NCBI GenBank assembly: GCA_946122785.1
Contig: CAMGYJ010000007.1
Span: forward strand, 39,705,587 to 39,769,586
DNA from: Linum tenue
Lineage: Eukaryota > Streptophyta > Magnoliopsida > Malpighiales > Linaceae
Length of the DNA: 64,000 nucleotides
Direction: 5' to 3'
A model generated the notes under the pieces. The model was not told the origin of the DNA. It made no database searches and saw only the letters and a list, made by a program, of their open reading frames with translations. This document shows positions 1 to 64,000 of this stretch, one piece after another. A program made the position numbers and the translations under genes. Position 1 is the first letter of the stretch. Each line of letters begins with the position of its first letter.

Positions 1-553
1 AACTAGTGGCGTTGGGGACTATCGAGCAGGTGATCAACAGGTTCAGGATGTGCCACTGCGGTCTGATGGTGGAGACGTATGTCTGGCCGACGTCAAAGTA
101 GTCCATCCTGTAGGCGCTTCGAGCTATCTCGCGGTAGAATATATCCTAGTTCCAGTCCTTCGGGTGCGGGATCTCTAACTCATGGTGGGAGTAGGGGTGG
201 TACTGGATCCCCATGGCGAAGGCCAGCCCATCGATGTTCAGCTGCCGTGGCCTGCCACCCAGCCTGAAGGTGACACCGTTGGGGGAGTCCCATACCGCTT
301 TGTGGCGGTACCGGAAGGTGGTGTAGATTCCAACACCAACTATGTGTAGGTGGGCTCGTCAATGGTCAGCAACGTCCGCCAATCCGGGTGGCTAATGGCG
401 GTGGTGTGCTCGTTCAAGCAGTGAAGCTGCTCGAAGACCCCCCCACTACAAATGGTGATGGCGCTGGAACACTCCGCGTATGACCTTGCAGAACTGGTTG
501 GCGTACTCCGGGTGCAGGCGCAGGTCCTGCACGAACGGGTGATCGAGCGACAT
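1..553 (-). pseudogene. Decayed Athila ORF1/env-like retroelement protein fragment (truncated by window edge)
   Basis: Read on the minus strand, an ATG at 553 opens MSLDHPFVQDLRLHPEYANQ, followed by stops and frame changes. From about base 330 down to base 1 one frame reads continuously except for one stop, with FRYRHKAVWDSP, then VTFRLGGRPRQLNIDG and AMGIQYHPYSHHELEIP. The order of an 'FRYR' block, a 'V.FRLGG..R.L' block and an 'AMG.Y...EL' block matches, from memory, the plant Athila ORF1/env-position protein family. The fragment continues off the left edge. Upstream in its own orientation (631-645) is the complement of the AAGTGTGGGGGA motif that also marks the two complete Athila-type elements in this window, which supports the assignment. 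It is not functional. Confidence 0.55.
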
Positions 554-1150
554 GATCCTGTAAAATCAATAAACCAAAGGTGGAGCCAAGAAAATACTCA
601 TTAGGACCAACACAATATGGGTTCAACACGTCCCCCACACTTAAGGACCACTTAGGGCTAACAGTGTAAGCACAAACGGTTGAATGGCAAGCAACACAAC
701 CGCAATCAAGGCAAGAATCAAGCACACCCATTCAAGCAACTGGCATCACATGAGAGCCAAACATAACCACGACATCCCTCGCCCTATTCTATTCACTGCC
801 TTAGACAAAGGCGGTGAATGTGAAACATGTGTAGATTGAGAATTTTTTTTATAACTTATGTCTTTTGAGAATTTTTTTTAATTATTGGTGTATATTGGGA
901 TTTTTCCCCCAAAATGGAATGGAATGAAATACACCCATACACACCGGTGCATTTTCAGGCCACTGTACCATTTCACATTTAATTAAAGCTCACTCTTGAT
1001 TGTTGATTTGTAATGAAGAAACTTCCTCCTGAATATTATAAATTAGCCATATGGCTTAAATCAACCACTAGTTCGTTTGTAATTAATAACAGAAGAGGGT
1101 AATTAGAATTCAGCTTCATAATTAGAGTCTTGTCACTAGCTCGCATGCAG
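554..1150. other. Decayed retroelement flank, no gene seen
   Basis: This holds the complement of an AAGTGTGGGGGA-type retroelement motif at 631-645 and T-rich direct repeats near 840-900 (gagaattttttttta-like). I see no reading frame or RNA gene. Confidence 0.4.
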
Positions 1151-1420
1151 GCGATCAATCATGGGATGGCGAGCACGTTTACAGACAAATTTCGTAGCAT
1201 GGGGAAGAGTTTTTTGAGCTACCTCAGGATGAGGAGGATAAGCTTGTTCAGAAACATGATGACTGGAAGGTTATGGATCGACCAAATCCCAAACGTCTAT
1301 TAATCGCACGAGTGGCCTTATCGGCTGATGATCTTGTTGAACTCGGAACAAGAGAGAGAAAAGCAGTTCTTCCTCACAAGCCCAGAATAGCAAAAAGCCA
1401 GAAACCTTTGAGGTTTGCCG
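1151..1420 (+). pseudogene. 2-oxoglutarate/Fe(II) oxygenase (SRG1-like) N-terminal exon, frameshifted
   Basis: After a good 3' splice site (GCATGCAG at 1143-1150) the plus strand reads AINHGMASTFTDKFRSMGKS. With a one-base shift at about 1210 it continues FFELPQDEEDKLVQKHDDW. This 'INHG - FFELP - EEK' order is the non-haem dioxygenase N-terminal domain of plant SRG1/anthocyanidin-synthase-type enzymes. Further down a third frame gives SKKPETF, resembling the 'P..PETFR' stretch that normally follows. The facing part of exon 1 and the catalytic HxD/H domain are not present nearby, and the exon carries at least one single-base deletion and later stops. It is therefore a relic of a dead gene or a captured exon. 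The splice acceptor suggests it derives from a genomic copy, not an mRNA copy. Confidence 0.6.
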
Positions 1421-2547
1421 CTTCATTCTTTTGTGATTCCGTGATCTCAATTGTAGTTCGCTTGAAACACCAACCAACTGCTCCAAACTTTGTTATTTTG
1501 GAATTTTTTTTGTATGAGTATGGTATGTTGAGAATTGTTTTTTGTAAGTCTAGTAGTTTGGAATTTTTCCTAGTTGCTTCAAGGTGAAGCCTCCTCCTAG
1601 CTAGTCGCGCACGAATATCCCCAACCTTGTTCCTCCGATACCCAGACATCCTGCATCCTTATTCACTTTCATTACACCTGTCTGTGGTTGCTTCCAAATG
1701 AGATTCTGCTTGCTGGAGTTATTCGAGCCTAGCCTGTTCCATCTTTCTGACATTTATATACTCCAATATGAAGTTATGAAACCTCAGATCTATCTTCTTT
1801 AAAGTTCAAAGCTACCTTAAAGTTATTCTCATAATGCCGGCTGAAATCCACAGCAAAGGCGTATGCATTTCTAAATCTTCATCTTTCTTTTCAAGTTTTT
1901 ATTCCAGACAATGTAGCTGGGGGAGACCGAAGTTGGGTGATCCAATTTGCAGATGCTCAATTAAGAAATGAGGAAGGTTTGTCGCAATTATGTGTTTGTC
2001 GGTCGTAGTATATAAAACATAAAATAAAATATTTAATTGTAATTATAATTGTAATATTAATTAAATTAATCATAATTAATATTATTAATAGGTGTGAACA
2101 TAGGCCTACAACGTACGTCAGGTGTATGCTAGCGTGAACTATATATATATTGTTTTTTTTAATTAGTGATGCATGTGAGATTCAAATGTTAAGTCCATTC
2201 TCTTTGAATGTCCTGCTACTTAATTAATACTAAAGCGAAGTCCGTCACTAGGGAAATAATTATATGGCAAAGACTAGCGTATGGTTGGCGTTCACACCTA
2301 TTATTTGTACTTTGATATATAATTCTGACGAATCAGAATCGTTGATTTTTTTTATAGATTAAATGAATCTTATAGTTTGTGTTAGAGAACTGGGGACTAG
2401 CTAGGGTTCACCCATTAGATGTTAAGGTGTAGTATCATGCCGTAAGATTCGATTAATTCATGGTCTAAATAACAAAATTCGATAAGCGTACAATAAGGTA
2501 AGTGTATGCCTCATGTACGCTAGAGTCTTCACGAACAATATATATTA
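1421..2547. other. AT-rich intergenic DNA with a small inverted repeat
   Basis: No gene is supported. Around 2086-2310 two arms face each other: AATAGGTGTGAAC with TGTATGCTAGCGTG on the left, and their rough complements in ACTAGCGTATGG and GTTCACACCTATTAT on the right, like the ends of a small hairpin MITE. The stretch 2400-2500 (TAGTATCATGC..., TTCATGGTCTAA) resembles 61300-61350, so both may be copies of one unnamed repeat. Confidence 0.35.
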
Positions 2548-2575
2548 CTAGCTTATTACCCGGCCAGTTGGCCGG
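2548..2575 (-). mobile_element. Helitron 3' terminus (hairpin plus CTAG end)
   Basis: On the minus strand a 6-7 bp GC stem (CCGGCCA / TGGCCGG, 2560-2575) is followed after eight bases by CTAG (2551-2548) and then a host T. A terminal hairpin near a CTRR end inserted next to T is the recognised Helitron 3' signature. The element would extend to the right. No matching TC-type 5' end was found by eye. Confidence 0.6.
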
Positions 2576-3754
2576 ATTACTGTATGTTACCCACTTGTGG
2601 AATGGGAGAGAAAGCAAGTGAGAGTGAAGGGATTGGGATTCCACTTGATTAGGACCGACCCACTAATCCGATTCTTCCCGACCCGCCCCAACCTAAAGGG
2701 TCAGAAAGAGTTAATAAGAAAATACGAACAGAGAGGATTAGTCATATATCTTGACTCTTCAGAAGTGGGTCAAACAGGATCAAGGTTGGGTATGGGCAAT
2801 TTTTAGCGCTAAGCAGAGTTCTGGGTTGAATAACTTTACTTAGGCCTAGAAATTGGTGCTGATGCAGACTGCAGTTTTTATTATACCATCATCAATCCTG
2901 GGCATCCCTCCCCGTTGTCGGTCTGAATTCTAATGATGGCTTCATTCCTTGCACCAGCCATATCAGCGAGTTGTCATCTCGAGCATGATTTGCCTATGTA
3001 CAAATGATACAATTAGAGTATGAAACTTAATTCAAAGAAAAGGAAAAGAGAATTCTATCACATGCCAATAAATACACACATAATAGTTGAAGCTAAGTGA
3101 AAGTCATTACTCGCACATCAATTCTCAAAAATTACAGACTAAACAATGGCTAGAATGGCGCTGAAACTACCAAGAATCATGGACGAAACAACTTGTCAAA
3201 TTAAATAATCCTTATACTGAAACTACCTTCTAACTTGAAATAAGACGTGATCACAGTTCATAGCGCTCTTATCACTATGAATTGGTTGCAGCTCGTCCTT
3301 ATCACTGCCTCCCAAGCTCAATTCAAATAGAATAGAAACCGTTATGTAAGATAACCATATCCTTACTGATCATAATTCATTTCTTCACTCCATTTTTGTC
3401 GGATAAAATAGTTATCCCCCTCTCCCCCTCTCTTTCCCCTCTTCTTCACAAACCGATCCCTAAACCAGCAACAACAACACAAAAATAGCCTTCGCCTCAG
3501 CCATCTCCATCTACTGAACGCGTTGGTGGCAAGACATGACTGCAGAAGAAATTTTTTCTAAAATCAAACTAATTTTTTGAAGGAGACTCAACCACGAAAA
3601 AAGAGTAAAGCAACAATGCTAATAATTCAGATGGTTGGTTTTGATGTTATACGTTGCTTTTGTTATGGTCTCCAGTATATCAACTGCAACAAAGATGTTT
3701 CCTCCAATCATCTTTAATGCACGATTTAGAAGTAAGTCCTCTTGTTTGTGTCAA
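2576..3754. other. Intergenic or Helitron-internal DNA, no gene seen
   Basis: It lies inside the possible minus-oriented Helitron. It contains a pyrimidine-rich block (3415-3450) and no frame with recognisable protein similarity. Confidence 0.35.
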
Positions 3755-4241
3755 ACAGAAACATTCATGGGTTCTTAACTCCCCTGTTAGTGTAAATGCA
3801 TCGGCAGCAAAGAAGTTTGACAACACAGCAAGCACCCAGGCAAAATGATACAATGCAGTAGGTGATATGTGTCTCGAAGGTTTTGAGTTACTAAAGTTCA
3901 TATTAAAAATAAACATGAATTAAAATGGATTATTCTATTAAGCAAACATCCCCTCTAATCATACAAAGATCAGATATCCAATTCACAAACAATTAAGCCA
4001 TAAAAAATCATCACACATCCACCACCTTTGATTGCCTAAATTTGGTTTTTCGCAAAGTTATGGACTCTTAAGGGTAACGTTCATGGGTAGTCTGTTTCAT
4101 AACTCTAGAGAGCACAGTAAGCAGCCACCAGCCAAACACAGTGCGGTAGGTGAATATGATTCTCAATTCACAATTTCTCACCACCAGAAGTAAGAACAAA
4201 CCATAATAAGCGTAGCGTTCATGGGTGGTCTGTTTCATAGC
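3755..4241 (+). repeat. Three imperfect exon-like repeats next to the RPA fragment
   Basis: The block CATTCATGGGT / CGTTCATGGGTAGTCTGTTT / CGTTCATGGGTGGTCTGTTT recurs at about 3765, 4079 and 4216. The first two copies are followed by a related CAGCAAGCAC..CAGTAGGTGA / CAGTAAGCAGCC..CGGTAGGTGA segment ending in a GGTAGGTGA splice-donor-like string. Stops interrupt them, so they are degraded duplicates, perhaps of an exon of the neighbouring RPA1-like gene. Confidence 0.4.
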
Positions 4242-4540
4242 ACTACTACACAATTTGTTAAAAAAGAAAGAAAGGTAATTAGCATCACGGAGGAACAACT
4301 TTTACAGGCCAACAACGACAACATGCTGCAACCACCAGAACTGGTATCACAACTCATAGGGAAAATCAAAAGATTTACTCTCAAATTAAGTAGTTACAAC
4401 ATCGAGCAATCGTCAAGCACATACACCATCACAAAAGTCACGGAACCTGATTCACAAAGCATTCAAACATTTGAGGACATTTCTGCAAAGGTACAACTTA
4501 TATGTCTTTTTTCCAAGCCATTCCCATCAACATGCTAATA
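4221..4540 (+). pseudogene. RPA1-like (replication protein A large subunit) C-terminal fragment
   Basis: The frame 4221-4538 includes PPELVSQLIGKIKRFTLKLS followed by SYNIEQSSSTYTITKV. This 'L.GK...F.+K....YN.....Y.+.K+' run is typical of the C-terminal OB-fold of plant RPA1-like proteins, including the RPA1-like proteins carried by plant Helitrons. The 'FG.+AE' strand and zinc-binding part that should precede it are missing or scrambled into the repeats just upstream. It sits 1.7 kb inside a Helitron 3' end, a place where such genes are commonly found. A captured host RPA exon is the alternative. Confidence 0.5.
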
Positions 4541-5506
4541 AATTTGCAATGCATAAAACAAACGGGCCAAAACTTGAAATTCAGCCTGTTTGACCGACCC
4601 ATGCCAAATTCTAATTATTCTTTACTTTTAAACTTTCTATTTGAAAATAAAAAATAGTTAAAGAAAAGAGACGACTACAATTCGCCATTTGCACATCACT
4701 TATTCGGGAATAAAACCATAGAAATTCAAAAGGAACTGAAAATGTTTAGGATCGTTTTAATGTTTAAAATAACCAAATAGATCTTTATGTTTAGTTTTTT
4801 ACTAACAAATACCAAACGATTCCCTATAAAACACACTATAGTTTGATCAATATGATGTCAAATAATTATAAAATATATATTTGAAATGATAAAAATTGGA
4901 ATAATTGGGTTGGTCGAGGTTGAACCATTGAATAACTTTAAAATACATTATATTTTAGCCACTAAGATATAAAATAATAACATAATATATATTATGCCAG
5001 AGAAAATAGCTTGTTTTAGAATGGCAAACCAATGATGTTCATTTGTTTTACTTGATGGCCAAACCCCATGTAGGTCAGGCCCATTCAACTCTTTTATTTT
5101 ATGGTTAGCGGTTAGCCCGTTAGATACCATGCATTAGTTTATTGTTAAATTTTTATTTTTAACAATAAAAATGAGTATTATTTTTGCCTTTTCATATATA
5201 TTTTATCACCACGGAGAAATAAAAGGGTATAAAGAAAAAATAGACACTCCTAGACTCGTTTAAATCCGCATGTGTACGGTAAGTTGGCCCGTTCCACAGA
5301 GGAAAGAGAAAAAATTGGTACTCCCTATTCTACCCTTCCTACAAACTCTCCTGGAGCAGGGAATTTGAAATGGAGGAAGAGTTTTTTCCACCCTGCTATT
5401 ATATGTTTTTAATTTAAAAGGATACAACTAATGTACTTAGTGTGATTGGTTATGATCCTTGCCTTTCTTTAAAATGGTCATGGTTCGAATCCCAGTATGT
5501 ATCTTT
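4541..5506. other. AT-rich intergenic DNA, nothing recognised
   Basis: Short frames only. A duplicated GGGAATTTGAAATGGAG / GGAAATTTGAAATGGAG occurs at about 5360 and 5574, the second copy lying in the tail of the following gene. Confidence 0.35.
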
Positions 5507-6083
5507 TTAATGAATAAAAAAAGTAATTGTGAAGACCAAAATGTACGTCATTCCTACTTTCACTCTCGTTGCAGGAAATTTGAAATGGAGCTCCAGTTTT
5601 TCACTTCGGTGTATTATAGTATGTGTAGAGATAGGAATCTTCACGAACCACCCAAGAGTTTGGAAGAGCTGCAAACTATCTCGGAGACTAATTAGTATTT
5701 GCAGCATTGGGGGGGGGCGTCCAGGATGTTTGGCTTGACTTGAGGTACTGCGATTTGCTGTCAACTTCTTCCCATGTCTCACCTCATAACCATTCTCTTT
5801 CCCAACCTTCTGATTTGCTGCTTAAGAAGAAAATGGAAGAGAAAATATATCAACCAGTTGAGTTCATTGGAAATAAACATATGTTATTGGGATGAACAAA
5901 ACCAATGCTCAAGGATCTTATAAGCAACTTACTGATGATGAGAGGAGGGAGATGATTAGGAAGAAGGCGACCGTGTGCCGTCAAAGTATGAGACGACGAG
6001 ATCAAGAAGACAACTGTGAGCAGGAAAAAGCAGCTGCTGATCACTGTCCAAGTACCCGCCGCCTTACTCTTGTTGCTCATCAT
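5507..6083 (-). CDS. Small secreted peptide precursor D (two exons, SxS-type C terminus, possible frameshift)
   Basis: Exon 1 runs from ATG 6083 to 5933 and encodes 50 residues plus one base: a polar start, a hydrophobic core (WTVISSCFFLLTVVFLIS) and SSSHTLTAHGRLLP, a typical secretion signal. The donor is A|GTAAGTT and the acceptor is AAGCAG at 5818-5823. Exon 2 starts at 5817 and reads TNQKVGKENGYEVRHGKKL, then ANRSTSSQAKHPGR. The phase-1 donor, the length of exon 1 and the STS..A.H.GR core match the other three small genes here. After HPGR comes a run of nine C (plus-strand G at 5709-5717). As given, the frame runs on to 5507 with unlike sequence. With two fewer C it would stop at 5688, giving a family-sized product. 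A TATA-like TATATAT lies at 6116-6122, rather close to the ATG. Probably a secreted signalling peptide, perhaps frameshifted. Confidence 0.5.
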
Positions 6084-7571
6084 ATTTTTGCAGGAAAATT
6101 AAACAATAATAACTGTATATATGGTTGTTTCTCTTCACTTCTGATTGTTTCCCCCTCTGATAACTCAATCTTTTTCAGGGCCAAATTATAGACAGATATC
6201 GAAGTGGCTGGCGACCTTTGAATTTGTAGAAACCGTGTGTCTTTGTTTGTCTTCTCGATTGGTAAAATATTTTATTGCATACGGATAAAAGGCCCAACTA
6301 CCCGCGGTTTGACTCTGTGCTCATGTTTGTTTACTCTCCTTTATACGAAGAAAACTACATAAGACAAAAAAAAAATCATTCCTTTTCACACCCAATAAAG
6401 CATTCCAACATAGACTCAGAGATGAAACATGGATATGAAAATGGGGAGAGGAATGGAAGCCGATGTTATTTAGTGTATTATCTCGAAAATAATAAAAGAA
6501 TAAGGATATTAATATATTTAATTATTATAATGGCCTAAATGGTATTTTAATAAAAACAATTTAAAAAACTTTCATTTTTGCCATGTTCAAAATATAATAT
6601 GAAAACTAAAATCACCTGTTTTAGTATGGAGTATGTTTTTCAATATTTTTATGACTTGAAAATGAATGTATGGATATATTAGTGTTTAAAATTTAAATTA
6701 AATAATTATATAAAATATTAATCTTAAAATTGTGAATCAAAAACTTTGAATTACTTACCTGAGCTCGTTTGAAAATACATGACTTGTAAAAAACTATTCA
6801 AATTAAAGAATTAAATTGACACTTTGGTCATCAAAGGAATATTAGTATTTTAAAAACATCATATATACAAAAAACAATTAGAAAATATGAATTTAAAGTT
6901 GAAGAACTTAAATGACTTTGTTCGAAAATGCTTCACTTAAAAAACTAAATTCTTAAATTAAAAGATCAAGTTGACTCTTTGGTCAAAGAAATTTTAATAT
7001 TTAAAAACTATTTAATTATAAATCCAATAGAATTATAATATGAATTTAAAATTAAAGTATAACGACCTTGTTTGGAAGTAAAGGATTTAATAAACAAACA
7101 TTTAAGGTAATGGATTCAATAACTAATTGGTAAAATAATTAAATTTCGGTTAAAACAAAAAATTTGTTTCAAATAAGATTCAAACGCACACCACTATGCA
7201 ATAATGTTTCACTCGTGACAGTTGGTTGCTATGGTAACTTAAGATAAATCTAGGGTATTACATATTCTTAGTAGATAAAAGCTATCAAGTTGAACTTTGA
7301 ATGTGTAAACCCATTTGCCGCCGAACACAAGAATAGGAGGAGAGAGGTTGTTAGAAACCCTTTTCATTATTAAACAATAATTTGAGGATTGGTTATTTTT
7401 TCTATTTTCGGATTAATTCTAGTATTTTGTGTGGGTACTCAAAATAATTTGATTAAGGATTTCATGGGGAGAAATTATTAGGTACACTGAGAGTACCACG
7501 TAGGATTGGTGATGTGGTAATCTGATAGGGAAAGCGAGAACCCAGAACCACCATCGTTAGAGATCATGGCT
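6084..7571. other. Intergenic DNA dominated by a degenerate ~155-bp tandem repeat
   Basis: No gene is seen. From about 6590 to 7110 similar blocks recur: TTAGTGTTTAAAATTTAAAT (6679), TTAGTATTTTAAAAAC (6842), TTAATATTTAAAAAC (6993). Each is followed by 'AATATGAATTTAAA' and 'TTTGTTCGAAAATGC'-like text, giving spacings of about 160 and 152 bases. It looks like an old satellite-like array. Confidence 0.5.
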
Positions 7572-7987
7572 TCATATTTTACGTCTACGGGCATTGGCTG
7601 CCATGGAGCTGCAACTGAATTGAAAAATCACCACCACTTTCTTTTTTACAAAATCAATGGCTCGGGTCTTGAGTAACTCGTTGGAGTTAGCGGGCTTGCC
7701 CTTCCCCTTCTTAGCGTCAGCCTTGACGTGGTTGCGGTAGACTCGATCTTCTTGGTTGTAAGAAAACAGAGTAGTCTCTGAGGCAGGTCTCTTGATAGTA
7801 GGAGATTTAACTTTCTTTGCGGGAGTGAGATTTGGGGTTGCGAAGGGTGGAACGAGGAATGTCTCATATCTGAAATCGCTTGTAATAGGCTCTGGTGTTG
7901 TAGGCTTTGGCAAACACAACCAGAATGGTCTGTAATCTTCAGCATAAAGCAGTGGCAGAAGGTAGAGGCGGACGAAGGAAAAATCAA
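7572..7987 (-). pseudogene. Unrecognised gene fragment, two overlapping frames
   Basis: Two minus-strand frames (7572-7919 and 7646-7987) cover the same DNA. One is rich in Lys, Pro and Thr (PTTPEPITSDFRYETFLVPP, then KKGKGKPANSNELLKTRAID). The base composition is higher in GC than the flanks and codon-like, suggesting a captured or decayed coding piece. I do not recognise the family and assign no function. Confidence 0.25.
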
Positions 7988-8201
7988 GCGTTGGCGGTGC
8001 GGCGGAATGTATTGGGACCAGTGCTCGATGACGAAGTTGGCCTGGGTTGAAATGGGAAAGACGGGGGATTTTAAGCTATTGGTTTGAATTTTTATGATGG
8101 GGATGAAGAGTGGATTCAGGTTTTATGAGAAATAAGTTTTGGGAAAGCAAAGAAGGGTGGATTGCGGTAGGGCAAGGGCTTGAGGAGGGTTTGAGGGTGA
8201 G

Positions 8202-8564
8202 TGTCAGAAACACGCCCACCTTATTATTTTTAGTAGGATAACTATTATTATGGTTAGTAGATATTTAGTTCTATTAGGTTACTTGTTAGGGCTTTCTAGT
8301 AATTCCCTATAAATATTTACTTTGGTTTACGTCATAATCAATCAAGAAAAGTATTAAGTAAAATATCTCTCCTAAGCCCAATCTCGCTCAACTCTTAATT
8401 TCTATCCTCTCCTAATCCAAGGCTTCAGCCGATTCCTGATTCTATTCTGTTCTTCTCATCTAAATCCCTAATCCTTTCTCTCAACCCCTAAATCCCTTTT
8501 CACTACTAGTAATTGCGGGTGCCGAAGATTAGTCTCTAGAATCCCTAGAAGCGGGGTACTTTCA
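8202..8564 (+). repeat. 5' LTR of the 8.2-kb element
   Basis: 363 bp, TG...CA. It contains CCCTATAAATATTTAC near 8308, a likely TATA box, and ends in GCGGGGTACTTTCA directly before the primer site. Confidence 0.85.
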
Positions 8565-8565
8565 G

Positions 8566-8578
8566 TGGTATTAGAGCC
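8566..8578 (+). other. Primer binding site, tRNA-Met type
   Basis: TGGTATTAGAGCC, one base from the usual plant TGGTATCAGAGCC, starts one base after the LTR. Confidence 0.8.
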
Positions 8579-8591
8579 TGGTTGTGGCACC

Positions 8592-8936
8592 ATGGTTTCG
8601 ACCTATATTAAGTTCTCAATCAAAGAACTCATAAATATTCTTAAAATGAAGTTGGAAGCTGCAAGAACAGAGAGGGGTACAATCCCACATCCATCCATAG
8701 CTTGCACCGCAACCGGATCGATGATCGCAGAGATGGATTTCGATGATTGGTTGGAACAACCTGCGTTTCCAATCGATCCCGAGCGAGGTGGAACCACCGC
8801 CGCTGATAAGGACGAGAAAGCAGCTACTGTAGTAGAACTGCCAGCCACGAAATCATCACCAACGGTCGTCGCAATGAAGACCAAAGAGTTAGACAGGATG
8901 ACCGAAGCGATTAATGTTGCCGTTGCGCGAGAATGA
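8592..8936 (+). CDS. Short internal frame of the non-autonomous LTR element, unknown function
   Basis: The frame from ATG 8592 encodes about 114 residues, with KELINILKMKLEAARTERGT near the N terminus and an acidic/Ala-rich later part (DFDDWLEQPAFPIDPERGG). It occupies the gag position just after the primer site but shows no gag domain or zinc knuckle. Plus-strand frames in other phases follow (8976-9242, 9318-9650, 9897-10370), so an originally longer reading frame seems to have been broken by indels. It may be residual gag or captured host sequence; I cannot decide which. Confidence 0.35.
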   Translation: MVSTYIKFSIKELINILKMKLEAARTERGTIPHPSIACTATGSMIAEMDFDDWLEQPAFPIDPERGGTTAADKDEKAATVVELPATKSSPTVVAMKTKELDRMTEAINVAVARE

Positions 8937-10620
8937 AGCTGTTTTGTCGCCCTAGCCGCTGTTCCAAGCAACCATATGGCTTTCGTCCGCCGAGAAGAAT
9001 TCAAGGATGAAGTTGCAGGGAGGGTGTCCACACCAGATCGAGTGGAGAACTGGCGATTTCGGAGTAAGCCTAGGTCCGACGAAGAGGAGACGATGTCCGA
9101 TACGTTGGCCATCATGAACGGAGAGCTACGCTCGCCGAGATCCGGACTACTAGAATTCTCGATTCCAGCTCAAAAGTTGCCAATTACAGAAGGCGACGAA
9201 GACGGAAAAGCTATGCAACATCGATCGGAGCCGCGAACGTAGCAGCTGAAGCAAAGGCCATCTTCGACTCCAATCATGTTGGCGAGGTCGGACGAAACGA
9301 CGCAGTTGTAGACCGCGGTGATGGAACCGAAGAAGAAGCATTCGACGGCGGCTGCGGCGGCGGCGCTAGTCCACGAGGAGGTACAGCGGAAGACGACGGA
9401 GGAGTCAGGATGGGTGCCTGGTCGTCGGAGGAATTACACGCCGCTGGGAAATGAAGTCCAGAGAGTCGTAGTGCCGTCACCCATTTCGGGAATAAGTTGG
9501 GAACTGAAATCGATCGGCTCGTTCGTCCCCGCCGACGATTTGACACCTGATGCTGCATCTAGTGCCCTGATATCGCGACCGGGCTCAAACGATGAGTTTC
9601 AGACAGCGAACGGCCGACGAGGCGGAGAAGAAAGGCCGGCGACGAAGTAGAAAGCCGACGAACGAGCGGAAGAAGACGTCATCGAAGCAGCCGGTGACGA
9701 ACGGGGAGAGGCCGCTGTCAGAGGAAGTGGCAGCGGAGTTGCCTGGGAGCTAGACAACGATGGCGCAGAGGGAGAAGAAGCCGGAGGACTAGTTGCCGCC
9801 AGATAACAAGGCGAAGCAGCTGCCGCCGAGGAAGAAGAGGGTTGACGGCGGTAACCATTTGACCTCCTCTCCCTCCCATGAGCTGCAACCCTACCATTGC
9901 GAGGGCCAGAGCTTGGGCCCCTAGGGTTCTCGCTGGGCCGAGTTCTATTTGGACAAACGGTGGAGCACGGCGGATTGGAGTTGAAGAAGGAAACCGCTGG
10001 GCTTGGTTTGGTTCATCAGGGGCAACAAAGCGGTTCATGTTTTGGGCTACCTTTGGGTATATCTCTGTTGGGACAATCAAGTGAGCTGAAGAGTGGGCTA
10101 ATTGCGGGAGAAGCCCAATTCGTCCCATGTCTCTTGAAAATAGAAGGTGGGCCGAGTTTCCAAAGAAGGCTTGGGCCACCAATGAACTCTCCTGTTGGGT
10201 TTATTTTGCAGGAACCAAACATGAAAGAAAAGAAAGATGGGCTTCAAGGATTAGCTATTGGGCTTTCCAATAAACTTCATCCAAACCACTTTGGAGAAGA
10301 GGGAGCCCAAAAGAGCTTATTTTCACCACCTCATGGTGAAATTTATGGATCATTTCCTTTAAGTCTTTGAGTGGCAGCGGGAAAAAGAACATTTTCCCGA
10401 TTCTTATTTTGTGGATTTCAAGACGGTAGAGGGTGAATTGTTCGGCTATGGAGAACATGTCATGTGTCACGTGGTTCGAGAAGAGTTTAAGAAATTGCGA
10501 GCTCTTCAAGAATAAGTCCTTCGCATGCTGGAGCACAACTGAAAATGGAGAAAAGGAAGGTCAAGGAGGTGGAAGTCAACTGCAACCTTGAAGGCAAGGT
10601 TGCTTTCAAGAGAGGTGCAT
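8937..10620 (+). pseudogene. Broken internal coding-like region of the LTR element
   Basis: GC-rich compared with its surroundings, with open plus-strand stretches in changing frames. A Gly/Ala/Leu-rich part around 9897-10370 contains many TGGGCC words. Near 10390-10515 another frame reads PDSYFVDFKTVEGELFGYGE followed by CHVVREEFKKLRALQE. No known retroelement enzyme is present. The purine-rich AAGAGAGGTGCA just before 10621 may be the polypurine tract. Confidence 0.35.
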
Positions 10621-10993
10621 TGTCAGAAACACACCCATTGGGGTTCCCTTATTATTTTTAGTAGGATAATTATTATTAATGTTAGTAGACATTTAGTCCA
10701 ATTAGGTTACTTGTTAGGGTTTTCCAGTATTTCCCTATAAATATGTACTTTGGGTTTACGTCATAATCAATCAAGAAACGTATTAAGCAAAGTATCTATC
10801 CTAAGCCCAATCTTGCTCAACTCCTAATTTCTATCCTCTCCTAATCCAAGGCTTCGGCCGATTCCTGATTCTATTATGTTATTCCCATCTAAATCCCTAA
10901 TAATTTCTCTCACCCCCTAAATCCCTATTCGTTACGAGTAATTGCGGGTGCCGAAGATCAATCTCTAGAATCCCTAGAAGCGGAGTTCTTTCA
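10621..10993 (+). repeat. 3' LTR of the 8.2-kb element
   Basis: 373 bp, the same order of blocks as the 5' LTR, including CCCTATAAATATGTAC and the terminal CCCTAGAAGCGGAGTTCTTTCA region. Confidence 0.85.
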
Positions 10994-12041
10994 GAGAGGC
11001 GGTAGGGGCAGGAGAAAGAGAGATGAGAGAGAAAATTTAAAAGTTAAATTATTTTATTTTTTAGTTAATTCTACATCATATTGTTAGTAACAAGATGTTG
11101 TCAAGTAAGCCTTTCCATTAGTTATGTTATAACGTCGTTAAAGTTTTGGAGTAAATAGCTATATTTGTCATGCAATATTCAAAATTCTCTATATTTTATG
11201 TATATCTCGAAAAGTGGTTAGTATTGTCACAAACGCGAAAGTTTTGGCTGTGTAGATATATTTTGCAACATTCTTGTATATATGTTTAACTGAATTAATA
11301 CCACAATTACATAATATCTATAATCTGATAAATTCTCTTAATCACACATAATTACATCCTATTAAAAATCGTAAATAACACCTAAAAATCCTCTATAAAG
11401 TACTAAAAAAATTTATAATATAAAAAAACACCACAACGCATAAATAATTGCCCGAATATAATATGGACGGTGGCAATGAATAGAAGGAGAAAGCGTGGGG
11501 AAAGGGGTTAGGACTAGTGATGACAATGGTGTGGGGCTGATATCTCAATAACCATGCCCGCCCCACGCTACTGTGGGTAGGGGAGGGCAAAAGCTGCGCG
11601 GGTACAGTGTGAGGCTGGTCGACCCACTCTTATATGTTATTTGAAAAAAATACACGCAAAGTTTAATTTTTACAATAAAATGAAGGAGAAAACACTTTAT
11701 GAATGAAAAGTAATGATAATAAAATGGTAATTGAGTCTAACAAATTGAAAGATCGCCTCTAACTAGTTGGGGAAAAAATTAAAATAAGAGAAATATGTAT
11801 AGATGTCGTAAGAAATTGAGATAAAATGGACCAAGAATCGGGCGAGACTTGGCGAGTCGGAAGTATATACCCATGCACTGCCCCACACTACTGCTGGTCA
11901 AATAATACCCGCCCTATTACAGCTCACATTAGATAATACCCGCGGGACTAGTTCAAATTGTCATATCACTAGTTAGGCCATAAAGGGAAGATAGAGAGAG
12001 ATTAAGTCTAGGAATACTTATTCTTCTGTATTTGATTAACT

Positions 12042-12067
12042 GAATTCGGAGCTCTGGATCCCCCGGG
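12042..12067. other. Cluster of four six-cutter sites resembling a cloning polylinker
   Basis: GAATTC (12042), GAGCTC (12049), GGATCC (12056) and CCCGGG (12062) lie within 26 bases. The TGGATCCCCCGGG part is also found in common cloning vectors as I remember them. It may be chance or an assembly or vector trace. Confidence 0.35.
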
Positions 12068-12158
12068 TGGGCGAGATTGGATGGTGGATATTCAGCAACC
12101 GAGCTGTCATGTTTTGTGGAAAGTAATGAAGATTAAGGCGAAACACGACATTAGCTTA

Positions 12159-12642
12159 GTTTGGCCCTGCTGTAGCTTTTGTAGAAGCAGCTTCTGGCGG
12201 GAGCTTTTAGATAAGTACTTTAAAAAAAAACAGTTTAGTGTTTGGCTGTAAAACTATTAAAAGTGCTTTTTAATACGAGCGATTGTGTAAAATGACTATA
12301 AAGGACTTATAATCTAAAATATAAAAAAAATTCTAAACAATAAAAAGTAGTCAAAATGTATCTTGTTAGATTGCTTTTATATTAAATAATATGATTTTAT
12401 AATTTATTTTATTTTTAAAATATATAAATGAAGGAAAATTATATTTTCTGAAATAAAATTAAAATATGGTAAGGATAATCTTGTATTTTCAAAACAGCTT
12501 TTCGCAGAAGCTCCAAATCGGAGCTTCTGCTTTTATGTTATACAAAAGCGCTTTTCGGCTTTTCAAAAGCCGAGCTTTTACAGGTGTTTGGCCCTACTTC
12601 AGCTTTTGAACCCGACAAGCACTTCTAAAAGCCGGGCCAAAC
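12159..12642. mobile_element. MITE-like element with GTTTGGCC ends
   Basis: It starts GTTTGGCCCTGCTGTAGCTT and ends GCCGGGCCAAAC, with internal inverted AAGCTCCAAATCGGAGCTT and AAAGCGCTTTTCGGCTTTT stretches. A second GTTTGGCCCTACTTCAGCTT lies near the right end. No confident target duplication was seen. Confidence 0.45.
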
Positions 12643-12746
12643 ATAGGCATTATGGCGTTTTGGCTAGAGATGAAGACAATGCGGTCAGTGGCGCAACCAA
12701 AAATTTAAATGGAAAGACTAAAAATTATAAAGTTAAGGATGTGAAC

Positions 12747-14059
12747 TGATAATCGGTTTTAATATATCGGATTCTTGAATTTTATGTGACTATCCCATGA
12801 TATGTTTAAGCCGATTGGTGCTATTTTAGGGCTCCCTAACCCGAGAATGGTTGAAAAATCATTAGTGCCTAGTGCCATGAGTTTGATGTATTACAGGTGA
12901 AGAAAACACGAAAAAGAAGTTACACTGGCAAACAATTCTCGAATGCTGGGCTTAAAGCCCAGCTAGATGGGGATTAATAACATGGGCCTGGGGATTAATA
13001 ACATGGGCCAGGAAATGATGTGGGCCGAGGGTTGCTCCTCAGGGGGATTGGACAAGTTTTTGGGGACAGAGAATTAAAAGAGAGGGGGCCATTATTGGGA
13101 ATTTTTTGGACACGCAAGCTTGAGAGAGAATTGGGAACGAAATTCTCTGGGAGGCGGATTCTTTTGGGAAAAGAAAAGAGAGGGCGCAGCACAAGCGGGG
13201 GACGAGCTGGGACGAGGATTGGCGGCGCGGAGCTGGGACGAGAATTCTTTTGGGAATAGCAGCAGCGACGCGACGCGACGAGTTGCGCACGAGAGCAGTT
13301 GATCGCCGGGCATAATTCAATCAGTATTTTCTTTTCTCATGATTAGTTTGATGATGATTATAAACATGATTGTGTGTTTTATTTTCGTCATGAACTAAAT
13401 CCCGATTTCTGGGGGAAACATCATAGGATGTAGCTATTTTTGGATTTGATGGATTAATTCGTATTTCTTTTGCATGAAATTACTTAATGCTTTGTGTTGA
13501 CTGGCCACCAATACATTGATTTGTTGTTAATTAGGTTATTAGCGACAGTGAAACCCTAATAACTGAACATATTTCATGTGACATAGTAACTTATCGAAGC
13601 GACAGTGGATTAAATAAGGTGCTATGCGGTCTTAAATAGGATATCGATCTTCAGGCTAAATAATTAAGTCATTGAGCTACGACAGTAGGATTTGATTTAA
13701 TTGTTTAGTACGCAGTGATTCCCGACAGGGATAGCTAGCACAGTAGTGATATCCTGGCTGTAGAGATATGGATTAAATTGATTGGAATATGTGAATTAAT
13801 CTGGATAGTATAGGTAGTGAATCCTGGTGTTTCTCCCAGAGCTTTCTCCCATTGAATTTCTCCCGACTAGTTTACTTTGCTTAATTAGTTTAGTTATTTT
13901 GTTATTAGTTAATAATCTCATCAACCAAACCATTTTTCACCGATAGTTTGCTACATAGAATTGATAAATTATAAGGTTGTACCAGTCCCTGAGAGACGAT
14001 ACCCGGATTTCCGGTTTACTACAAGATAGGAATCGAGGCATTACGCTTTTGCCCTATCA
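12747..14059 (+). repeat. 5' LTR of element I
   Basis: 1,313 bp, starts TGATAATCGG and ends GCCCTATCA. A tandem copy of GGGGATTAATAACATGGGCC at about 12969-13010 is single in the 3' LTR. Open frames at 13020-13320 in this LTR recur in the other LTR and are not genes. Confidence 0.93.
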
Positions 14060-14065
14060 AGTTTT

Positions 14066-14083
14066 TGGCGCCATTGCCGGGGA
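14066..14083 (+). other. Primer binding site, tRNA-Asp type
   Basis: TGGCGCCATTGCCGGGGA lies six bases after the LTR, one base from the TGGCGCCGTTGCCGGGGA site usual in Athila/Tat elements. Confidence 0.88.
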
Positions 14084-14178
14084 CTGCCATACCTTATTTT
14101 TGTTGATTTTTGTGAGTGAACTTTTTTGATCTGGGTGTTAGTGTGCAGGTGAATTTTTCAGGTTTATCCTCCTTGTGC

Positions 14179-16956
14179 ATGCCAAGGAGGACGACTGGCA
14201 ATTTACTGCCACTTGATCCAGAGATAGAGAGGACCTGCCGACAGAACATGAAGCAGGTCAAGTTAGGGAAGCAGCCTACCACATCCACAACTCCTAGGCC
14301 TTCCCTAACCCAGAATCGTCAACTGAGAAGGCAGGTTTCACCACCTGTCATCCCGACACCGCCACCGCGCATCATCGAGCCGGACATCATGGCAGAACAG
14401 GATCGTTCGATCAGGGCTCGTCTGAATCGGAGGACTGGAGCCCGAGCTTCATGTGTGGTCATTCCGGCTGGGGATGCAAACATGGAGATTACCCCAACCT
14501 TCATCAATATGATCACTAATGGGTACACCTTCTCCGGGGCCAGCACTGAGGATCCTCATGAACATCTCCGCCGGTTTGCAAGCATTTGTGACACAATGAA
14601 GAGCCCGGCTGTGTCTGATGATGCCATCCGTCTTCGGATGTTCTCATTTTCTTTGCTGGGGAATGCATCACACTGGTTCCAGAACTTGACACCCCGTTCC
14701 ATCACGACATGGGGTCAGCTTGAGAAGACCTTTTTGGATAAGTAGTTTCCTCCTGCCAAGGCAATGAAGAGGCAAGAGGAAATTGTCACTTTTAAACAAG
14801 CTAAAGACGAAAGTCTGACCGAGGCATGGGAGCGCTATAAGGAGCTTCTAATGAGATGCCCGAGCCACGGTCTTGAAGATTGGAACGTGATTTCCATTTT
14901 CTTCAATGGAATTAGAAGACAATTCCGAGATGCTCTGAATAATGCTTCCCGGAATGGTTTCACAAGAATGGAGGCACCAGAAGCATATGAACTGGTGGAG
15001 AAGATATGCTCTGAAGATACTGAATGGGGAAGTGAGACCGGCATTCGAATGAGAGGAGGCTTGCATGAGATAGACAGAGTTGCAAGTCTAGAAGCAAAGA
15101 TTGATGCTAAGCTGGACTCCAAGTTCGATGCACTCGAACGAAGGCTGGCTAAGTTGGCTCTTGGTAGACAGGAGGAGGTTTCTTATTGCGAATTATGTGA
15201 AGGTGCTCATCATAGGGATCTATGTCCACTGGTGGCTGATCAGATGGAAGATGTGCACTATATCAACAATCAGCGAAATCAAGGCCAGGGTGGTATGTAT
15301 TCGAATACCTACAACCCACAATGGAGGAAGCATCCTAACTTTTCCTGGGCGAACAACAACCCAACTGGTGCTCGCAACATTCCACCTCCAGGCTTGCAGA
15401 AACAACAACCTCCACCTCAACCAGAGAAGAAACCACAACTTGAAGAATTGCTTCTGGCTCACATGCAGAAAACCGACAATAATCTGAAGGGCCTGGATCA
15501 ATTTGTCACTCAACAACTAGCCATCAACAATAATTTACAATCGTCTATGCTAGCTATGGAGAGGCAGATGGGACAGATGGCTCAAACTCTGGCGGATATG
15601 CAAGGTAGGATTCCTGGGACATTACCGGCTAATACCGAGAGGAATCCAAAGGATGCCATGGTTGTAGCAGTCACATTGAGGAGTGGGAAGGAGTTGGAGG
15701 ATCCAAAGAGCAAGAAAAATCCAGTAGAAAAGGAGGGCAAAGGAGCTGCAGAGATGGAGGATGAAGAAAGTGCAAAAGCTGAAAAATCTGACTTGCACAG
15801 GCAAACTGCATGCAATCTACCTGTGCAAAAGCAATCTGCCCGTGTACCTCAAATAGTGGAAAAATTGAAGAGCGAAGAGGTAAAGCCTTATGAACCTCCC
15901 GCACCATTCCCTCAAAGGTTAATGAAGCCCATGGAAGACCCAAACTTCAAGAAATTTGTGAATCTCTTCAACCAACTTCAGATTAACATACCACTGGCAG
16001 AGGCACTTGAACAGATGCCTACATATGCTAAATTTTTAAAGGAGTTGCTGATTAAGAAGCGCAAATGGACTGAGCTAGAGAAGGTAACCCTTACTTCTGA
16101 ATGTAGTGCTGTGATTCAGAATAAATTACCAGAAAAGAGGGATGATCCGGGCAGCTTCACCATTCCATGTGTCATTGGAGGTACAGAGTTCAATAAATCA
16201 CTTTGTGATCTTGGAGCATGAATAAATTTAATGCCATACTCAGTCTACAAGAAATTGGGATTGGGAGATGTTCTTAAGCCTACTCGGATCACTCTCCAAT
16301 TGGCTGATCGATCAGTAAAAATTCCAAAAGGAGTGGTGGAGAATGTATTGGTGAAGGTGGGGAAGTTTATTATCCCCACAGATTTTGTGATTTTGGAGAT
16401 GGAAGAAGATCGGGGAGTGCCTCTCATTCTTGGGAGACCTTTTCTAGCCACTGGTGATGCACTCATCGATGTCGGGAGAGGCAAGTTGACATTCCGAGTA
16501 GGTAAGGAGGAGGAAATTTTTAATGTCTTTCAAGTTGATTATAATCACGATGCATTTGATGACTTTGAAAGTGGAGCTCGAGAAAGGAAAAATCCCTCTT
16601 CCTGTGATAGTGGACCATCCGAAGAACTATCACCTATCCTATTTGCTCAAAGTCTGAAATCAAAACAAGGGCAAAAATCCTTGCCAGGGAACCTCAAGTA
16701 TAGATATTTGGGTAAGGATTTCAATCTTCCTGTTATTATTCCTTCTTCACTGACATTGAAACAGGAAGAGTACTTGCTTGAGGCGCTGCAGTACCACCTA
16801 CGCCTCACTAAGGGGTCCAACATGCAAACTAAGAAGGTCATACCCAATTTTCGCACACCTGGCCCTGCAGAGGTGACTCATATGTTGGAAGGAGGTTATG
16901 CATTCTATCATTGCTCGAGAGGGTATTCTGGATACCTTTCCATACCCATTGGTTGA
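14179..16956 (+). pseudogene. Athila-type gag-protease reading frame with two in-frame stops
   Basis: One reading frame from ATG 14179 (MPRRTTGNLLPLD) runs about 925 codons, interrupted only by TAG at 14743 and TGA at 16219. The retrotransposon gag domain spans roughly residues 120-270 (EDPHEHLRRFASICDTMKSP, then NASHWFQNL and WERYKELLMRCPSHGLEDW). A short knuckle CELCEGAHHRDLC sits near 335. A Gln/Pro-rich linker with NPQWRKHPNFSW is characteristic of Athila/Tat gag. The aspartic protease follows from about residue 675: CDLGA, then the TGA where Ser is expected, then INLMPYSVYKKLG and VPLILGRPFLAT. The end, RGYSGYLSIPIG, looks like the start of the reverse transcriptase 'DGYSGY.QIPI' motif, after which pol is absent. 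No translation of a full product is possible without readthrough. Confidence 0.88.
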
Positions 16957-18402
16957 AAGCTCCATGAACGTCAGGCTGAGGACGTTAAACAAGCGCTTCT
17001 TGGGAGGCAACCCAAGGTGAGTTTTCTTTTCTTTATTTTTTCTTTTTTGTTGTGTCAAACCCGTGCATGTTTAGAGTAGGAGTTGAACATTAGGGACAAT
17101 GTTCCATCCTGAGTGTGGGGTGGTGAGTCTTAGTGTTTGTTTGTCCCTATTGCATGTGGTAAAAAAAAACAAAAAACAAAAAAAATTGCCATTAGGTTGA
17201 GCACAGCCAAACTGCATGCAGTTTGCCTGTGCAAAAAGCAAGCTGCCTGTGCAAAGCTAATGGCTAAAAAACACCTAAAAATGAGAAAAATTAAAAACAA
17301 AACCTTGTACTCTTGTGGTAACATGATGTAAATGACCGTGATGCCTTGAAAATGAGTTTGTGCTTGAATGAAATCATCGAAATCACCCCACTAGTGTTGA
17401 ATTGCATGGTTCTTCACAATGAGCTTAAATGTTTTGACTGACTTGATATGCTTGGAATGAGCAACTCTTTTAGCAACAGTCTCTTTTGTGAGGATAGTGT
17501 AATGACTTTTGGTGAAGTAGTTAGGTGGAGAACATTGACCATTCGACATGTTTGGATACCGTGCTTACTTGCATCAATTGTGAGCTTTTGATTTGGCAAC
17601 GAGTCTCTCTATTTTGATTGTTTTATGATGGGGTGAACTGTATCTTTATAAATGAGAAAACACTACCTGACAAGTAAAATATAAGAAAGTTGCCATAATA
17701 ATTAAAGTGTGGGTAAAAATGCCAAAATCGTGTGAGGCAATCACTCATTGCACATGGGGATGAGGAAAGATTCAATTGAGAATCGGTTCGCGACCGTACG
17801 ATGTTGCTTATCAAGTACGATCCCCAGTTGAGTGAAGTGCCATTTGAGGATGCAATGACCCTCCACACGGACCGAGGAAAAGGAGTTAAAAGAAGCCCTT
17901 ATGCGAGTGCTAAGAAGCCGAAATTGCTCTTGCTCGGTCACCGGTAGTAAGAAACAAAAACCCACTTGTACTAAATACGACCACTCGGCAAGCAAAAGCA
18001 GAAAGAGAGAAAGCCTCTCCTTGTCATAAAAGGTAGTGATGTGCTTAAAGTAAAATCATGTTTGCGAAAGGCTTCCCCCATTAGTTTTTTGAGACTCATG
18101 CTTAATTAATTGCTTATGATTGGTGTAAGTAAGCCAGACTGTCCTCACGAGATATGCACCTCACTGATGTGGTTAGATTCTCCTAATAATTGTTGCACCA
18201 TAAGTTGTTAACCACCCACTACCGACCATTAAAGCACAACTTGTTCGTCGAGAAAGAAACTACTGATTACAACAAGAGTACAAGGAAATTTTGTGTTTTG
18301 CTTTGAGTGTTGAGTCTGTGGTGTGTCATTGTTTTGGATGGTTATGTGTTTGTGTTGTTTGAGTCGTTGCTTAGGGACAAGCAACAATTGAGTGTGGGGT
18401 TG
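16957..18402 (+). other. 3' non-coding part of element I with conserved hairpin and polypurine tract
   Basis: GACGTTAAACAAGCGCTTCT and TGGGAGGCAACCCAA (16981-17015) recur after the frame of element II. The TTGGGAGGCAACCCAA core folds into a perfect 5-bp stem. A first GAGTGTGGGGT motif is at ~17111, and a second (~18390) directly precedes the LTR and should be the polypurine tract. At 17205-17260 a near copy of gag sequence from ~15796-15835 occurs (CTGCATGCA..CCTGTGCAAAA words). No gene is seen. Confidence 0.7.
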
Positions 18403-20076
18403 TGATAATCGGTTTTAATATATCGGATTCTTGAATTTTATGTGACTATCCCATGATATGTTTAAGCCGATTGGTGCTATTTTAGGGCTCGCTAACCCGA
18501 GAATGGTTGAAAAACCATTACTGCCTAGTGCCATGAGTTTGATGTATTACAGGTGAAGAAAACACGAAAAAGAAGTTACACCGGCAAACAATTCTCGAAT
18601 GCTGGGCTTAAAGCCCAGCTAGATGGGGATTAATAACATGGGCCAGGAAATGATGTGGGCCGAGGGTTGCTCCTCAGGGGGATTGGACAAGTTTTTGGGG
18701 ACAGAGAATTAAAAGAGAGGGGGCCATTATTGGGAATTTTTTGGACACGCAAGCTTGAGAGAGAATTGGGAACGAAATTCTCTGGGAGGCGGATTCTTTT
18801 GGGAAAAGAAAAGAGAGGGCGCAGCACAAGCGGGGGACGAGCTGGGACGAGGATTGGCGGCGCGGAGCTGGGACGAGAATTCTTTTGGGAATAGCAGCAG
18901 CGACGCGACGCGACGAGTTGCGCACGAGAGCAGTTGATCGCCGGGCATAATTCAATCAGTATTTTCTTTTCTCATGATTAGTTTGATGATGATTATAAAC
19001 ATGATTGTGTGTTTTATTTTCGTCATGAACTAAATCCCGATTTCTGGGGGAAACATCATAGGATGTAGCTATTTTTGGATTTGATGGATTAATTCGTATT
19101 TCTTTTGCATGAAATTACTTAATGCTTTGTGTTGACTGGCCACCAATACATTGATTTGTTGTTAATTAGGTTATTAGCGACAGTGAAACCCTAATAACTG
19201 AACATATTTCATGTGACATAGTAACTTATCGAAGCGACAGTGGATTAAATAAGGTGATATGCGGTCTTAAATAGGATATCGATCTTCAGGCTAAATAATT
19301 AAGTCATTGAGCTACGACAGTAGGATTTGATTTAATTGTTTAGTACGCAGTAATTCCCGACAGGGATAGCTAGCACAGTAGTGATATCCTGGCTGTAGAG
19401 ATATGGATTAAATTGATTGGAATATGTGAATTAATCTGGATAGGATAGGTAGTGAATCCTGGTGTTTCTCCCAGAGCTTTCTCCCATTGAATTTCTCCCG
19501 ACTAGTTTACTTTGCTTAATTAGTTGGGCAATGTCTATTTTTTACCCAAACCTTTTTAAGATTCTTTTATTTTAACCAAACCTATAGAAATTCTATTTAT
19601 TATCCAAACGTATTATAATTTATAAAAGTCTGGGCATTCATTCTGTTACCGTTACTTATTTCGCCCACGTGAGAGGTGGGATTTTGTTTTGTTTTTTTAT
19701 AATCTTTTTATTAAAAATAGTAAATGATGGTATTCTGACTGCCACGTAGGAAGTCAACTCATTATGGTCATACTTAGTCAGCATTACTAACAGAAAAGTT
19801 GACGGAGAGTTAACGTTTGGATAATTTTTAGGAATTCAATAGGTTTGGTTAAAATAAAAGAATCTGAAAAAGGTTTGGGTAAAAAATAGACATTGCCCTA
19901 ATTAGTTTAGTTATTTTGTTATTAGTTAATAATCTCATCAACCAAACCATTTTTCACCGATAGTTTGCTCCATAAAATTGATAAATTATAAGGTTGTACC
20001 AGTCCCTGAGAGACGATACCCGGATTTCCGGTTTACTACAAGATAGGAATCGAGGCATTACGCTTTTGCCCTATCA
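18403..20076 (+). repeat. 3' LTR of element I (with nested MITE)
   Basis: Starts TGATAATCGG and ends GCCCTATCA. It is 1,674 bp including the 373-bp MITE and its extra 9-bp duplication, so the LTR proper is about 1,292 bp. Confidence 0.93.
19526..19898. mobile_element. MULE-type MITE nested in the 3' LTR
   Basis: 373 bp with inverted ends GGGCAATGTCTATTTTTTAC. Exact 9-bp duplications TAATTAGTT lie at 19517-19525 and 19899-19907, and comparison with the other LTR shows the unfilled site. It inserted after element I. Confidence 0.93.
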
Positions 20077-20111
20077 TGAACCATAATCATTGATGAGAGG
20101 GTCCTCGTGTG

Positions 20112-20840
20112 TAGGGATGGCAATCAAACCCATGGCCGCGGGTACCCGACCGCCCCCGACCCAGTCAACGCGGGTAATCCCGGCTTTGACCGGGTATGGG
20201 GCGGGTATGGGTAAAACCCGCAAAAAGTTTGATGGGTATGGGGCGGGTATGGTTTTAGCCTCCCCCGCCCCATACCCATATCCGCCCCACCAAGAGAATT
20301 TCTTCACATATACAAAAACATGTGGATCAAATTGTAATCTATCAATGGTGATGAGGATAACTCAAGGAAATAAATAATAGAAATATAATTGAGTGACCAC
20401 CTTAATCAAAACCTAATTCATTTCCCTCAATTCTCCTTTCACTCTTTCACTTTCCCCCTTGTCAACAAGATTACGTTAGTTAATTATTACTTAGTAGATG
20501 TATCAGAGTTAGAACACAATAATTTGAAAAATATTATACTCTATATTATGTATTAATGAATATTTAAGGATCATATTCTTTGAACCGTATTAAGAAAATG
20601 ATCGTGTTTTGTTGAATTCGTGATATAATAGGTACGTTTAGAGTTGTAGTTAAAACTTTTCTTGTAAATTTTAGGATAATAATGTTGGATGTATGGGTAC
20701 GGGTATTACCCATGGGTACTCGAACCCACGGGTATGGGGATGGGTTTGCCAAACATTCCCCGCATGGGTATGGGGCGGGTACGGATTTGAATATTTGAAG
20801 ATGGGATGGTTTAGACAAACCCGCCACATTGCCATCCCTA
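20112..20840. mobile_element. Non-autonomous hAT element, 729 bp
   Basis: Inverted ends TAGGGATGGCAAT. Exact 8-bp duplications CTCGTGTG lie at 20104-20111 and 20841-20848. Many GGGTATGGGGCGGG words lie near both ends, as hAT subterminal repeats do. It has no transposase frame. It sits directly right of element I. Confidence 0.92.
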
Positions 20841-21042
20841 CTCGTGTGTTACCAACTAGTCTATCTTTAGAATTTGCTTTACATTTTGTAAGGAAATTTA
20901 CCCACGCTGAACAAGGTTGTGGAGAAGCCCGAAGTGATCTATACGTAAACGACAGCCAACATAAACGCGGTTGAGATGAGACTGTTTCGTAAAGTCTACT
21001 GCTACGCCATTATCGCCCGTAGTCATCGTCTAATGAAAGAAA

Positions 21043-21372
21043 CTATGGAGTCCCGTGACCTCCCCCGCCTGATTTACTTGGTTTCACAGCAATTTTCATC
21101 AATCGCTGGATTTGTTGGAGACGCAGCATCTGCTTCCCAGTCTCTTCTTCCCCCTTCAAATCTGCCAAATACAGAAGATGATTCAGCACTCCCCTCTCTA
21201 GATCGGAATACAAGAAGAGTACGTTATAATCAAAGAGACAGTCATCATTCATACACTTACTGCTACTGGTGTCTGGGAGATATGCAATCCGTCGAGCCAA
21301 GGAAGCCTGGGAGGAAGAGGCAATGACTAGAAACAGGACAAAGCTTATCACCATCGTGCAACGGATTGCCAT
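21043..21372 (-). CDS. Small secreted peptide precursor C (two exons, PSKSGGGGHG C terminus)
   Basis: Exon 1 runs from ATG 21372 to 21261: MAIRCTMVISFVLFLVIASS is a clear signal peptide, followed by SQASLARRIAYLPDTSS. The donor A|GTAAGTG and the acceptor TTTGGCAG at 21162-21169 bound a 99-base intron. Exon 2 (21161-21043) encodes LKGEEETGKQMLRLQQIQ and ends RLMKIAVKPSKSGGGGHGTP. The spliced product is 76 residues. The intron length is a multiple of three and open, so an unspliced 109-residue form is also possible. The C terminus has the Ser-x-Ser core plus Gly/His tail of SCOOP-like peptides; the PS..GGGGH order also recalls PIP peptides. A TATAAATAG box lies 109 bases upstream of the ATG. 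Likely role: secreted, processed signalling peptide perceived by a receptor kinase (inference). Confidence 0.62.
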   Translation of the reverse strand: MAIRCTMVISFVLFLVIASSSQASLARRIAYLPDTSSSKCMNDDCLFDYNVLFLYSDLERGVLNHLLYLADLKGEEETGKQMLRLQQIQRLMKIAVKPSKSGGGGHGTP

Positions 21373-21480
21373 GATCTGATCTAGTGATCTTCTTCTGCTA
21401 CTAATTAATCACGTACTGAATATTGATTCTCCAGGACCAGGACTCCGAATTCCAGTTCCAATTCCTAATTAACGCTGGTT

Positions 21481-21489
21481 CTATTTATA
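21481..21489 (-). promoter_or_regulatory. TATA box of peptide gene C
   Basis: TATAAATAG on the minus strand, 109 bases upstream of the start codon; a normal plant core promoter position. Confidence 0.5.
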
Positions 21490-21616
21490 AGTAAGCTTCT
21501 TAATTTTAGTGGTTTGAGTTGACTCATTTTTATTTTATATTTTTTTTTCGTGCCCTTTTTCGTTTGACTCCATGGGAGCACGCTTTGCACGACTTATGTT
21601 TGGTTATGTACATTCA

Positions 21617-21643
21617 CTAGCTTTTACCCGACCCGTTGGTCGG
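21617..21643 (-). mobile_element. Helitron 3' terminus
   Basis: On the minus strand the hairpin CCGACC/GGTCGG with a four-base loop (21628-21643) is followed by GTAAAAG and CTAG (21620-21617), then a host T. Same design as the ends at 2548 and 55541. Confidence 0.6.
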
Positions 21644-21649
21644 ATCAAT

Positions 21650-22561
21650 TTCATTCTATTTCGTATAATTTATTTTATTTATATTTATGATTTACTTGAT
21701 TTGGGATCTTTAATTTTATATGATTCACGAAAAATATTTGTGGTTTTAAGAGTTGACAATGACGTAAAAGGATAGTCCAAGCTATTATATTGACCAAAAT
21801 CTCAAACATTTGAAGTATTTATTTGAAATTTTATTAAATAAAACACTTGTTGATTCAAATATACAATCGTTTGTCGTGAAAATGGGATTTTATGAAAAAA
21901 GATTCATGACTTCATAAAGAAAGAAAACCAATTTGATATTCAATAACAAATCAAGGATGAAAAGTTTTGCTATCGAATTTGAAATTTGTTGGTCCCCATT
22001 AATTTGGAATAAGTGACATCCATAAATTAGATTTGTAAATCGAGCATTCAAAGAGACCGATGGGAAAGACATAAAAGTAAAGAAAACAGTAAAACCATCC
22101 AAACAACAAACCTGGGAAGAATTATCATGGTGCCATATTAGCCAACATACAATACATTATTAGTAGTTGATTAAAAACATGCCATCTTCAAGATTCTCTG
22201 GCAATCTCATGGTTTATTGATTAAAACGCGATTCCCAATATGAGAAATCTGTATGTGATCTGGTCATAATTATCTTTTCGCCTATGTTGGTCCTTGCAAT
22301 TAACAACCCATAACAAAATGAGCTAGCATGTGGCATAGTTATAAGGTATATGCACAAAAGTGAGTTATTAAATGTCCAACGGATCAGGAAGTAAACATTA
22401 ATAACCCACTTAGCAATCATCCATATTAGCACAGAACATAGTCATCGAAGTAGCTGTTGTTTTAAGAATTAATTAGTGGGTTGAAACTAATATTAGTGGT
22501 AGAAACTAATATTTCTCCAACTCCCTTCTGTATCCCTCCACCGATGAAACCCAACCGTCGC
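21650..22561. other. AT-rich intergenic DNA, no gene seen
   Basis: Possibly interior of the Helitron ending at 21617. No recognisable frames. Confidence 0.3.
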
Positions 22562-22715
22562 TAGGGATGGTTGGGGCGGGTTTGCCTAAACCATCCCCAT
22601 TCCCATTACCAAATACCTAAACCCATATCCGCCCCATATCCATGCAGAGGGAGGTTTTGCAAACTCATCCCCATACCCATGGTTTTCGGATACCCATAGA
22701 TAATACCCGTCTCGT
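22562..22715. mobile_element. Truncated hAT element (left end)
   Basis: Begins TAGGGATGGTTGGGGCGGG and contains CCCCATACCCATGG and ATACCCATAGATAATACCCG words like the complete hAT at 20112. No right end with a matching duplication was found. Confidence 0.55.
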
Positions 22716-24139
22716 ATAAAATATTATTATATCTAAAGTTCAACATGTATGTCTTCAATTATAACACAAAACACACATAATAAATAACAAAAATCAACAT
22801 AGTTATAGTATTTCTTAATAGGAAAAAGCATTCAATCCTCAAATAGTGTTTAATGAATAAAATTTGTTCCTCAAACCGCGAGGTCTGGAAGATATAAAAT
22901 GGAGCCAAACACATCCAAACCACCATTAATGGCAAGCACTTGATTAATAAGTTGAACTCGGCAAGTGAAAGCTTCCTAATGTGCTATTTGGAAGGTAAGT
23001 ACCCAAAACTGGCATAAGCTCATTAACCTGCGAATAAATCACAAGAAATTAAACAAAAAAAAAAACAGAAGCAAAGAGAGAAGGTCACCACCATGTCGAT
23101 TTCGTTATTCCTTCACAATCGTAATAGAGTTCTTCACCTTTTCGATTTTGTGCATCTTCTTATTCCTCCTTCCACTGCCGTTCTCTTTGCCTTCTATGTC
23201 TTTGTAAACTGCGACCAGGGGATTTGACGAGGGAAAATTAATTCTCTGTTGTTGCTTCTTCTTCTTCTTCTTCCTCTTAGCCTTTTTTGTATTCATGAAA
23301 GTCCTCATATGTTGACCAAACTAAGACTTATCACAAACACCCAATCAAACTGAAAGGAAGTCGCCAAACTTGAACTACCTGGCTTTGCCTTCTTTCTACT
23401 CCACTAACTTAATCATCCTTATTCTTTCCTCTGCAAACCCAACGCTCATTTTCCACTTTCTCCTGCCATCATCGAGTTCCCGTCGTCGTTCCTTCGATCT
23501 GAAAGAACGGGCAAAAATGATGAACCAAATCCATGTAGTATAGTAAGGGAAAATCATAACGTAGACCCAAAAATCAACACACTAAATAAGAAGTCAGAAA
23601 GTGAATATTAACGAAAGAGAGTCAGAAACCCACCGCCGCCGCTAACCCATCCCTCGCCTTTTCTCCTTATGCGAATACAAAGCTCATTTTCTTCTTGTAT
23701 GGTTCACTCTTAGTAATCATAATTTAGTTTCATCGTCGTCTCTTTGATCAGAAAAGAATTGGAGAAGATGATGAACCAAATCTATCAAGTACGATGGGCT
23801 AAACCCAAATTTAGAACTAAATATCCGGAACAGAAAGGAGACTGAAATGGAATATCAATGAAAGAGGGCGAGAAACCTACCAGTTGCAGCTGGGATCTAA
23901 ACCAGAGCTCAATTATTTATGCCTTCTTTGGAACTCGGCTCCCCTGGTTTCCCCTGTTTTCCTTGGCTTCGAGGGGCTTGTAGTCGCCGAATTCGCCGAA
24001 GACGTGGTCTCCTTCTAAGCTGCGATAAGGACACAGGAGGTACAGGAAGGGTTGGCCTATCAATTTAGCTGGGTGCACATGGAAACTCAATCAGATAAAA
24101 CAAAAGATAAGCGAAGTAAATGATGGAAACAGTAATAGG
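22716..24139. other. Intergenic DNA with a ~240-bp tandem duplication
   Basis: Two units (from about 23433 and 23671) share GCAAACCCAACGCTCATTTT / GCGAATACAAAGCTCATTTT, CGTCGTC..CTTCGATCTGAAA / CGTCGTC..CTTTGATCAGAAA and GATGAACCAAATC. A short Lys-rich frame at 23105-23308 (minus) is low-complexity. No gene is supported. Confidence 0.45.
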
Positions 24140-24149
24140 TAATATGCAG

Positions 24150-24510
24150 ATCAGACTACCAAATCCAATTGCGAATAGTGGAATTGCGGGCTTCCCCAAA
24201 ACGCATATATATCAGACTAACAAATCTGACAGCGCGAAGCAACCGGGCAAAACAAACAGAAAAAATTACTGACTCCCCTTCAAATCGTCGGTTGGCTGGC
24301 AAGGGTTCAACGCAGAACTACCTAATCCGGATTAAGAGAAGCAGCAGGAGCAAACTAACCGAAACAATCTCGCCTCCCCTTCAAATCGGCGGTTGGCTGG
24401 AGAATCGTTCACCGCATAACTACCAAATCCGATTGTTTGAATCAGCGGGGGTAAACAAATACCACAAATCATGACTCACCTTCGATTCACCGGTTGGCTG
24501 GGGAATTCAC
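24150..24510. repeat. 101-bp tandem repeat with GGTTGGCTGG core
   Basis: About 3.5 units. GGTTGGCTGG recurs at 24291, 24391 and 24492 (spacing 100 and 101), each preceded by CCTTCAAATC/CCTTCGATTC and followed after ~30-45 bases by ACTACC(A/T)AATCCG. Confidence 0.75.
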
Positions 24511-25609
24511 CGTCAATTAGCCGCAGGTCTTCCTCGCTCAATCAGGTGTTCGCCGCTCGTTCCAAACTGCAGAATCTCGGCACGGTAAACTCCACATCAG
24601 CGGGCCGTCAATGCCTTCCTCCGCTGAGCAGCAAGCGTCAGTCCCTGTTCCCAAAATTGTCCGCTGAGAAATGGATATCCTGCCGTGCTGCGGGAAGGAG
24701 AAAGCAAAACGTAGATAACCCCGGAGAAAATGGAAGATGATTTCAGCCGCAAAAAAAGTAGTGGGAACCGACGGTTTCTTATCTCTCCTGTTAGGCCGGG
24801 ATTTTTAATTTAATCCCGTGTAACCACCTTGCCACGTCAGACTCCTAAAATCACTCTATGCGCAGAAAAATTTGAATGGGGGTTGCAGTTTTACTTTTCA
24901 GCTATAAATTATACTGTTGATTCTACACGTGCAACGCGGCTGCCATATATTATTATAAAAATTGAAGATGCTGGGTTGAAATTTTGGTCAACTAATTTGT
25001 GATTTGGCCATCAATTTTAAACTTACAGTTATGCTGTTAGTTAGTATAACCCATGCCCACCTCGCTTGGGATAGATTCAGTAACAGCTTGGTTACTGATC
25101 TGTCGTCAGTAATAAATAAGGACTGTAGATTTAGGGGCGAAGCAATGATGTGGTAGGGCTGGACATGAGGTGGGGAAGGGTATTTTTGTCCGTTTCTATA
25201 TTAATTTTTATTTTATTTTATCCTACATTTAATGACTACCTTTTAAAAAAAGGAGAGAGAACTCTGCAACTCTCATTTCTCTCTTTCTTCTCTCCTTCTT
25301 TTTCTCTCTCACTCTTCTTTTCAAATTCGTTCTCTTTCTCTCTTCCTTTTTCTTTTCCAATCTCTTTTTTCATATGTAGATCTGTCCCTTCTTTTCTTCA
25401 TTTTTTTCTCCAGCAATTAACGAATAAAATTGCAGTCACTCTCTTTCATTGCATTTCTTCTCTCCATCAACTCGTTGGCCTCAATTCCGATCTTTCTCAT
25501 TTTTTCGGCATTTTGGTGCTCTTGATTGCGGAAGAGGAAATGAGAGACGACAGAAGACGATCTTTTTTCTCTCCCTCCTTCTGTTTTTTCCTTTTAGATA
25601 ATATATATT
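24511..25609. other. Intergenic DNA, pyrimidine-rich tract
   Basis: No gene. 25262-25600 is strongly CT-rich (TCTCTCTTTCTTCTCTCC-like). The plus-strand frame over it is low-complexity Phe/Ser/Leu. A weak Helitron-like end (TTAGTATAACCCATGCCCAC) lies at ~25041 without the right flanking base. Confidence 0.35.
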
Positions 25610-25815
25610 GCTATTATGACTCTATACCATATGATATTGTGTGGTAACGAAATATATATTGATATTACCACACTATACCATATGGTATTGTGTAGTAACG
25701 AAATATATATTGATATTACCACATTATATCATTTGGTATTGGGTGATAACGAAATATATATTGATATTACCACACTATACCATATGGTATTGGGTGGTAA
25801 CGAAATATATTGATG
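25610..25815 (+). repeat. 51-bp tandem repeat, about four units, each with a palindrome
   Basis: AACGAAATATATATTGATAT recurs at 25646, 25697, 25748 and 25799 (51-base steps). Each unit holds a palindrome of the type ACTATACCATATGGTATTGT. 51 is divisible by three, so a frame through it reads a 17-residue repeat. Confidence 0.85.
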
Positions 25816-26095
25816 TGGCAAATTTTTTCATACCATACGGTATAGTCTTATTTAATACCAGTCAATACCATATGGTATAGACTGATAATAACTGGCAAAT
25901 TTTTTTTGTCCAAAATACCATATGTTATAGACTGGTATACCCTAAATCCATGATTATTCACCTTAATGGCTAAAGACTAACATATCCACATAAAAAAAAT
26001 CTGATGCGATTTTACCCTAAATGAGTCTTTACTTTGTAAAAGAGGTTTGTCTTTCCATTTTCCTTCGCTCAAACTCTTTTTTGAGTTTTTCTCTA
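25816..26095. repeat. Dispersed ATACCATATGGTAT palindromes
   Basis: ATACCATACGGTATAG, ATACCATATGGTATAGACTG and ATACCATATGTTATAGACTG recur between 25830 and 25940, extending the palindrome theme of the tandem array. The rest is anonymous. Confidence 0.6.
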
Positions 26096-26123
26096 CTAGC
26101 TTTGAACCCGACAAGTTGGCTGG
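26096..26123 (-). mobile_element. Decayed Helitron-like 3' terminus
   Basis: CTAG at 26096-26099 with a flanking A, and AACCCGACAAGTTGGCTGGG beside it. The hairpin is imperfect, so this is weaker than the other three ends. Confidence 0.35.
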
Positions 26124-26242
26124 GAGATGAATTTTTTGCGTTAATATAACTTGGTTTATGTTCAATGACAATGTTTTTGACACACATGCAATTGTTGTGT
26201 ATATTATGGTGGTACAAAATTAAATGATACTGATATAGTTTA

Positions 26243-27016
26243 GGATTTTGCTACGGTGACATGCACTTTTCGGTCGACCTCATATAAGATTAGGTCGACC
26301 TAATCTGTTGTTTCAGTGTAAAAATAGTTTCATGGTGCCTACTTTGGAGATTCATATCTTACAATTGGCTAGATGGAAATTGGCGATTAATGGCTTGTTT
26401 TGAAGCTGAAGTGTCCCTCTACAAATTAAAGTACTTGGGAGCTTGATAGGAAGTTCAGAAGACCATTTTGAACCTGATCAAAAAGGCTATGCCAAAACTG
26501 GGAAACTGCCTGAAAATGGCTAAGTTTGGGAACGTGTTTGTGAAGCCTACTTTGGAGCTCAATTTGAGAAGCATGGATGCGAGTCTAGTCCAGCGACCTC
26601 TACCAAGTTAAATTAATTATTTTCTTATACAAATTCAAATCACATTCATGCTTCTCGAATTGAGCTCCAAAATAGGCTTCACAAACACGTTCCCAGACTT
26701 GGCCATTTTCAGGCAGTTTCCCAGTTTTGGCATAGCCTTTTGATCAGGTTCAAAAATGGTCACTTGGACTTCCTATCGAGCTCTCAATTACTTCAATATG
26801 TAGAGGGACACTCTAGCTTCAAAACAATCCATTAATCTTCAATTTCCATCTAGCCAATTGCATGATATGAATCTCCAAAGTAGGCACCATAAAACTGTTT
26901 TTACACCGAAACAACAGTTAGGTCGACCTAATGCTAAATGAGGTCGACCTAATCCTAACTGAGGTCATCCGAAAAGTGCAAGTCACCATGACATGCATGT
27001 CACCTTAGGCGCACCC
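26243..27016. mobile_element. Foldback element, 774 bp, with ~320-bp inverted arms
   Basis: Left arm ~26255-26575 and right arm ~26660-27000 are near reverse complements (for example GGTCGACCTAATCTG... and the complementary AACAGTTAGGTCGACC; GCTATGCCAAAACTGGG and CCCAGTTTTGGCATAGC), around an ~80-base centre. Exact 9-bp duplications TATAGTTTA lie at 26234-26242 and 27017-27025. A transcript would fold into a long hairpin. Confidence 0.9.
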
Positions 27017-27025
27017 TATAGTTTA

Positions 27026-27626
27026 ATAAGTCTGTAAAATAGGAACATGAACCATGAATTGTGGTGGTATATGAGTCAGCCTATGACTATATATAACTGA
27101 ATTGTATTTTTATAGTTTATTAACTCTATCAAATAGGAACATAACCCATAAATATGTAAACATGACTCGTGATTACATGATCCTGACAATGTCTTTGATT
27201 TTTTTTATTCGAACATAATATTAAATATATATCTATATCACATAAAATCTTATTTTTCTGCATAAAAATAACTAAATTTTGGAATTGAAACGAAAGCGAT
27301 ACAGATCGATTAAGATAATAGGAACTGAAAAAGAAAAGAGAGAGTATTCTAGATGACACACCATAATTAGATTACTGGAAAAAATCAAATCAAATCAAAT
27401 TTCTCTTATAATTTAGACCACTAGATCTACACATAAATAAAATACAAGAGATTTTGAATTTTTTGGATTGGCTACAGAAGTGAATACCTGTGAAAAGAGA
27501 AATTTGAAATGATAAAGTATAAATAAAGAAAGTTTATATCATATTTATAGATGAATAGATTATAGATAGATAGATTCACGCTGAACAGCTAGTAGTCGAG
27601 GCGAAATGGAGTAGAGAAATTTTACA
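27026..27626. other. Intergenic DNA, no gene seen
   Basis: AT-rich, with a short (AAATC)n-like run at 27385. Confidence 0.35.
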
Positions 27627-27908
27627 ATGCTATATAGTATTGGTGTTATAGGGTTTTGCTTTTATGGTACAACTTAAAATTGTACATTTACGTTTGGGTA
27701 CAACTTCATATTGTACCTATACTTTTTGTACAAATTGTTTTATGGTACAACTTGAACTTGTACCTTTATCTGATGGTACAACTTCAAGTTGTAAAGTTGT
27801 ACCATAAGATAATGGTACAAATTGCTTTATGGTACAACCTAAATTTATACGTTTATTGTTATGGTACAACTTTAAGTTGTACAGTAAAGCACCAATACTA
27901 TGTAGCAT
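27627..27908. mobile_element. Small element with TACAACTT/AAGTTGTA palindrome array
   Basis: Inverted ends ATGCTATATAGTATTGGTG and CACCAATACTATGTAGCAT. Inside, TTATGGTACAACTT..AA.TTGTAC units repeat about seven times in both orientations. No clear target duplication was seen. Confidence 0.6.
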
Positions 27909-28028
27909 AGTAGAAGTGCTCAATGGAATAATGGCATTTCTGTAAGAAAAAAGTTACGATTAAAACAAGTACCAATTAACTACCTTGCCTAATTAGTAAT
28001 TATACCGGTTATATATACCACTACTCTC
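27909..28028. other. Short anonymous spacer
   Basis: No feature seen. Confidence 0.3.
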
Positions 28029-28036
28029 CTGTATAA

Positions 28037-28708
28037 TAGGATGGACATGTGGGTGGTTAATCCGCGAATTGATATCGATCCAACTGCAAATAACTAGACT
28101 CGCAAATAGTAGGTGATTGATGAGGGTGGATTGCAGATTGATAAATCTCTCACCCGCACTTATGCGGGTGGGTGGTGGATGGATTGCGGGTCACCCGAAT
28201 GACCGGCATCATATTTTCACATGAAAAAATGTTGTTTTGACTACTATTATTGATTATTGTGCTGTGTAATATCCATTAGATATTGAACATTAGAATGTAA
28301 ATTATTCTTAATATCCATTAAACATTGGGATGAAAACATTAAATTATTAATTTTATCAAAGTCACAAAATGCGTAAGTTTTCTTTACACAATTGGTTGAT
28401 AGATTAGTAAAAAAATTTATGCAAATACTATGTGGAACTTGAGACAAAGTGAGAAGTGTTTACATTGATACAGTCTTACTAATTTATTATGAACTTATTA
28501 TAAATGTTAGTCAACTTTCTTAATGGTTAGTTGGAGAATTGCTTTTGCGGGTTAACCCACGATCCAACCGCACTCATCTGCCACCCACCCAACACGACCC
28601 GCAGAAGAATGTGGGTGGATTGTGGGTCACAATTGTTCCAACTCGCTAGTAAGCGGGTGGGTCAATTTGAAACGAAAACCCACCCAACCCGCCCATTGCC
28701 CACCCCTA
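28037..28708. mobile_element. Non-autonomous hAT element, 672 bp
   Basis: Ends TAGGATGGACATGTGGG and the complement of TAGGGGTGGGCAATGGGC. Exact 8-bp duplications CTGTATAA lie at 28029-28036 and 28709-28716. GTGGGTGG/CCACCCAC subterminal words are dense. No transposase. Confidence 0.9.
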
Positions 28709-28831
28709 CTGTATAACCAGTAAGTCAGTAACACAAGACTACGATTTTCACATGATTACTCATCGTCAACGAAAATACGGAATCCAAATAGTTGGTTGCT
28801 GCATTGTTTAACAAGAGACTACTAATAAAAG

Positions 28832-30220
28832 GGGTTATCGGTATAATATGTCCATCTATTTTGTTGTTTCACAAAAAAAAAACATGCTTCTCTACTATTT
28901 TTTACATCAAACATGCCCTTGTACTTCGCAAAAATGATCAAACATGCCCTTTCTTTAAAATTTTCATCCAGAAACTGTCAAATACTGTTGAACCTTGGTT
29001 TGGGCGACACAAATGTCTAAAATATCCCCAATAATTTTACTATAGAATTTTTTTGTTTCTTTTGAATAGCCAAAATACCTCTAATAATTTTACTTTAATG
29101 AGACCTAGAGAAATAAATCAGGAGAAAAAAATGGTATTTTCCCCACCGTTTGCTGATGTTGGGCCGTCTAAATCTCGATTCATCCAGTGGTTGACCATTT
29201 TTTCAATGGAAATTTTAATAGAGTACATGTTTGATATATTTTCAAAAATATAGGACATGTTTGATGTAAAAAATAGTAGAAGGATATTTTTTATAAAAAT
29301 GCATAATAGAGTGGTATATTATACCTATAACTAGGGATGGCGGACGGTTTTCCGGTTAGCGGCTAACCGGTCGGTTTCAACCGAACCGACCGGTTTTCGG
29401 CTAGCCGAAAAACCGACAAAGGAGAGGGCGGTCGGTTGGCGGTAGAGGAAATCAGGGGTCCGGTTAGCCGAGTAACCGAAGCCGGTTAACCGTGACTAAC
29501 CGGCCAACCGACCCACAACCGAAAATATAAAAAAGATTTCTGACTTTCTGTGGCCCTTCGACTCTTCCCAACTCCTTCGACCCTTCTCTCTTTCTTCCTT
29601 CGACCCTTCTCTCTTCTTCTCTCTTTCTTCCTACAGCAGATCTGACCATCACCCTCTTTCTTCTCTCTTTCTTCCTCTGCATGGAGGCCAGGTCGTCGCG
29701 GCCGTCGTCAGTCGCCGCGCCCGTCGTCAGTCGCCGCCGCTGTTCCCGTCGCCGTCAACGGGGAGGCAGAGGGCAGAACTAGAGAGGTGAGGGTAGGTAG
29801 GAGGGAGGCGATTTCGGGGAGGTTTTCGTTTTTGAGTTTTTAAGTTTTTCTCTGGGAAAGGAAGAAGATAGATTTTCGGGTTTTGAGTTTTTCTCTGGGA
29901 AAGGAAGAAGAATTTTCGGGAGAGAGAATTGGGAGAGAGATTCGAGAGAGAATAGGGGGAGAGAGAGGGCCGAGGGGTAAGTATGTGGTGCAGAATTTTC
30001 GGGTTTTAAATTTTTTTTTATTTTTTTATAAAAGGTAATTTTCGGTTGGCCGGCTAACCGAGCCTAAAACCAAAACCGACCGGTCGGTTGGCCTGCTAAC
30101 CGTGACACTCTCACGGTCGGTGGTCGGCAGGTGTGCAGGGTGGCTCGGTTTAACCGATAACCGAGATTTCGGTTTTCGGTTAAACCGAAACCGACCGACT
30201 GCCACCCCTACCTATAACCC
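28832..30220. mobile_element. MULE-type MITE (~500 bp) split by a hAT element
   Basis: Ends GGGTTATCGGTATAATATG and complement (TATTATACCTATAACCC). It contains CATGTTTGATGTAAAAAATA and ATGTCTAAAATATC blocks shared with the copy at 52121-52592. Flanks TAATAAAAG / TAATGAAAA are a degraded duplication. The hAT at 29332-30210 sits just inside its right end. Confidence 0.75.
29332..30210. mobile_element. Non-autonomous hAT element, 879 bp, AACCGG-rich
   Basis: Ends TAGGGATGGCGGACGG and complement of TAGGGGTGGCAGTCGG. Exact 8-bp duplications CCTATAAC lie at 29324-29331 and 30211-30218. Both flanks are packed with GGTTAGCCGG/AACCGACCGG words. A CT-rich centre has no transposase. It is younger than the MITE it splits. 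Confidence 0.92.
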
Positions 30221-31165
30221 TAATGAAAATATGATAACTAACATTTGGAAGAAATATTACAAAAGTATCACAACAGAACTCTGATCAAGAATACAATACC
30301 AAGCCATGGGGATTTCTGTAGGGAGGCTAGATCTGTATTAAAAAATTTATCAGGATATGGTACATAATTTTATAGTTATACATAAATGAACAATTAGATG
30401 TGGCTCTTTAATTTTAAGTTCATTCAGATTTAATGAATGAGAATTAATAAATTTTTATTTTTCATACTTTTTAATTGATTTTTATCCTTTTTGTTTTTTA
30501 TCGAATGCCAAAACTTTTTGCAAAGATGAAATGGATTTGTTTTGATATACAAATTTATATCAATTTCCTTATATATCGAAAACAAAATGTTTCATACTAT
30601 CAATACCACTCGTTACCACCTTGATTTTAAAAAATATTTTTCAGAAGTAACAAGTTCATTGTGATCTATTATATCTAAAAATTATTGAAAAAAATAATAA
30701 CAATATACCAAAGATACGTTTCCCGCAAAATTTTCCATCTCCTCCTCATTTACCTTCCATCTTCGAAAACAGAGTGATTTATTTATGTATACAGAATACA
30801 TTCATGTAAGCTTCTTGTTATACACTTATAACACATCATTATAATTGTGACGCAAACATTCTAACTCTAACAATATTTGCTATTACTTTATAATAAAAAG
30901 TGACTACAAACAAATGTTGCATTGGTAACAATTTATCTGTACATTTTTCTTTGACTATAAAACATGAATACGAAATTGCTATACATCACGTAAGAAAACC
31001 TCAAAATACCAATGCGCGGCCTCCCCTGTAGGCTGTAACCCCCATCCCATGCACTCATACACTTAAAAAAAATATTATTATTAATTAATCAATCAATCCC
31101 CATCCCCTTACAATAATAGTGTTTGATACGATGAAAGTGAAGCGAGTGTCGAATTGAGAATTAGC
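30221..31165. other. 3' flank of peptide gene A, duplicated at gene B
   Basis: From about 30790 to 31165 it resembles 39550-39749 (GTAAGCTTCTTGTTATA, ATAATTGTGA.GCAAA, AGTGTTTGATAC.ATGAAAGT followed by GAAGCGAGTG). The earlier part is anonymous and AT-rich. Confidence 0.5.
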
Positions 31166-31530
31166 TTAGTTTCCCCTTCCATGGGGAGCTTGTCTTGAAG
31201 TACTTCCGCTAGTACCTACTTTGGATTGTTCCAAAAGCAATTCATCACCCTTCTCCCCGCGGCTTCTCTTCTCACCATAATTCACACCACCTGCTGAAAT
31301 AGTAAAGAAGCCATATCATCAGAACTTGCATGCATTGGCCAAAGTAATTAAGGAGGGTAATTAGTCAGGGTTTTTGGCTTACTTGGTTTTTGGTTAAGTA
31401 GCCGTCGATGTTGATGATCAGCCATAATCAGAGGCTGGGACGAGAAGGCCATTAACATGACCAAGAAGATGATCGTCATCACCATCATGTATCTAACCAC
31501 CATTGATATTCTTCCACTATCAACACCCAT
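31166..31530 (-). CDS. Small secreted peptide precursor A (two exons, GSTSRQAPHGRGN C terminus)
   Basis: Exon 1 (31530-31383) encodes MGVDSGRISMVVRYMMVMTI, then a hydrophobic run to MLMAFSSQPLIMADHQHRRL; this is a signal peptide followed by a basic RRL. Donor A|GTAAGCC; acceptor CTATTTCAG; 89-base intron (31294-31382). Exon 2 (31293-31166) encodes GGVNYGEKRSRGEKGDELLL, EQSKVGTSGS and the end GSTSRQAPHGRGN. The product is 91 residues with no other domain. Gene B at 39.75 kb is a paralogue with the same exon borders and an almost identical last 11 residues, while the middle differs. That pattern suits a pre-propeptide whose conserved C terminus is released outside the cell. The Ser-Thr-Ser core points to SCOOP-like peptides; the HGRGN end recalls PIP or CLE types. 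No pathway assignment beyond 'secreted signal' is safe. Confidence 0.68.
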
Positions 31531-31656
31531 TATATACTTTCCTACTTACGTACGTACCTCGCTTGTAAAAACACAAAGCTCTCTGATATCTCTCCTTAAC
31601 TCGGCCTTTCTCGATCTCTTTCGATATATGATTAAGAAAGTACGCCGAAACCTTTG

Positions 31657-31666
31657 ATATATAAAG
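31657..31666 (-). promoter_or_regulatory. TATA box of peptide gene A
   Basis: Minus-strand CTTTATATAT about 130 bases upstream of the ATG. A block further up, AAAAGCCACCTTAACGCGG (about 31780), recurs upstream of gene B and may be a shared regulatory element or simple homology. Confidence 0.45.
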
Positions 31667-32081
31667 ACGTGAGCAAAATGGAGAAAGCTTCAACTACGTA
31701 CTTTGCCATATTCTGGAAAGTAGAACGCTTTATTGTATTCTCTTTGTTATTTTTTTCGCACGTGATTTCATAGGAAATTAAAAGCCACCTTAACGCGGTG
31801 AAATATTCAAATCTTGATTCCGCAAGAGTCCACTTATAAAAATGATAGCTAACTATAGCTACCTGATGTTTATGTTGAAGCCTCCTTAATTACTCGCGTT
31901 TGAACCGTCCTAAGTCAAACTTTTGGCACATGTCTTGATCGATTTGGTTCATATCCACCCATTCATTCTCCGGCGATAAGTAATCATATTTTAGAGAGAT
32001 AAGGAAAACTCCATAATCCCACTATTTATAATTGGAAGCACTCCGGCATCTTTCTTGCTATATTGCGGGTAGATATCGCGG
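31667..32081. other. Upstream flank of peptide gene A
   Basis: Shares 31780-31815 with the gene B promoter. The stretch 32020-32083 (CCACTATTTATAATTGGAAG, CCGGCATCTTTCTTGCTAT) has a diverged copy at about 36685-36745. Confidence 0.5.
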
Positions 32082-32418
32082 GTTAAATGAGTGGTTAAAT
32101 ATCATACATGGGTCTATATAAGATCTAGCATAATTTTTTTTAAACAATTTGAGTTATTGGGACCAATTGGTTCATGACATGGTATCAGAGTTGGTTTGTC
32201 TTTGAGGTCATGTGTTCAAGTCCTCACGACCCCCAATATTAACTATTGTCTTTCAAGCACATGGCATGGTTGGCCTGTGCAAACTTCAAGCCCATGAGTT
32301 GGGTTTCGTTTGAGGGAGCGTGTAAGGAAGTGGTTAAGTACCATACATGGGCCTGTATAAGATCCAGCATAACCTTCTTCCAACAACTCGAGTTATTGGG
32401 ACCAACTGGTTTATGACA
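32082..32418 (+). mobile_element. TRIM-like miniature LTR retroelement
   Basis: Two ~98-bp terminal repeats (32082-32179, 32321-32418) share GTGGTTAA.TA.CATACATGGG and GAGTTATTGGGACCAA.TGGTT and end in ATGACA. TGGTATCAGAGTTGG right after the first is a tRNA-Met primer site. TTTGAGGGAGCG before the second is a possible polypurine tract. The internal part is only ~140 bp and non-coding. No target duplication was found. Confidence 0.72.
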
Positions 32419-32490
32419 CATACTTCCCATTGGTTATGTGTTTTGACAAAAAATTAAGTATTGTTGGGATGAGATAGCATGACTACCTCT

Positions 32491-32859
32491 AAAGGGTTTA
32501 GAAAACTGATACCCCTATTAATTATAGGCTTTTAAGGAAATTAATTTGTGTTGCATTTTATAATCTATTTGAATTAAAAACTCATATTAATTACTTTCTT
32601 TTTTTCCTTGCAATGGTAGTTGTACCAGTGCAATGGTATTAGTGTACTGGTGCAATGCTAGTTGTATCAGTGCAATGGTAATTCAAAAAAAAAAAAGGAA
32701 TGTGATCAATATGAGTTCAGTGTATAATGATATTGTATCAGTGCAATGGTAGTTCAAAAAAAGGAATGTAATTAATATGATTTTTTAATTACCATGCAAC
32801 ACGAATTTAATACAAAAAATAACTATAATCAATAGGGGATGTCATTTTTCCAACCCCTT
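32491..32859. mobile_element. Foldback-like small element
   Basis: The left part AAAGGGTTTAGAAAACTG, ATACCCCTATTAATTATAG and TGTGTTGCAT faces the complementary AAGGGGTTGGAAAAATGA, ATCCCCTATTGATTATAG and TGTTGCATGG on the right. The centre holds GTGCAATGGTAGTTGTATCA repeats. No clear target duplication. Confidence 0.5.
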
Positions 32860-32883
32860 AGAGGGTTTAGCAAGCTTTTATTA

Positions 32884-33150
32884 TTTTTTTTTTTTTTTTT
32901 GACAAAAGATAATCATATATTTATTGGACCAAATAGATAGTTACATCATGGAATTCAGCCAGACCTGAAAATCAAAATAAAGACACATAGACGTGAACAA
33001 AGATAGGGCATGTCTAGCTACCAAATGAGCTACCTTATTGTTAGAGCCAAAGCCCAAACGGAACATAAATGCTAGAGCGGAGGAGAATTGCCAATCGACC
33101 ATTGTCTTGGGTCGGCCCACTCTACTTTTCGAAAGTAGCTGGGACACGAA
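32884..33150 (-). pseudogene. LINE (non-LTR retrotransposon) 3' end with RNase H tail
   Basis: The minus frame from about 33147 reads DWQFSSALAFMFRLGFGSNN, KVAHLVARHAL and ends VWLNSMM. 'N.VAH.LAR.AL' is the end of the RNase H domain of plant L1-type LINEs. Downstream are AATAAA (complement at 32919-32924) and a poly-A tail (T run at 32884-32900). It is strongly 5'-truncated, as usual for LINEs. Confidence 0.7.
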
Positions 33151-33213
33151 AGCTTAGGGGCATTATCATTTTGGACTTGGACCAGGAATTAATTAGCTGA
33201 AGGGGGATTTTTT

Positions 33214-35056
33214 GGCCAATACTATGGTGCCACTGTAAAAAGTGTGGCACCGGTGACGCACTTTCTGATTGCGCCACGTAGATGTGAGATGGCACCGGCT
33301 GAGTTTATGCATTTCGAGCCCAAACCGATTGGCCCATGAGAATTGGTCCTAACTAGGTGACCAAACGGATGGAAAGTCCTTCGTCAGCGATTTCCCTTAA
33401 ATTACTTCATTCCTTCTTCATTTAACTGTTATTTTATTTTGCCCGTCCTCGATCCAATATCCGGGGACCGTCAACGGGCTCTACTGAAAGCTTCCGCATC
33501 TTTTGTATAGTCAGCAAAACAAAGGCAACGATCCTTTTTCATTCGATGGGGAATGCCAATTTTATAGTCACTCAATCTTTGTGTACTCATCGATTCCCTC
33601 TAGAAATCGGCAATTCGCGGGAAAATGTATTAGGCGAAGTTGGAGTTGAAGATAACGAGTGTAGCCCTGTCATTGCCGTCGAGGTCACCGAAGAGACCAG
33701 TGTACTACGTGCAGAGCCCGTCGAGGGACTCACACGATGGGGACAAGTCATCGTCGATGTAGGCGAGTACAAGGGAGGTACCGTCCCACCCGTTGTTTGG
33801 CAGGCATTCGAGAAACTCGTCAGCGAGCAGGTTTAATAGGATATTCAGGTCATCTTCAAGGAGGAAGAGGAACGAACACTAACAAAAGGGTGGCTGGAAA
33901 AGTGGAACGAGCAAGCCACCAGGCAAGTGCAAAGTGGAGGCAAAGCAATTCTCCGACGCTACTGCACAGTGGTGACAAAGACAGGTCCGAGAGATGAATG
34001 TAGATCGGAGACGAGGCGATGGGGGGAGTGGGCATGAGGAACTCAAGTCAAGTAGATAACCAACATCAGCAAGTGAATCGGTTGTCAATGAAGAACAAAA
34101 GAGAACCAAGAACAATAAGGAGAGGCAAAATCCTTGAAAAAATACCCTAACTAACAAGGTAAAGTGAGTAACTGAGAAGCTAAAAAATAATCAGAAGGCC
34201 AAGCATGAAGTCATCCCAAAAATCAATTTGAAAGAGGATAAAAAAATAGAGGAAGCGAGAGGGAAGAACTCCCAAATCCGCATATACAGAGAAGCAAAGA
34301 GAACGGCCAAAAGTGCTCAGCGGCAGGGGTAGTGAGACAGTTGCAGATGGGAGAAGGTCGAGTTACTGAGGTAGAGTGGTAGACCGCAGATCTGCAGCAC
34401 GTGTGAATGGGGGCGCAGGGTAGGCGGCGGTCAGAGGCACCGAAGGAGACGCAATTGATGGAAAAGGTAACAAAGGCCCAGCGAAGAAGACTCCATCAAA
34501 TCCCGACGAAGATCTCAAAAGGAGATATGACAGAAACAAGTATGACAGCGTGCGAGCCGGTGGGGCGATGACTTCGGTGCAGACAAGAGAGAGCACGGAC
34601 TCTAGTTTCAGGTCAAGGAAAGAAAGATCCAAACTTGTTGCTGCTATGGATTCGGCGGTCGACGACTTGGGGGCTCTCATCCTTTGCTTGTTGTGACTCC
34701 GACAACCACCATAACCACTGCTGGAAGATATGAATGTTGGTCGGGACAAATAGTGTGGGAGCTACAAGCGATGGCGATGTAGAGGTGTGGGAGAAGATCA
34801 AGGAGGCGCATATCTGGCAATATCTGCTAGCCCTCTGGACATATTTTTTGTGTTAATTAATTAACAGATAATGAAAACAAACGCTGATCCTTTCGCCGTT
34901 ACTTTGGGACAGGCCAGTAGGCCCATTCGGAACGGGTCGTCTAGAGTTTGGTTTGAATTTATTAAACGAAATAAATACCACATCACCTCTGCGTGAACCA
35001 ATGAAAATTCGCTTTACCGGTGTCGCAATTTTAACAGCGACACCGTAGTATTGGTC
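33214..35056. mobile_element. MULE carrying gene-like DNA (Pack-MULE candidate), 1.84 kb
   Basis: Inverted ends GGCCAATACTATGGTGCCAC and complement of GACCAATACTACGGTGTCGC, continuing with imperfect matches for about 50 bases. Flanks GGATTTTTT / GTATTTTTT are 9-bp copies with one mismatch. The inside is GC-richer with coding-like frames (33546-33836 plus; 34363-34749 minus) but no transposase. Confidence 0.72.
33546..33836 (+). CDS. Unrecognised frame inside the MULE
   Basis: A 96-residue frame beginning MGNANFIVTQSLCTHRFPLE, acidic in the middle (VGVEDNECSPVIAVEVTEET). I recognise no domain. Its place between MULE ends suggests a piece of a host gene picked up by the element. The opposite strand of 33879-34157 and 34363-34749 is also open. 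Expression or function is not implied. Confidence 0.25.
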   Translation: MGNANFIVTQSLCTHRFPLEIGNSRENVLGEVGVEDNECSPVIAVEVTEETSVLRAEPVEGLTRWGQVIVDVGEYKGGTVPPVVWQAFEKLVSEQV

Positions 35057-35209
35057 GTATTTTTTTGCCGCATTTTCTTTGTCCTTTAGTGGGGGAGAGG
35101 AGGCTATTAACTGGAGGAAGGGGGATTTGGATGACGGAATACGAGATTGAGCTGGGGGAGGAATAATTTGAGTGCAATCAGAGCGCGACGATCGCGAGCA
35201 CAGCCACTA

Positions 35210-35955
35210 GCCCACTAGAGAGAAGCAGCGAATTGAGAAGAAAATTGAATCGAACAACATACAATAATTCAGTATTATTTTCCTTTTGCTTTGATTCGTG
35301 AGATGATGATTAATAACATGATTGTCTGTTATATTTTCGTCATGAACTAAACCTCAATTTATGGGCAAACGCCATTGATATAGGTATTTTTAGACTTGAT
35401 GAATTGATTAATATTTCCTTTCTTCCAATATCTATTGCATGGAATCGCTTAATGCTTTGTGTTGATTTTCCACCAATACAATGATTCGTAGTTAGTTAGG
35501 TTACTAGCGACAGTGAAACCCTAATAACTGAACCTATTTCATGTGACATGATAACTTATCCAAGCGACTGTGAATTAAATAAGTTGTTATGTTGTCTTAA
35601 ATAGGATATCGATCTTCAGGCTAAACAGTTAATGCGTTTAGCTACAACAGTAATATTTGATTTAATTGTTTAGTACGTAGTAATTCCCGACGGGGATAGC
35701 TAGCACAATATAGATATCCTAGCTGTAGAGATATGGATTAAACTTATTAGAAAATATGAAATAATTTTGATATGATAGGTAGTGAATCCTGATGTTTGTC
35801 CCAGAGCTTTCTCTCATTGATTTCAACCCAACAACTTTAATTTGCTTGTTTTGTTTAATTATTTTGCTATTAGATAATAGTTTCATTGCTCAAACCATTT
35901 TTACAACTTATACCAGTACCTGAGAGACGATACCCGGATTTCCGGTTTTATTACC
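35210..35955 (+). repeat. Old, truncated LTR of the element I family
   Basis: It follows 13300-14045 of element I in order (TTTTCGTCATGAACTAAA, AATGCTTTGTGTTGA, GCGACAGTGAAACCCTAATA, TAGGATATCGATCTTCAGGC, GAGACGATACCCGGATTTCC) with many substitutions and small indels. Both LTR ends are missing. Confidence 0.85.
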
Positions 35956-36854
35956 CTATTTTAATGATCAAATACTTTAGTGTGACCATTGTAAACCATT
36001 GTTTAATCAATAATTTGGTGGCATTATGTTCTTATAATAACCAAACCAATGGCCACATTTTTAATAACCGAAGTAATGATCACACTTAGAATATATATAT
36101 GGTTACCATAAAGTAATAATCATGATAAGAGTTCCATAATCGGTATTTTTTTGTTACTTAATGATGATTAAATTAGTTGATGAAAATATTTTTATGATCA
36201 AATTTATTGGTTTCGGATAAAAAACTTTATCACTAAACCATATGGTCAATTTAGACTGGTTATTTATGACCAATTGCGTTCCTTTGAAAAATATTTATTC
36301 ATGAACATTACAAATTTTGGTCATCAAAATATGATATATTGTGCCCAAATCCAAAATCTAGTCAGAAAAATTGTTTTTCTAATGGGGCAAATGTGACTAA
36401 AGTCTTAGCCAAATAAATTTGATCACCCAATAATTTTGCTACCAAAATTTAACATATATTACCAATAATTTTGTTTTTCTTGTTACTAAAACCCAGTTTT
36501 ATTTTAGGGTGTTGACGAATATTTTAACTGAGTTGGAATGTCTATGCAAATCAACAAGGGCATTATTGATCTGCTATCTTCCGAAGATCAAGTTTGGACT
36601 GATATTCTTGGGAAATGAGCATACAAGAGATTTTAGAGAGAGAATCAAACCATTTTAAATGTCATTACCTTGACATTCCCATTATTTACAGTCGAAAGGT
36701 CTCCGACATCTTTCCTACTATTTTACGGGTCGATATCGCAACGTTAATGCTCCATACTCTCCATTAGTTGTGCGCCTTGATGACAAATTACTAATGCATA
36801 CTATAGCAGGCACATGACGGATGATCACCAGCGGGGACTCATATTGTAACTTGT
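35956..36854. other. AT-rich DNA, no gene; diverged copy of a gene A flank
   Basis: About 36685-36745 (CCCATTATTTACAGTCGAAA, CTCCGACATCTTTCCTACTA) matches 32020-32083 upstream of gene A. It may be the trace of a further lost copy of the duplicated unit. Confidence 0.45.
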
Positions 36855-37590
36855 GCTTTGAAGTTACTATAATTTGACATTTTTTACCTGCTATAGCAGG
36901 TTTTATAGGTCGCGTAACGTAAAACTAATGTTTATAACGTAACAATTACGTAATGCTTGTTAGTCTTACGTAACAGTTAAAATAGAAGCATTACGGAAGG
37001 TTTCCGTAACGACTTATCATTTTACGTAACGCTAGAATTATTACATAAAGCTTCCGTAATGACATTTTAAAACTGTTACATAAAATACACGCTCATTACG
37101 TAAAGGTTACGTAACGAAGGTTATTTCTTACGTAACAGTTAAATTAGAAATGTTACGTAAGACTTCCGTAATGACTTACCACATTACGTAACTTGATTAA
37201 TATCATTACGTAAAAGGACCATCCATTACGTAAGGCTTCCGTAATGCCACTTTACAACTGTTACGTAAAGTATGCATCTATTACGTAAAGGTTACGTAAC
37301 GATAGTTATTTCTTACGTAACAGTTAAATTAGAAGTGTTACGTAAGCCTTCCGTAATGATTCAACAGATTACGTAACGAAAGGTTAATATTCATTACGTA
37401 AAATGAGTGTCTATTACGTAAGGTTTCCGTAATGACATTTTTCAACTATTACGTAAGATAAACACACATTACGTAACCATTACGTAATGCCTATTGTATT
37501 TTACGTAATGCGACTTGTGAAGCCCGTTACCATTATAGCAGGTAAAAAACATCAAGTTACCATAACTTCAAATTATTGTAGGAATTTCGT
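36855..37590. mobile_element. ACGTAA-rich element with internal tandem units
   Basis: Left TGAAGTTACTATAATTTGACA and TTTTTTACCTGCTATAGCAGG face right TATAGCAGGTAAAAAACAT and CCATAACTTCAAAT. GTAACTTGT flanks both sides (36846-36854, 37591-37599). Inside, ATTACGTAA/TTACGTAACG occurs about thirty times in larger units of 162-185 bases marked by ACGTAACAGTTAAA (36968, 37130, 37315). Confidence 0.7.
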
Positions 37591-37757
37591 GTAACTTGTT
37601 CTCGTTATATGCGAGTCGTGCTCAGCACCAGCGGATGGGCTTATGGGCTTTTCTTTACTTTTGGATCGAGTGAGACAGTGAGTTATATCATCTTCATGAG
37701 TTTTTTTTACACTGGCCGTCTTCTTAGGATTTCGCCTACGGACGTGTTTTCCAATTC

Positions 37758-38633
37758 CGAACGGCTATTTGCCGCCAAACAAATTGCTATTTGCCGCCAA
37801 CTAAAAAAAAACAAAAAAAAAGTATATATGTACATCCTTGGTTAAGAAGTTTCACAATCTACAACATATTCAACTTTCAGAAAATGTATTGAATCAGAAA
37901 AAATCGACGCTCGCCGGAAAAGTCGTCGGAAAACCATCGGGAAAGCCCAGTGCCTCTGTCGCCGGCACCGTTCCTCCGTCGCCGGCCAACCTCCCGTCGT
38001 CCTCAATCGTCGGAAAACAAATAAGTTTACTTTTTCCGGCAATTTTTTCAATTTTCCGGCAATTTTTCCAGTTTTCCGGCGAAAAACACGGTGGGCCGAA
38101 AAAAATTTGTGGCCGGAACGCCGCCGGGCCGAAAAAAATTTTCGGCCGGCGCGACGCCCAGCCGAAAAATTCTTTCGGCCAGGCGGCGTTACGGCCGCAA
38201 AATTTTTTCGGCCGGTCGCCGAACGCGCCGCTGTAAATTTTTCCGGCCACAAGATTTTTTCGGCCCGGCGGCGCGCCGGCCGCAAATTTTTTTCGGCCCA
38301 CCGTCTTTTTCGCCGGAAAACTGGAAAAATTGCCGGAAAATTGAAAAACTTGCCGGAAAAAGTAAACTTACTTGTTTTCCGACGATTGAGGACGACGGGA
38401 GGTTGGCCGGCGACGCAGGAACGGTGCCGGCGACGGAGGCACTGGGCTTTCCCGATGGTTTTCCGACGACTTTTCCGGCGAGCGTCGATTTTTTCTGATT
38501 CAATACATTTTCTGAAAGTTGAATATGTTGTAGATTGTGAAATTTCTTAACCAAGGATGTACATATATACTTTTTTTTGTTTTTTTTAGTTGGCGGCAAA
38601 TAGCAATTTGTTTGGCGGCAAATAGCAAGCCCC
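37758..38633. mobile_element. Large, nearly perfect palindromic element, 876 bp
   Basis: Arms of ~430 bases meet near 38195 with almost no spacer. Open frames are mirrored: both strands read LVKKFHNLQHIQLSENVLNQ. Outer ends carry GGCTATTTGCCGCCAAACAA and complement. Flanks TTCCAATTC (37749-37757) and TTCCAATTA (38634-38642) are 8/9 identical. The centre is full of GGCCGAAAAAATTT/AAATTTTTTCGGCC words. The mirrored frames are not genes. Confidence 0.85.
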
Positions 38634-39749
38634 TTCCAATTATCTTGTTGATTTGCGACATTTTACACACTGTAGTCTCCGTTGGAAGTTCAGTCAAATA
38701 TGCATGTTACTGCTGTGGAAATTGTTCACGTATACTATTTTTTTGCAACACAAGTAAACATAAAAGATTAAGAAAAAACATGCAAAGACACATGCAAGCG
38801 TCCTAGCGATAGAATTCACTATCTCTCCTTAAAGAATCTTATTCCCCTCTAGTACCCAAGGTTATGGAATGATTCCTCCCAGGATAAAAAGGACGTACCT
38901 TTTCTGGCTTAGCGGTACCTCAAACCCCGGAAACCATCGAACGCAGCGAACCGGCGAGAGCCACACTTGACTCGATTTTCTCTTTGAAAAGAATGCAAAA
39001 TAATAGTTTTGGATTTTGACATAATTTTAGTACCGGGAAAAACCGACGTAAAAATCAGAGGGGGTTAGGTGCTATTTATAGAAAATGAAGGGGTGTGGAC
39101 GAAGGGAGGCGACTCTTCATATGGGTGGTTACACCCCAACCAACACATTGGTTCATGTTTGAAATAATGAACCATTGCATCGGTTCAGCCCATGGTAGTT
39201 GGACCGGTTTGATTATTCCAACCGCCACATTGGTTTGGTTCGATTTGGTTCAACTCGGTTTGGTTTGGTCCGTTTGGTACACAAACCAATTTAACCGATT
39301 AACCGCATATTACATCAAATCGATCGAATTCGAGGCTGTGCCTTCCCACATCTTACCAACATGGTACTTCAAGAGACTCTCTTGAAACTTTCCCTTTTTA
39401 TTTCCATTCACACCACTAAAAATCCCTAAGAGTTACGCCTCTATCCTTGTCGTTCTCTCTGGGTTTTGCTAGATGCATGTCCCCAGACAGGGCTCGTGTG
39501 GTTCGCAGAAAGTTGGTCAATAGTATACTTGATGTGCATTATACTGTGTGTATATGTTTTTGTAAGCTTCTTGTTATAACAGAAATAGTTACTATATAAT
39601 TGTGAAGCAAATTAAACATCTTAACTCTGATCATATTTGTTTTTTTTTATAGTTACAATAATAATATATAGTGTTTGATACAATGAAAGTGAAGCGAGTG
39701 TTGAATTGAATTAGGTAGCTATATATCTAGCTAGCTAATTCATGGGGAG
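38634..39749. other. Intergenic DNA including the 3' flank of peptide gene B
   Basis: 38880-39400 has no recognised feature except GGTTTGGTT/AACCGGTTT-like words (39190-39300). 39550-39749 is homologous to the 3' flank of gene A. Confidence 0.4.
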
Positions 39750-40123
39750 CTAGTTTCCCCTTCCATGGGGAGCTGGTCTCGAAGTACTTCCGTTAGTTAC
39801 TATTTTGGATTGTTCCAAAAGCAATTGATCACCCTTCTCCCCGTGGCTTCTGTAGTTCTCAGCATAAATCACACCACCTGAAAGTAAAAGAAGCCATATA
39901 TGGATAAAATCAGAACTTGCATTCATGCATGCATGGGCGCCAAAGTAATTAAGGAGGGTAATTAGTTATAGGGTTTTGCCTTACTTTGTTTTGAAGTGCC
40001 TAGCCGTCGATGTTGATCAGCCATGATCAAAGGCTCGGAGGAGAAGGCGGCCACTAACAGGATTAAGCTGATCATCATCATGTATCCAACCACCATTGAT
40101 ATTCTTCTACTATCAACACCCAT
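39750..40123 (-). CDS. Small secreted peptide precursor B (paralogue of A, GSTSRPAPHGRGN C terminus)
   Basis: Exon 1 (40123-39985) encodes MGVDSRRISMVVGYMMMISL with a hydrophobic run ending AAFSSEPLIMADQHRRLGTS. Donor A|GTAAGGC; acceptor TTACTTTCAG; 107-base intron (39878-39984). Exon 2 (39877-39750) encodes SGVIYAENYRSHGEKGDQLL, LEQSKIVTN and the end GSTSRPAPHGRGN, then TAG. The product is 88 residues. Exon borders, phase and exon 2 length (128 bases) equal those of gene A. Both start and end are conserved, so both copies look intact. The duplication includes about 300 bases of promoter and about 200 of 3' flank. Same functional reading as A: secreted precursor with a C-terminal mature peptide (inference). 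Confidence 0.68.
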
Positions 40124-40217
40124 TATATCCACAAAGCTCTCTTATCTTATGTCTCCCCTCTGGCCTTCCTCGATCAGTTTTCCGAACAGAAATTAAAGTA
40201 GGCCAAAATTCGCCTTA

Positions 40218-40225
40218 CTATATAG
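40218..40225 (-). promoter_or_regulatory. TATA box of peptide gene B
   Basis: CTATATAG about 95 bases upstream of the ATG. The block AAAAGCCACCTAAACGCGG near 40361 matches the gene A promoter. Confidence 0.45.
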
Positions 40226-40770
40226 ACATAAGAGACGTCTTGCCCCTCAATCGAGCAAAAGGAAGAAGCAGAAGCTTCAAACTACTTTACCATTTTCAAC
40301 AAAGTAGAACGCTTTATGCATTATCTTTATTATGCTTCGTACGTAGTTTCCACTAGGAAATTAAAAGCCACCTAAACGCGGTGAATTATTTAAACGTTGA
40401 TTCCTGACGCTAGCTAGCTATTGGAATAAAGGGAAGTCATGCATGAAGAATTGTTTAAGTAGAATTTGATAGTTGATTTGGTGTTATCATTTGGCGTATT
40501 ATTATATTGTTTTGGATAGGAGGACTACTGATGATACGGGAAAGTGCGGTGCACAATTAGTGCTTTAGGCAAGGTTTGTGACCACTGCGCCTCAGGTGGA
40601 CGGATTGCGGATTTGTAGAAATCTTGAGAAAGAAGAATAGAATGGCCGGGAAAATCCTCAGCTTTGCAATTGCAATCATCTCGGTGGCTCTTATTTATAT
40701 AAGTTCAGATTTTACTGTTTATAACGGTAACTAAATCCGTGGTTAACAACTAGTGGACTAATAGAAACTA

Positions 40771-41828
40771 GGGTTAATAGCATTTTCTGCCCCTGTACTA
40801 TTCCGAATTAACAAACGTGCCCCTGTACTATATTTTTGCACAAACATACCCCTCTCATATTACAACGTAACGAAAATACCCTTCTGTTAGAAATTCTGTT
40901 TTCTCACCGTCAACTAGGATCGAAAATGACCCAACTACCCCTATTAATTACTAAATGCCATCCCTCCCCATTCAATTATTCCACTGTTAAAAAAAATCAC
41001 CCGATTCTTCCACTTTCAAAGAAAACCCACCCCTCTCCTATTTGATTATTCCCGTCAACGAAGACGCTGCAGGCAGTGGGAGAGCATCCCTGCGGGAGCA
41101 TCCCGTAATCCTTCTCCCTCCAGCGGCAGCGAGAGCATCCCGGAAGCCTTCTCCCTCCGGCAGCAGCGGGAGCATCCCGGAATCCTTCTTCCTCGGGTGC
41201 AACAGAGACAAACCCTCTCTTCTTCCTTCTCCTTTTGTCTTATTCGTATAAATTAGGTTTAATTAAGGGCATTTGGATTGGAGCATTACCTAAGAGGCAA
41301 ATGTAATAAGTGTGAATTTCCTCTTGCGTTGCAAATGTAATAAGTGGATGGAATTTTAGTCTCCCAGGATTGCGGCCGTTCTGGACCACTACAACAATGC
41401 AACGCCGCCCGAGTCCCCATAACAAGGCAGCGCCGGCCGACTACCCCTGCATCAACGCAACGCCGTCCGAGTTGGTGGACACCGGACGAGGGTGGTCGGA
41501 GCCGATGCCGATTGACTGGTCGCTCTTGGTAGAAGGGAGAAGGTGAACGGATTAGGGATTACGGCTGTAGCTTACTGGATTCGTTCTTTCTTTTTTTTTT
41601 TTTTTTTGAGAAACGGGATTCTTTCTTGAAAAGTAGATGACATTTAGTTATTAATCATGGGTAGTTGGGTCATTTCCAACCCTAGTTAACGGCGAGAAAA
41701 CGGAATTTTTAACGGAAGGGTATTTCCGTTACGTTGTAATATTGGAAGGGCATGTTTGTGCAAAAATATAGTACAGGGGCACGTTTGTTAATTCGCAATA
41801 GTATAGGGGCAGAAAACGCTATTAACCC
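40771..41828. mobile_element. MULE with ~200-bp terminal inverted repeats, 1.06 kb
   Basis: Ends GGGTTAATAGCATTTTCTGC and complement of GGGTTAATAGCGTTTTCTGC. Exact 9-bp duplications TAGAAACTA lie at 40762-40770 and 41829-41837. The GC-rich centre (41040-41560; Ser/Pro/Arg-rich frames) is possibly acquired DNA. A T run lies at ~41590. Confidence 0.93.
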
Positions 41829-41837
41829 TAGAAACTA

Positions 41838-42668
41838 ACCACCCAACTATTAACTGATACTAAGTGAAAAGGTGGGGTTTTTTTTCAAAGATATTCCAAA
41901 AGGGAACAACTAGTTAACAACTATACGAATTGAAAGTTTTTTCAGTTAACCGTAATAATACATATAAGAAAATAGCCGAACCATCGATAAGAGAGCATTT
42001 TTCGTCACGCTAAAACCTATACGACATGGACAATATCCATTACTTTTACCCTATAAAGGTGAAAATCATGGAACTAACCGTGCTGAAAGTAAGGCAGAGA
42101 AGCAAATCCTTACAATTTTGACAGGAAGAATCATCTGCAAAATTAACAAACAAACGGTCTCCAACCACACCAAGGACTTAGCACATGCCTGATTAAAAAA
42201 AATCATTAAAGGACAGTAAATGTGTCGAACACCAAAACGAGTTGAACACTCTTCAACAATATCGAACTAGGAAGGACGACTAACTAGGCCCACGAAGCCA
42301 AAGAGGTTGGACCAGGAGCCGGCTTCAGCACCGCATAATTATGTGATAGGCATCATTAATCACCACCTGCAAAAAGCAAACAAAATAGCCCTAACAGGCA
42401 AGTCCAAACTACCAAATGGAATCGAAGTGGACAGCTAGGCTTGCCATCGCCTCGGCAAATAGAAGCAATTGGCTCTGCAAAATTAATATGCAACCAGCCC
42501 ACAAACGGGCTTCAAAAGCCCAGAATGATGCCTAAGCTTTTGCTTTAAGCCAAAAACTGCCAAACATACTTTAAAGGAGTTGAACCCCGTCCCGAAGCCC
42601 ATCTCACGGCAGATCGGGGCCGAGCACATGGGCAAGCCCAATGCATCCCACGTTAGGAATGCATCTCA
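41838..42668. other. Intergenic DNA, nothing recognised
   Basis: No convincing frame. Possibly old transposon sequence. Confidence 0.3.
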
Positions 42669-42894
42669 TGTTAGGATTCCTTATGACTGCCCGTGATGTA
42701 ATACCACAGGAGAAAGTTGTGTAGGGTATATAATGACTGTAAGGCCTTCGGCCAGAATCAACTCTCAGAAATAATAGTGCAGCTATGAGCTCTATCGAGC
42801 TCACCGTGGATTAGTCTCGTTTAATCACGAACGAGGATACCACGTAAAACCCGTTGTCCTTGTGTTTTCTATCTCGTGCTATAGTTATTTTACA
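42669..42894 (+). repeat. 5' LTR of the copia element
   Basis: 226 bp from TGTTAGGATTCC to TTATTTTACA. TATATAA lies at about 42727. It is followed directly by the tRNA-Met primer site TGGTATCAAGAGCC. Confidence 0.6.
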
Positions 42895-43111
42895 TGGTAT
42901 CAAGAGCCTGGTTTGTCGTTGAGGTCACGTGTTCAAATCCTCACGACCCCCAATATTAACCGTTGTCTTCAAGCACATGGTATGGTGGGCTTGTGCAAAC
43001 TTCAAGCCCATGAGTCGGCTATCGTTTGAGGGGCGTGTAAGGAAGTGGTTAAGTACCATACATGGGATCCTCTCAACAACTCGAGTTATTTGGACCAATT
43101 GGCTCTTGACA
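42895..43111 (+). mobile_element. TRIM-like segment (primer site, internal part, one terminal repeat) after the copia LTR
   Basis: From TGGTATCAAGAGCCTGGTTT this follows the internal region and right terminal repeat of the TRIM at 32180-32418 (GAGGTCACGTGTTCAA, CACGACCCCCAATATTAAC, CAAGCCCATGAGT, TGTAAGGAAGTGGTTAAGTA). It ends CTTGACA at 43111, where copia pol sequence starts. The left TRIM repeat is absent; its place is taken by the copia LTR. About 22 bases are missing inside the terminal repeat. Confidence 0.65.
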
Positions 43112-44386
43112 TGGATTCATCCCCCACGAGTGGGCCTCAACCCGATTCTCCTGAGCGGCACACTGGTGGGGACGCTGTCCAGCCTTCAGATACTACTGCC
43201 TCTCCGAATGGGCCTGCCACCACGCCCCATTCACAGTCCGAACCCAATGGACTCTCCTCTGGGCCTTATACTCCTCCCACTGGATCCACTTCTCAACCCA
43301 CCAGTCCAGCCATCAATCTAGATGCGTTGGCCCAGCCCAAAGTGCCACACCATGATCTGGCGCCACGGCCGCTCTGTCACAGTGACCGCCACCGTGTTCT
43401 CCCGAAGTGTTTGGGCCTCTATTATACAGGGAGTCAAGCCTATCATGCTCGTTATCCCATTTCTAATCATATTACCTATGATAAATTCACATCTAATTAC
43501 TATGCTTTTCTTGCAGTCGTTGCCCATTATCCTGAGCCTCGATCACTCCTTGAAGCAATGAAGTAGGAATGTTGGCGGCAAGCCATGATTGCCGAGGTAG
43601 TGGCTCTCGAGAAGAATGGGACTTGGAGTCGTTTATTTACCGCTTGGCAAGCAGGTTATTGACTGCAAGTGAGTCTATAAAGTCAAGTTCTACCCAGATG
43701 GCACAGTCGAGCTCTGTAAGGCGCACCTTGTTGCGAAGGGATACACCCAAGTTGAAGGAGTGGATTTTCATGATTCCTTTGCCCCGGTTGCCAAGTTGGT
43801 CACTGTACGATGTCTCCTTGTTGTCGCCATCAGCAAAGGCTGGTTTATTCACCAGCTAGATGTCAATAATACTTTCTTGCATGGTGATCTAGACGACAAG
43901 GTCTATATGCGCATCCCGTAGGGCTTTGATGCACCTGGTGATACCAGAGTATGTCGCCTTCACAAGTCTCTCTATGGTCTCCGTCAAGCCTCATGCAACT
44001 GGTATCATAAGTTCACGGCAGCTCTCTATGAACTCCAGTCTCACCCTTCTCCTGCAGATCACTCTTTGTTTATCTTTCGACGGGGGAGTACTCAAGTGAT
44101 GGCCCTCAATTATATCGACGATGTCCTACTTCACTGGAAATGATTTGGATTTCATTTCTCATGTCAAGATTTTTCTGCATAATCGCTTCGCTATCAAGGA
44201 TTTGGTGATCTGCGTTATTTCTTGGGTATTGAATTCGCGCGGGCACCTGAAGGTATGGTGCTTAGTCAGTGCAAATATGTGCTCGACATTCTCAATGATT
44301 CTGGTGCACTTGGGAGTCGGCCTAGTGCTTTTCCTGTTCAACAGAATCATTACCTCACGCGACCGTCTCCTGCTGATCATCCTGAT
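43112..44386 (+). pseudogene. Ty1-copia pol, first part (linker and reverse transcriptase), broken
   Basis: A Pro/Ser-rich linker leads to HARYPISNHITYDKFTSNYY and EPRSLLEAMK, the standard lead-in to copia reverse transcriptase. A TAG at 43564 and frame changes follow, with [49 protein letters not shown] and YIDDVLL (the YxDD active site, near 44111). The frame breaks again before 44386, where element II interrupts it. The second part is at 50218. Gag, protease and integrase are missing upstream, so the copy was deleted as well as interrupted. Confidence 0.88.
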
Positions 44387-45717
44387 TGATAGACCGATAA
44401 TTGCACATGTTTTCACCCCTATTCTGAAGCCGTTTGTGATGTGGAATCTCGTGTTTTAAGCCGATTTCACGCTAGGTTGTGTGTTTATGTCATATTTCAG
44501 GACCCGGCGTTGGAATCGAGGCGGAGAAACGAGTTCTGGGTCGAAAGGAGCCGAGTTGGGACTAAGGGGGGCTGCAGGAGGAAAATACCCGGTCGGATGG
44601 CAAAATACCCGACCGGGTATTTATCGTTTTTGGCACCCGTGAGAAGCAGAAGGGGGCCCGGGCGATGGCCTTAAATCCCCGGTCGGGGATTTTGGTGGTA
44701 GACCGGGGATTTTCCCTGAGGACGAAACGGTGCGCTTCAATTATACCCGGTCGAGACCCAAAATACCCGACCGGGTATTTCGACCGGGTATCGCGAGGGC
44801 AGCTGATAAAAGCCGGTTTTGTGCGTTTTTGCAAGGGAGAGCTGGGTTTTGGATCCCAAACACCCAAGGGACGAACCCTAGAGAGAGAGAGCGACTTGGG
44901 AACATTCTTGGAGCTATTTTGGAGGATTTCTTCGCCATTGGAGCTCGGGAATCAAGCCCGGACTTGAAGACTGATCATCTGAAGATTCTTACTGCAGTCT
45001 CTCTCTTCTCTATGGAGTAACTTCCCTTCACTTAGGTTTTGAGGAACCCTAGCTATGTTTGTTTGATTGGATGATTGTATGAGTACTCTGACTTGATAAT
45101 CTTGAGTTCATATTCAATCTATGCATGTTTTCACGATTCAATTCTGCTTTAGTCGAGATTATTGATTCTGCTTTGATCCTATGAAAGCGAATACCTGATT
45201 AGGTCAATAGAGCACCATAGATTGATAGTAGTGGATCGATTGCTTTAGTCGAGGGTTGATTCACTGCTTTGTATCGATTGAGAACCTCATTCGATAGAGG
45301 GAATCTAGTTCAGAACGCCTTGATCAGTTGTTCTAGAGAAGGATACGTCCCTCTAGGCAATTGACTCAAGAGGGCCTTGTTCCTTTAGTCGAGACTCAAG
45401 GTCTAGTCAAGGATTCTCCGCATTGTGAATGAAAGTGAAACACGTTAGAGATCATCAATCGTTAATCTGGCTAGTGGCTAGGGGGAATCATACCTAAGTG
45501 AGTTCCCAACCTGTAATTAGATTAACTTTAACTGTAGTTTGCTAGAGTAGTTTTTAGTTCTTTCATCTTAATCTGTTTTGCTAGATAACGAACTGAAGCT
45601 GAGTAATAGTAACTCTAGAGACCCGTGGATTCGATATTTATTGCTTGAGCCACTATACTGCAGTCCCTTTCATTGGTTACACTTGGCCATTGTTAGGAGT
45701 TGTGTCATAGCCAGTCA
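44387..45717 (+). repeat. 5' LTR of element II
   Basis: Starts TGATAGACCG and ends CATAGCCAGTCA. The promoter half has several near-palindromes of AAATACCCGACCGGGTATTT. The ORFs within are duplicated in the other LTR and are not genes. Confidence 0.95.
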
Positions 45718-45723
45718 AGTTTT

Positions 45724-45741
45724 TGGCGTCGTTGCCGGGGA
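45724..45741 (+). other. Primer binding site, tRNA-Asp type
   Basis: TGGCGTCGTTGCCGGGGA six bases after the LTR. Confidence 0.88.
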
Positions 45742-45853
45742 ATTTCTAGATTATTAGGAAAGGCAGAAGTTTGTTACTTTAGCGTTTTTCTTTTGTTTTC
45801 CACCCTTGCTTTTCACTTGGGTGTTTTTGTTTTTGTTGGTGCAGATCTGAATC

Positions 45854-47068
45854 ATGGATCCTCATGGCTTCTCCAACCATTGGGGGTATCCACCACCATC
45901 CGAGTGGTATTACCCCGAGACACCCTGGAGCAATCAAGGAGGAGAAGACTATGGATCCGGGTTCCAGTACCAACCCCCTTTCTATGGAGAACAATCTGAC
46001 CCCTGGGCATATCAAGAACAATCTCATTACCAAGAAGACTTTCTCCCACAACCAGAAGGGCCATCAGCGCTGGAGTTACCCATGGCGGCCTTCACGGGCC
46101 ATTCTGCAGAGCCATGCTACACTCCACAGCCAGATCCAAACTATGAACTGAAGCTTCTCCTGGAGCAGTTTGTTCGGGACTCCGAGAGACGCAATCGCAG
46201 AATGGATCTTCACATCCAAGCCCTCCCCTCTTCCGATCCCTCATATCTCCGTGATATGGAGGAGGCTGTTCAACGCTCAGCGAAGCAAACAGAGTGGGTT
46301 GAGCAAGTTTGTGCACAACTTGCTCAAGATCACCCTTCTGCTACCATACAAGAAGAGGACGAGGAAGAAGAAGGCTACAAGGACATTGTGGAGCACACAG
46401 AAGTTGTCACGGAGAGCTCCCGTGATGATCATGATCAGGAATGTCCTGTCGTAGCCGACCACCCTTTCCCACATCCCACACTGCGCTTTGAAGAGGTGGG
46501 CATGAGTGAGGAGATGCAAGAAGATCTCATGAAAGAAATTGCTTGGCAACTTGCTCTCCAATCCGTGCTAGAAGAAGAAGAGCAAGAAAGGGTGCAGAAA
46601 GAGGTTGTGGAGGATGACGAAAACGAAGCAGGAGGAGTTCTTGATCATTTCCCAGGGGTGATACCACATGAAGAAGGAAGGGAGGTTGAAGGAGCAATTG
46701 GCGTCCAGGCCGAGGACGAAGTTGAGGTGGAAGAGGCTTGCACCGGCCATGAGTTACATGTGATATCTCCACCAAACTTCGAGGAATTGCTCAGCAAGGA
46801 CCCATTTGCAGTGTCTCTTTGCCAGACCAAGGCCACATCGACATCGGTCCCTCTTGGTGGACGCGATGGTGGCCAATCGATGCTGTCTTATCTGGTTTGG
46901 GGCAATGAGACGAGAGAAGAGAAGAAGAGGTCTCGAGGGTGGAGACTTCATCTGCATCAAGTACACGAGCCTTCATCACCTGCCGCACCACATGCTCGTG
47001 ACTTGAGACTCCACCTCATCGACGAGAACCTCAACTTCAAGGAGGTTCTAGCATGGACCGAAACTTAG
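45854..47068 (+). CDS. Intact 404-aa protein of element II, unknown function
   Basis: ATG 45854 to TAG 47066. The N-terminal ~75 residues are rich in Tyr, Pro, Gln and Gly (HWGYPPPSEWYYPETPWSNQ). Residues ~95-150 look helical (DPNYELKLLLEQFVRDSERR, then MEEAVQRSAKQTEWVEQVCA). From ~160 to 310 the protein is very acidic (QEEDEEEEGYKDIVEH and similar). The last ~100 residues are mixed, with a basic patch EEKKRSRGWRLHLHQVHE. There is no gag domain, CCHC knuckle or protease motif. It occupies the gag position right after the primer site in an element that moved very recently, and the frame is undamaged, so it may have a role such as packaging or interaction with a partner's gag. That role is inference; it may equally be hitchhiking. 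Confidence 0.75.
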   Translation: MDPHGFSNHWGYPPPSEWYYPETPWSNQGGEDYGSGFQYQPPFYGEQSDPWAYQEQSHYQEDFLPQPEGPSALELPMAAFTGHSAEPCYTPQPDPNYELKLLLEQFVRDSERRNRRMDLHIQALPSSDPSYLRDMEEAVQRSAKQTEWVEQVCAQLAQDHPSATIQEEDEEEEGYKDIVEHTEVVTESSRDDHDQECPVVADHPFPHPTLRFEEVGMSEEMQEDLMKEIAWQLALQSVLEEEEQERVQKEVVEDDENEAGGVLDHFPGVIPHEEGREVEGAIGVQAEDEVEVEEACTGHELHVISPPNFEELLSKDPFAVSLCQTKATSTSVPLGGRDGGQSMLSYLVWGNETREEKKRSRGWRLHLHQVHEPSSPAAPHARDLRLHLIDENLNFKEVLAWTET

Positions 47069-48886
47069 GAGCCATCGTCTGGCTCACGACGTGAACGAAG
47101 CGCTTGTTGGGAGGCAACCCAACCAGTCGGTTTGCATTTCTTTCCCTATTTCTCTTCGGTTGAGTCAGTTTTGTTCTTTGATTTTAGAGTCCATAACTCA
47201 ACCTTTGTGAGATTTTGTGTGGTGTTTGTGTTTCGACCACTCTCTCCTCATGGAATGCACCGCCTGTCTCGTCCACCATCATTCACCCTTGACCCGGTAA
47301 CATCGTTCCCCTTATCTCTCCCTCTACTCCATTGAGGGCAATGTCGTGCTTAAGTGTGGGGGGGATGTTTTGTATCGGTTGGAATAATTACGATGGTGCT
47401 TGGAGCCTAGTCCGCTGTCCGAATCTTACGATTTGAGGGCTCCAAGTACTGCTGTTTGATCATATTGGCACTGTGTTTTGATAGATGAGTTGATTGGTTT
47501 TTGAATTAATGCATGCCAACTTGTGTGCGACTAGGACAACCTATGATGAGGACTGAGATGTGCAGTAGAACGATGTAGGGGTTCAGTTTTTCAACTGTTT
47601 GCTTGCCAACTGTGACTTGATCTGACTTGATCTGATTACTTGTCCTTGACAGTCGTTTATGCATCTAGTTCAGGGTATCAGAATGTGAGATAGAGCATAT
47701 AGGTAGCCATGTGAGATTTGAGCCGGCTCGTTTCTTTCTTGTGCGATAGATTCCTCTTCCATGATGTGTAGCATTCACGTTGTCACTAGCTAAAATGATG
47801 GGGGCATAGGATTAGCCCACGCCCAAAACTGACTGTCCTGATGTGTCATATCCCCTAGTCAGCCCCTTTGAGCCGTGTGTTATCCTTTCTTTTGGTCTAT
47901 AATGGAAAAAATCACCCTTGTTGCATCTTGTAGAAGGTTCCACAGTGTGGTTTTTTATAAATCTGCTAAAGTCTATGGGAGTGTTGGAGGTAGTGCTTAA
48001 AAGTTGGGCGGATGTTTGAAATATGTGCAGGAGTGGTGGCTCTCTTAAGAAATGAAAAGAAAAATGAAAGAAAAACAAAGAAAAAAATTGAAAGCAAAAG
48101 AGAGCCACTACTAAAAATCTGAATAATGCCCAGTAAGTAGTGTTTCTTAGCAGTCTGGCTTGGAAATACTGATGTTTATGCCTCCTTCGCTCTTGTGCTC
48201 TTAAGATATTGAGTAATGCAGAATAGCAGAAAGAAAATACCGGGTTGTTTGACTGTGATTGTGTGTTTGGAAAATGTGGAACCTTTTGCTATGAATACTT
48301 CCACCACTTAAAAGGCCTTTTCCCCATGTCCAAGACCCTAGCCAGTCATTTGAACCTGTGTCTAAGACCTCCTGATTAGTTAGTGGTGACACCCCACATG
48401 TGAACTCTAGCATTTAGAGGCTGCCATCATGGTGAAGAGATGATAGGTATTGAGAGAAATAGCATGCGCATCTTTCGCATCAAATTGTCCTGACCCCACT
48501 GGTCGAGAGTGAGTGATTCATTTTCATTTTCTATACGCTCTTGTACCCCGGTGAGGACCTAGATTGCTCGGTCTCTATTATGATGTCTTGAGTTGGATGC
48601 ATGAGCTGACTGTTTTGAGTAAGTGGTTGAATCAAGTCTAGGTTGGCCAGTGAACAGACGGGAGACTCTTCCTTTACTCGATTTGCTGCACTCGAATGTC
48701 CTTTGTGGTGGTTGTCCAGGTTGTTATTGAGGTTGTGCATGTATTGATGTTTGAAAACCAGTGCGATTCACGTGTTTTGTGCCTTTATGACTTGTCCCCA
48801 ATGTTGGTTGATTGAAATATTTAAGCTTACCTAGTGTCTGACTTGGTTTGCTTGGGGACAAGCAAACGGTTAAGTGTGGGGGAGTT
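47069..48886 (+). other. 3' non-coding part of element II
   Basis: Contains GACGTGAACGAAGCGCTTGT and TGGGAGGCAACCCAA (47088-47122, shared with element I), a first TTAAGTGTGGGGGGGATG (~47350) and a second TTAAGTGTGGGGGAG (~48870) that directly precedes the LTR and is the likely polypurine tract. No gene is seen in the 1.5 kb between. Confidence 0.75.
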
Positions 48887-50217
48887 TGATAGACCGATAA
48901 TTGCACATGTTTTCACCCCTATTCTGAAGCCGTTTGTGATGTGGAATCTCGTGTTTTAAGCCGATTTCACGCTAGGTTGTGTGTTTATGTCATATTTCAG
49001 GACCCGGCGTTGGAATCGAGGCGGAGAAACGAGTTCTGGGTCGAAAGGAGCCGAGTTGGGACTAAGGGGGGCTGCAGGAGGAAAATACCCGGTCGGATGG
49101 CAAAATACCCGACCGGGTATTTATCGTTTTTGGCACCCGTGAGAAGCAGAAGGGGGCCCGGGCGATGGCCTTAAATCCCCGGTCGGGGATTTTGGTGGTA
49201 GACCGGGGATTTTCCCTGAGGACGAAACGGTGCGCTTCAATTATACCCGGTCGAGACCCAAAATACCCGACCGGGTATTTCGAGCGGGTATCGCGAGGGC
49301 AGCTGATAAAAGCCGGTTTTGTGCGTTTTTGCAAGGGAGAGCTGGGTTTTGGATCCCAAACACCCAAGGGACGAACCCTAGAGAGAGAGAGCGACTTGGG
49401 AACATTCTTGGAGCTATTTTGGAGGATTTCTTCGCCATTGGAGCTCGGGAATCAAGCCCGGACTTGAAGACTGATCATCTGAAGATTCTTACTGCAGTCT
49501 CTCTCTTCTCTATGGAGTAACTTCCCTTCACTTAGGTTTTGAGGAACCCTAGCTATGTTTGTTTGATTGGATGATTGTATGAGTACTCTGACTTGATAAT
49601 CTTGAGTTCATATTCAATCTATGCATGTTTTCACGATTCAATTCTGCTTTAGTCGAGATTATTGATTCTGCTTTGATCCTATGAAAGCGAATACCTGATT
49701 AGGTCAATAGAGCACCATAGATTGATAGTAGTGGATCGATTGCTTTAGTCGAGGGTTGATTCACTGCTTTGTATCGATTGAGAACCTCATTCGATAGAGG
49801 GAATCTAGTTCAGAACGCCTTGATCAGTTGTTCTAGAGAAGGATACGTCCCTCTAGGCAATTGACTCAAGAGGGCCTTGTTCCTTTAGTCGAGACTCAAG
49901 GTCTAGTCAAGGATTCTCCGCATTGTGAATGAAAGTGAAACACGTTAGAGATCATCAATCGTTAATCTGGCTAGTGGCTAGGGGGAATCATACCTAAGTG
50001 AGTTCCCAACCTGTAATTAGATTAACTTTAACTGTAGTTTGCTAGAGTAGTTTTTAGTTCTTTCATCTTAATCTGTTTTGCTAGATAACGAACTGAAGCT
50101 GAGTAATAGTAACTCTAGAGACCCGTGGATTCGATATTTATTGCTTGAGCCACTATACTGCAGTCCCTTTCATTGGTTACACTTGGCCATTGTTAGGAGT
50201 TGTGTCATAGCCAGTCA
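48887..50217 (+). repeat. 3' LTR of element II
   Basis: 1,331 bp, identical to the 5' LTR except at one position I can see. Confidence 0.95.
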
Positions 50218-50940
50218 CTGATCCTGCTGCTTACCATCGCCTTGTTGGTCGCCTCCTCTACCTAACTATTACACGACCTGATATCATTATCACGTATGGG
50301 GTCAACATTCTCAGTCAGTTTGTCAACTCACCGAGCCAGGAGCACATGGATGTTGCGCAGCGTATTCTTCGTTATTTAAAGAACGTTCCCGGTCAAGGTC
50401 TCTTCTTTCCTTCGGCTAGTTCTCTTGAGCTTGTTGCTTACTGCGATGTTGATTGGGGTGTCTTTCAGTCCACTCATCATTCTACCACAGGTTATGTCAT
50501 TACTCTTGGTGGTGTGCTGGCCTCCTGGCATACCAGGAAGCAACAGGTTGTTGCACGTTCTTCTGCCGAAGCCGAGTATCGGGCCATGGCAAGCACTGTC
50601 AGTGAGATTCTCTGGCTACGATGGCTCTTGGCTGAGCTTGGTGCACCTCAACAAGGTTCCACGCCTCTTCACTGTGATAATCAGGCAGCACTTCACATTG
50701 TTGCCAATCTCGCCTTCCATGAGTGCACTAAGCACGTCGAGATGGATTGTTACTTTGTTCGGGAACTTGTCAAGTCTGGTGATATCGTTCCTCTTAAGAT
50801 TAGCTCTCTCTCCAGCTTGCAGATATGTTTACTAAAGTTCTTGGTGCAGAGCGTTTCCACTTTCTGTTGTCCAAGCTGCGTGTTTGTGATCTCCACGCTG
50901 CAGCTTGAGGGGGAGTAAAAGTGTTACACCCCGCTCTTCC
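50218..50940 (+). pseudogene. Ty1-copia pol, second part (RNase H), and polypurine tract
   Basis: Continues the copia frame split by element II: AAYHRLVGRLLYLTITRPDI, then MDVAQRILRYLKNVPGQGLF, SLELVAYCDVDWGVF, STTGYVITLGGVLASW, RSSAEAEYRAMAS, LHCDNQAALHIVAN and TKHVEMDCYFVREL, all standard copia RNase H landmarks. The frame from 50346 stays open to 50918 but leaves the expected frame near the end (the DMFTK-like ATATGTTTACTAAAG is in another frame). GAGGGGGAG at 50907-50915 is the polypurine tract. The sequence after it (GTGTTACACCCC) does not match the LTR at 42669, so the 3' LTR is lost or replaced. Confidence 0.9.
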
Positions 50941-51590
50941 CAAAAATCAAAATGACTATTATACTCTTGGGTCAAGTACCACCGTAATATCAATGAGGAC
51001 TAAAAATGTTAATTGTCAGTTTAAGCGGTGTCAAATTTGGACATAAATTGAGGAAGTTACGGACGTTAATTGAGTTTCGGATTAAACTCACACGTAATTG
51101 TGAGATTCCCAAAATATCCTCTAAATAATTAAACCCTAGAACCTCTACCCCACTCGGTCGTAAACCAAATGGCAGCCCTACAATATATATTCATATTTAT
51201 TTTATATTGACTTTTCTTCAACTATTTAGACTTTATATTTCAACTAGTTAGACTCATATACTCATTCTATTATCACTATTTTTCATTCACCAGGTATTTT
51301 CTCTTTATTTTATTATAAAATTTTCAGTCATTTTTTTCAAATAACATGTAAGAGTGGGTCAATTCCCCCTAAGCTCTATTTCCTCAGCAACTGAGCTCAG
51401 CTGGCTTTATGCACAGGCATTGTAGATTGTTGCCGTCAGGAGGAAAGAAACAGAAATAGATAGTCAAGATTCAAGCACCGCAAATGTTTTACGTTTGTAA
51501 TGCCCTGTGTAACTTATGTGCTTGTATTGCATAACTAGTTTTTGTAAGCAAGAATTGTTGGATAAATTTCATGGTTATTGAGATTAATAA
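50941..51590. other. Intergenic or old LTR-like sequence
   Basis: TGTTACACCCCGCTCTTCCC at 50922 resembles the start of a gypsy-type LTR, but no partner or end is visible. Otherwise nothing. Confidence 0.3.
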
Positions 51591-51765
51591 ATTATGTCAT
51601 GTTTAGTCATTAGAAAAAATTAATATCAATTTTGGTCACTTGAATTACTGAAACATGTCACATTTAGTCACTCTCCCGTTAGTTTCCATCCAACTCTGTT
51701 AATGGAGTTGGACTGAGGCTAACGCAGAATGACTAAATATGACATGTTTCAGTAATTCGAGTGAC

Positions 51766-52852
51766 CAATGTAGTAAAAAGCGCGATTCTACCTAGAATCG
51801 GAAAAGGGGTAAAATCATAAAGCGTAGAATCAAAGCGTAAAAGCGTAAGTTTTTTTCGCATGTTGTAAAATGGCTAAATATCTATTAAGTATGACATATT
51901 GTATGTAAAATATTAGTGCACATAATTTAGATAAGTTAATAAATACCTACAATTCATATCTAAAGTAGAGCAACTCATAGCATCTTAACAATAAGTTAAT
52001 AAACATAGAATATTAACAATAAGCCACATTCCCCTCTAATACTAATTAATTTGAGAACTTGTAAATTAGATTAATGTATTTAAACCGAGAATGCATCCAA
52101 GACCTGATATGTATCTTTTTAGGGCTATAGGTAAAAATAAAATATGCCCCTCTACTATGTCGATTTATCAAACATGTCCCTCAATTGTTTTTTACATCGA
52201 ACATGCCTCTGTACTTTGAAAAAATTATCAAACATGTCCTTATGTTAAAATTTCCATCCAAAATCCGTTAACAAAGACCGAACTTTGGTTTGGGTGACAC
52301 AAATGTCTAAAATATCTCTAATAATTTCACTTTAGAATTTTTTTTGGTTCTTTTGTATAGCTAAATAATTCAAATAATTTCACTTTGAATAGACCCAGAG
52401 AAATAAAACGGGAGACAAAACTGACATTTTCGCTCCCATTTGTAGATGTCGGGTCGTCTAAATCTCGGTTCAACCATGATTGACGATTTTTTCAATAGAA
52501 GTTTAACAAAAGAGCATGTTTGATAATTTTTTCAAAGTACAGGAGCATGTTTGATGTAAAAAATAGTAGAGGGGCATATTATACCTATAACCTATCTTTT
52601 TAATCTCAAATGTATTATATTGTTGCTGATTTACCTTATTAATTTCATGAAAAGAATACTCATTTAGTGAACTAGAAGCGTAAAGCGTTTTGGTGAACTA
52701 GAAACGTAAAAGCGTAAGCTTTTAAACTTTAAAGCGCAATTTAATCCGATTTTATACACTAAAGATTTTATATGGAAACGAAAGCATTTTGGTGATCTAA
52801 AAGCGTAAAATCATAAGTTTTTAAGTTTTAGAACCCGATTTTGACTGCATTG
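51766..52852. mobile_element. hAT-type element, 1.09 kb, nested
   Basis: Ends CAATGTAGTAAAAAGCG and complement of CAATGCAGTCAAAATCGG. Exact 8-bp duplications CGAGTGAC lie at 51758-51765 and 52853-52860. AAGCGTAAAA words recur near both ends. It contains the MITE 52121-52592 and no transposase. Confidence 0.82.
52121..52592. mobile_element. MULE-type MITE, 472 bp, nested inside the hAT
   Basis: Ends AGGGCTATAGGTAAAAATAA and complement (GGTTATAGGTATAATATGCC). Exact 9-bp duplications TATCTTTTT lie at 52112-52120 and 52593-52601. Same family as the split copy at 28832-30220. Confidence 0.88.
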
Positions 52853-52865
52853 CGAGTGACATTCA

Positions 52866-52900
<35 letters not shown>

Positions 52901-53025
52901 AGTAATTCGAGTGAGGAGAGTTGAACCGAGGCTGACGAAAGAGTGACTATACGTGACCTGTTTTAGTAATTCGAGTGACCAAATTTGATATTATCTTTTT
53001 TAGTGACTAAACATAACACGATTTT

Positions 53026-53731
53026 GTCAGTGACAAAATATCGCAGCATTTACCGAGAATTGTTTGTACTAGACCCAGGGGCATTCATCCCTTCATCTCG
53101 AAGACTGTAGGGCGTAGGCTCATAAGTCATATGTACGATAAAGAACCAGAGAGGCCTTCATCCCTTCATCTCGAAGTCTGTAGGCTCATATGTACGATAA
53201 AGAACCAGATCTTCAACCAAAAGTGCATACTTGGCCTGAAAATAAAAAAGAAAAGGTGCAGTAGAAGCTGGAAGTGAAAACAAAAGTCGATGGGTACGCA
53301 CCACAATATGACATACACGACCTGAAAAACTAAAGTTGCTTAGTAGTTGAATTTGTCACTGGCACACTAATTGATCACATTCTCAAACCCAAAAGAGACC
53401 AGAAATACTCTCCAAGCAAGTCGTAGGAGATAAAAGAATGCAGGTTCAAACAACAATGCATTCCTAAATAGCATTACAGAGTTGGTTTGGTTGTTTTGGT
53501 GCTACCAAGCAACTATTGCTACAGATTTCCTGTTAAATATCTGCACCCCAAGTTAGATTACAGGACTGATAAAACAGCTCCTTCGACAAAAGTTTGCCTA
53601 GTCGGGAAGAGATCTACATGTAGCTCGCCAGAATAGAGAGGATAAGTGAACCGCAATCATCTGAACAAAGTTATAGCTCCTACATCACCTTTAAGCTCCG
53701 CATGGGAAATCAGGGCTCTATGCACTCATTC
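53026..53731. other. 3' flank of the nuclease-like gene with a ~62-bp tandem duplication
   Basis: 53091-53153 and 53154-53212 both read CCTTCATCTCGAAG.CTGTAGG...CTCATATGTACGATAAAGAACCAGA with small indels. The rest is probably 3' UTR and spacer of the gene on the minus strand. Confidence 0.55.
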
Positions 53732-55066
53732 CTACCTTGAAGAAAGCCTGTGGTGCAAATCATCAGCAAGAGCCTGCCGCAAGCTATCCCCGAAATAATG
53801 AAACGATTTCTCGCTCTCAAGCACCCTCGTAGGAGCGGCAGTCTCATCCGGCTCCCTCCAAACATCAGGCTCCGGCTCTCTCATTTGCTGGCACACATTA
53901 TGCAACACACAGCATGCAACAATCGTTTGTGGGGCATGGCTTAGACCCACATCCAAATCCTGCAAGATCTTCCACCTACTCTTCAACAGTCCAATCGCAT
54001 CAACTACCACAGACCTTCCTTTCATCAGCATTCCATCGAACAGGTTCTGTGAAGGAGTTCCCGACCCATTGGGCGAAAAGGGCGTCATTAGGAACGCCAT
54101 CAAAGGGTAACACCAATCTCCAACTACATAGGGCCTCACATGGTGACCTCGAACATTGATCACCTTATCCCACACAATATCATCAGAGACCATCCTGTTG
54201 TACAACAAACTATCCCGAAAATGGGTCGCGTCATCAACAGCACCGGGCGCCTTCACACAAACATCCCAGAACATCTTCTTGTGATCCGAAACAACCTGCA
54301 GCTGGACCGAAGGATACCCATACTGACACTGATACAGGTTTGATTCATTGGTCGGGAAAGAACGGAGCCTGATCGGGGTTCCATCAATGGCTCCACACAA
54401 GTTAGGCAGTGAAGTCATCTCTTCGAAAGCTTGAGTAACCTCACTCAACTTGCGCTTACTAGCCGGGATCTTAACATACTCGGCGTAAAGCTTAGTAGCC
54501 AACAAGCGAGTAACCATGTTAGTGATTTTCGAAATCAAGTAGGGCTCAAGACTGTACCGGGAAGCAAGTGACTTGGCCGAGTAACCATGTGCGAGCCTGA
54601 AGAGGACCATCGACACAGCAAAATCGGAGGGGAGGGAGAGGTTGGAAGAGGCGATGTGGGGCTTCAGCTTCTCGACGACTTTAGTGAAAACAGGGTAGGA
54701 GAGCCCGTAGAGAGCCCTCCACTGCGCATCGCGAAGAGGGGCCGACGACCAGTCGTTGCTGAGAGATTGGAAGGCTGCGACGGTGTACGCGCCGTTCGCC
54801 GGCGGCGCCAGGCGCGGGGAGTTGCCGGATTTGCGGCCGGCGGAGCCGTTCTTGTTGGGTTTGGAGCAGGCGAGGAAGGAGAGGAGGGAGGCGAGGGTGA
54901 AGAAGAGGAGAGGCGCGGCGGAGGAGGTGGATAGGAGGGAGGAGGAAGGGGAAGACGAGGTGACGGAGGAGGAAGATGGGGTGGAAGAGAGAAGGGAGAT
55001 TGATGGGTCTAAGGAGTTGTGGAGGTGGAGGAGGTTTGAGAGCATTAGAAGGAAGGATTCGTCCAT
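53732..55066 (-). CDS. Harbinger transposase-derived nuclease-like protein (ALP/HARBI1 type)
   Basis: An intronless frame of 444 residues. After a Ser-rich, low-complexity N terminus with one hydrophobic stretch (LLFFTLASLLSFLA, ~53-66), residues ~100-180 form the helix-turn-helix-like part of these proteins (WRALYGLSYPVFTKVVEKLK, VSMVLFRLAHGYSAKSLASR). The DDE_Tnp_4-type nuclease domain follows: NLCGAIDGTPIRL (first Asp, ~230), VVGDWCYPLMAFLMTPF (second Asp, ~318), then DAIGLLKSRWKIL (~358), where active transposases usually have Glu (..VE.AFG.LK.R). Here an Asp stands at that place. CVLHNVCQQM is the usual end motif. Length and layout match plant domesticated Harbinger proteins such as ALP1/ALP2, which act in chromatin and do not cut DNA. 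No transposon ends flank it. A host gene is the best reading; it is full length and undamaged. Confidence 0.88.
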   Translation of the reverse strand: MDESFLLMLSNLLHLHNSLDPSISLLSSTPSSSSVTSSSPSSSLLSTSSAAPLLFFTLASLLSFLACSKPNKNGSAGRKSGNSPRLAPPANGAYTVAAFQSLSNDWSSAPLRDAQWRALYGLSYPVFTKVVEKLKPHIASSNLSLPSDFAVSMVLFRLAHGYSAKSLASRYSLEPYLISKITNMVTRLLATKLYAEYVKIPASKRKLSEVTQAFEEMTSLPNLCGAIDGTPIRLRSFPTNESNLYQCQYGYPSVQLQVVSDHKKMFWDVCVKAPGAVDDATHFRDSLLYNRMVSDDIVWDKVINVRGHHVRPYVVGDWCYPLMAFLMTPFSPNGSGTPSQNLFDGMLMKGRSVVVDAIGLLKSRWKILQDLDVGLSHAPQTIVACCVLHNVCQQMREPEPDVWREPDETAAPTRVLESEKSFHYFGDSLRQALADDLHHRLSSR

Positions 55067-55406
55067 GGCGAGTTTTATCTAGGGTTTAGCAGAGTGGGAA
55101 ATTTGGGGCGACTTAGGAGGGAAATGATTAGGGTTGATTTGGGGAGGAGAAGAAGAAGCTTTGGACGGAGAAATGAAGTCGGAGGTAGGGAAGATTCGGG
55201 TTCCGGCGGTTGTATCGGGTCGGAGTTTGGGGGATTAAGCTATCGATCGACTCGACCCGATTGCATTTTAGACTTTTAGAGTTTTAGTACAGACTACAGT
55301 AGACCGACCGGGTTTCGCAGCGACGAAGAAGAAGCTCGTTAAGGTCTTAAAGAACCATTTTCTTTCCACGGTAGGAGTAGAAGGTAACTTTTTCAAGTGG
55401 GGTGGT
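55067..55406. other. Promoter/5' flank of the nuclease-like gene
   Basis: GA-rich on the plus strand (CT-rich in the gene's sense), like a 5' UTR. No clear TATA box picked. It ends at the MULE duplication at 55407. Confidence 0.4.
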
Positions 55407-55540
55407 TATTTTGTTCGAATCGCTATTGATCGTTCTTAAAATTCTTATTCGTCGTCCTAATTAATTAATTTTATTCTAATATTTTTAATTTATTTATTTG
55501 TAGTTTAAACATTTAAACCCAAACAAACTTATAAATTAAA

Positions 55541-55568
55541 CTAGCTTGGTGCCCGGCCATTGGCCGGG
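55541..55568 (-). mobile_element. Helitron 3' terminus inside the MULE
   Basis: On the minus strand CCCGGCCAATGGCCGGG (55568-55552) is a perfect hairpin, then CACCAAG and CTAG (55544-55541) before host T. The best of the four Helitron ends here. The 5' end is not located. Confidence 0.65.
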
Positions 55569-56811
55569 TATATTACTATTATTATTAATTATTTAACTCA
55601 ATATTTAGTTAGTCAAATATTTTTATGTTGATTCAATTTATCGGTATTTTTAATATTTGTGTTTCTACTTTCTAGTATGATACTCATCCTAATTTCATGT
55701 AACCTTTGATACAATATCAATGAGAATTTCGACTCAAAAAATTCTTTATGCAATCAATAAATTTGGTCCACGATGTAAGATCCTTATTCATGTTGCTTTG
55801 TAAAGGTAGTTAACTCTTAATGTTCAATAAAGTTTCATTTTGTGTACTACTCGATTTTATGTTTAGCTACTAATCTAATATGTTCATATATTCCCAAAAA
55901 AACTCTAGTTTAGACGCTGGTTTGTGTGGCTTTTTTGTTCATGTGCTTCTTTTGCAAAGTTTGTAATTAAAGTTTATGATTGTATCTGATAATGTTTTCG
56001 ATTTTTTCAACTAATGACAAAATTATCAAATAATTAATTCGTGATGAGTAGGATTCAAAAACTCATTATGCCTAATTTAGTTGCTTTTTTGTTCTTTAAA
56101 AAAAGTATTTTTGTTTAAATTAAGTATTACGATATTAGATTAGATTTTGAGTCGACACACCTAAGCTCGAGATGCCAAGTGTATAAAAAAATTGATATGT
56201 AAAATAAAAAGATAAAGAAGAGATTAACCTATAAAAAAGGGCAAGTCATTATCTGTAGGTAGTTTTTTTTTTTCAAACGGCCACACAAGATAAATATTAA
56301 ACATTAAAATAAAAAATAGAAAAGGAAAAATAGAAAAATTTGTGGTTTCCGCATGGAAGGAGTTACTTTTTAAAGTGAAAATGAGTTGTGATTGGTTAAA
56401 AGGATGCTGACGTGGAAGCGTGAATGAAGAGTAAATTCGAAATAGAGAAGTCTTTAATGGAAAACGTATAATATATTCTTTAGATTCCTAGCCACCCAAT
56501 AAACACTATCTTTCCAATCTAAATTGTCAAAAACCCGTTTAGCAGAAGAGAATTAACCCCAATTTAGCATACAAATCAATAAGAGAATTCAATGCTATAG
56601 GATTAGAATCTGTACATGAATCTGCTTAGCGAAATCAAAATCAATGCCACCATTATTACAAGCCCGCAACGCATTGGGAAAGGTAAATTCATTGGGGCTC
56701 ACAGTCAGAGCTTCTGCTAACTGTCGCGAGAATGACCCACGACGTAAATTGGATTGAGAGCCGTATGGGTTTTTGGAATTGAGAGAAGATGTCCCTCATG
56801 AACGCTGAACG
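55569..56811. other. AT-rich interior of the MULE/Helitron, no gene
   Basis: No recognisable frame. A GC-richer piece lies just before the hAT (56650-56810). Confidence 0.35.
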
Positions 56812-57471
56812 CAGCGGCGGATCCAGGATATAGTAAAGCATTAGGCCGAATTTCATTAAAAAAATTAGATACCATAAAAAAATCCTAGGTTATTTTACAA
56901 TATCAATTGTACACATCGATCTTTTAATATAGCGAATTCATCAATAATGGAGTTTACATCCATACCAATAGCATATTACTCTCATTCAAATAAAATAGTT
57001 AACCAATCAACGAATAATTCATCGCTCATTTTGTTGCGCAAATCATATTTCACTTGTTTCATTGTTGAAAAGGTTTTCTCCATAATAGTTGTTGAAACAG
57101 ACAATGTCAATACTAGACAAATCAATTGACTAATCAATTTGCATTGTGTGTTCATCCCTATTTTCACCAACTGCTCTAGTAATTTTTCAAGGGAACAAAC
57201 CTCATAGTTCATTTAGTCTTTTACGTTTTAGAATTTACATTGTTTGCTTTTCTTTAGAAAGGAATCATTCGAGTTAGAATTTCTACGCTAAATTTAGAGT
57301 TGTGATGTGAATATGTTCATCTAACCCATTTTCTCAATCACACAATCTTATTATAAAATAACACTAGACCGAATGGCTAAAATCAATAAACTCATAAGGA
57401 TTGTATTGGCTTCGGATCCAGAGGAAGGCTGGGCCGAGGCCCGAGGTGGCCACCCCCTGGATCCGCCACTG
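56812..57471 (-). mobile_element. Deleted hAT element, 660 bp, with transposase remnant
   Basis: Ends CAGCGGCGGATCCAGG and complement of CAGTGGCGGATCCAGG. Exact 8-bp duplications GCTGAACG lie at 56804-56811 and 57472-57479. It is an internally deleted derivative that keeps only the transposase C terminus. Confidence 0.93.
56982..57230 (-). pseudogene. hAT transposase C-terminal dimerisation domain remnant
   Basis: The minus frame (MNYEVCSLEKLLEQLVKIGM then QLICLVLTLSVSTTIMEKTF, STMKQVKYDLRNKMSDELFV, DWLTILFE) matches the hATC pattern: L.L.LP.S.A..ER.FS.MK..K...RN.M....L. The V-S-T-T and M-EKTFS positions fit well. The catalytic core and BED zinc finger are missing, so no transposase can be made. 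Family: the TTF/ZMYM-type plant hATs, judged from this motif. Confidence 0.85.
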
Positions 57472-57745
57472 GCTGAACGGCCATTGGATGGCTTTGTATC
57501 TTGGAGGGCACTGGGGAGTTTCGTGTCCAGTTTAACAGCGACGGTCGAGTAGCAGTAGCGGGAGCAAGGGGTTCTGGGTTTCTGCGGCGGATGTGGGTTG
57601 GGGTGAGTGAAGGGTTTTATTGGTTAGGGTTAGACTTGAAATTAGGTTGAGGGGTAAATATGTAAATTTATCACATTTTAGGGCTATAAAATTTAACTTT
57701 TAGGGCGACGAATAGCGATTCAGTATTTTGTTTGTGTGACTTTTT

Positions 57746-59008
57746 GGGCTAATACCACTACAACACCCGAACTATGAGCAAAATGTCACTTGTGTCCTAT
57801 TCTTTTCAATATTCCATTTGTATCATAAACTATTATTCTGTTAGTGTTGACCGGTGTTGACCGTTAGTTTTTAACAGAAAATCCAGTCACCATCTACGTG
57901 GCATTTGACGTGGAATTTAAATATTAATTTTTAATTATTTTTTATATAAAGAAATAAACTAAAAAAGAAAATAAAAATTACAAAAATCGAAAACAAAATC
58001 AGATTCGTAAATCTCTACATATCTCCTCCCACCTTCTTCCTCTTCTCTCCTCCTGAATTCCATCCGCTACCCAGATCCAATTTTGCCAAATAATCCCTCT
58101 ACCCCTCCATCAATCCCCATTCCTCCACTCGCCCCACTTGCTCTCCCCTTCTTCCCCGGGTGCAAACCCCTAAATCGAAAAGGGATTTCAATCGCCAACC
58201 TCACTGGAGTTGGAGACGACGACCGAACAGAGAGCTAAAGAAGCTCCCAACCTTCTTCAAATTTCCAAGCTCTTCTCAAATCTGTTTGGTCAGGTCGATG
58301 AATCGAATCTCCGCTGACCATTTGGTCTGATTCCGCCGACTCCGCTTTCTTTGACGAGAATGGAATCCCACGGAGCTTCTCGAGGCCAGTGGCGGTGATG
58401 AATCCGATTGTTGATGAAATTCTTCAACGAGGATGTAGACGAGTGAACCCAGCTCTTTCGTCATGGATTGCATGATTCATAGATGCTGGCAGGCGAGGAG
58501 ATCGATTCAAACTGAAATCACCGAATATTTCAAGCAAGCCTTTTCGACAGCGTGTGGGGAGGACGATGATAGGAATGATTATGCTGATGGCGGGGTGCGA
58601 CTGCCGCCGAACACGTTCCTGACTAAGCAGATGGCAAGGCAGAAGGGGAAATTTTTTAGAGCGAGAGAGGCAAATCGGTAGAGAATATTATATATTTTTA
58701 ATTTTGGGGCTATAGAATATTATTTAGTAATATTCTTGAATTTAAAGTTTTTTCAATTTTTTATTTTCAAAGTTTTATTTAATTTAAATTAAAAATGTCA
58801 GGTGTCAATGAGTTGGCATTGCCACGTAAGCAAAATTCAATGTTAAGTTGACCGCCGTTTGGTCAACTGTTATCTTTATCGGTCAACAAAATTGACAAGA
58901 TACAAATGACACAAAATATAATAGTTCATGACATGAATGGAATATTTGATACAATAGGACACAAGTGGCATTTTTTCGATAGTTCGGGCGTAATAGTGGT
59001 ATTAGCCC
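57746..59008. mobile_element. MULE with long (~200-bp) inverted repeats, 1.26 kb
   Basis: Ends GGGCTAATACCACTA and complement. The arms go on through CCCGAACTAT, CACTTGTGTCCTAT and TGTTGACCG. Flanks TGACTTTTT (57737-57745) and TTACTTTTT (59009-59017) match 8/9. The centre 58020-58680 is GC-richer and gene-like. It sits 13 bases from the previous MULE. Confidence 0.88.
58463..58681 (+). CDS. Unrecognised frame inside the MULE
   Basis: A 72-residue frame (MDCMIHRCWQARRSIQTEIT then DDDRNDYADGGVRLPPNTFL) between the inverted repeats. I recognise no domain. It may be an acquired gene piece; coding status is doubtful. Confidence 0.2.
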   Translation: MDCMIHRCWQARRSIQTEITEYFKQAFSTACGEDDDRNDYADGGVRLPPNTFLTKQMARQKGKFFRAREANR

Positions 59009-59017
59009 TTACTTTTT

Positions 59018-60408
59018 TGTGTATATTATATAGAACTATTTAGGTGTTCAAAACATCTAATAACTATCGAAATACAAATTATTAGTATAATTACGGTTGC
59101 GCATAAATGGATGATTAAAACCCTGTTACCGTTATTACTTTTGTAATGAGGTCAGCCACGTCAGCCGCCACGACGCCTTCCATGTCGGCAAGTGACACAA
59201 GCTCCCAGCCACCGTCGCCTATCGTTCATACTTCCACCGCGATCACTTCTCGTCGTCTTACTGCAACCTTCCCCCGCCTTTCACCCCTTCTTCCCCCTGC
59301 ACTGTCTCGCCGATAAAGTCTGGTTCGAAGTTTAAGGTGGATACACATCGATGGAGGAAACCTTCGTTTTCTAATTCGTGAGGGTAAGGTCTATTAACCC
59401 TGGCTCTTTCCATCGTCATCTATGTCACGTCATGTCAATTAAGCCTTTGGTTGTATTAGATTCTAAGGTGGTGCTAAAACCTTATTTTGAAGGTCGAATG
59501 AGATGTTTCCTATGATTTCTTGTTAGTAAGAAGAAATCATGTCTGGATGGCTCTTCTGATCGGCCAACACAAATGACATTTTGGTGCCTCTCCGCGAGCA
59601 TAAAGCTTGATGCATCGTGAACAAGTCTTGTACTTTTTTAGGAATCCGGAAACACAGTTCTATTGTTCTCCAGAGTAGAGAAGTGGAGTCGCGAGGCGGC
59701 GAGAGAGATGAGAAACGTGAGATCGTGAGGGATAGAGGGATTGGGTGGCCTTGACTATTACGTTTTTTTGGGATATCTGGGCTTTTGTGTTGTGTTGGGC
59801 TAAGATTTTTAGAGGGAATTTGGGCTTCAGGATTGGGCTGGGTGCAAGGCAGGGCTGGTCCCAGTTTCCCGGTTTTAACCGCGTTATACCTGGTACGATT
59901 TTTCTCCAAATACTATAAACCGGAATTTGGATCGGCCTTAGTCATATCCGGTTTCTGGTTACAACCATGACCTTTTAAACTGGCCAGTTTTCAGTTTGAC
60001 TGGAAAACTGAAACCGGATTCCCAACCTTAGGACACCCTTAAGACCGCAATGGCTGGAAAGGGTGATCGGCGAGCGGCCAAATGGTTAACCATTCTACCA
60101 GCTCGAAATTTCCTACCGGTTTCGGAAACCTAGTCGTCTACTGTTAAAAAATTCAAACAAATAAATAAATAGTGAAAGATGTTGGGAGAAGGGAAGGCGG
60201 TGGGGGTAGCTTCTGATCATTTCTTCCCTTTGACTGTGCCTCCCCCATAACCGAGAGGCTGACAAGCAAACCTCTCCTTCGCCACCTGACTAAATGCTGG
60301 AGGCTAGCTAGCTATTGTTGTAATTTCGTTAAACATCTTACTTTAACTTGGAGTTTGGATTGATGAGCTGATTGATTTTGTGGGAAGAGATCGATCGATG
60401 GTGGGGGG
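59018..60408. other. Intergenic DNA with a hAT-like remnant
   Basis: At about 59852-60030 CAGGGCTGGTCCCAGTTTCC and the facing GAAACCGGATTCCCAACC with CCGGTTT words resemble a small hAT, without clear duplication. 59156-59720 is GC-richer with short frames I do not recognise. Confidence 0.35.
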
Positions 60409-60530
60409 AAAGCAATGTTCTCGAAGCAGAGGAGCGGGCTACTGAAGAAAGCTCGTGAGTTGTCCGTACTGTGTGATGCCGAATCTCGCTAGCTAGCCTT
60501 CTTTGCTAACAGAGAAAGAGGGGGATAGGG
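60409..60530 (+). pseudogene. MADS-box domain fragment
   Basis: From 60415 the plus strand reads MFSKQRSGLLKKARELSVLC followed by DAESR and a stop. After a frame change LAFFANRERG follows. This is the middle of the MADS domain (TFSKRR.GLLKKA.ELSVLCDAE, then V.L..FSNRG). The first ~20 residues (MGRGK...) and the rest of the protein are missing, and both sides have frame damage. It is a relic of an AGL-type transcription factor gene or a captured exon. Nothing else of the gene is recognisable in the window. Confidence 0.8.
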
Positions 60531-61141
60531 AGGGAGGAGAACGACGCTACCGCTTACGATACGTTAAGGTTTGTTTTAGTTGTTATATATATATAGTGTG
60601 TAAAATTACTAAGTGAAACCTACAAAAGTATCATTTTGATCATTAGATTATTAAATTACTACCTTAGGATTAATGGACATTTTAGGATTAAATGCTTTGA
60701 ATTTGTATGTAGAATGGTTGTATCTTTGTTGATTTCATGATTTATTAGATCCTTTTAGTGTTATAATTGAAGGTATACATGTTAAATTATATGTATAGTT
60801 ATAGTGAATATGCAGTATGAGTATTACCCACGGGAACCCAAAAATCGCGGGTATATGAATAGGGTTGCAAAACTTCTCCCAGAGAATGAGGTGGGTATGA
60901 GTTTGAGTATTTGGAAACGAGAATGAGAGTGGTTTAGGAAAATCCACCCTATAACCCGCTCAATTACCAGCGGGTTCACTATTCGTCGCCCTAAAAATCC
61001 TATTCGTCGCTCTAATTATGTTAAAATTTCTCTAATGCCTTAGTTTTTTTGGTCTTTCGAACACTTAAATGCTAAAACAACTGAATGGCTAAACGTCGCC
61101 CCTAATTTTACTTTTGTAGCCCTAACTTTAAGGTAATGACT
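60531..61141. other. hAT and MULE end remnants
   Basis: 60815-60960 has TACCCACGGGAACCC, GAGGTGGGTATGAG and TATAACCCGCTCAATTACC words like the hAT family at 20112. 60978-61140 carries CACTATTCGTCGCCCTAAAA and CCTATTCGTCGCTCTAATTA, the end sequence of the MULE at 55416. Confidence 0.55.
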
Positions 61142-61376
61142 GGTATACTCCAGAAGTATACAATAATCCATGTAATATGACCATTAGATCTCCTTTTTTT
61201 TAGCTCCGACAAATCTCAACGGTCAATTAATATATTTTAGTAAATTGAACATCAGGATGGAATTTAGCGAATCGGGACTTGGGGTTTATCCATTAAAGAT
61301 TATGGTATAGTATCAGGTTAAGGTATAATTCATGGTCTAGGATATCTCGCTAAAAGTAACTGGAGTATATTATACT
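61142..61376. repeat. Small inverted repeat, possible MITE
   Basis: GGTATACTCCAGAAGTATAC on the left faces ACTGGAGTATATTATAC on the right. The inner GTATAGTATCAGGTTAAGGT and TTCATGGTCTAGG resemble 2425-2470. Confidence 0.4.
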
Positions 61377-61427
61377 ACAAGAGTATCGAGTACACGAGTT
61401 TGAAGCTTTGTTTCTCTGGTAACGAGT

Positions 61428-62404
61428 GTGTAGACACCACATTTTGTCCGGGATAATTGATTTATTGAAAATAATTATTGTCACGTCGTACTACGATTAA
61501 TTTAAAAAGAAGTTGAAGATAGTGTGGTTGAGACTAGCAGTTGCAAGTCAATATGAACCAACAATTGTCAAATTTGCTCCTAGTCGATTCTAGGGCATAA
61601 TTAGTTAAGATATAATCGATTTAAGTTAAGATTAGCAGTGGCAAATCTTAAATATAATTTCTCAATTGAATGGAAGAAATAGCTATAGTGCAAAGTTTGT
61701 TGTACATTTTGGATTTGGATTCGGCATTTGAAATGGGACTAATTGAAGTGGAATGAGCTTTATTATCAATATTCAAAGTTGATACATTGTACAACTTGGG
61801 TAATGACCTCTAAATAAAGCGAGAATTAGAACTAATTACAATATTGAAGTCATTGCCCTCCTACTTTGAGCCCAAACCAGATCACAAACCTGCAAAATGA
61901 AAAAAGAATACGATCAGAATACAACCCAAAACAGAGCCCAATTCGGCCCAAAACAGAGCCCAAGTTCAAGACTAGGCCAAAGCCCAGTACCGCCCAAGAC
62001 GAATTCAAGGCCCAACTCGGCCCAACCTTATTCGTCAGCCCAACCAACATCGAATTGTGTGCCAGCCTATCCTGAACAGGCCCTGAACAGTCAGAACCGA
62101 CCATGCAAGGTGGAGGCTATTGGGGCAGCCTCAAAATTCGACCTATCAGGAAGAAACACGGCATTTCAAGTCCTAACAAAGACTAATGGCGAAGCAACAC
62201 GTGGCATACGATTATCAATAAGTAGAGCTCTTCAGCTCCTGATTTTGGGGGACGAGTGGAGTGGAAAGAAAGAAAATTACATTACAGAAGTAACAAGCAG
62301 TTTGAGCTCATTTTTCTTTACATCCGTCTTTTACACAAGATTGACGCAGAAATTTGTGGAATTAAGCAGTGGAAGGCCTTTCTTAAGCTAAGAAACTCCA
62401 CCAG
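61428..62404 (+). other. Possible solo LTR remnant
   Basis: TGTGTAGACACCACATTTTG at the start and AAGAAACTCCACCAGG near the end recall some plant LTRs, and CCCAAAACAGAGCCCA words fill the middle. There is no partner LTR, primer site or target duplication, so this is weak. Confidence 0.22.
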
Positions 62405-63950
62405 GTTAGTGCTCCAACTCTTTCATCCTTTTAATAAGATCTGAATCTCATTTTTGTTTTCGTCAAATTCATGCTCAATCATTGTACGGTCATAATCGTC
62501 TATCTACTTGCCCCATTTATATACTCGATGGTCGTACTTTGCAAACTATTTTACATTTAAGCACTCTATCTATTCACTTAATACAAGATTTGCGCTTAGC
62601 AACTCAACTCTGGCATTAAGCTTCTTTCAATTGAGCATTTTACTTGCTTTTCTCATCAATTGATAGACTACTTTATAACATGTCAACGTTGTAAATTCCC
62701 TATCTAGCAAATAGTTGATGAATACTTTATTATCATGTGTAAATGAATGAAAATATTCGAGTAGAGTTTCAAATAGACAAAGGTCTATAGAAAGAAGAAA
62801 AAACCTCTTCCCTAGGATTACGATCACCCCCGATCTAGATCTAGATCCAGATCCAGCAGAAATCACCCAAACACAAATTGAACTTCATATTTCAAACTTC
62901 ATTTTGGCAAAGTCACAAGCAGAGGGCAGTGACTTTTAGTTGCCAAAATTATCAATTTTAGAGCATGTTAATTACTTCCCAGTTATTGAAAATTCCCTTT
63001 TTCTTCTTTTTCATTTGTAGAAAAAATCTAGCATCCCAAAACCATCACCAAGCAACTAAGCATAAAAATTTCGAGATCACCAAACACCAAAATTATTGAA
63101 CTCATACATAACCATTTTTTATTGAAAACCCAGATCTGCAATCAGATTCAAACCCATCTTTTTTGTTCAAGTTCCAAAATCACACTAAGCTAAGTTTAGA
63201 AACCTTACCCAGTCCTGTCAATTTCAAAACCTGCGTAGAGACCAGAATCAATTAGAACCAATACCAGTCAAGAAAATAAAAAAATTAATCGAAGCAATCC
63301 TCACCTGCCGCCGCCGTTGTCCAACTCATCGCCGGCGAAATTTTGTCGGTAGGGATCTTAGCCGCCAAAGATTCCCTTCTTCTCCTCCGCCCCAACCAAA
63401 AAAACATATTAGAACCCAGAAATCCAAAAATACAACCGAATAAACCAAAACGAAACCAGATCCGACCTACGTTAAATCGTACCTCGGTCTGGCGACCTCC
63501 TCACTGCTTCTTTTCCTCGTCGAAACCAAGCCTCAAAGTCACAAGAAAACGAAAGAAAGTTAGAACGAATCCTAATAAAAATCACCTAAACGAATCAAAA
63601 GGCCATGCATGTCTCGATCTTACCTATATCGGAAACTTCTAGGCTGATTAACTCGACGCGAGCGGTCCCTTGGCTAACCGAGAGAAGGAAAGAGAGAGGG
63701 GGGGGCGGTTGAAAGGCGACGAGAGTTGTTCTAGGTTTTGATTTTGGTTTTTCTCTGGGAGGGAAGGAAGAAGAAGAGGCTGGCGGCGGTGAAAACCCAG
63801 AGGGGTTTTGGTTCGAAGAAGAGAGGAGAAAGAGAGAGGATAGGGCGGCTATGGTTCGATTTGTTTCTGGAAGAGGAAGAGAGAAGTGGAAGGATCGGAG
63901 AGAGGCGAGAATGAGAGGGCGGCCGCCTCTCTTTAGATTGATTAGGGTTT
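62405..63950 (-). other. Leader-like region below a minus-strand promoter, no sure gene
   Basis: Read on the minus strand from 63950 there is a CT-rich leader and several donor-like strings (GATATAG|GTAAGATC at ~63623, GGCAG|GTGAGGATT at ~63300). A 79-residue minus frame (62627-62866) is not recognised. It may be the 5' part of a gene or of a transposon. Confidence 0.3.
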
Positions 63951-63957
63951 CATTAGA

Positions 63958-63970
63958 GATTATATATACC
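63958..63970 (-). promoter_or_regulatory. Possible TATA box, minus strand
   Basis: GGTATATATAATC followed by TCTAATGAAACCCTAATC and a CT-rich leader in the minus direction. Position is plausible; the transcribed product is unknown. Confidence 0.35.
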
Positions 63971-64000
63971 CCATCGATTAAAATGACTGAATTACCCTCA

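What the first reader, a model, noticed from the sequence alone, without database searches (positions are those of the whole stretch)
5507..40123. Dispersed tandem cluster of four tiny secreted-peptide genes with a shared Ser-x-Ser C terminus
Seen: four minus-strand loci (5.5-6.1, 21.0-21.4, 31.2-31.5, 39.75-40.1 kb), each with a signal-peptide exon of 37-50 codons ending in an A|GTAAG donor (phase 1), a short intron, and an exon 2 ending NRSTSSQAKHPGR, PSKSGGGGHGTP, GSTSRQAPHGRGN or GSTSRPAPHGRGN. Known: SCOOP precursors are short, secreted and share an SxS core; PIP precursors end in a G.GH-type motif. Inference: this is a diversified phytocytokine precursor cluster pulled apart by transposons. 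SCOOPs are described mainly from Brassicaceae, so a cluster elsewhere would be notable.
Basis: partly seen in the sequence, partly recalled or inferred. Interest (0 to 1): 0.88.

Follow-up and report, generated by a model that had tools for sequence, protein, structure and literature searches.

The report
SCOOP-like peptide gene cluster in flax
A plant of the flax genus carries four small predicted genes, spread among jumping genes, whose tails resemble the SCOOP alarm peptides reported so far only from the cabbage order; they likely make secreted stress signals of that kind and would offer candidate ligands for a receptor family whose own peptides are unknown outside that order.

Summary
The four minus-strand, two-exon models are there. 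Each has a hydrophobic N-terminal exon ending A|GTAAG (phase 1), an 89-115 nt intron and an exon 2 with Ser-x-Ser. Two corrections: locus 1 reads on 69 codons past its motif, and locus 2 is open even unspliced. The host is Linum (Malpighiales): the window's ALP1-like gene groups with L. trigynum at 100/100, outside Brassicales. A profile built only from Brassicaceae SCOOPs ranks the exon-2 frames of loci 3, 4 and 2 first, second and third of 2036 six-frame ORFs; locus 1 is 125th. Column-permuted profiles reach that joint result for loci 2-4 in 0 of 400 trials. PIP, IDA, CEP, CLE and Pep profiles rank loci 2-4 lower. The intron fits PROSCOOP genes; Arabidopsis PIP/IDL genes have none. No relative outside Brassicaceae was found, so common descent and convergence are both open. 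Expression, processing and receptor are untested. If real, this is a SCOOP-type cluster outside Brassicales, against the published 'Brassicales-exclusive' statement.

The parts
5933..6083 (-). locus 1 exon 1: hydrophobic N-terminal exon, 50 codons + 1 nt
   Evidence: hydropathy
5818..5932 (-). locus 1 intron, 115 nt, phase 1 (alternative acceptor 3 nt earlier)
5507..5817 (-). locus 1 exon 2; reads 69 codons past the motif
5717..5755 (-). locus 1 motif NRSTSSQAKHPGR (SxS; SxSSQA shared with SCOOP12)
21261..21372 (-). locus 2 exon 1: hydrophobic N-terminal exon, 37 codons + 1 nt
21162..21260 (-). locus 2 predicted intron, 99 nt, phase 1; frame also open through it
21043..21161 (-). locus 2 exon 2, ends KPSKSGGGGHGTP-stop
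21046..21081 (-). locus 2 motif PSKSGGGGHGTP, 8 of 12 identical to SCOOP10#2
31383..31530 (-). locus 3 exon 1: hydrophobic N-terminal exon, 49 codons + 1 nt
31291..31382 (-). locus 3 intron, 89 or 92 nt (two acceptors 3 nt apart), phase 1
31166..31290 (-). locus 3 exon 2, ends GSTSRQAPHGRGN-stop
31169..31207 (-). locus 3 motif; tail 9 of 18 identical to SCOOP10#1 without gaps
39985..40123 (-). locus 4 exon 1: hydrophobic N-terminal exon, 46 codons + 1 nt
39878..39984 (-). locus 4 intron, 107 nt, phase 1
39750..39877 (-). locus 4 exon 2, ends GSTSRPAPHGRGN-stop
39753..39791 (-). locus 4 motif GSTSRPAPHGRGN
12747..20076 (+). LTR retrotransposon with gag between loci 1 and 2; LTR pieces 97.6-98.9% alike
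26269..26952 (.). foldback element between loci 2 and 3
35264..35902 (.). relic of the same LTR (81-82%) between loci 3 and 4
37764..38626 (.). foldback element (long inverted repeats) between loci 3 and 4
53732..55078 (-). intact ALP1-like (harbinger-derived) gene used to place the host in Linum

Best explanation
In a Linum (flax-genus) genome, four predicted two-exon genes likely encode secreted precursors of SCOOP-type peptides, whose C-terminal Ser-x-Ser tails would be cut out in the apoplast and sensed as stress or immune signals, probably by a MIK2-clade receptor kinase with a SERK co-receptor. Shown: the reading frames, splice signals, hydrophobic N-terminal exons, SxS tails, the duplication of loci 3 and 4, mobile elements between the loci, and the host placement. 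Inferred: secretion, cleavage (by analogy with subtilase cleavage of PROSCOOPs; locus 2 has QRLM and locus 1 GKKL just upstream of the tail, against GR(K/R)LM in Brassicaceae SCOOP10-type precursors), receptor and role. Whether the genes descend from a common PROSCOOP ancestor or became SCOOP-like independently is open.
For: [quoted passage not shown] Gully 2019 reports 14 genes with two or three exons, 72-117 aa, in two tandem clusters, one holding transposon vestiges (PMC6382344 passages). Tail matches (24 comparisons, uncorrected): locus 3 vs SCOOP10#1, ungapped, 9 of 18 identical, shuffle P 0.001; locus 4 vs SCOOP10#1 P 0.0055; locus 2 vs SCOOP10#2, 8 of 12, P 0.0035. Profiles from Brassicaceae SCOOPs only rank loci 3, 4, 2, 1 at 1, 2, 3, 125 of 2036 ORFs; motif-1 copies alone put loci 3 and 4 at 1 and 2; motif-2 copies alone put locus 2 at 1. 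Column-permuted all-SCOOP profiles reach the joint ranks of loci 2-4 in 0 of 400 trials. Loci 3 and 4 stay open after duplication and differ in 2 of the last 13 codons. N-terminal hydropathy 2.8-3.1 vs 3.2 for the A. lyrata SCOOP10-type protein. Published context: MIK2-clade kinases exist and are expanded in families said to lack SCOOPs (PMC12507258, one section read).
Against: No transcript, peptide or receptor data. No relative outside Brassicaceae: locus 3 shares no three 5-residue words with any protein of suitable length in the database, which holds many plants, and the motif profile gave 5 proteins at E up to 10 among 84 candidates, 4 named as Brassicaceae and one unnamed with the published SCOOP10 peptides. 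Part of the profile signal is composition: with the all-SCOOP profile, single-locus permutation P is 0.037 (locus 3), 0.027 (4), 0.13 (2), 0.14 (1); the motif-2 profile's joint result for loci 2-4 is reached by 46 of 400 permutations. A SCOOP12-only profile ranks loci 1-4 at 56, 118, 330 and 853. A HMMER profile ranks loci 3, 1, 4 at 2, 5, 10, none significant (best E of any ORF 0.76), and leaves locus 2 out of the 14 shown. Locus 1 is long, its match to SCOOP12 has P 0.10, and an IDA profile ranks it higher (86th) than the all-SCOOP profile does (125th). Locus 2 does not need its intron. Locus 4 matches AtPIP1 (P 0.0015) slightly better than SCOOP10#1 (P 0.0055). Snoeck 2024 reported PROSCOOPs only in Brassicales after searching 350 proteomes.
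Confidence: 0.55

Rival explanations
1. They are Linum-specific secreted peptides of another kind whose serine- and glycine-rich tails resemble SCOOPs by chance or convergence, and another receptor reads them.
For: No homologue outside Brassicaceae; permuted profiles show that composition alone lifts these ORFs (median ranks 22, 41 and 60.5 of 2036 for loci 2, 3 and 4); locus 1 is weak; the tail of locus 2 does not significantly resemble the other three.
Against: Ungapped matches to two different SCOOP10 peptides, joint permutation 0 of 400, and the PROSCOOP exon layout.
Confidence: 0.27
2. They are PIP/IDA-type peptides (RLK7 or HAE-type receptors) that have lost the canonical core.
For: Locus 4 SRPAPHGRGN is 6 of 10 identical to AtPIP1 SGPSPRGRGH, P 0.0015; a PIP profile ranks loci 4, 2, 3 at 4, 20, 22 of 2036.
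Against: No SGPS, no terminal GxGH, and an intron in each model, whereas none of the Arabidopsis IDL/PIP/PIPL genes has introns (PMC4526919 passages). The all-SCOOP profile ranks loci 2, 3 and 4 better.
Confidence: 0.1
3. Some or all are decayed or unexpressed copies, and the models are partly artefacts.
For: No transcripts; locus 1 runs on past its motif through a nine-C run; locus 2 open without splicing.
Against: Consensus splice signals at the same phase in four loci; loci 3 and 4 both stay open at Ks 0.23, with exon lengths differing by 9 and 3 nt.
Confidence: 0.08

Closest known systems
PROSCOOP10-type precursors / SCOOP10#1 and #2 (Arabidopsis thaliana, A. lyrata, Camelina)
   Same: secreted precursor, exon 1 = signal peptide, SxS in C-terminal motif; locus 3 tail like motif 1 (GTxxSTSxxAP), locus 4 in part, locus 2 tail like motif 2 (PSxSGxGGxxTP)
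   Different: host is Linum; one motif per gene (PROSCOOP10 has two); Lys at -6 and His at +7 shared by the Linum tails; no detectable full-length similarity
PROSCOOP12 / SCOOP12 (PVRSSQSSQAGGR)
   Same: locus 1 shares SxSSQA and a later G-R
   Different: match not significant alone (P 0.10); locus 1 has a long extra C-terminal stretch
PIP1 / PIPL peptides (RLASGPSPRGRGH)
   Same: locus 4 shares S.P.P.GRG in register
   Different: no SGPS, no GxGH end, genes have a predicted intron

Membership tests
PROSCOOP/SCOOP | N-terminal signal peptide | tested here: inconclusive
   Hydropathy only: strongest 12-residue window 2.8-3.1 in 4 of 4; SignalP not available
PROSCOOP/SCOOP | two coding exons: signal peptide, then motif | tested here: met
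   4 of 4 models by splice signals and frame; locus 2 also open unspliced; no transcripts
PROSCOOP/SCOOP | SxS in the C-terminal motif | tested here: met
   4 of 4
PROSCOOP/SCOOP | precursor of about 72-117 aa | tested here: inconclusive
   76, 90 and 88 aa for loci 2-4; locus 1 is 153-154 aa
PROSCOOP/SCOOP | no cysteine in the propeptide | tested here: met
   exon 2 of 4 of 4 models lacks Cys; unspliced locus 2 would hold two more Cys
PROSCOOP/SCOOP | positional match to Brassicales SCOOP motifs | tested here: met
   3 of 4: loci 3, 4, 2 rank 1, 2, 3 of 2036 ORFs, locus 1 125th; HMMER hits not significant
PROSCOOP/SCOOP | subtilase site (RRLM type) upstream of the peptide | tested here: inconclusive
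   QRLM in locus 2, GKKL in locus 1, none near the tail in loci 3 and 4 (read; site from PMC13157962)
PROSCOOP/SCOOP | linkage or sequence continuity with known PROSCOOP loci | tested here: inconclusive
   no intermediate homologue found; synteny not testable, plant genomes not held
PROSCOOP/SCOOP | MIK2-dependent perception | not testable with these tools
   needs peptides and plants
PIP/PIPL | SGPS core | tested here: not met
   0 of 4
PIP/PIPL | GxGH at the extreme C terminus | tested here: not met
   0 of 4; ends are HGTP, GRGN, GRGN and, for locus 1, an unrelated tail
PIP/PIPL | gene without introns | tested here: not met
   intron predicted in 4 of 4; none in Arabidopsis family members

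The most novel reading that the evidence does not exclude
The SCOOP ligand system is not a Brassicales invention: flax-genus plants carry their own diversified PROSCOOP cluster, which supplies the missing endogenous ligands of MIK2-clade receptors outside Brassicales, either by descent from a rosid ancestor or by independent origin of the same SxS key.
Probability: 0.42. Interest if true: 0.82.

Novelty: new variant of a known kind. Interest (0 to 1): 0.66.

Why it matters
SCOOPs are described as exclusive to Brassicales, and a 2025 review names the ligands of MIK2-clade receptors elsewhere as an open question. MIK2 homologues have even been proposed as self-incompatibility candidates at the hazel S-locus, with their function there unclear (PMC8921776 passages). 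Four short, synthesisable Linum peptides would make the question directly testable, and would show whether a large immune-peptide family is older than thought or arose twice.

Tried and rejected
Pfam: two matches for the four proteins, FtsL at E 0.12 and archaeal pilin at E 0.09, both far below their cut-offs and dismissed. Rfam: none in the window at gathering scores. Protein search with locus 3: no candidate. Protein search with the motif alignment: 84 candidates, 5 at E up to 10, all carrying SCOOP10-type motifs. Further copies in the window by tblastn and blastn: apart from loci 3 and 4 finding each other, no convincing one. Own genome: the tool did not complete. IDA, CEP, CLE and Pep profiles: best rank 30 of 2036 (locus 2 with CEP1). 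Arabidopsis PROSCOOP intron phase: not stated in the text searched. Papers on MIK2-clade receptors (PMC13443293) and on the MIK2-SCOOP structure (PMC11649560) are not held. Literature searches (listings seen, passages of some papers read) showed no report of plant SCOOPs outside Brassicales; the library is open-access only. One suspicious listing, a hazel paper, was checked: its passages speak of MIK2 homologues, not of hazel SCOOPs. Structure prediction was not run: no partner can be added, and SCOOP10#2 is reported largely unstructured.
Full report
WHAT IS THERE. Four minus-strand loci were read and modelled. Each starts with an ATG exon rich in hydrophobic residues and ends that exon with A|GTAAG, one base into a codon. 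Introns are 115, 99, 89-92 and 107 nt. Exon 2 carries the tail. The proteins are 153-154, 76, 90 (91 with the other acceptor) and 88 residues. The tails, aligned on Ser-x-Ser, are KKLTANR-STS-SQAKHPGR, MKIAVKP-SKS-GGGGHGTP, SKVGTSG-STS-RQAPHGRGN and SKIVTNG-STS-RPAPHGRGN. In the three lineages (loci 3 and 4 counted once) Lys at -6, the two serines and His at +7 are invariant; 6 of 300 shuffles reach four invariant columns. Pairwise, locus 1 resembles loci 3 and 4 (P 0.016, 0.011); locus 2 does not significantly resemble the others (P 0.70, 0.21, 0.10).

CORRECTIONS. Locus 1 does not end at its motif: the frame continues 69 codons, through a nine-C run. Published PROSCOOP motifs are also not at the extreme C terminus (PMC6382344 passage), but this locus is the least certain of the four. 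Locus 2 is open without splicing (121-codon ORF); its intron rests on its donor and acceptor signals and on agreement with the other three loci.

LOCI 3 AND 4. They are duplicates: 70% over about 800 nt, promoter stretch included. Ks is 0.23, Ka 0.14, ratio 0.61. Both frames are open and the exon lengths differ by 9 and 3 nt; the alignment was made on the proteins, so it could not have shown other indels. Two of the last 13 codons differ, with one amino-acid change. This suggests retained coding function, weakly constrained outside the tail.

THE HOST. The window's intact ALP1-like gene is 89% identical to a Linum trigynum protein, 78% to one of L. perenne, and at most 73% to the other listed hits that cover 98% or more of it (120 of 245 hits listed). 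A tree of it with 16 of those hits puts it with L. trigynum at 100/100, next to L. perenne (94/94), apart from Carica, Tarenaya, Camelina and Brassica. One gene carries this placement. The closest record is not identical, so the window is probably another Linum species, or this gene is a paralogue.

WHAT IT RESEMBLES. Published SCOOP peptides came from paper passages: SCOOP12 PVRSSQSSQAGGR (PMC6382344; PMC8984487), SCOOP10#1 SAIGTPSSTSDHAPGSNG and SCOOP10#2 GDIFTGPSGSGHGGGRTPAP (PMC9784617). Ungapped local scores against 2000 tail shuffles (24 tail-peptide comparisons, uncorrected): locus 3 vs SCOOP10#1 P 0.001; locus 4 vs SCOOP10#1 P 0.0055; locus 2 vs SCOOP10#2 P 0.0035; locus 1 vs SCOOP12 P 0.10; locus 4 vs AtPIP1 P 0.0015. 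After correction for 24 tests only locus 3 vs SCOOP10#1 and locus 4 vs AtPIP1 stay under 0.05. A wider panel of 15 peptides gives the same picture.

PROFILE TEST. Full-length Brassicaceae precursors came from the third protein search. A position-specific profile from nine Brassicaceae motif copies, with no Linum sequence in it, was run over all 2036 six-frame ORFs of 20 or more codons. Down-weighting near-identical copies, loci 3, 2, 4, 1 rank 1, 2, 4, 114. With equal weights loci 3, 4, 2, 1 rank 1, 2, 3, 125. Motif-1 copies alone rank loci 3, 4, 2, 1 at 1, 2, 26, 164; motif-2 copies alone rank loci 2, 3, 4, 1 at 1, 60, 108, 500; SCOOP12 alone ranks loci 1, 2, 3, 4 at 56, 118, 330, 853. Permuting profile columns keeps composition. 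The joint ranks of loci 2-4 are reached by 0 of 400 permutations with the equal-weight profile, 2 of 400 with motif 1 and 46 of 400 with motif 2; the joint ranks of all four are reached by 1 of 300 with the weighted profile. Singly, the equal-weight P values are 0.037, 0.027, 0.13 and 0.14 for loci 3, 4, 2 and 1, so composition contributes. A HMMER profile gives ranks 2, 5 and 10 for loci 3, 1 and 4, none significant, and locus 2 is not among the 14 shown. Rival profiles: PIP ranks loci 4, 2, 3, 1 at 4, 20, 22, 965. IDA, CEP, CLE and Pep (sequences recalled) reach 30 at best, for locus 2 with CEP1; for locus 1 alone IDA (86th) beats the all-SCOOP profile (125th) but not SCOOP12 alone (56th).

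ARCHITECTURE AS DISCRIMINATOR. Most PROSCOOP genes have two coding exons, signal peptide then motif. No Arabidopsis IDL/PIP/PIPL gene has an intron (PMC4526919 passages). Four predicted introns at one phase therefore favour the SCOOP side. The Arabidopsis intron phase could not be found in the text searched.

CLUSTER AND MOBILE ELEMENTS. Between loci 1 and 2 sits an LTR retrotransposon with gag (12747-20076; LTR pieces 97.6-98.9% alike). A foldback element lies between loci 2 and 3 (26269-26952). Between loci 3 and 4 lie a relic of the same LTR and a second foldback element. Beyond locus 4 is a direct repeat pair of 1332 bases, 99.9% alike, next to reverse-transcriptase remains. The Arabidopsis chromosome 5 PROSCOOP cluster also holds transposon vestiges.

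LIKELY WORKING, marked. Shown here: frames, splice signals, tails, duplication, elements, host. Predicted: entry into the secretory path (hydropathy only). Inferred from the family: cleavage upstream of the tail by subtilases (locus 2 QRLM, locus 1 GKKL; no such site near the tail in loci 3 and 4), proline hydroxylation, and binding of the SxS by a MIK2-clade kinase with a SERK partner. MIK2 binding needs the SxS in Arabidopsis (PMC8448819 passages).

NOVELTY. Snoeck 2024 (abstract and passages) found 1,097 putative PROSCOOPs in 32 species, all Brassicales, from 350 proteomes; whether Linum was among them was not seen. Reviews of 2025-2026 repeat the restriction, to Brassicales or Brassicaceae (passages). 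The listings showed no report of plant SCOOPs outside Brassicales. Homology is not proven, so this is filed as a SCOOP-like variant, not as a confirmed PROSCOOP family member.

Noticed in passing
44386-45717 and 48886-50217: Direct repeat pair of 1332 bases, 99.9% identical, flanking about 3 kb with a 405-codon ORF without Pfam match; copia-type reverse-transcriptase remains lie just outside (43673-43918): probably a very young LTR insertion.
   Followed up: partly
12747-20076: LTR retrotransposon with gag; its right LTR carries an insert with 86-nt inverted repeats at 19526-19898.
   Followed up: partly
37764-38626 and 26269-26952: Two foldback elements with long imperfect inverted repeats.
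   Followed up: no
25549-25854: Tandem repeat with 51-base spacing, several units.
   Followed up: no
5337-5402 and about 5552-5617: A stretch of the long C-terminal extension of locus 1 resembles DNA just downstream of the gene (tblastn 59% over 22 residues, E 0.13), which hints that the extension may not be old coding sequence.
   Followed up: no
1103-1587: Broken frames that by eye resemble a plant 2-oxoglutarate dioxygenase; Pfam finds nothing in the longest piece.
   Followed up: partly
56985-57212: Fragment of a hAT transposase dimerisation region.
   Followed up: no
upstream of 31530 and 40123: The duplication of loci 3 and 4 includes about 300 bases of promoter (65% identity over aligned bases), with the shared stretch CACCGCGTTnAGGTGGCTTTTAATTTCCTA.
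   Followed up: partly
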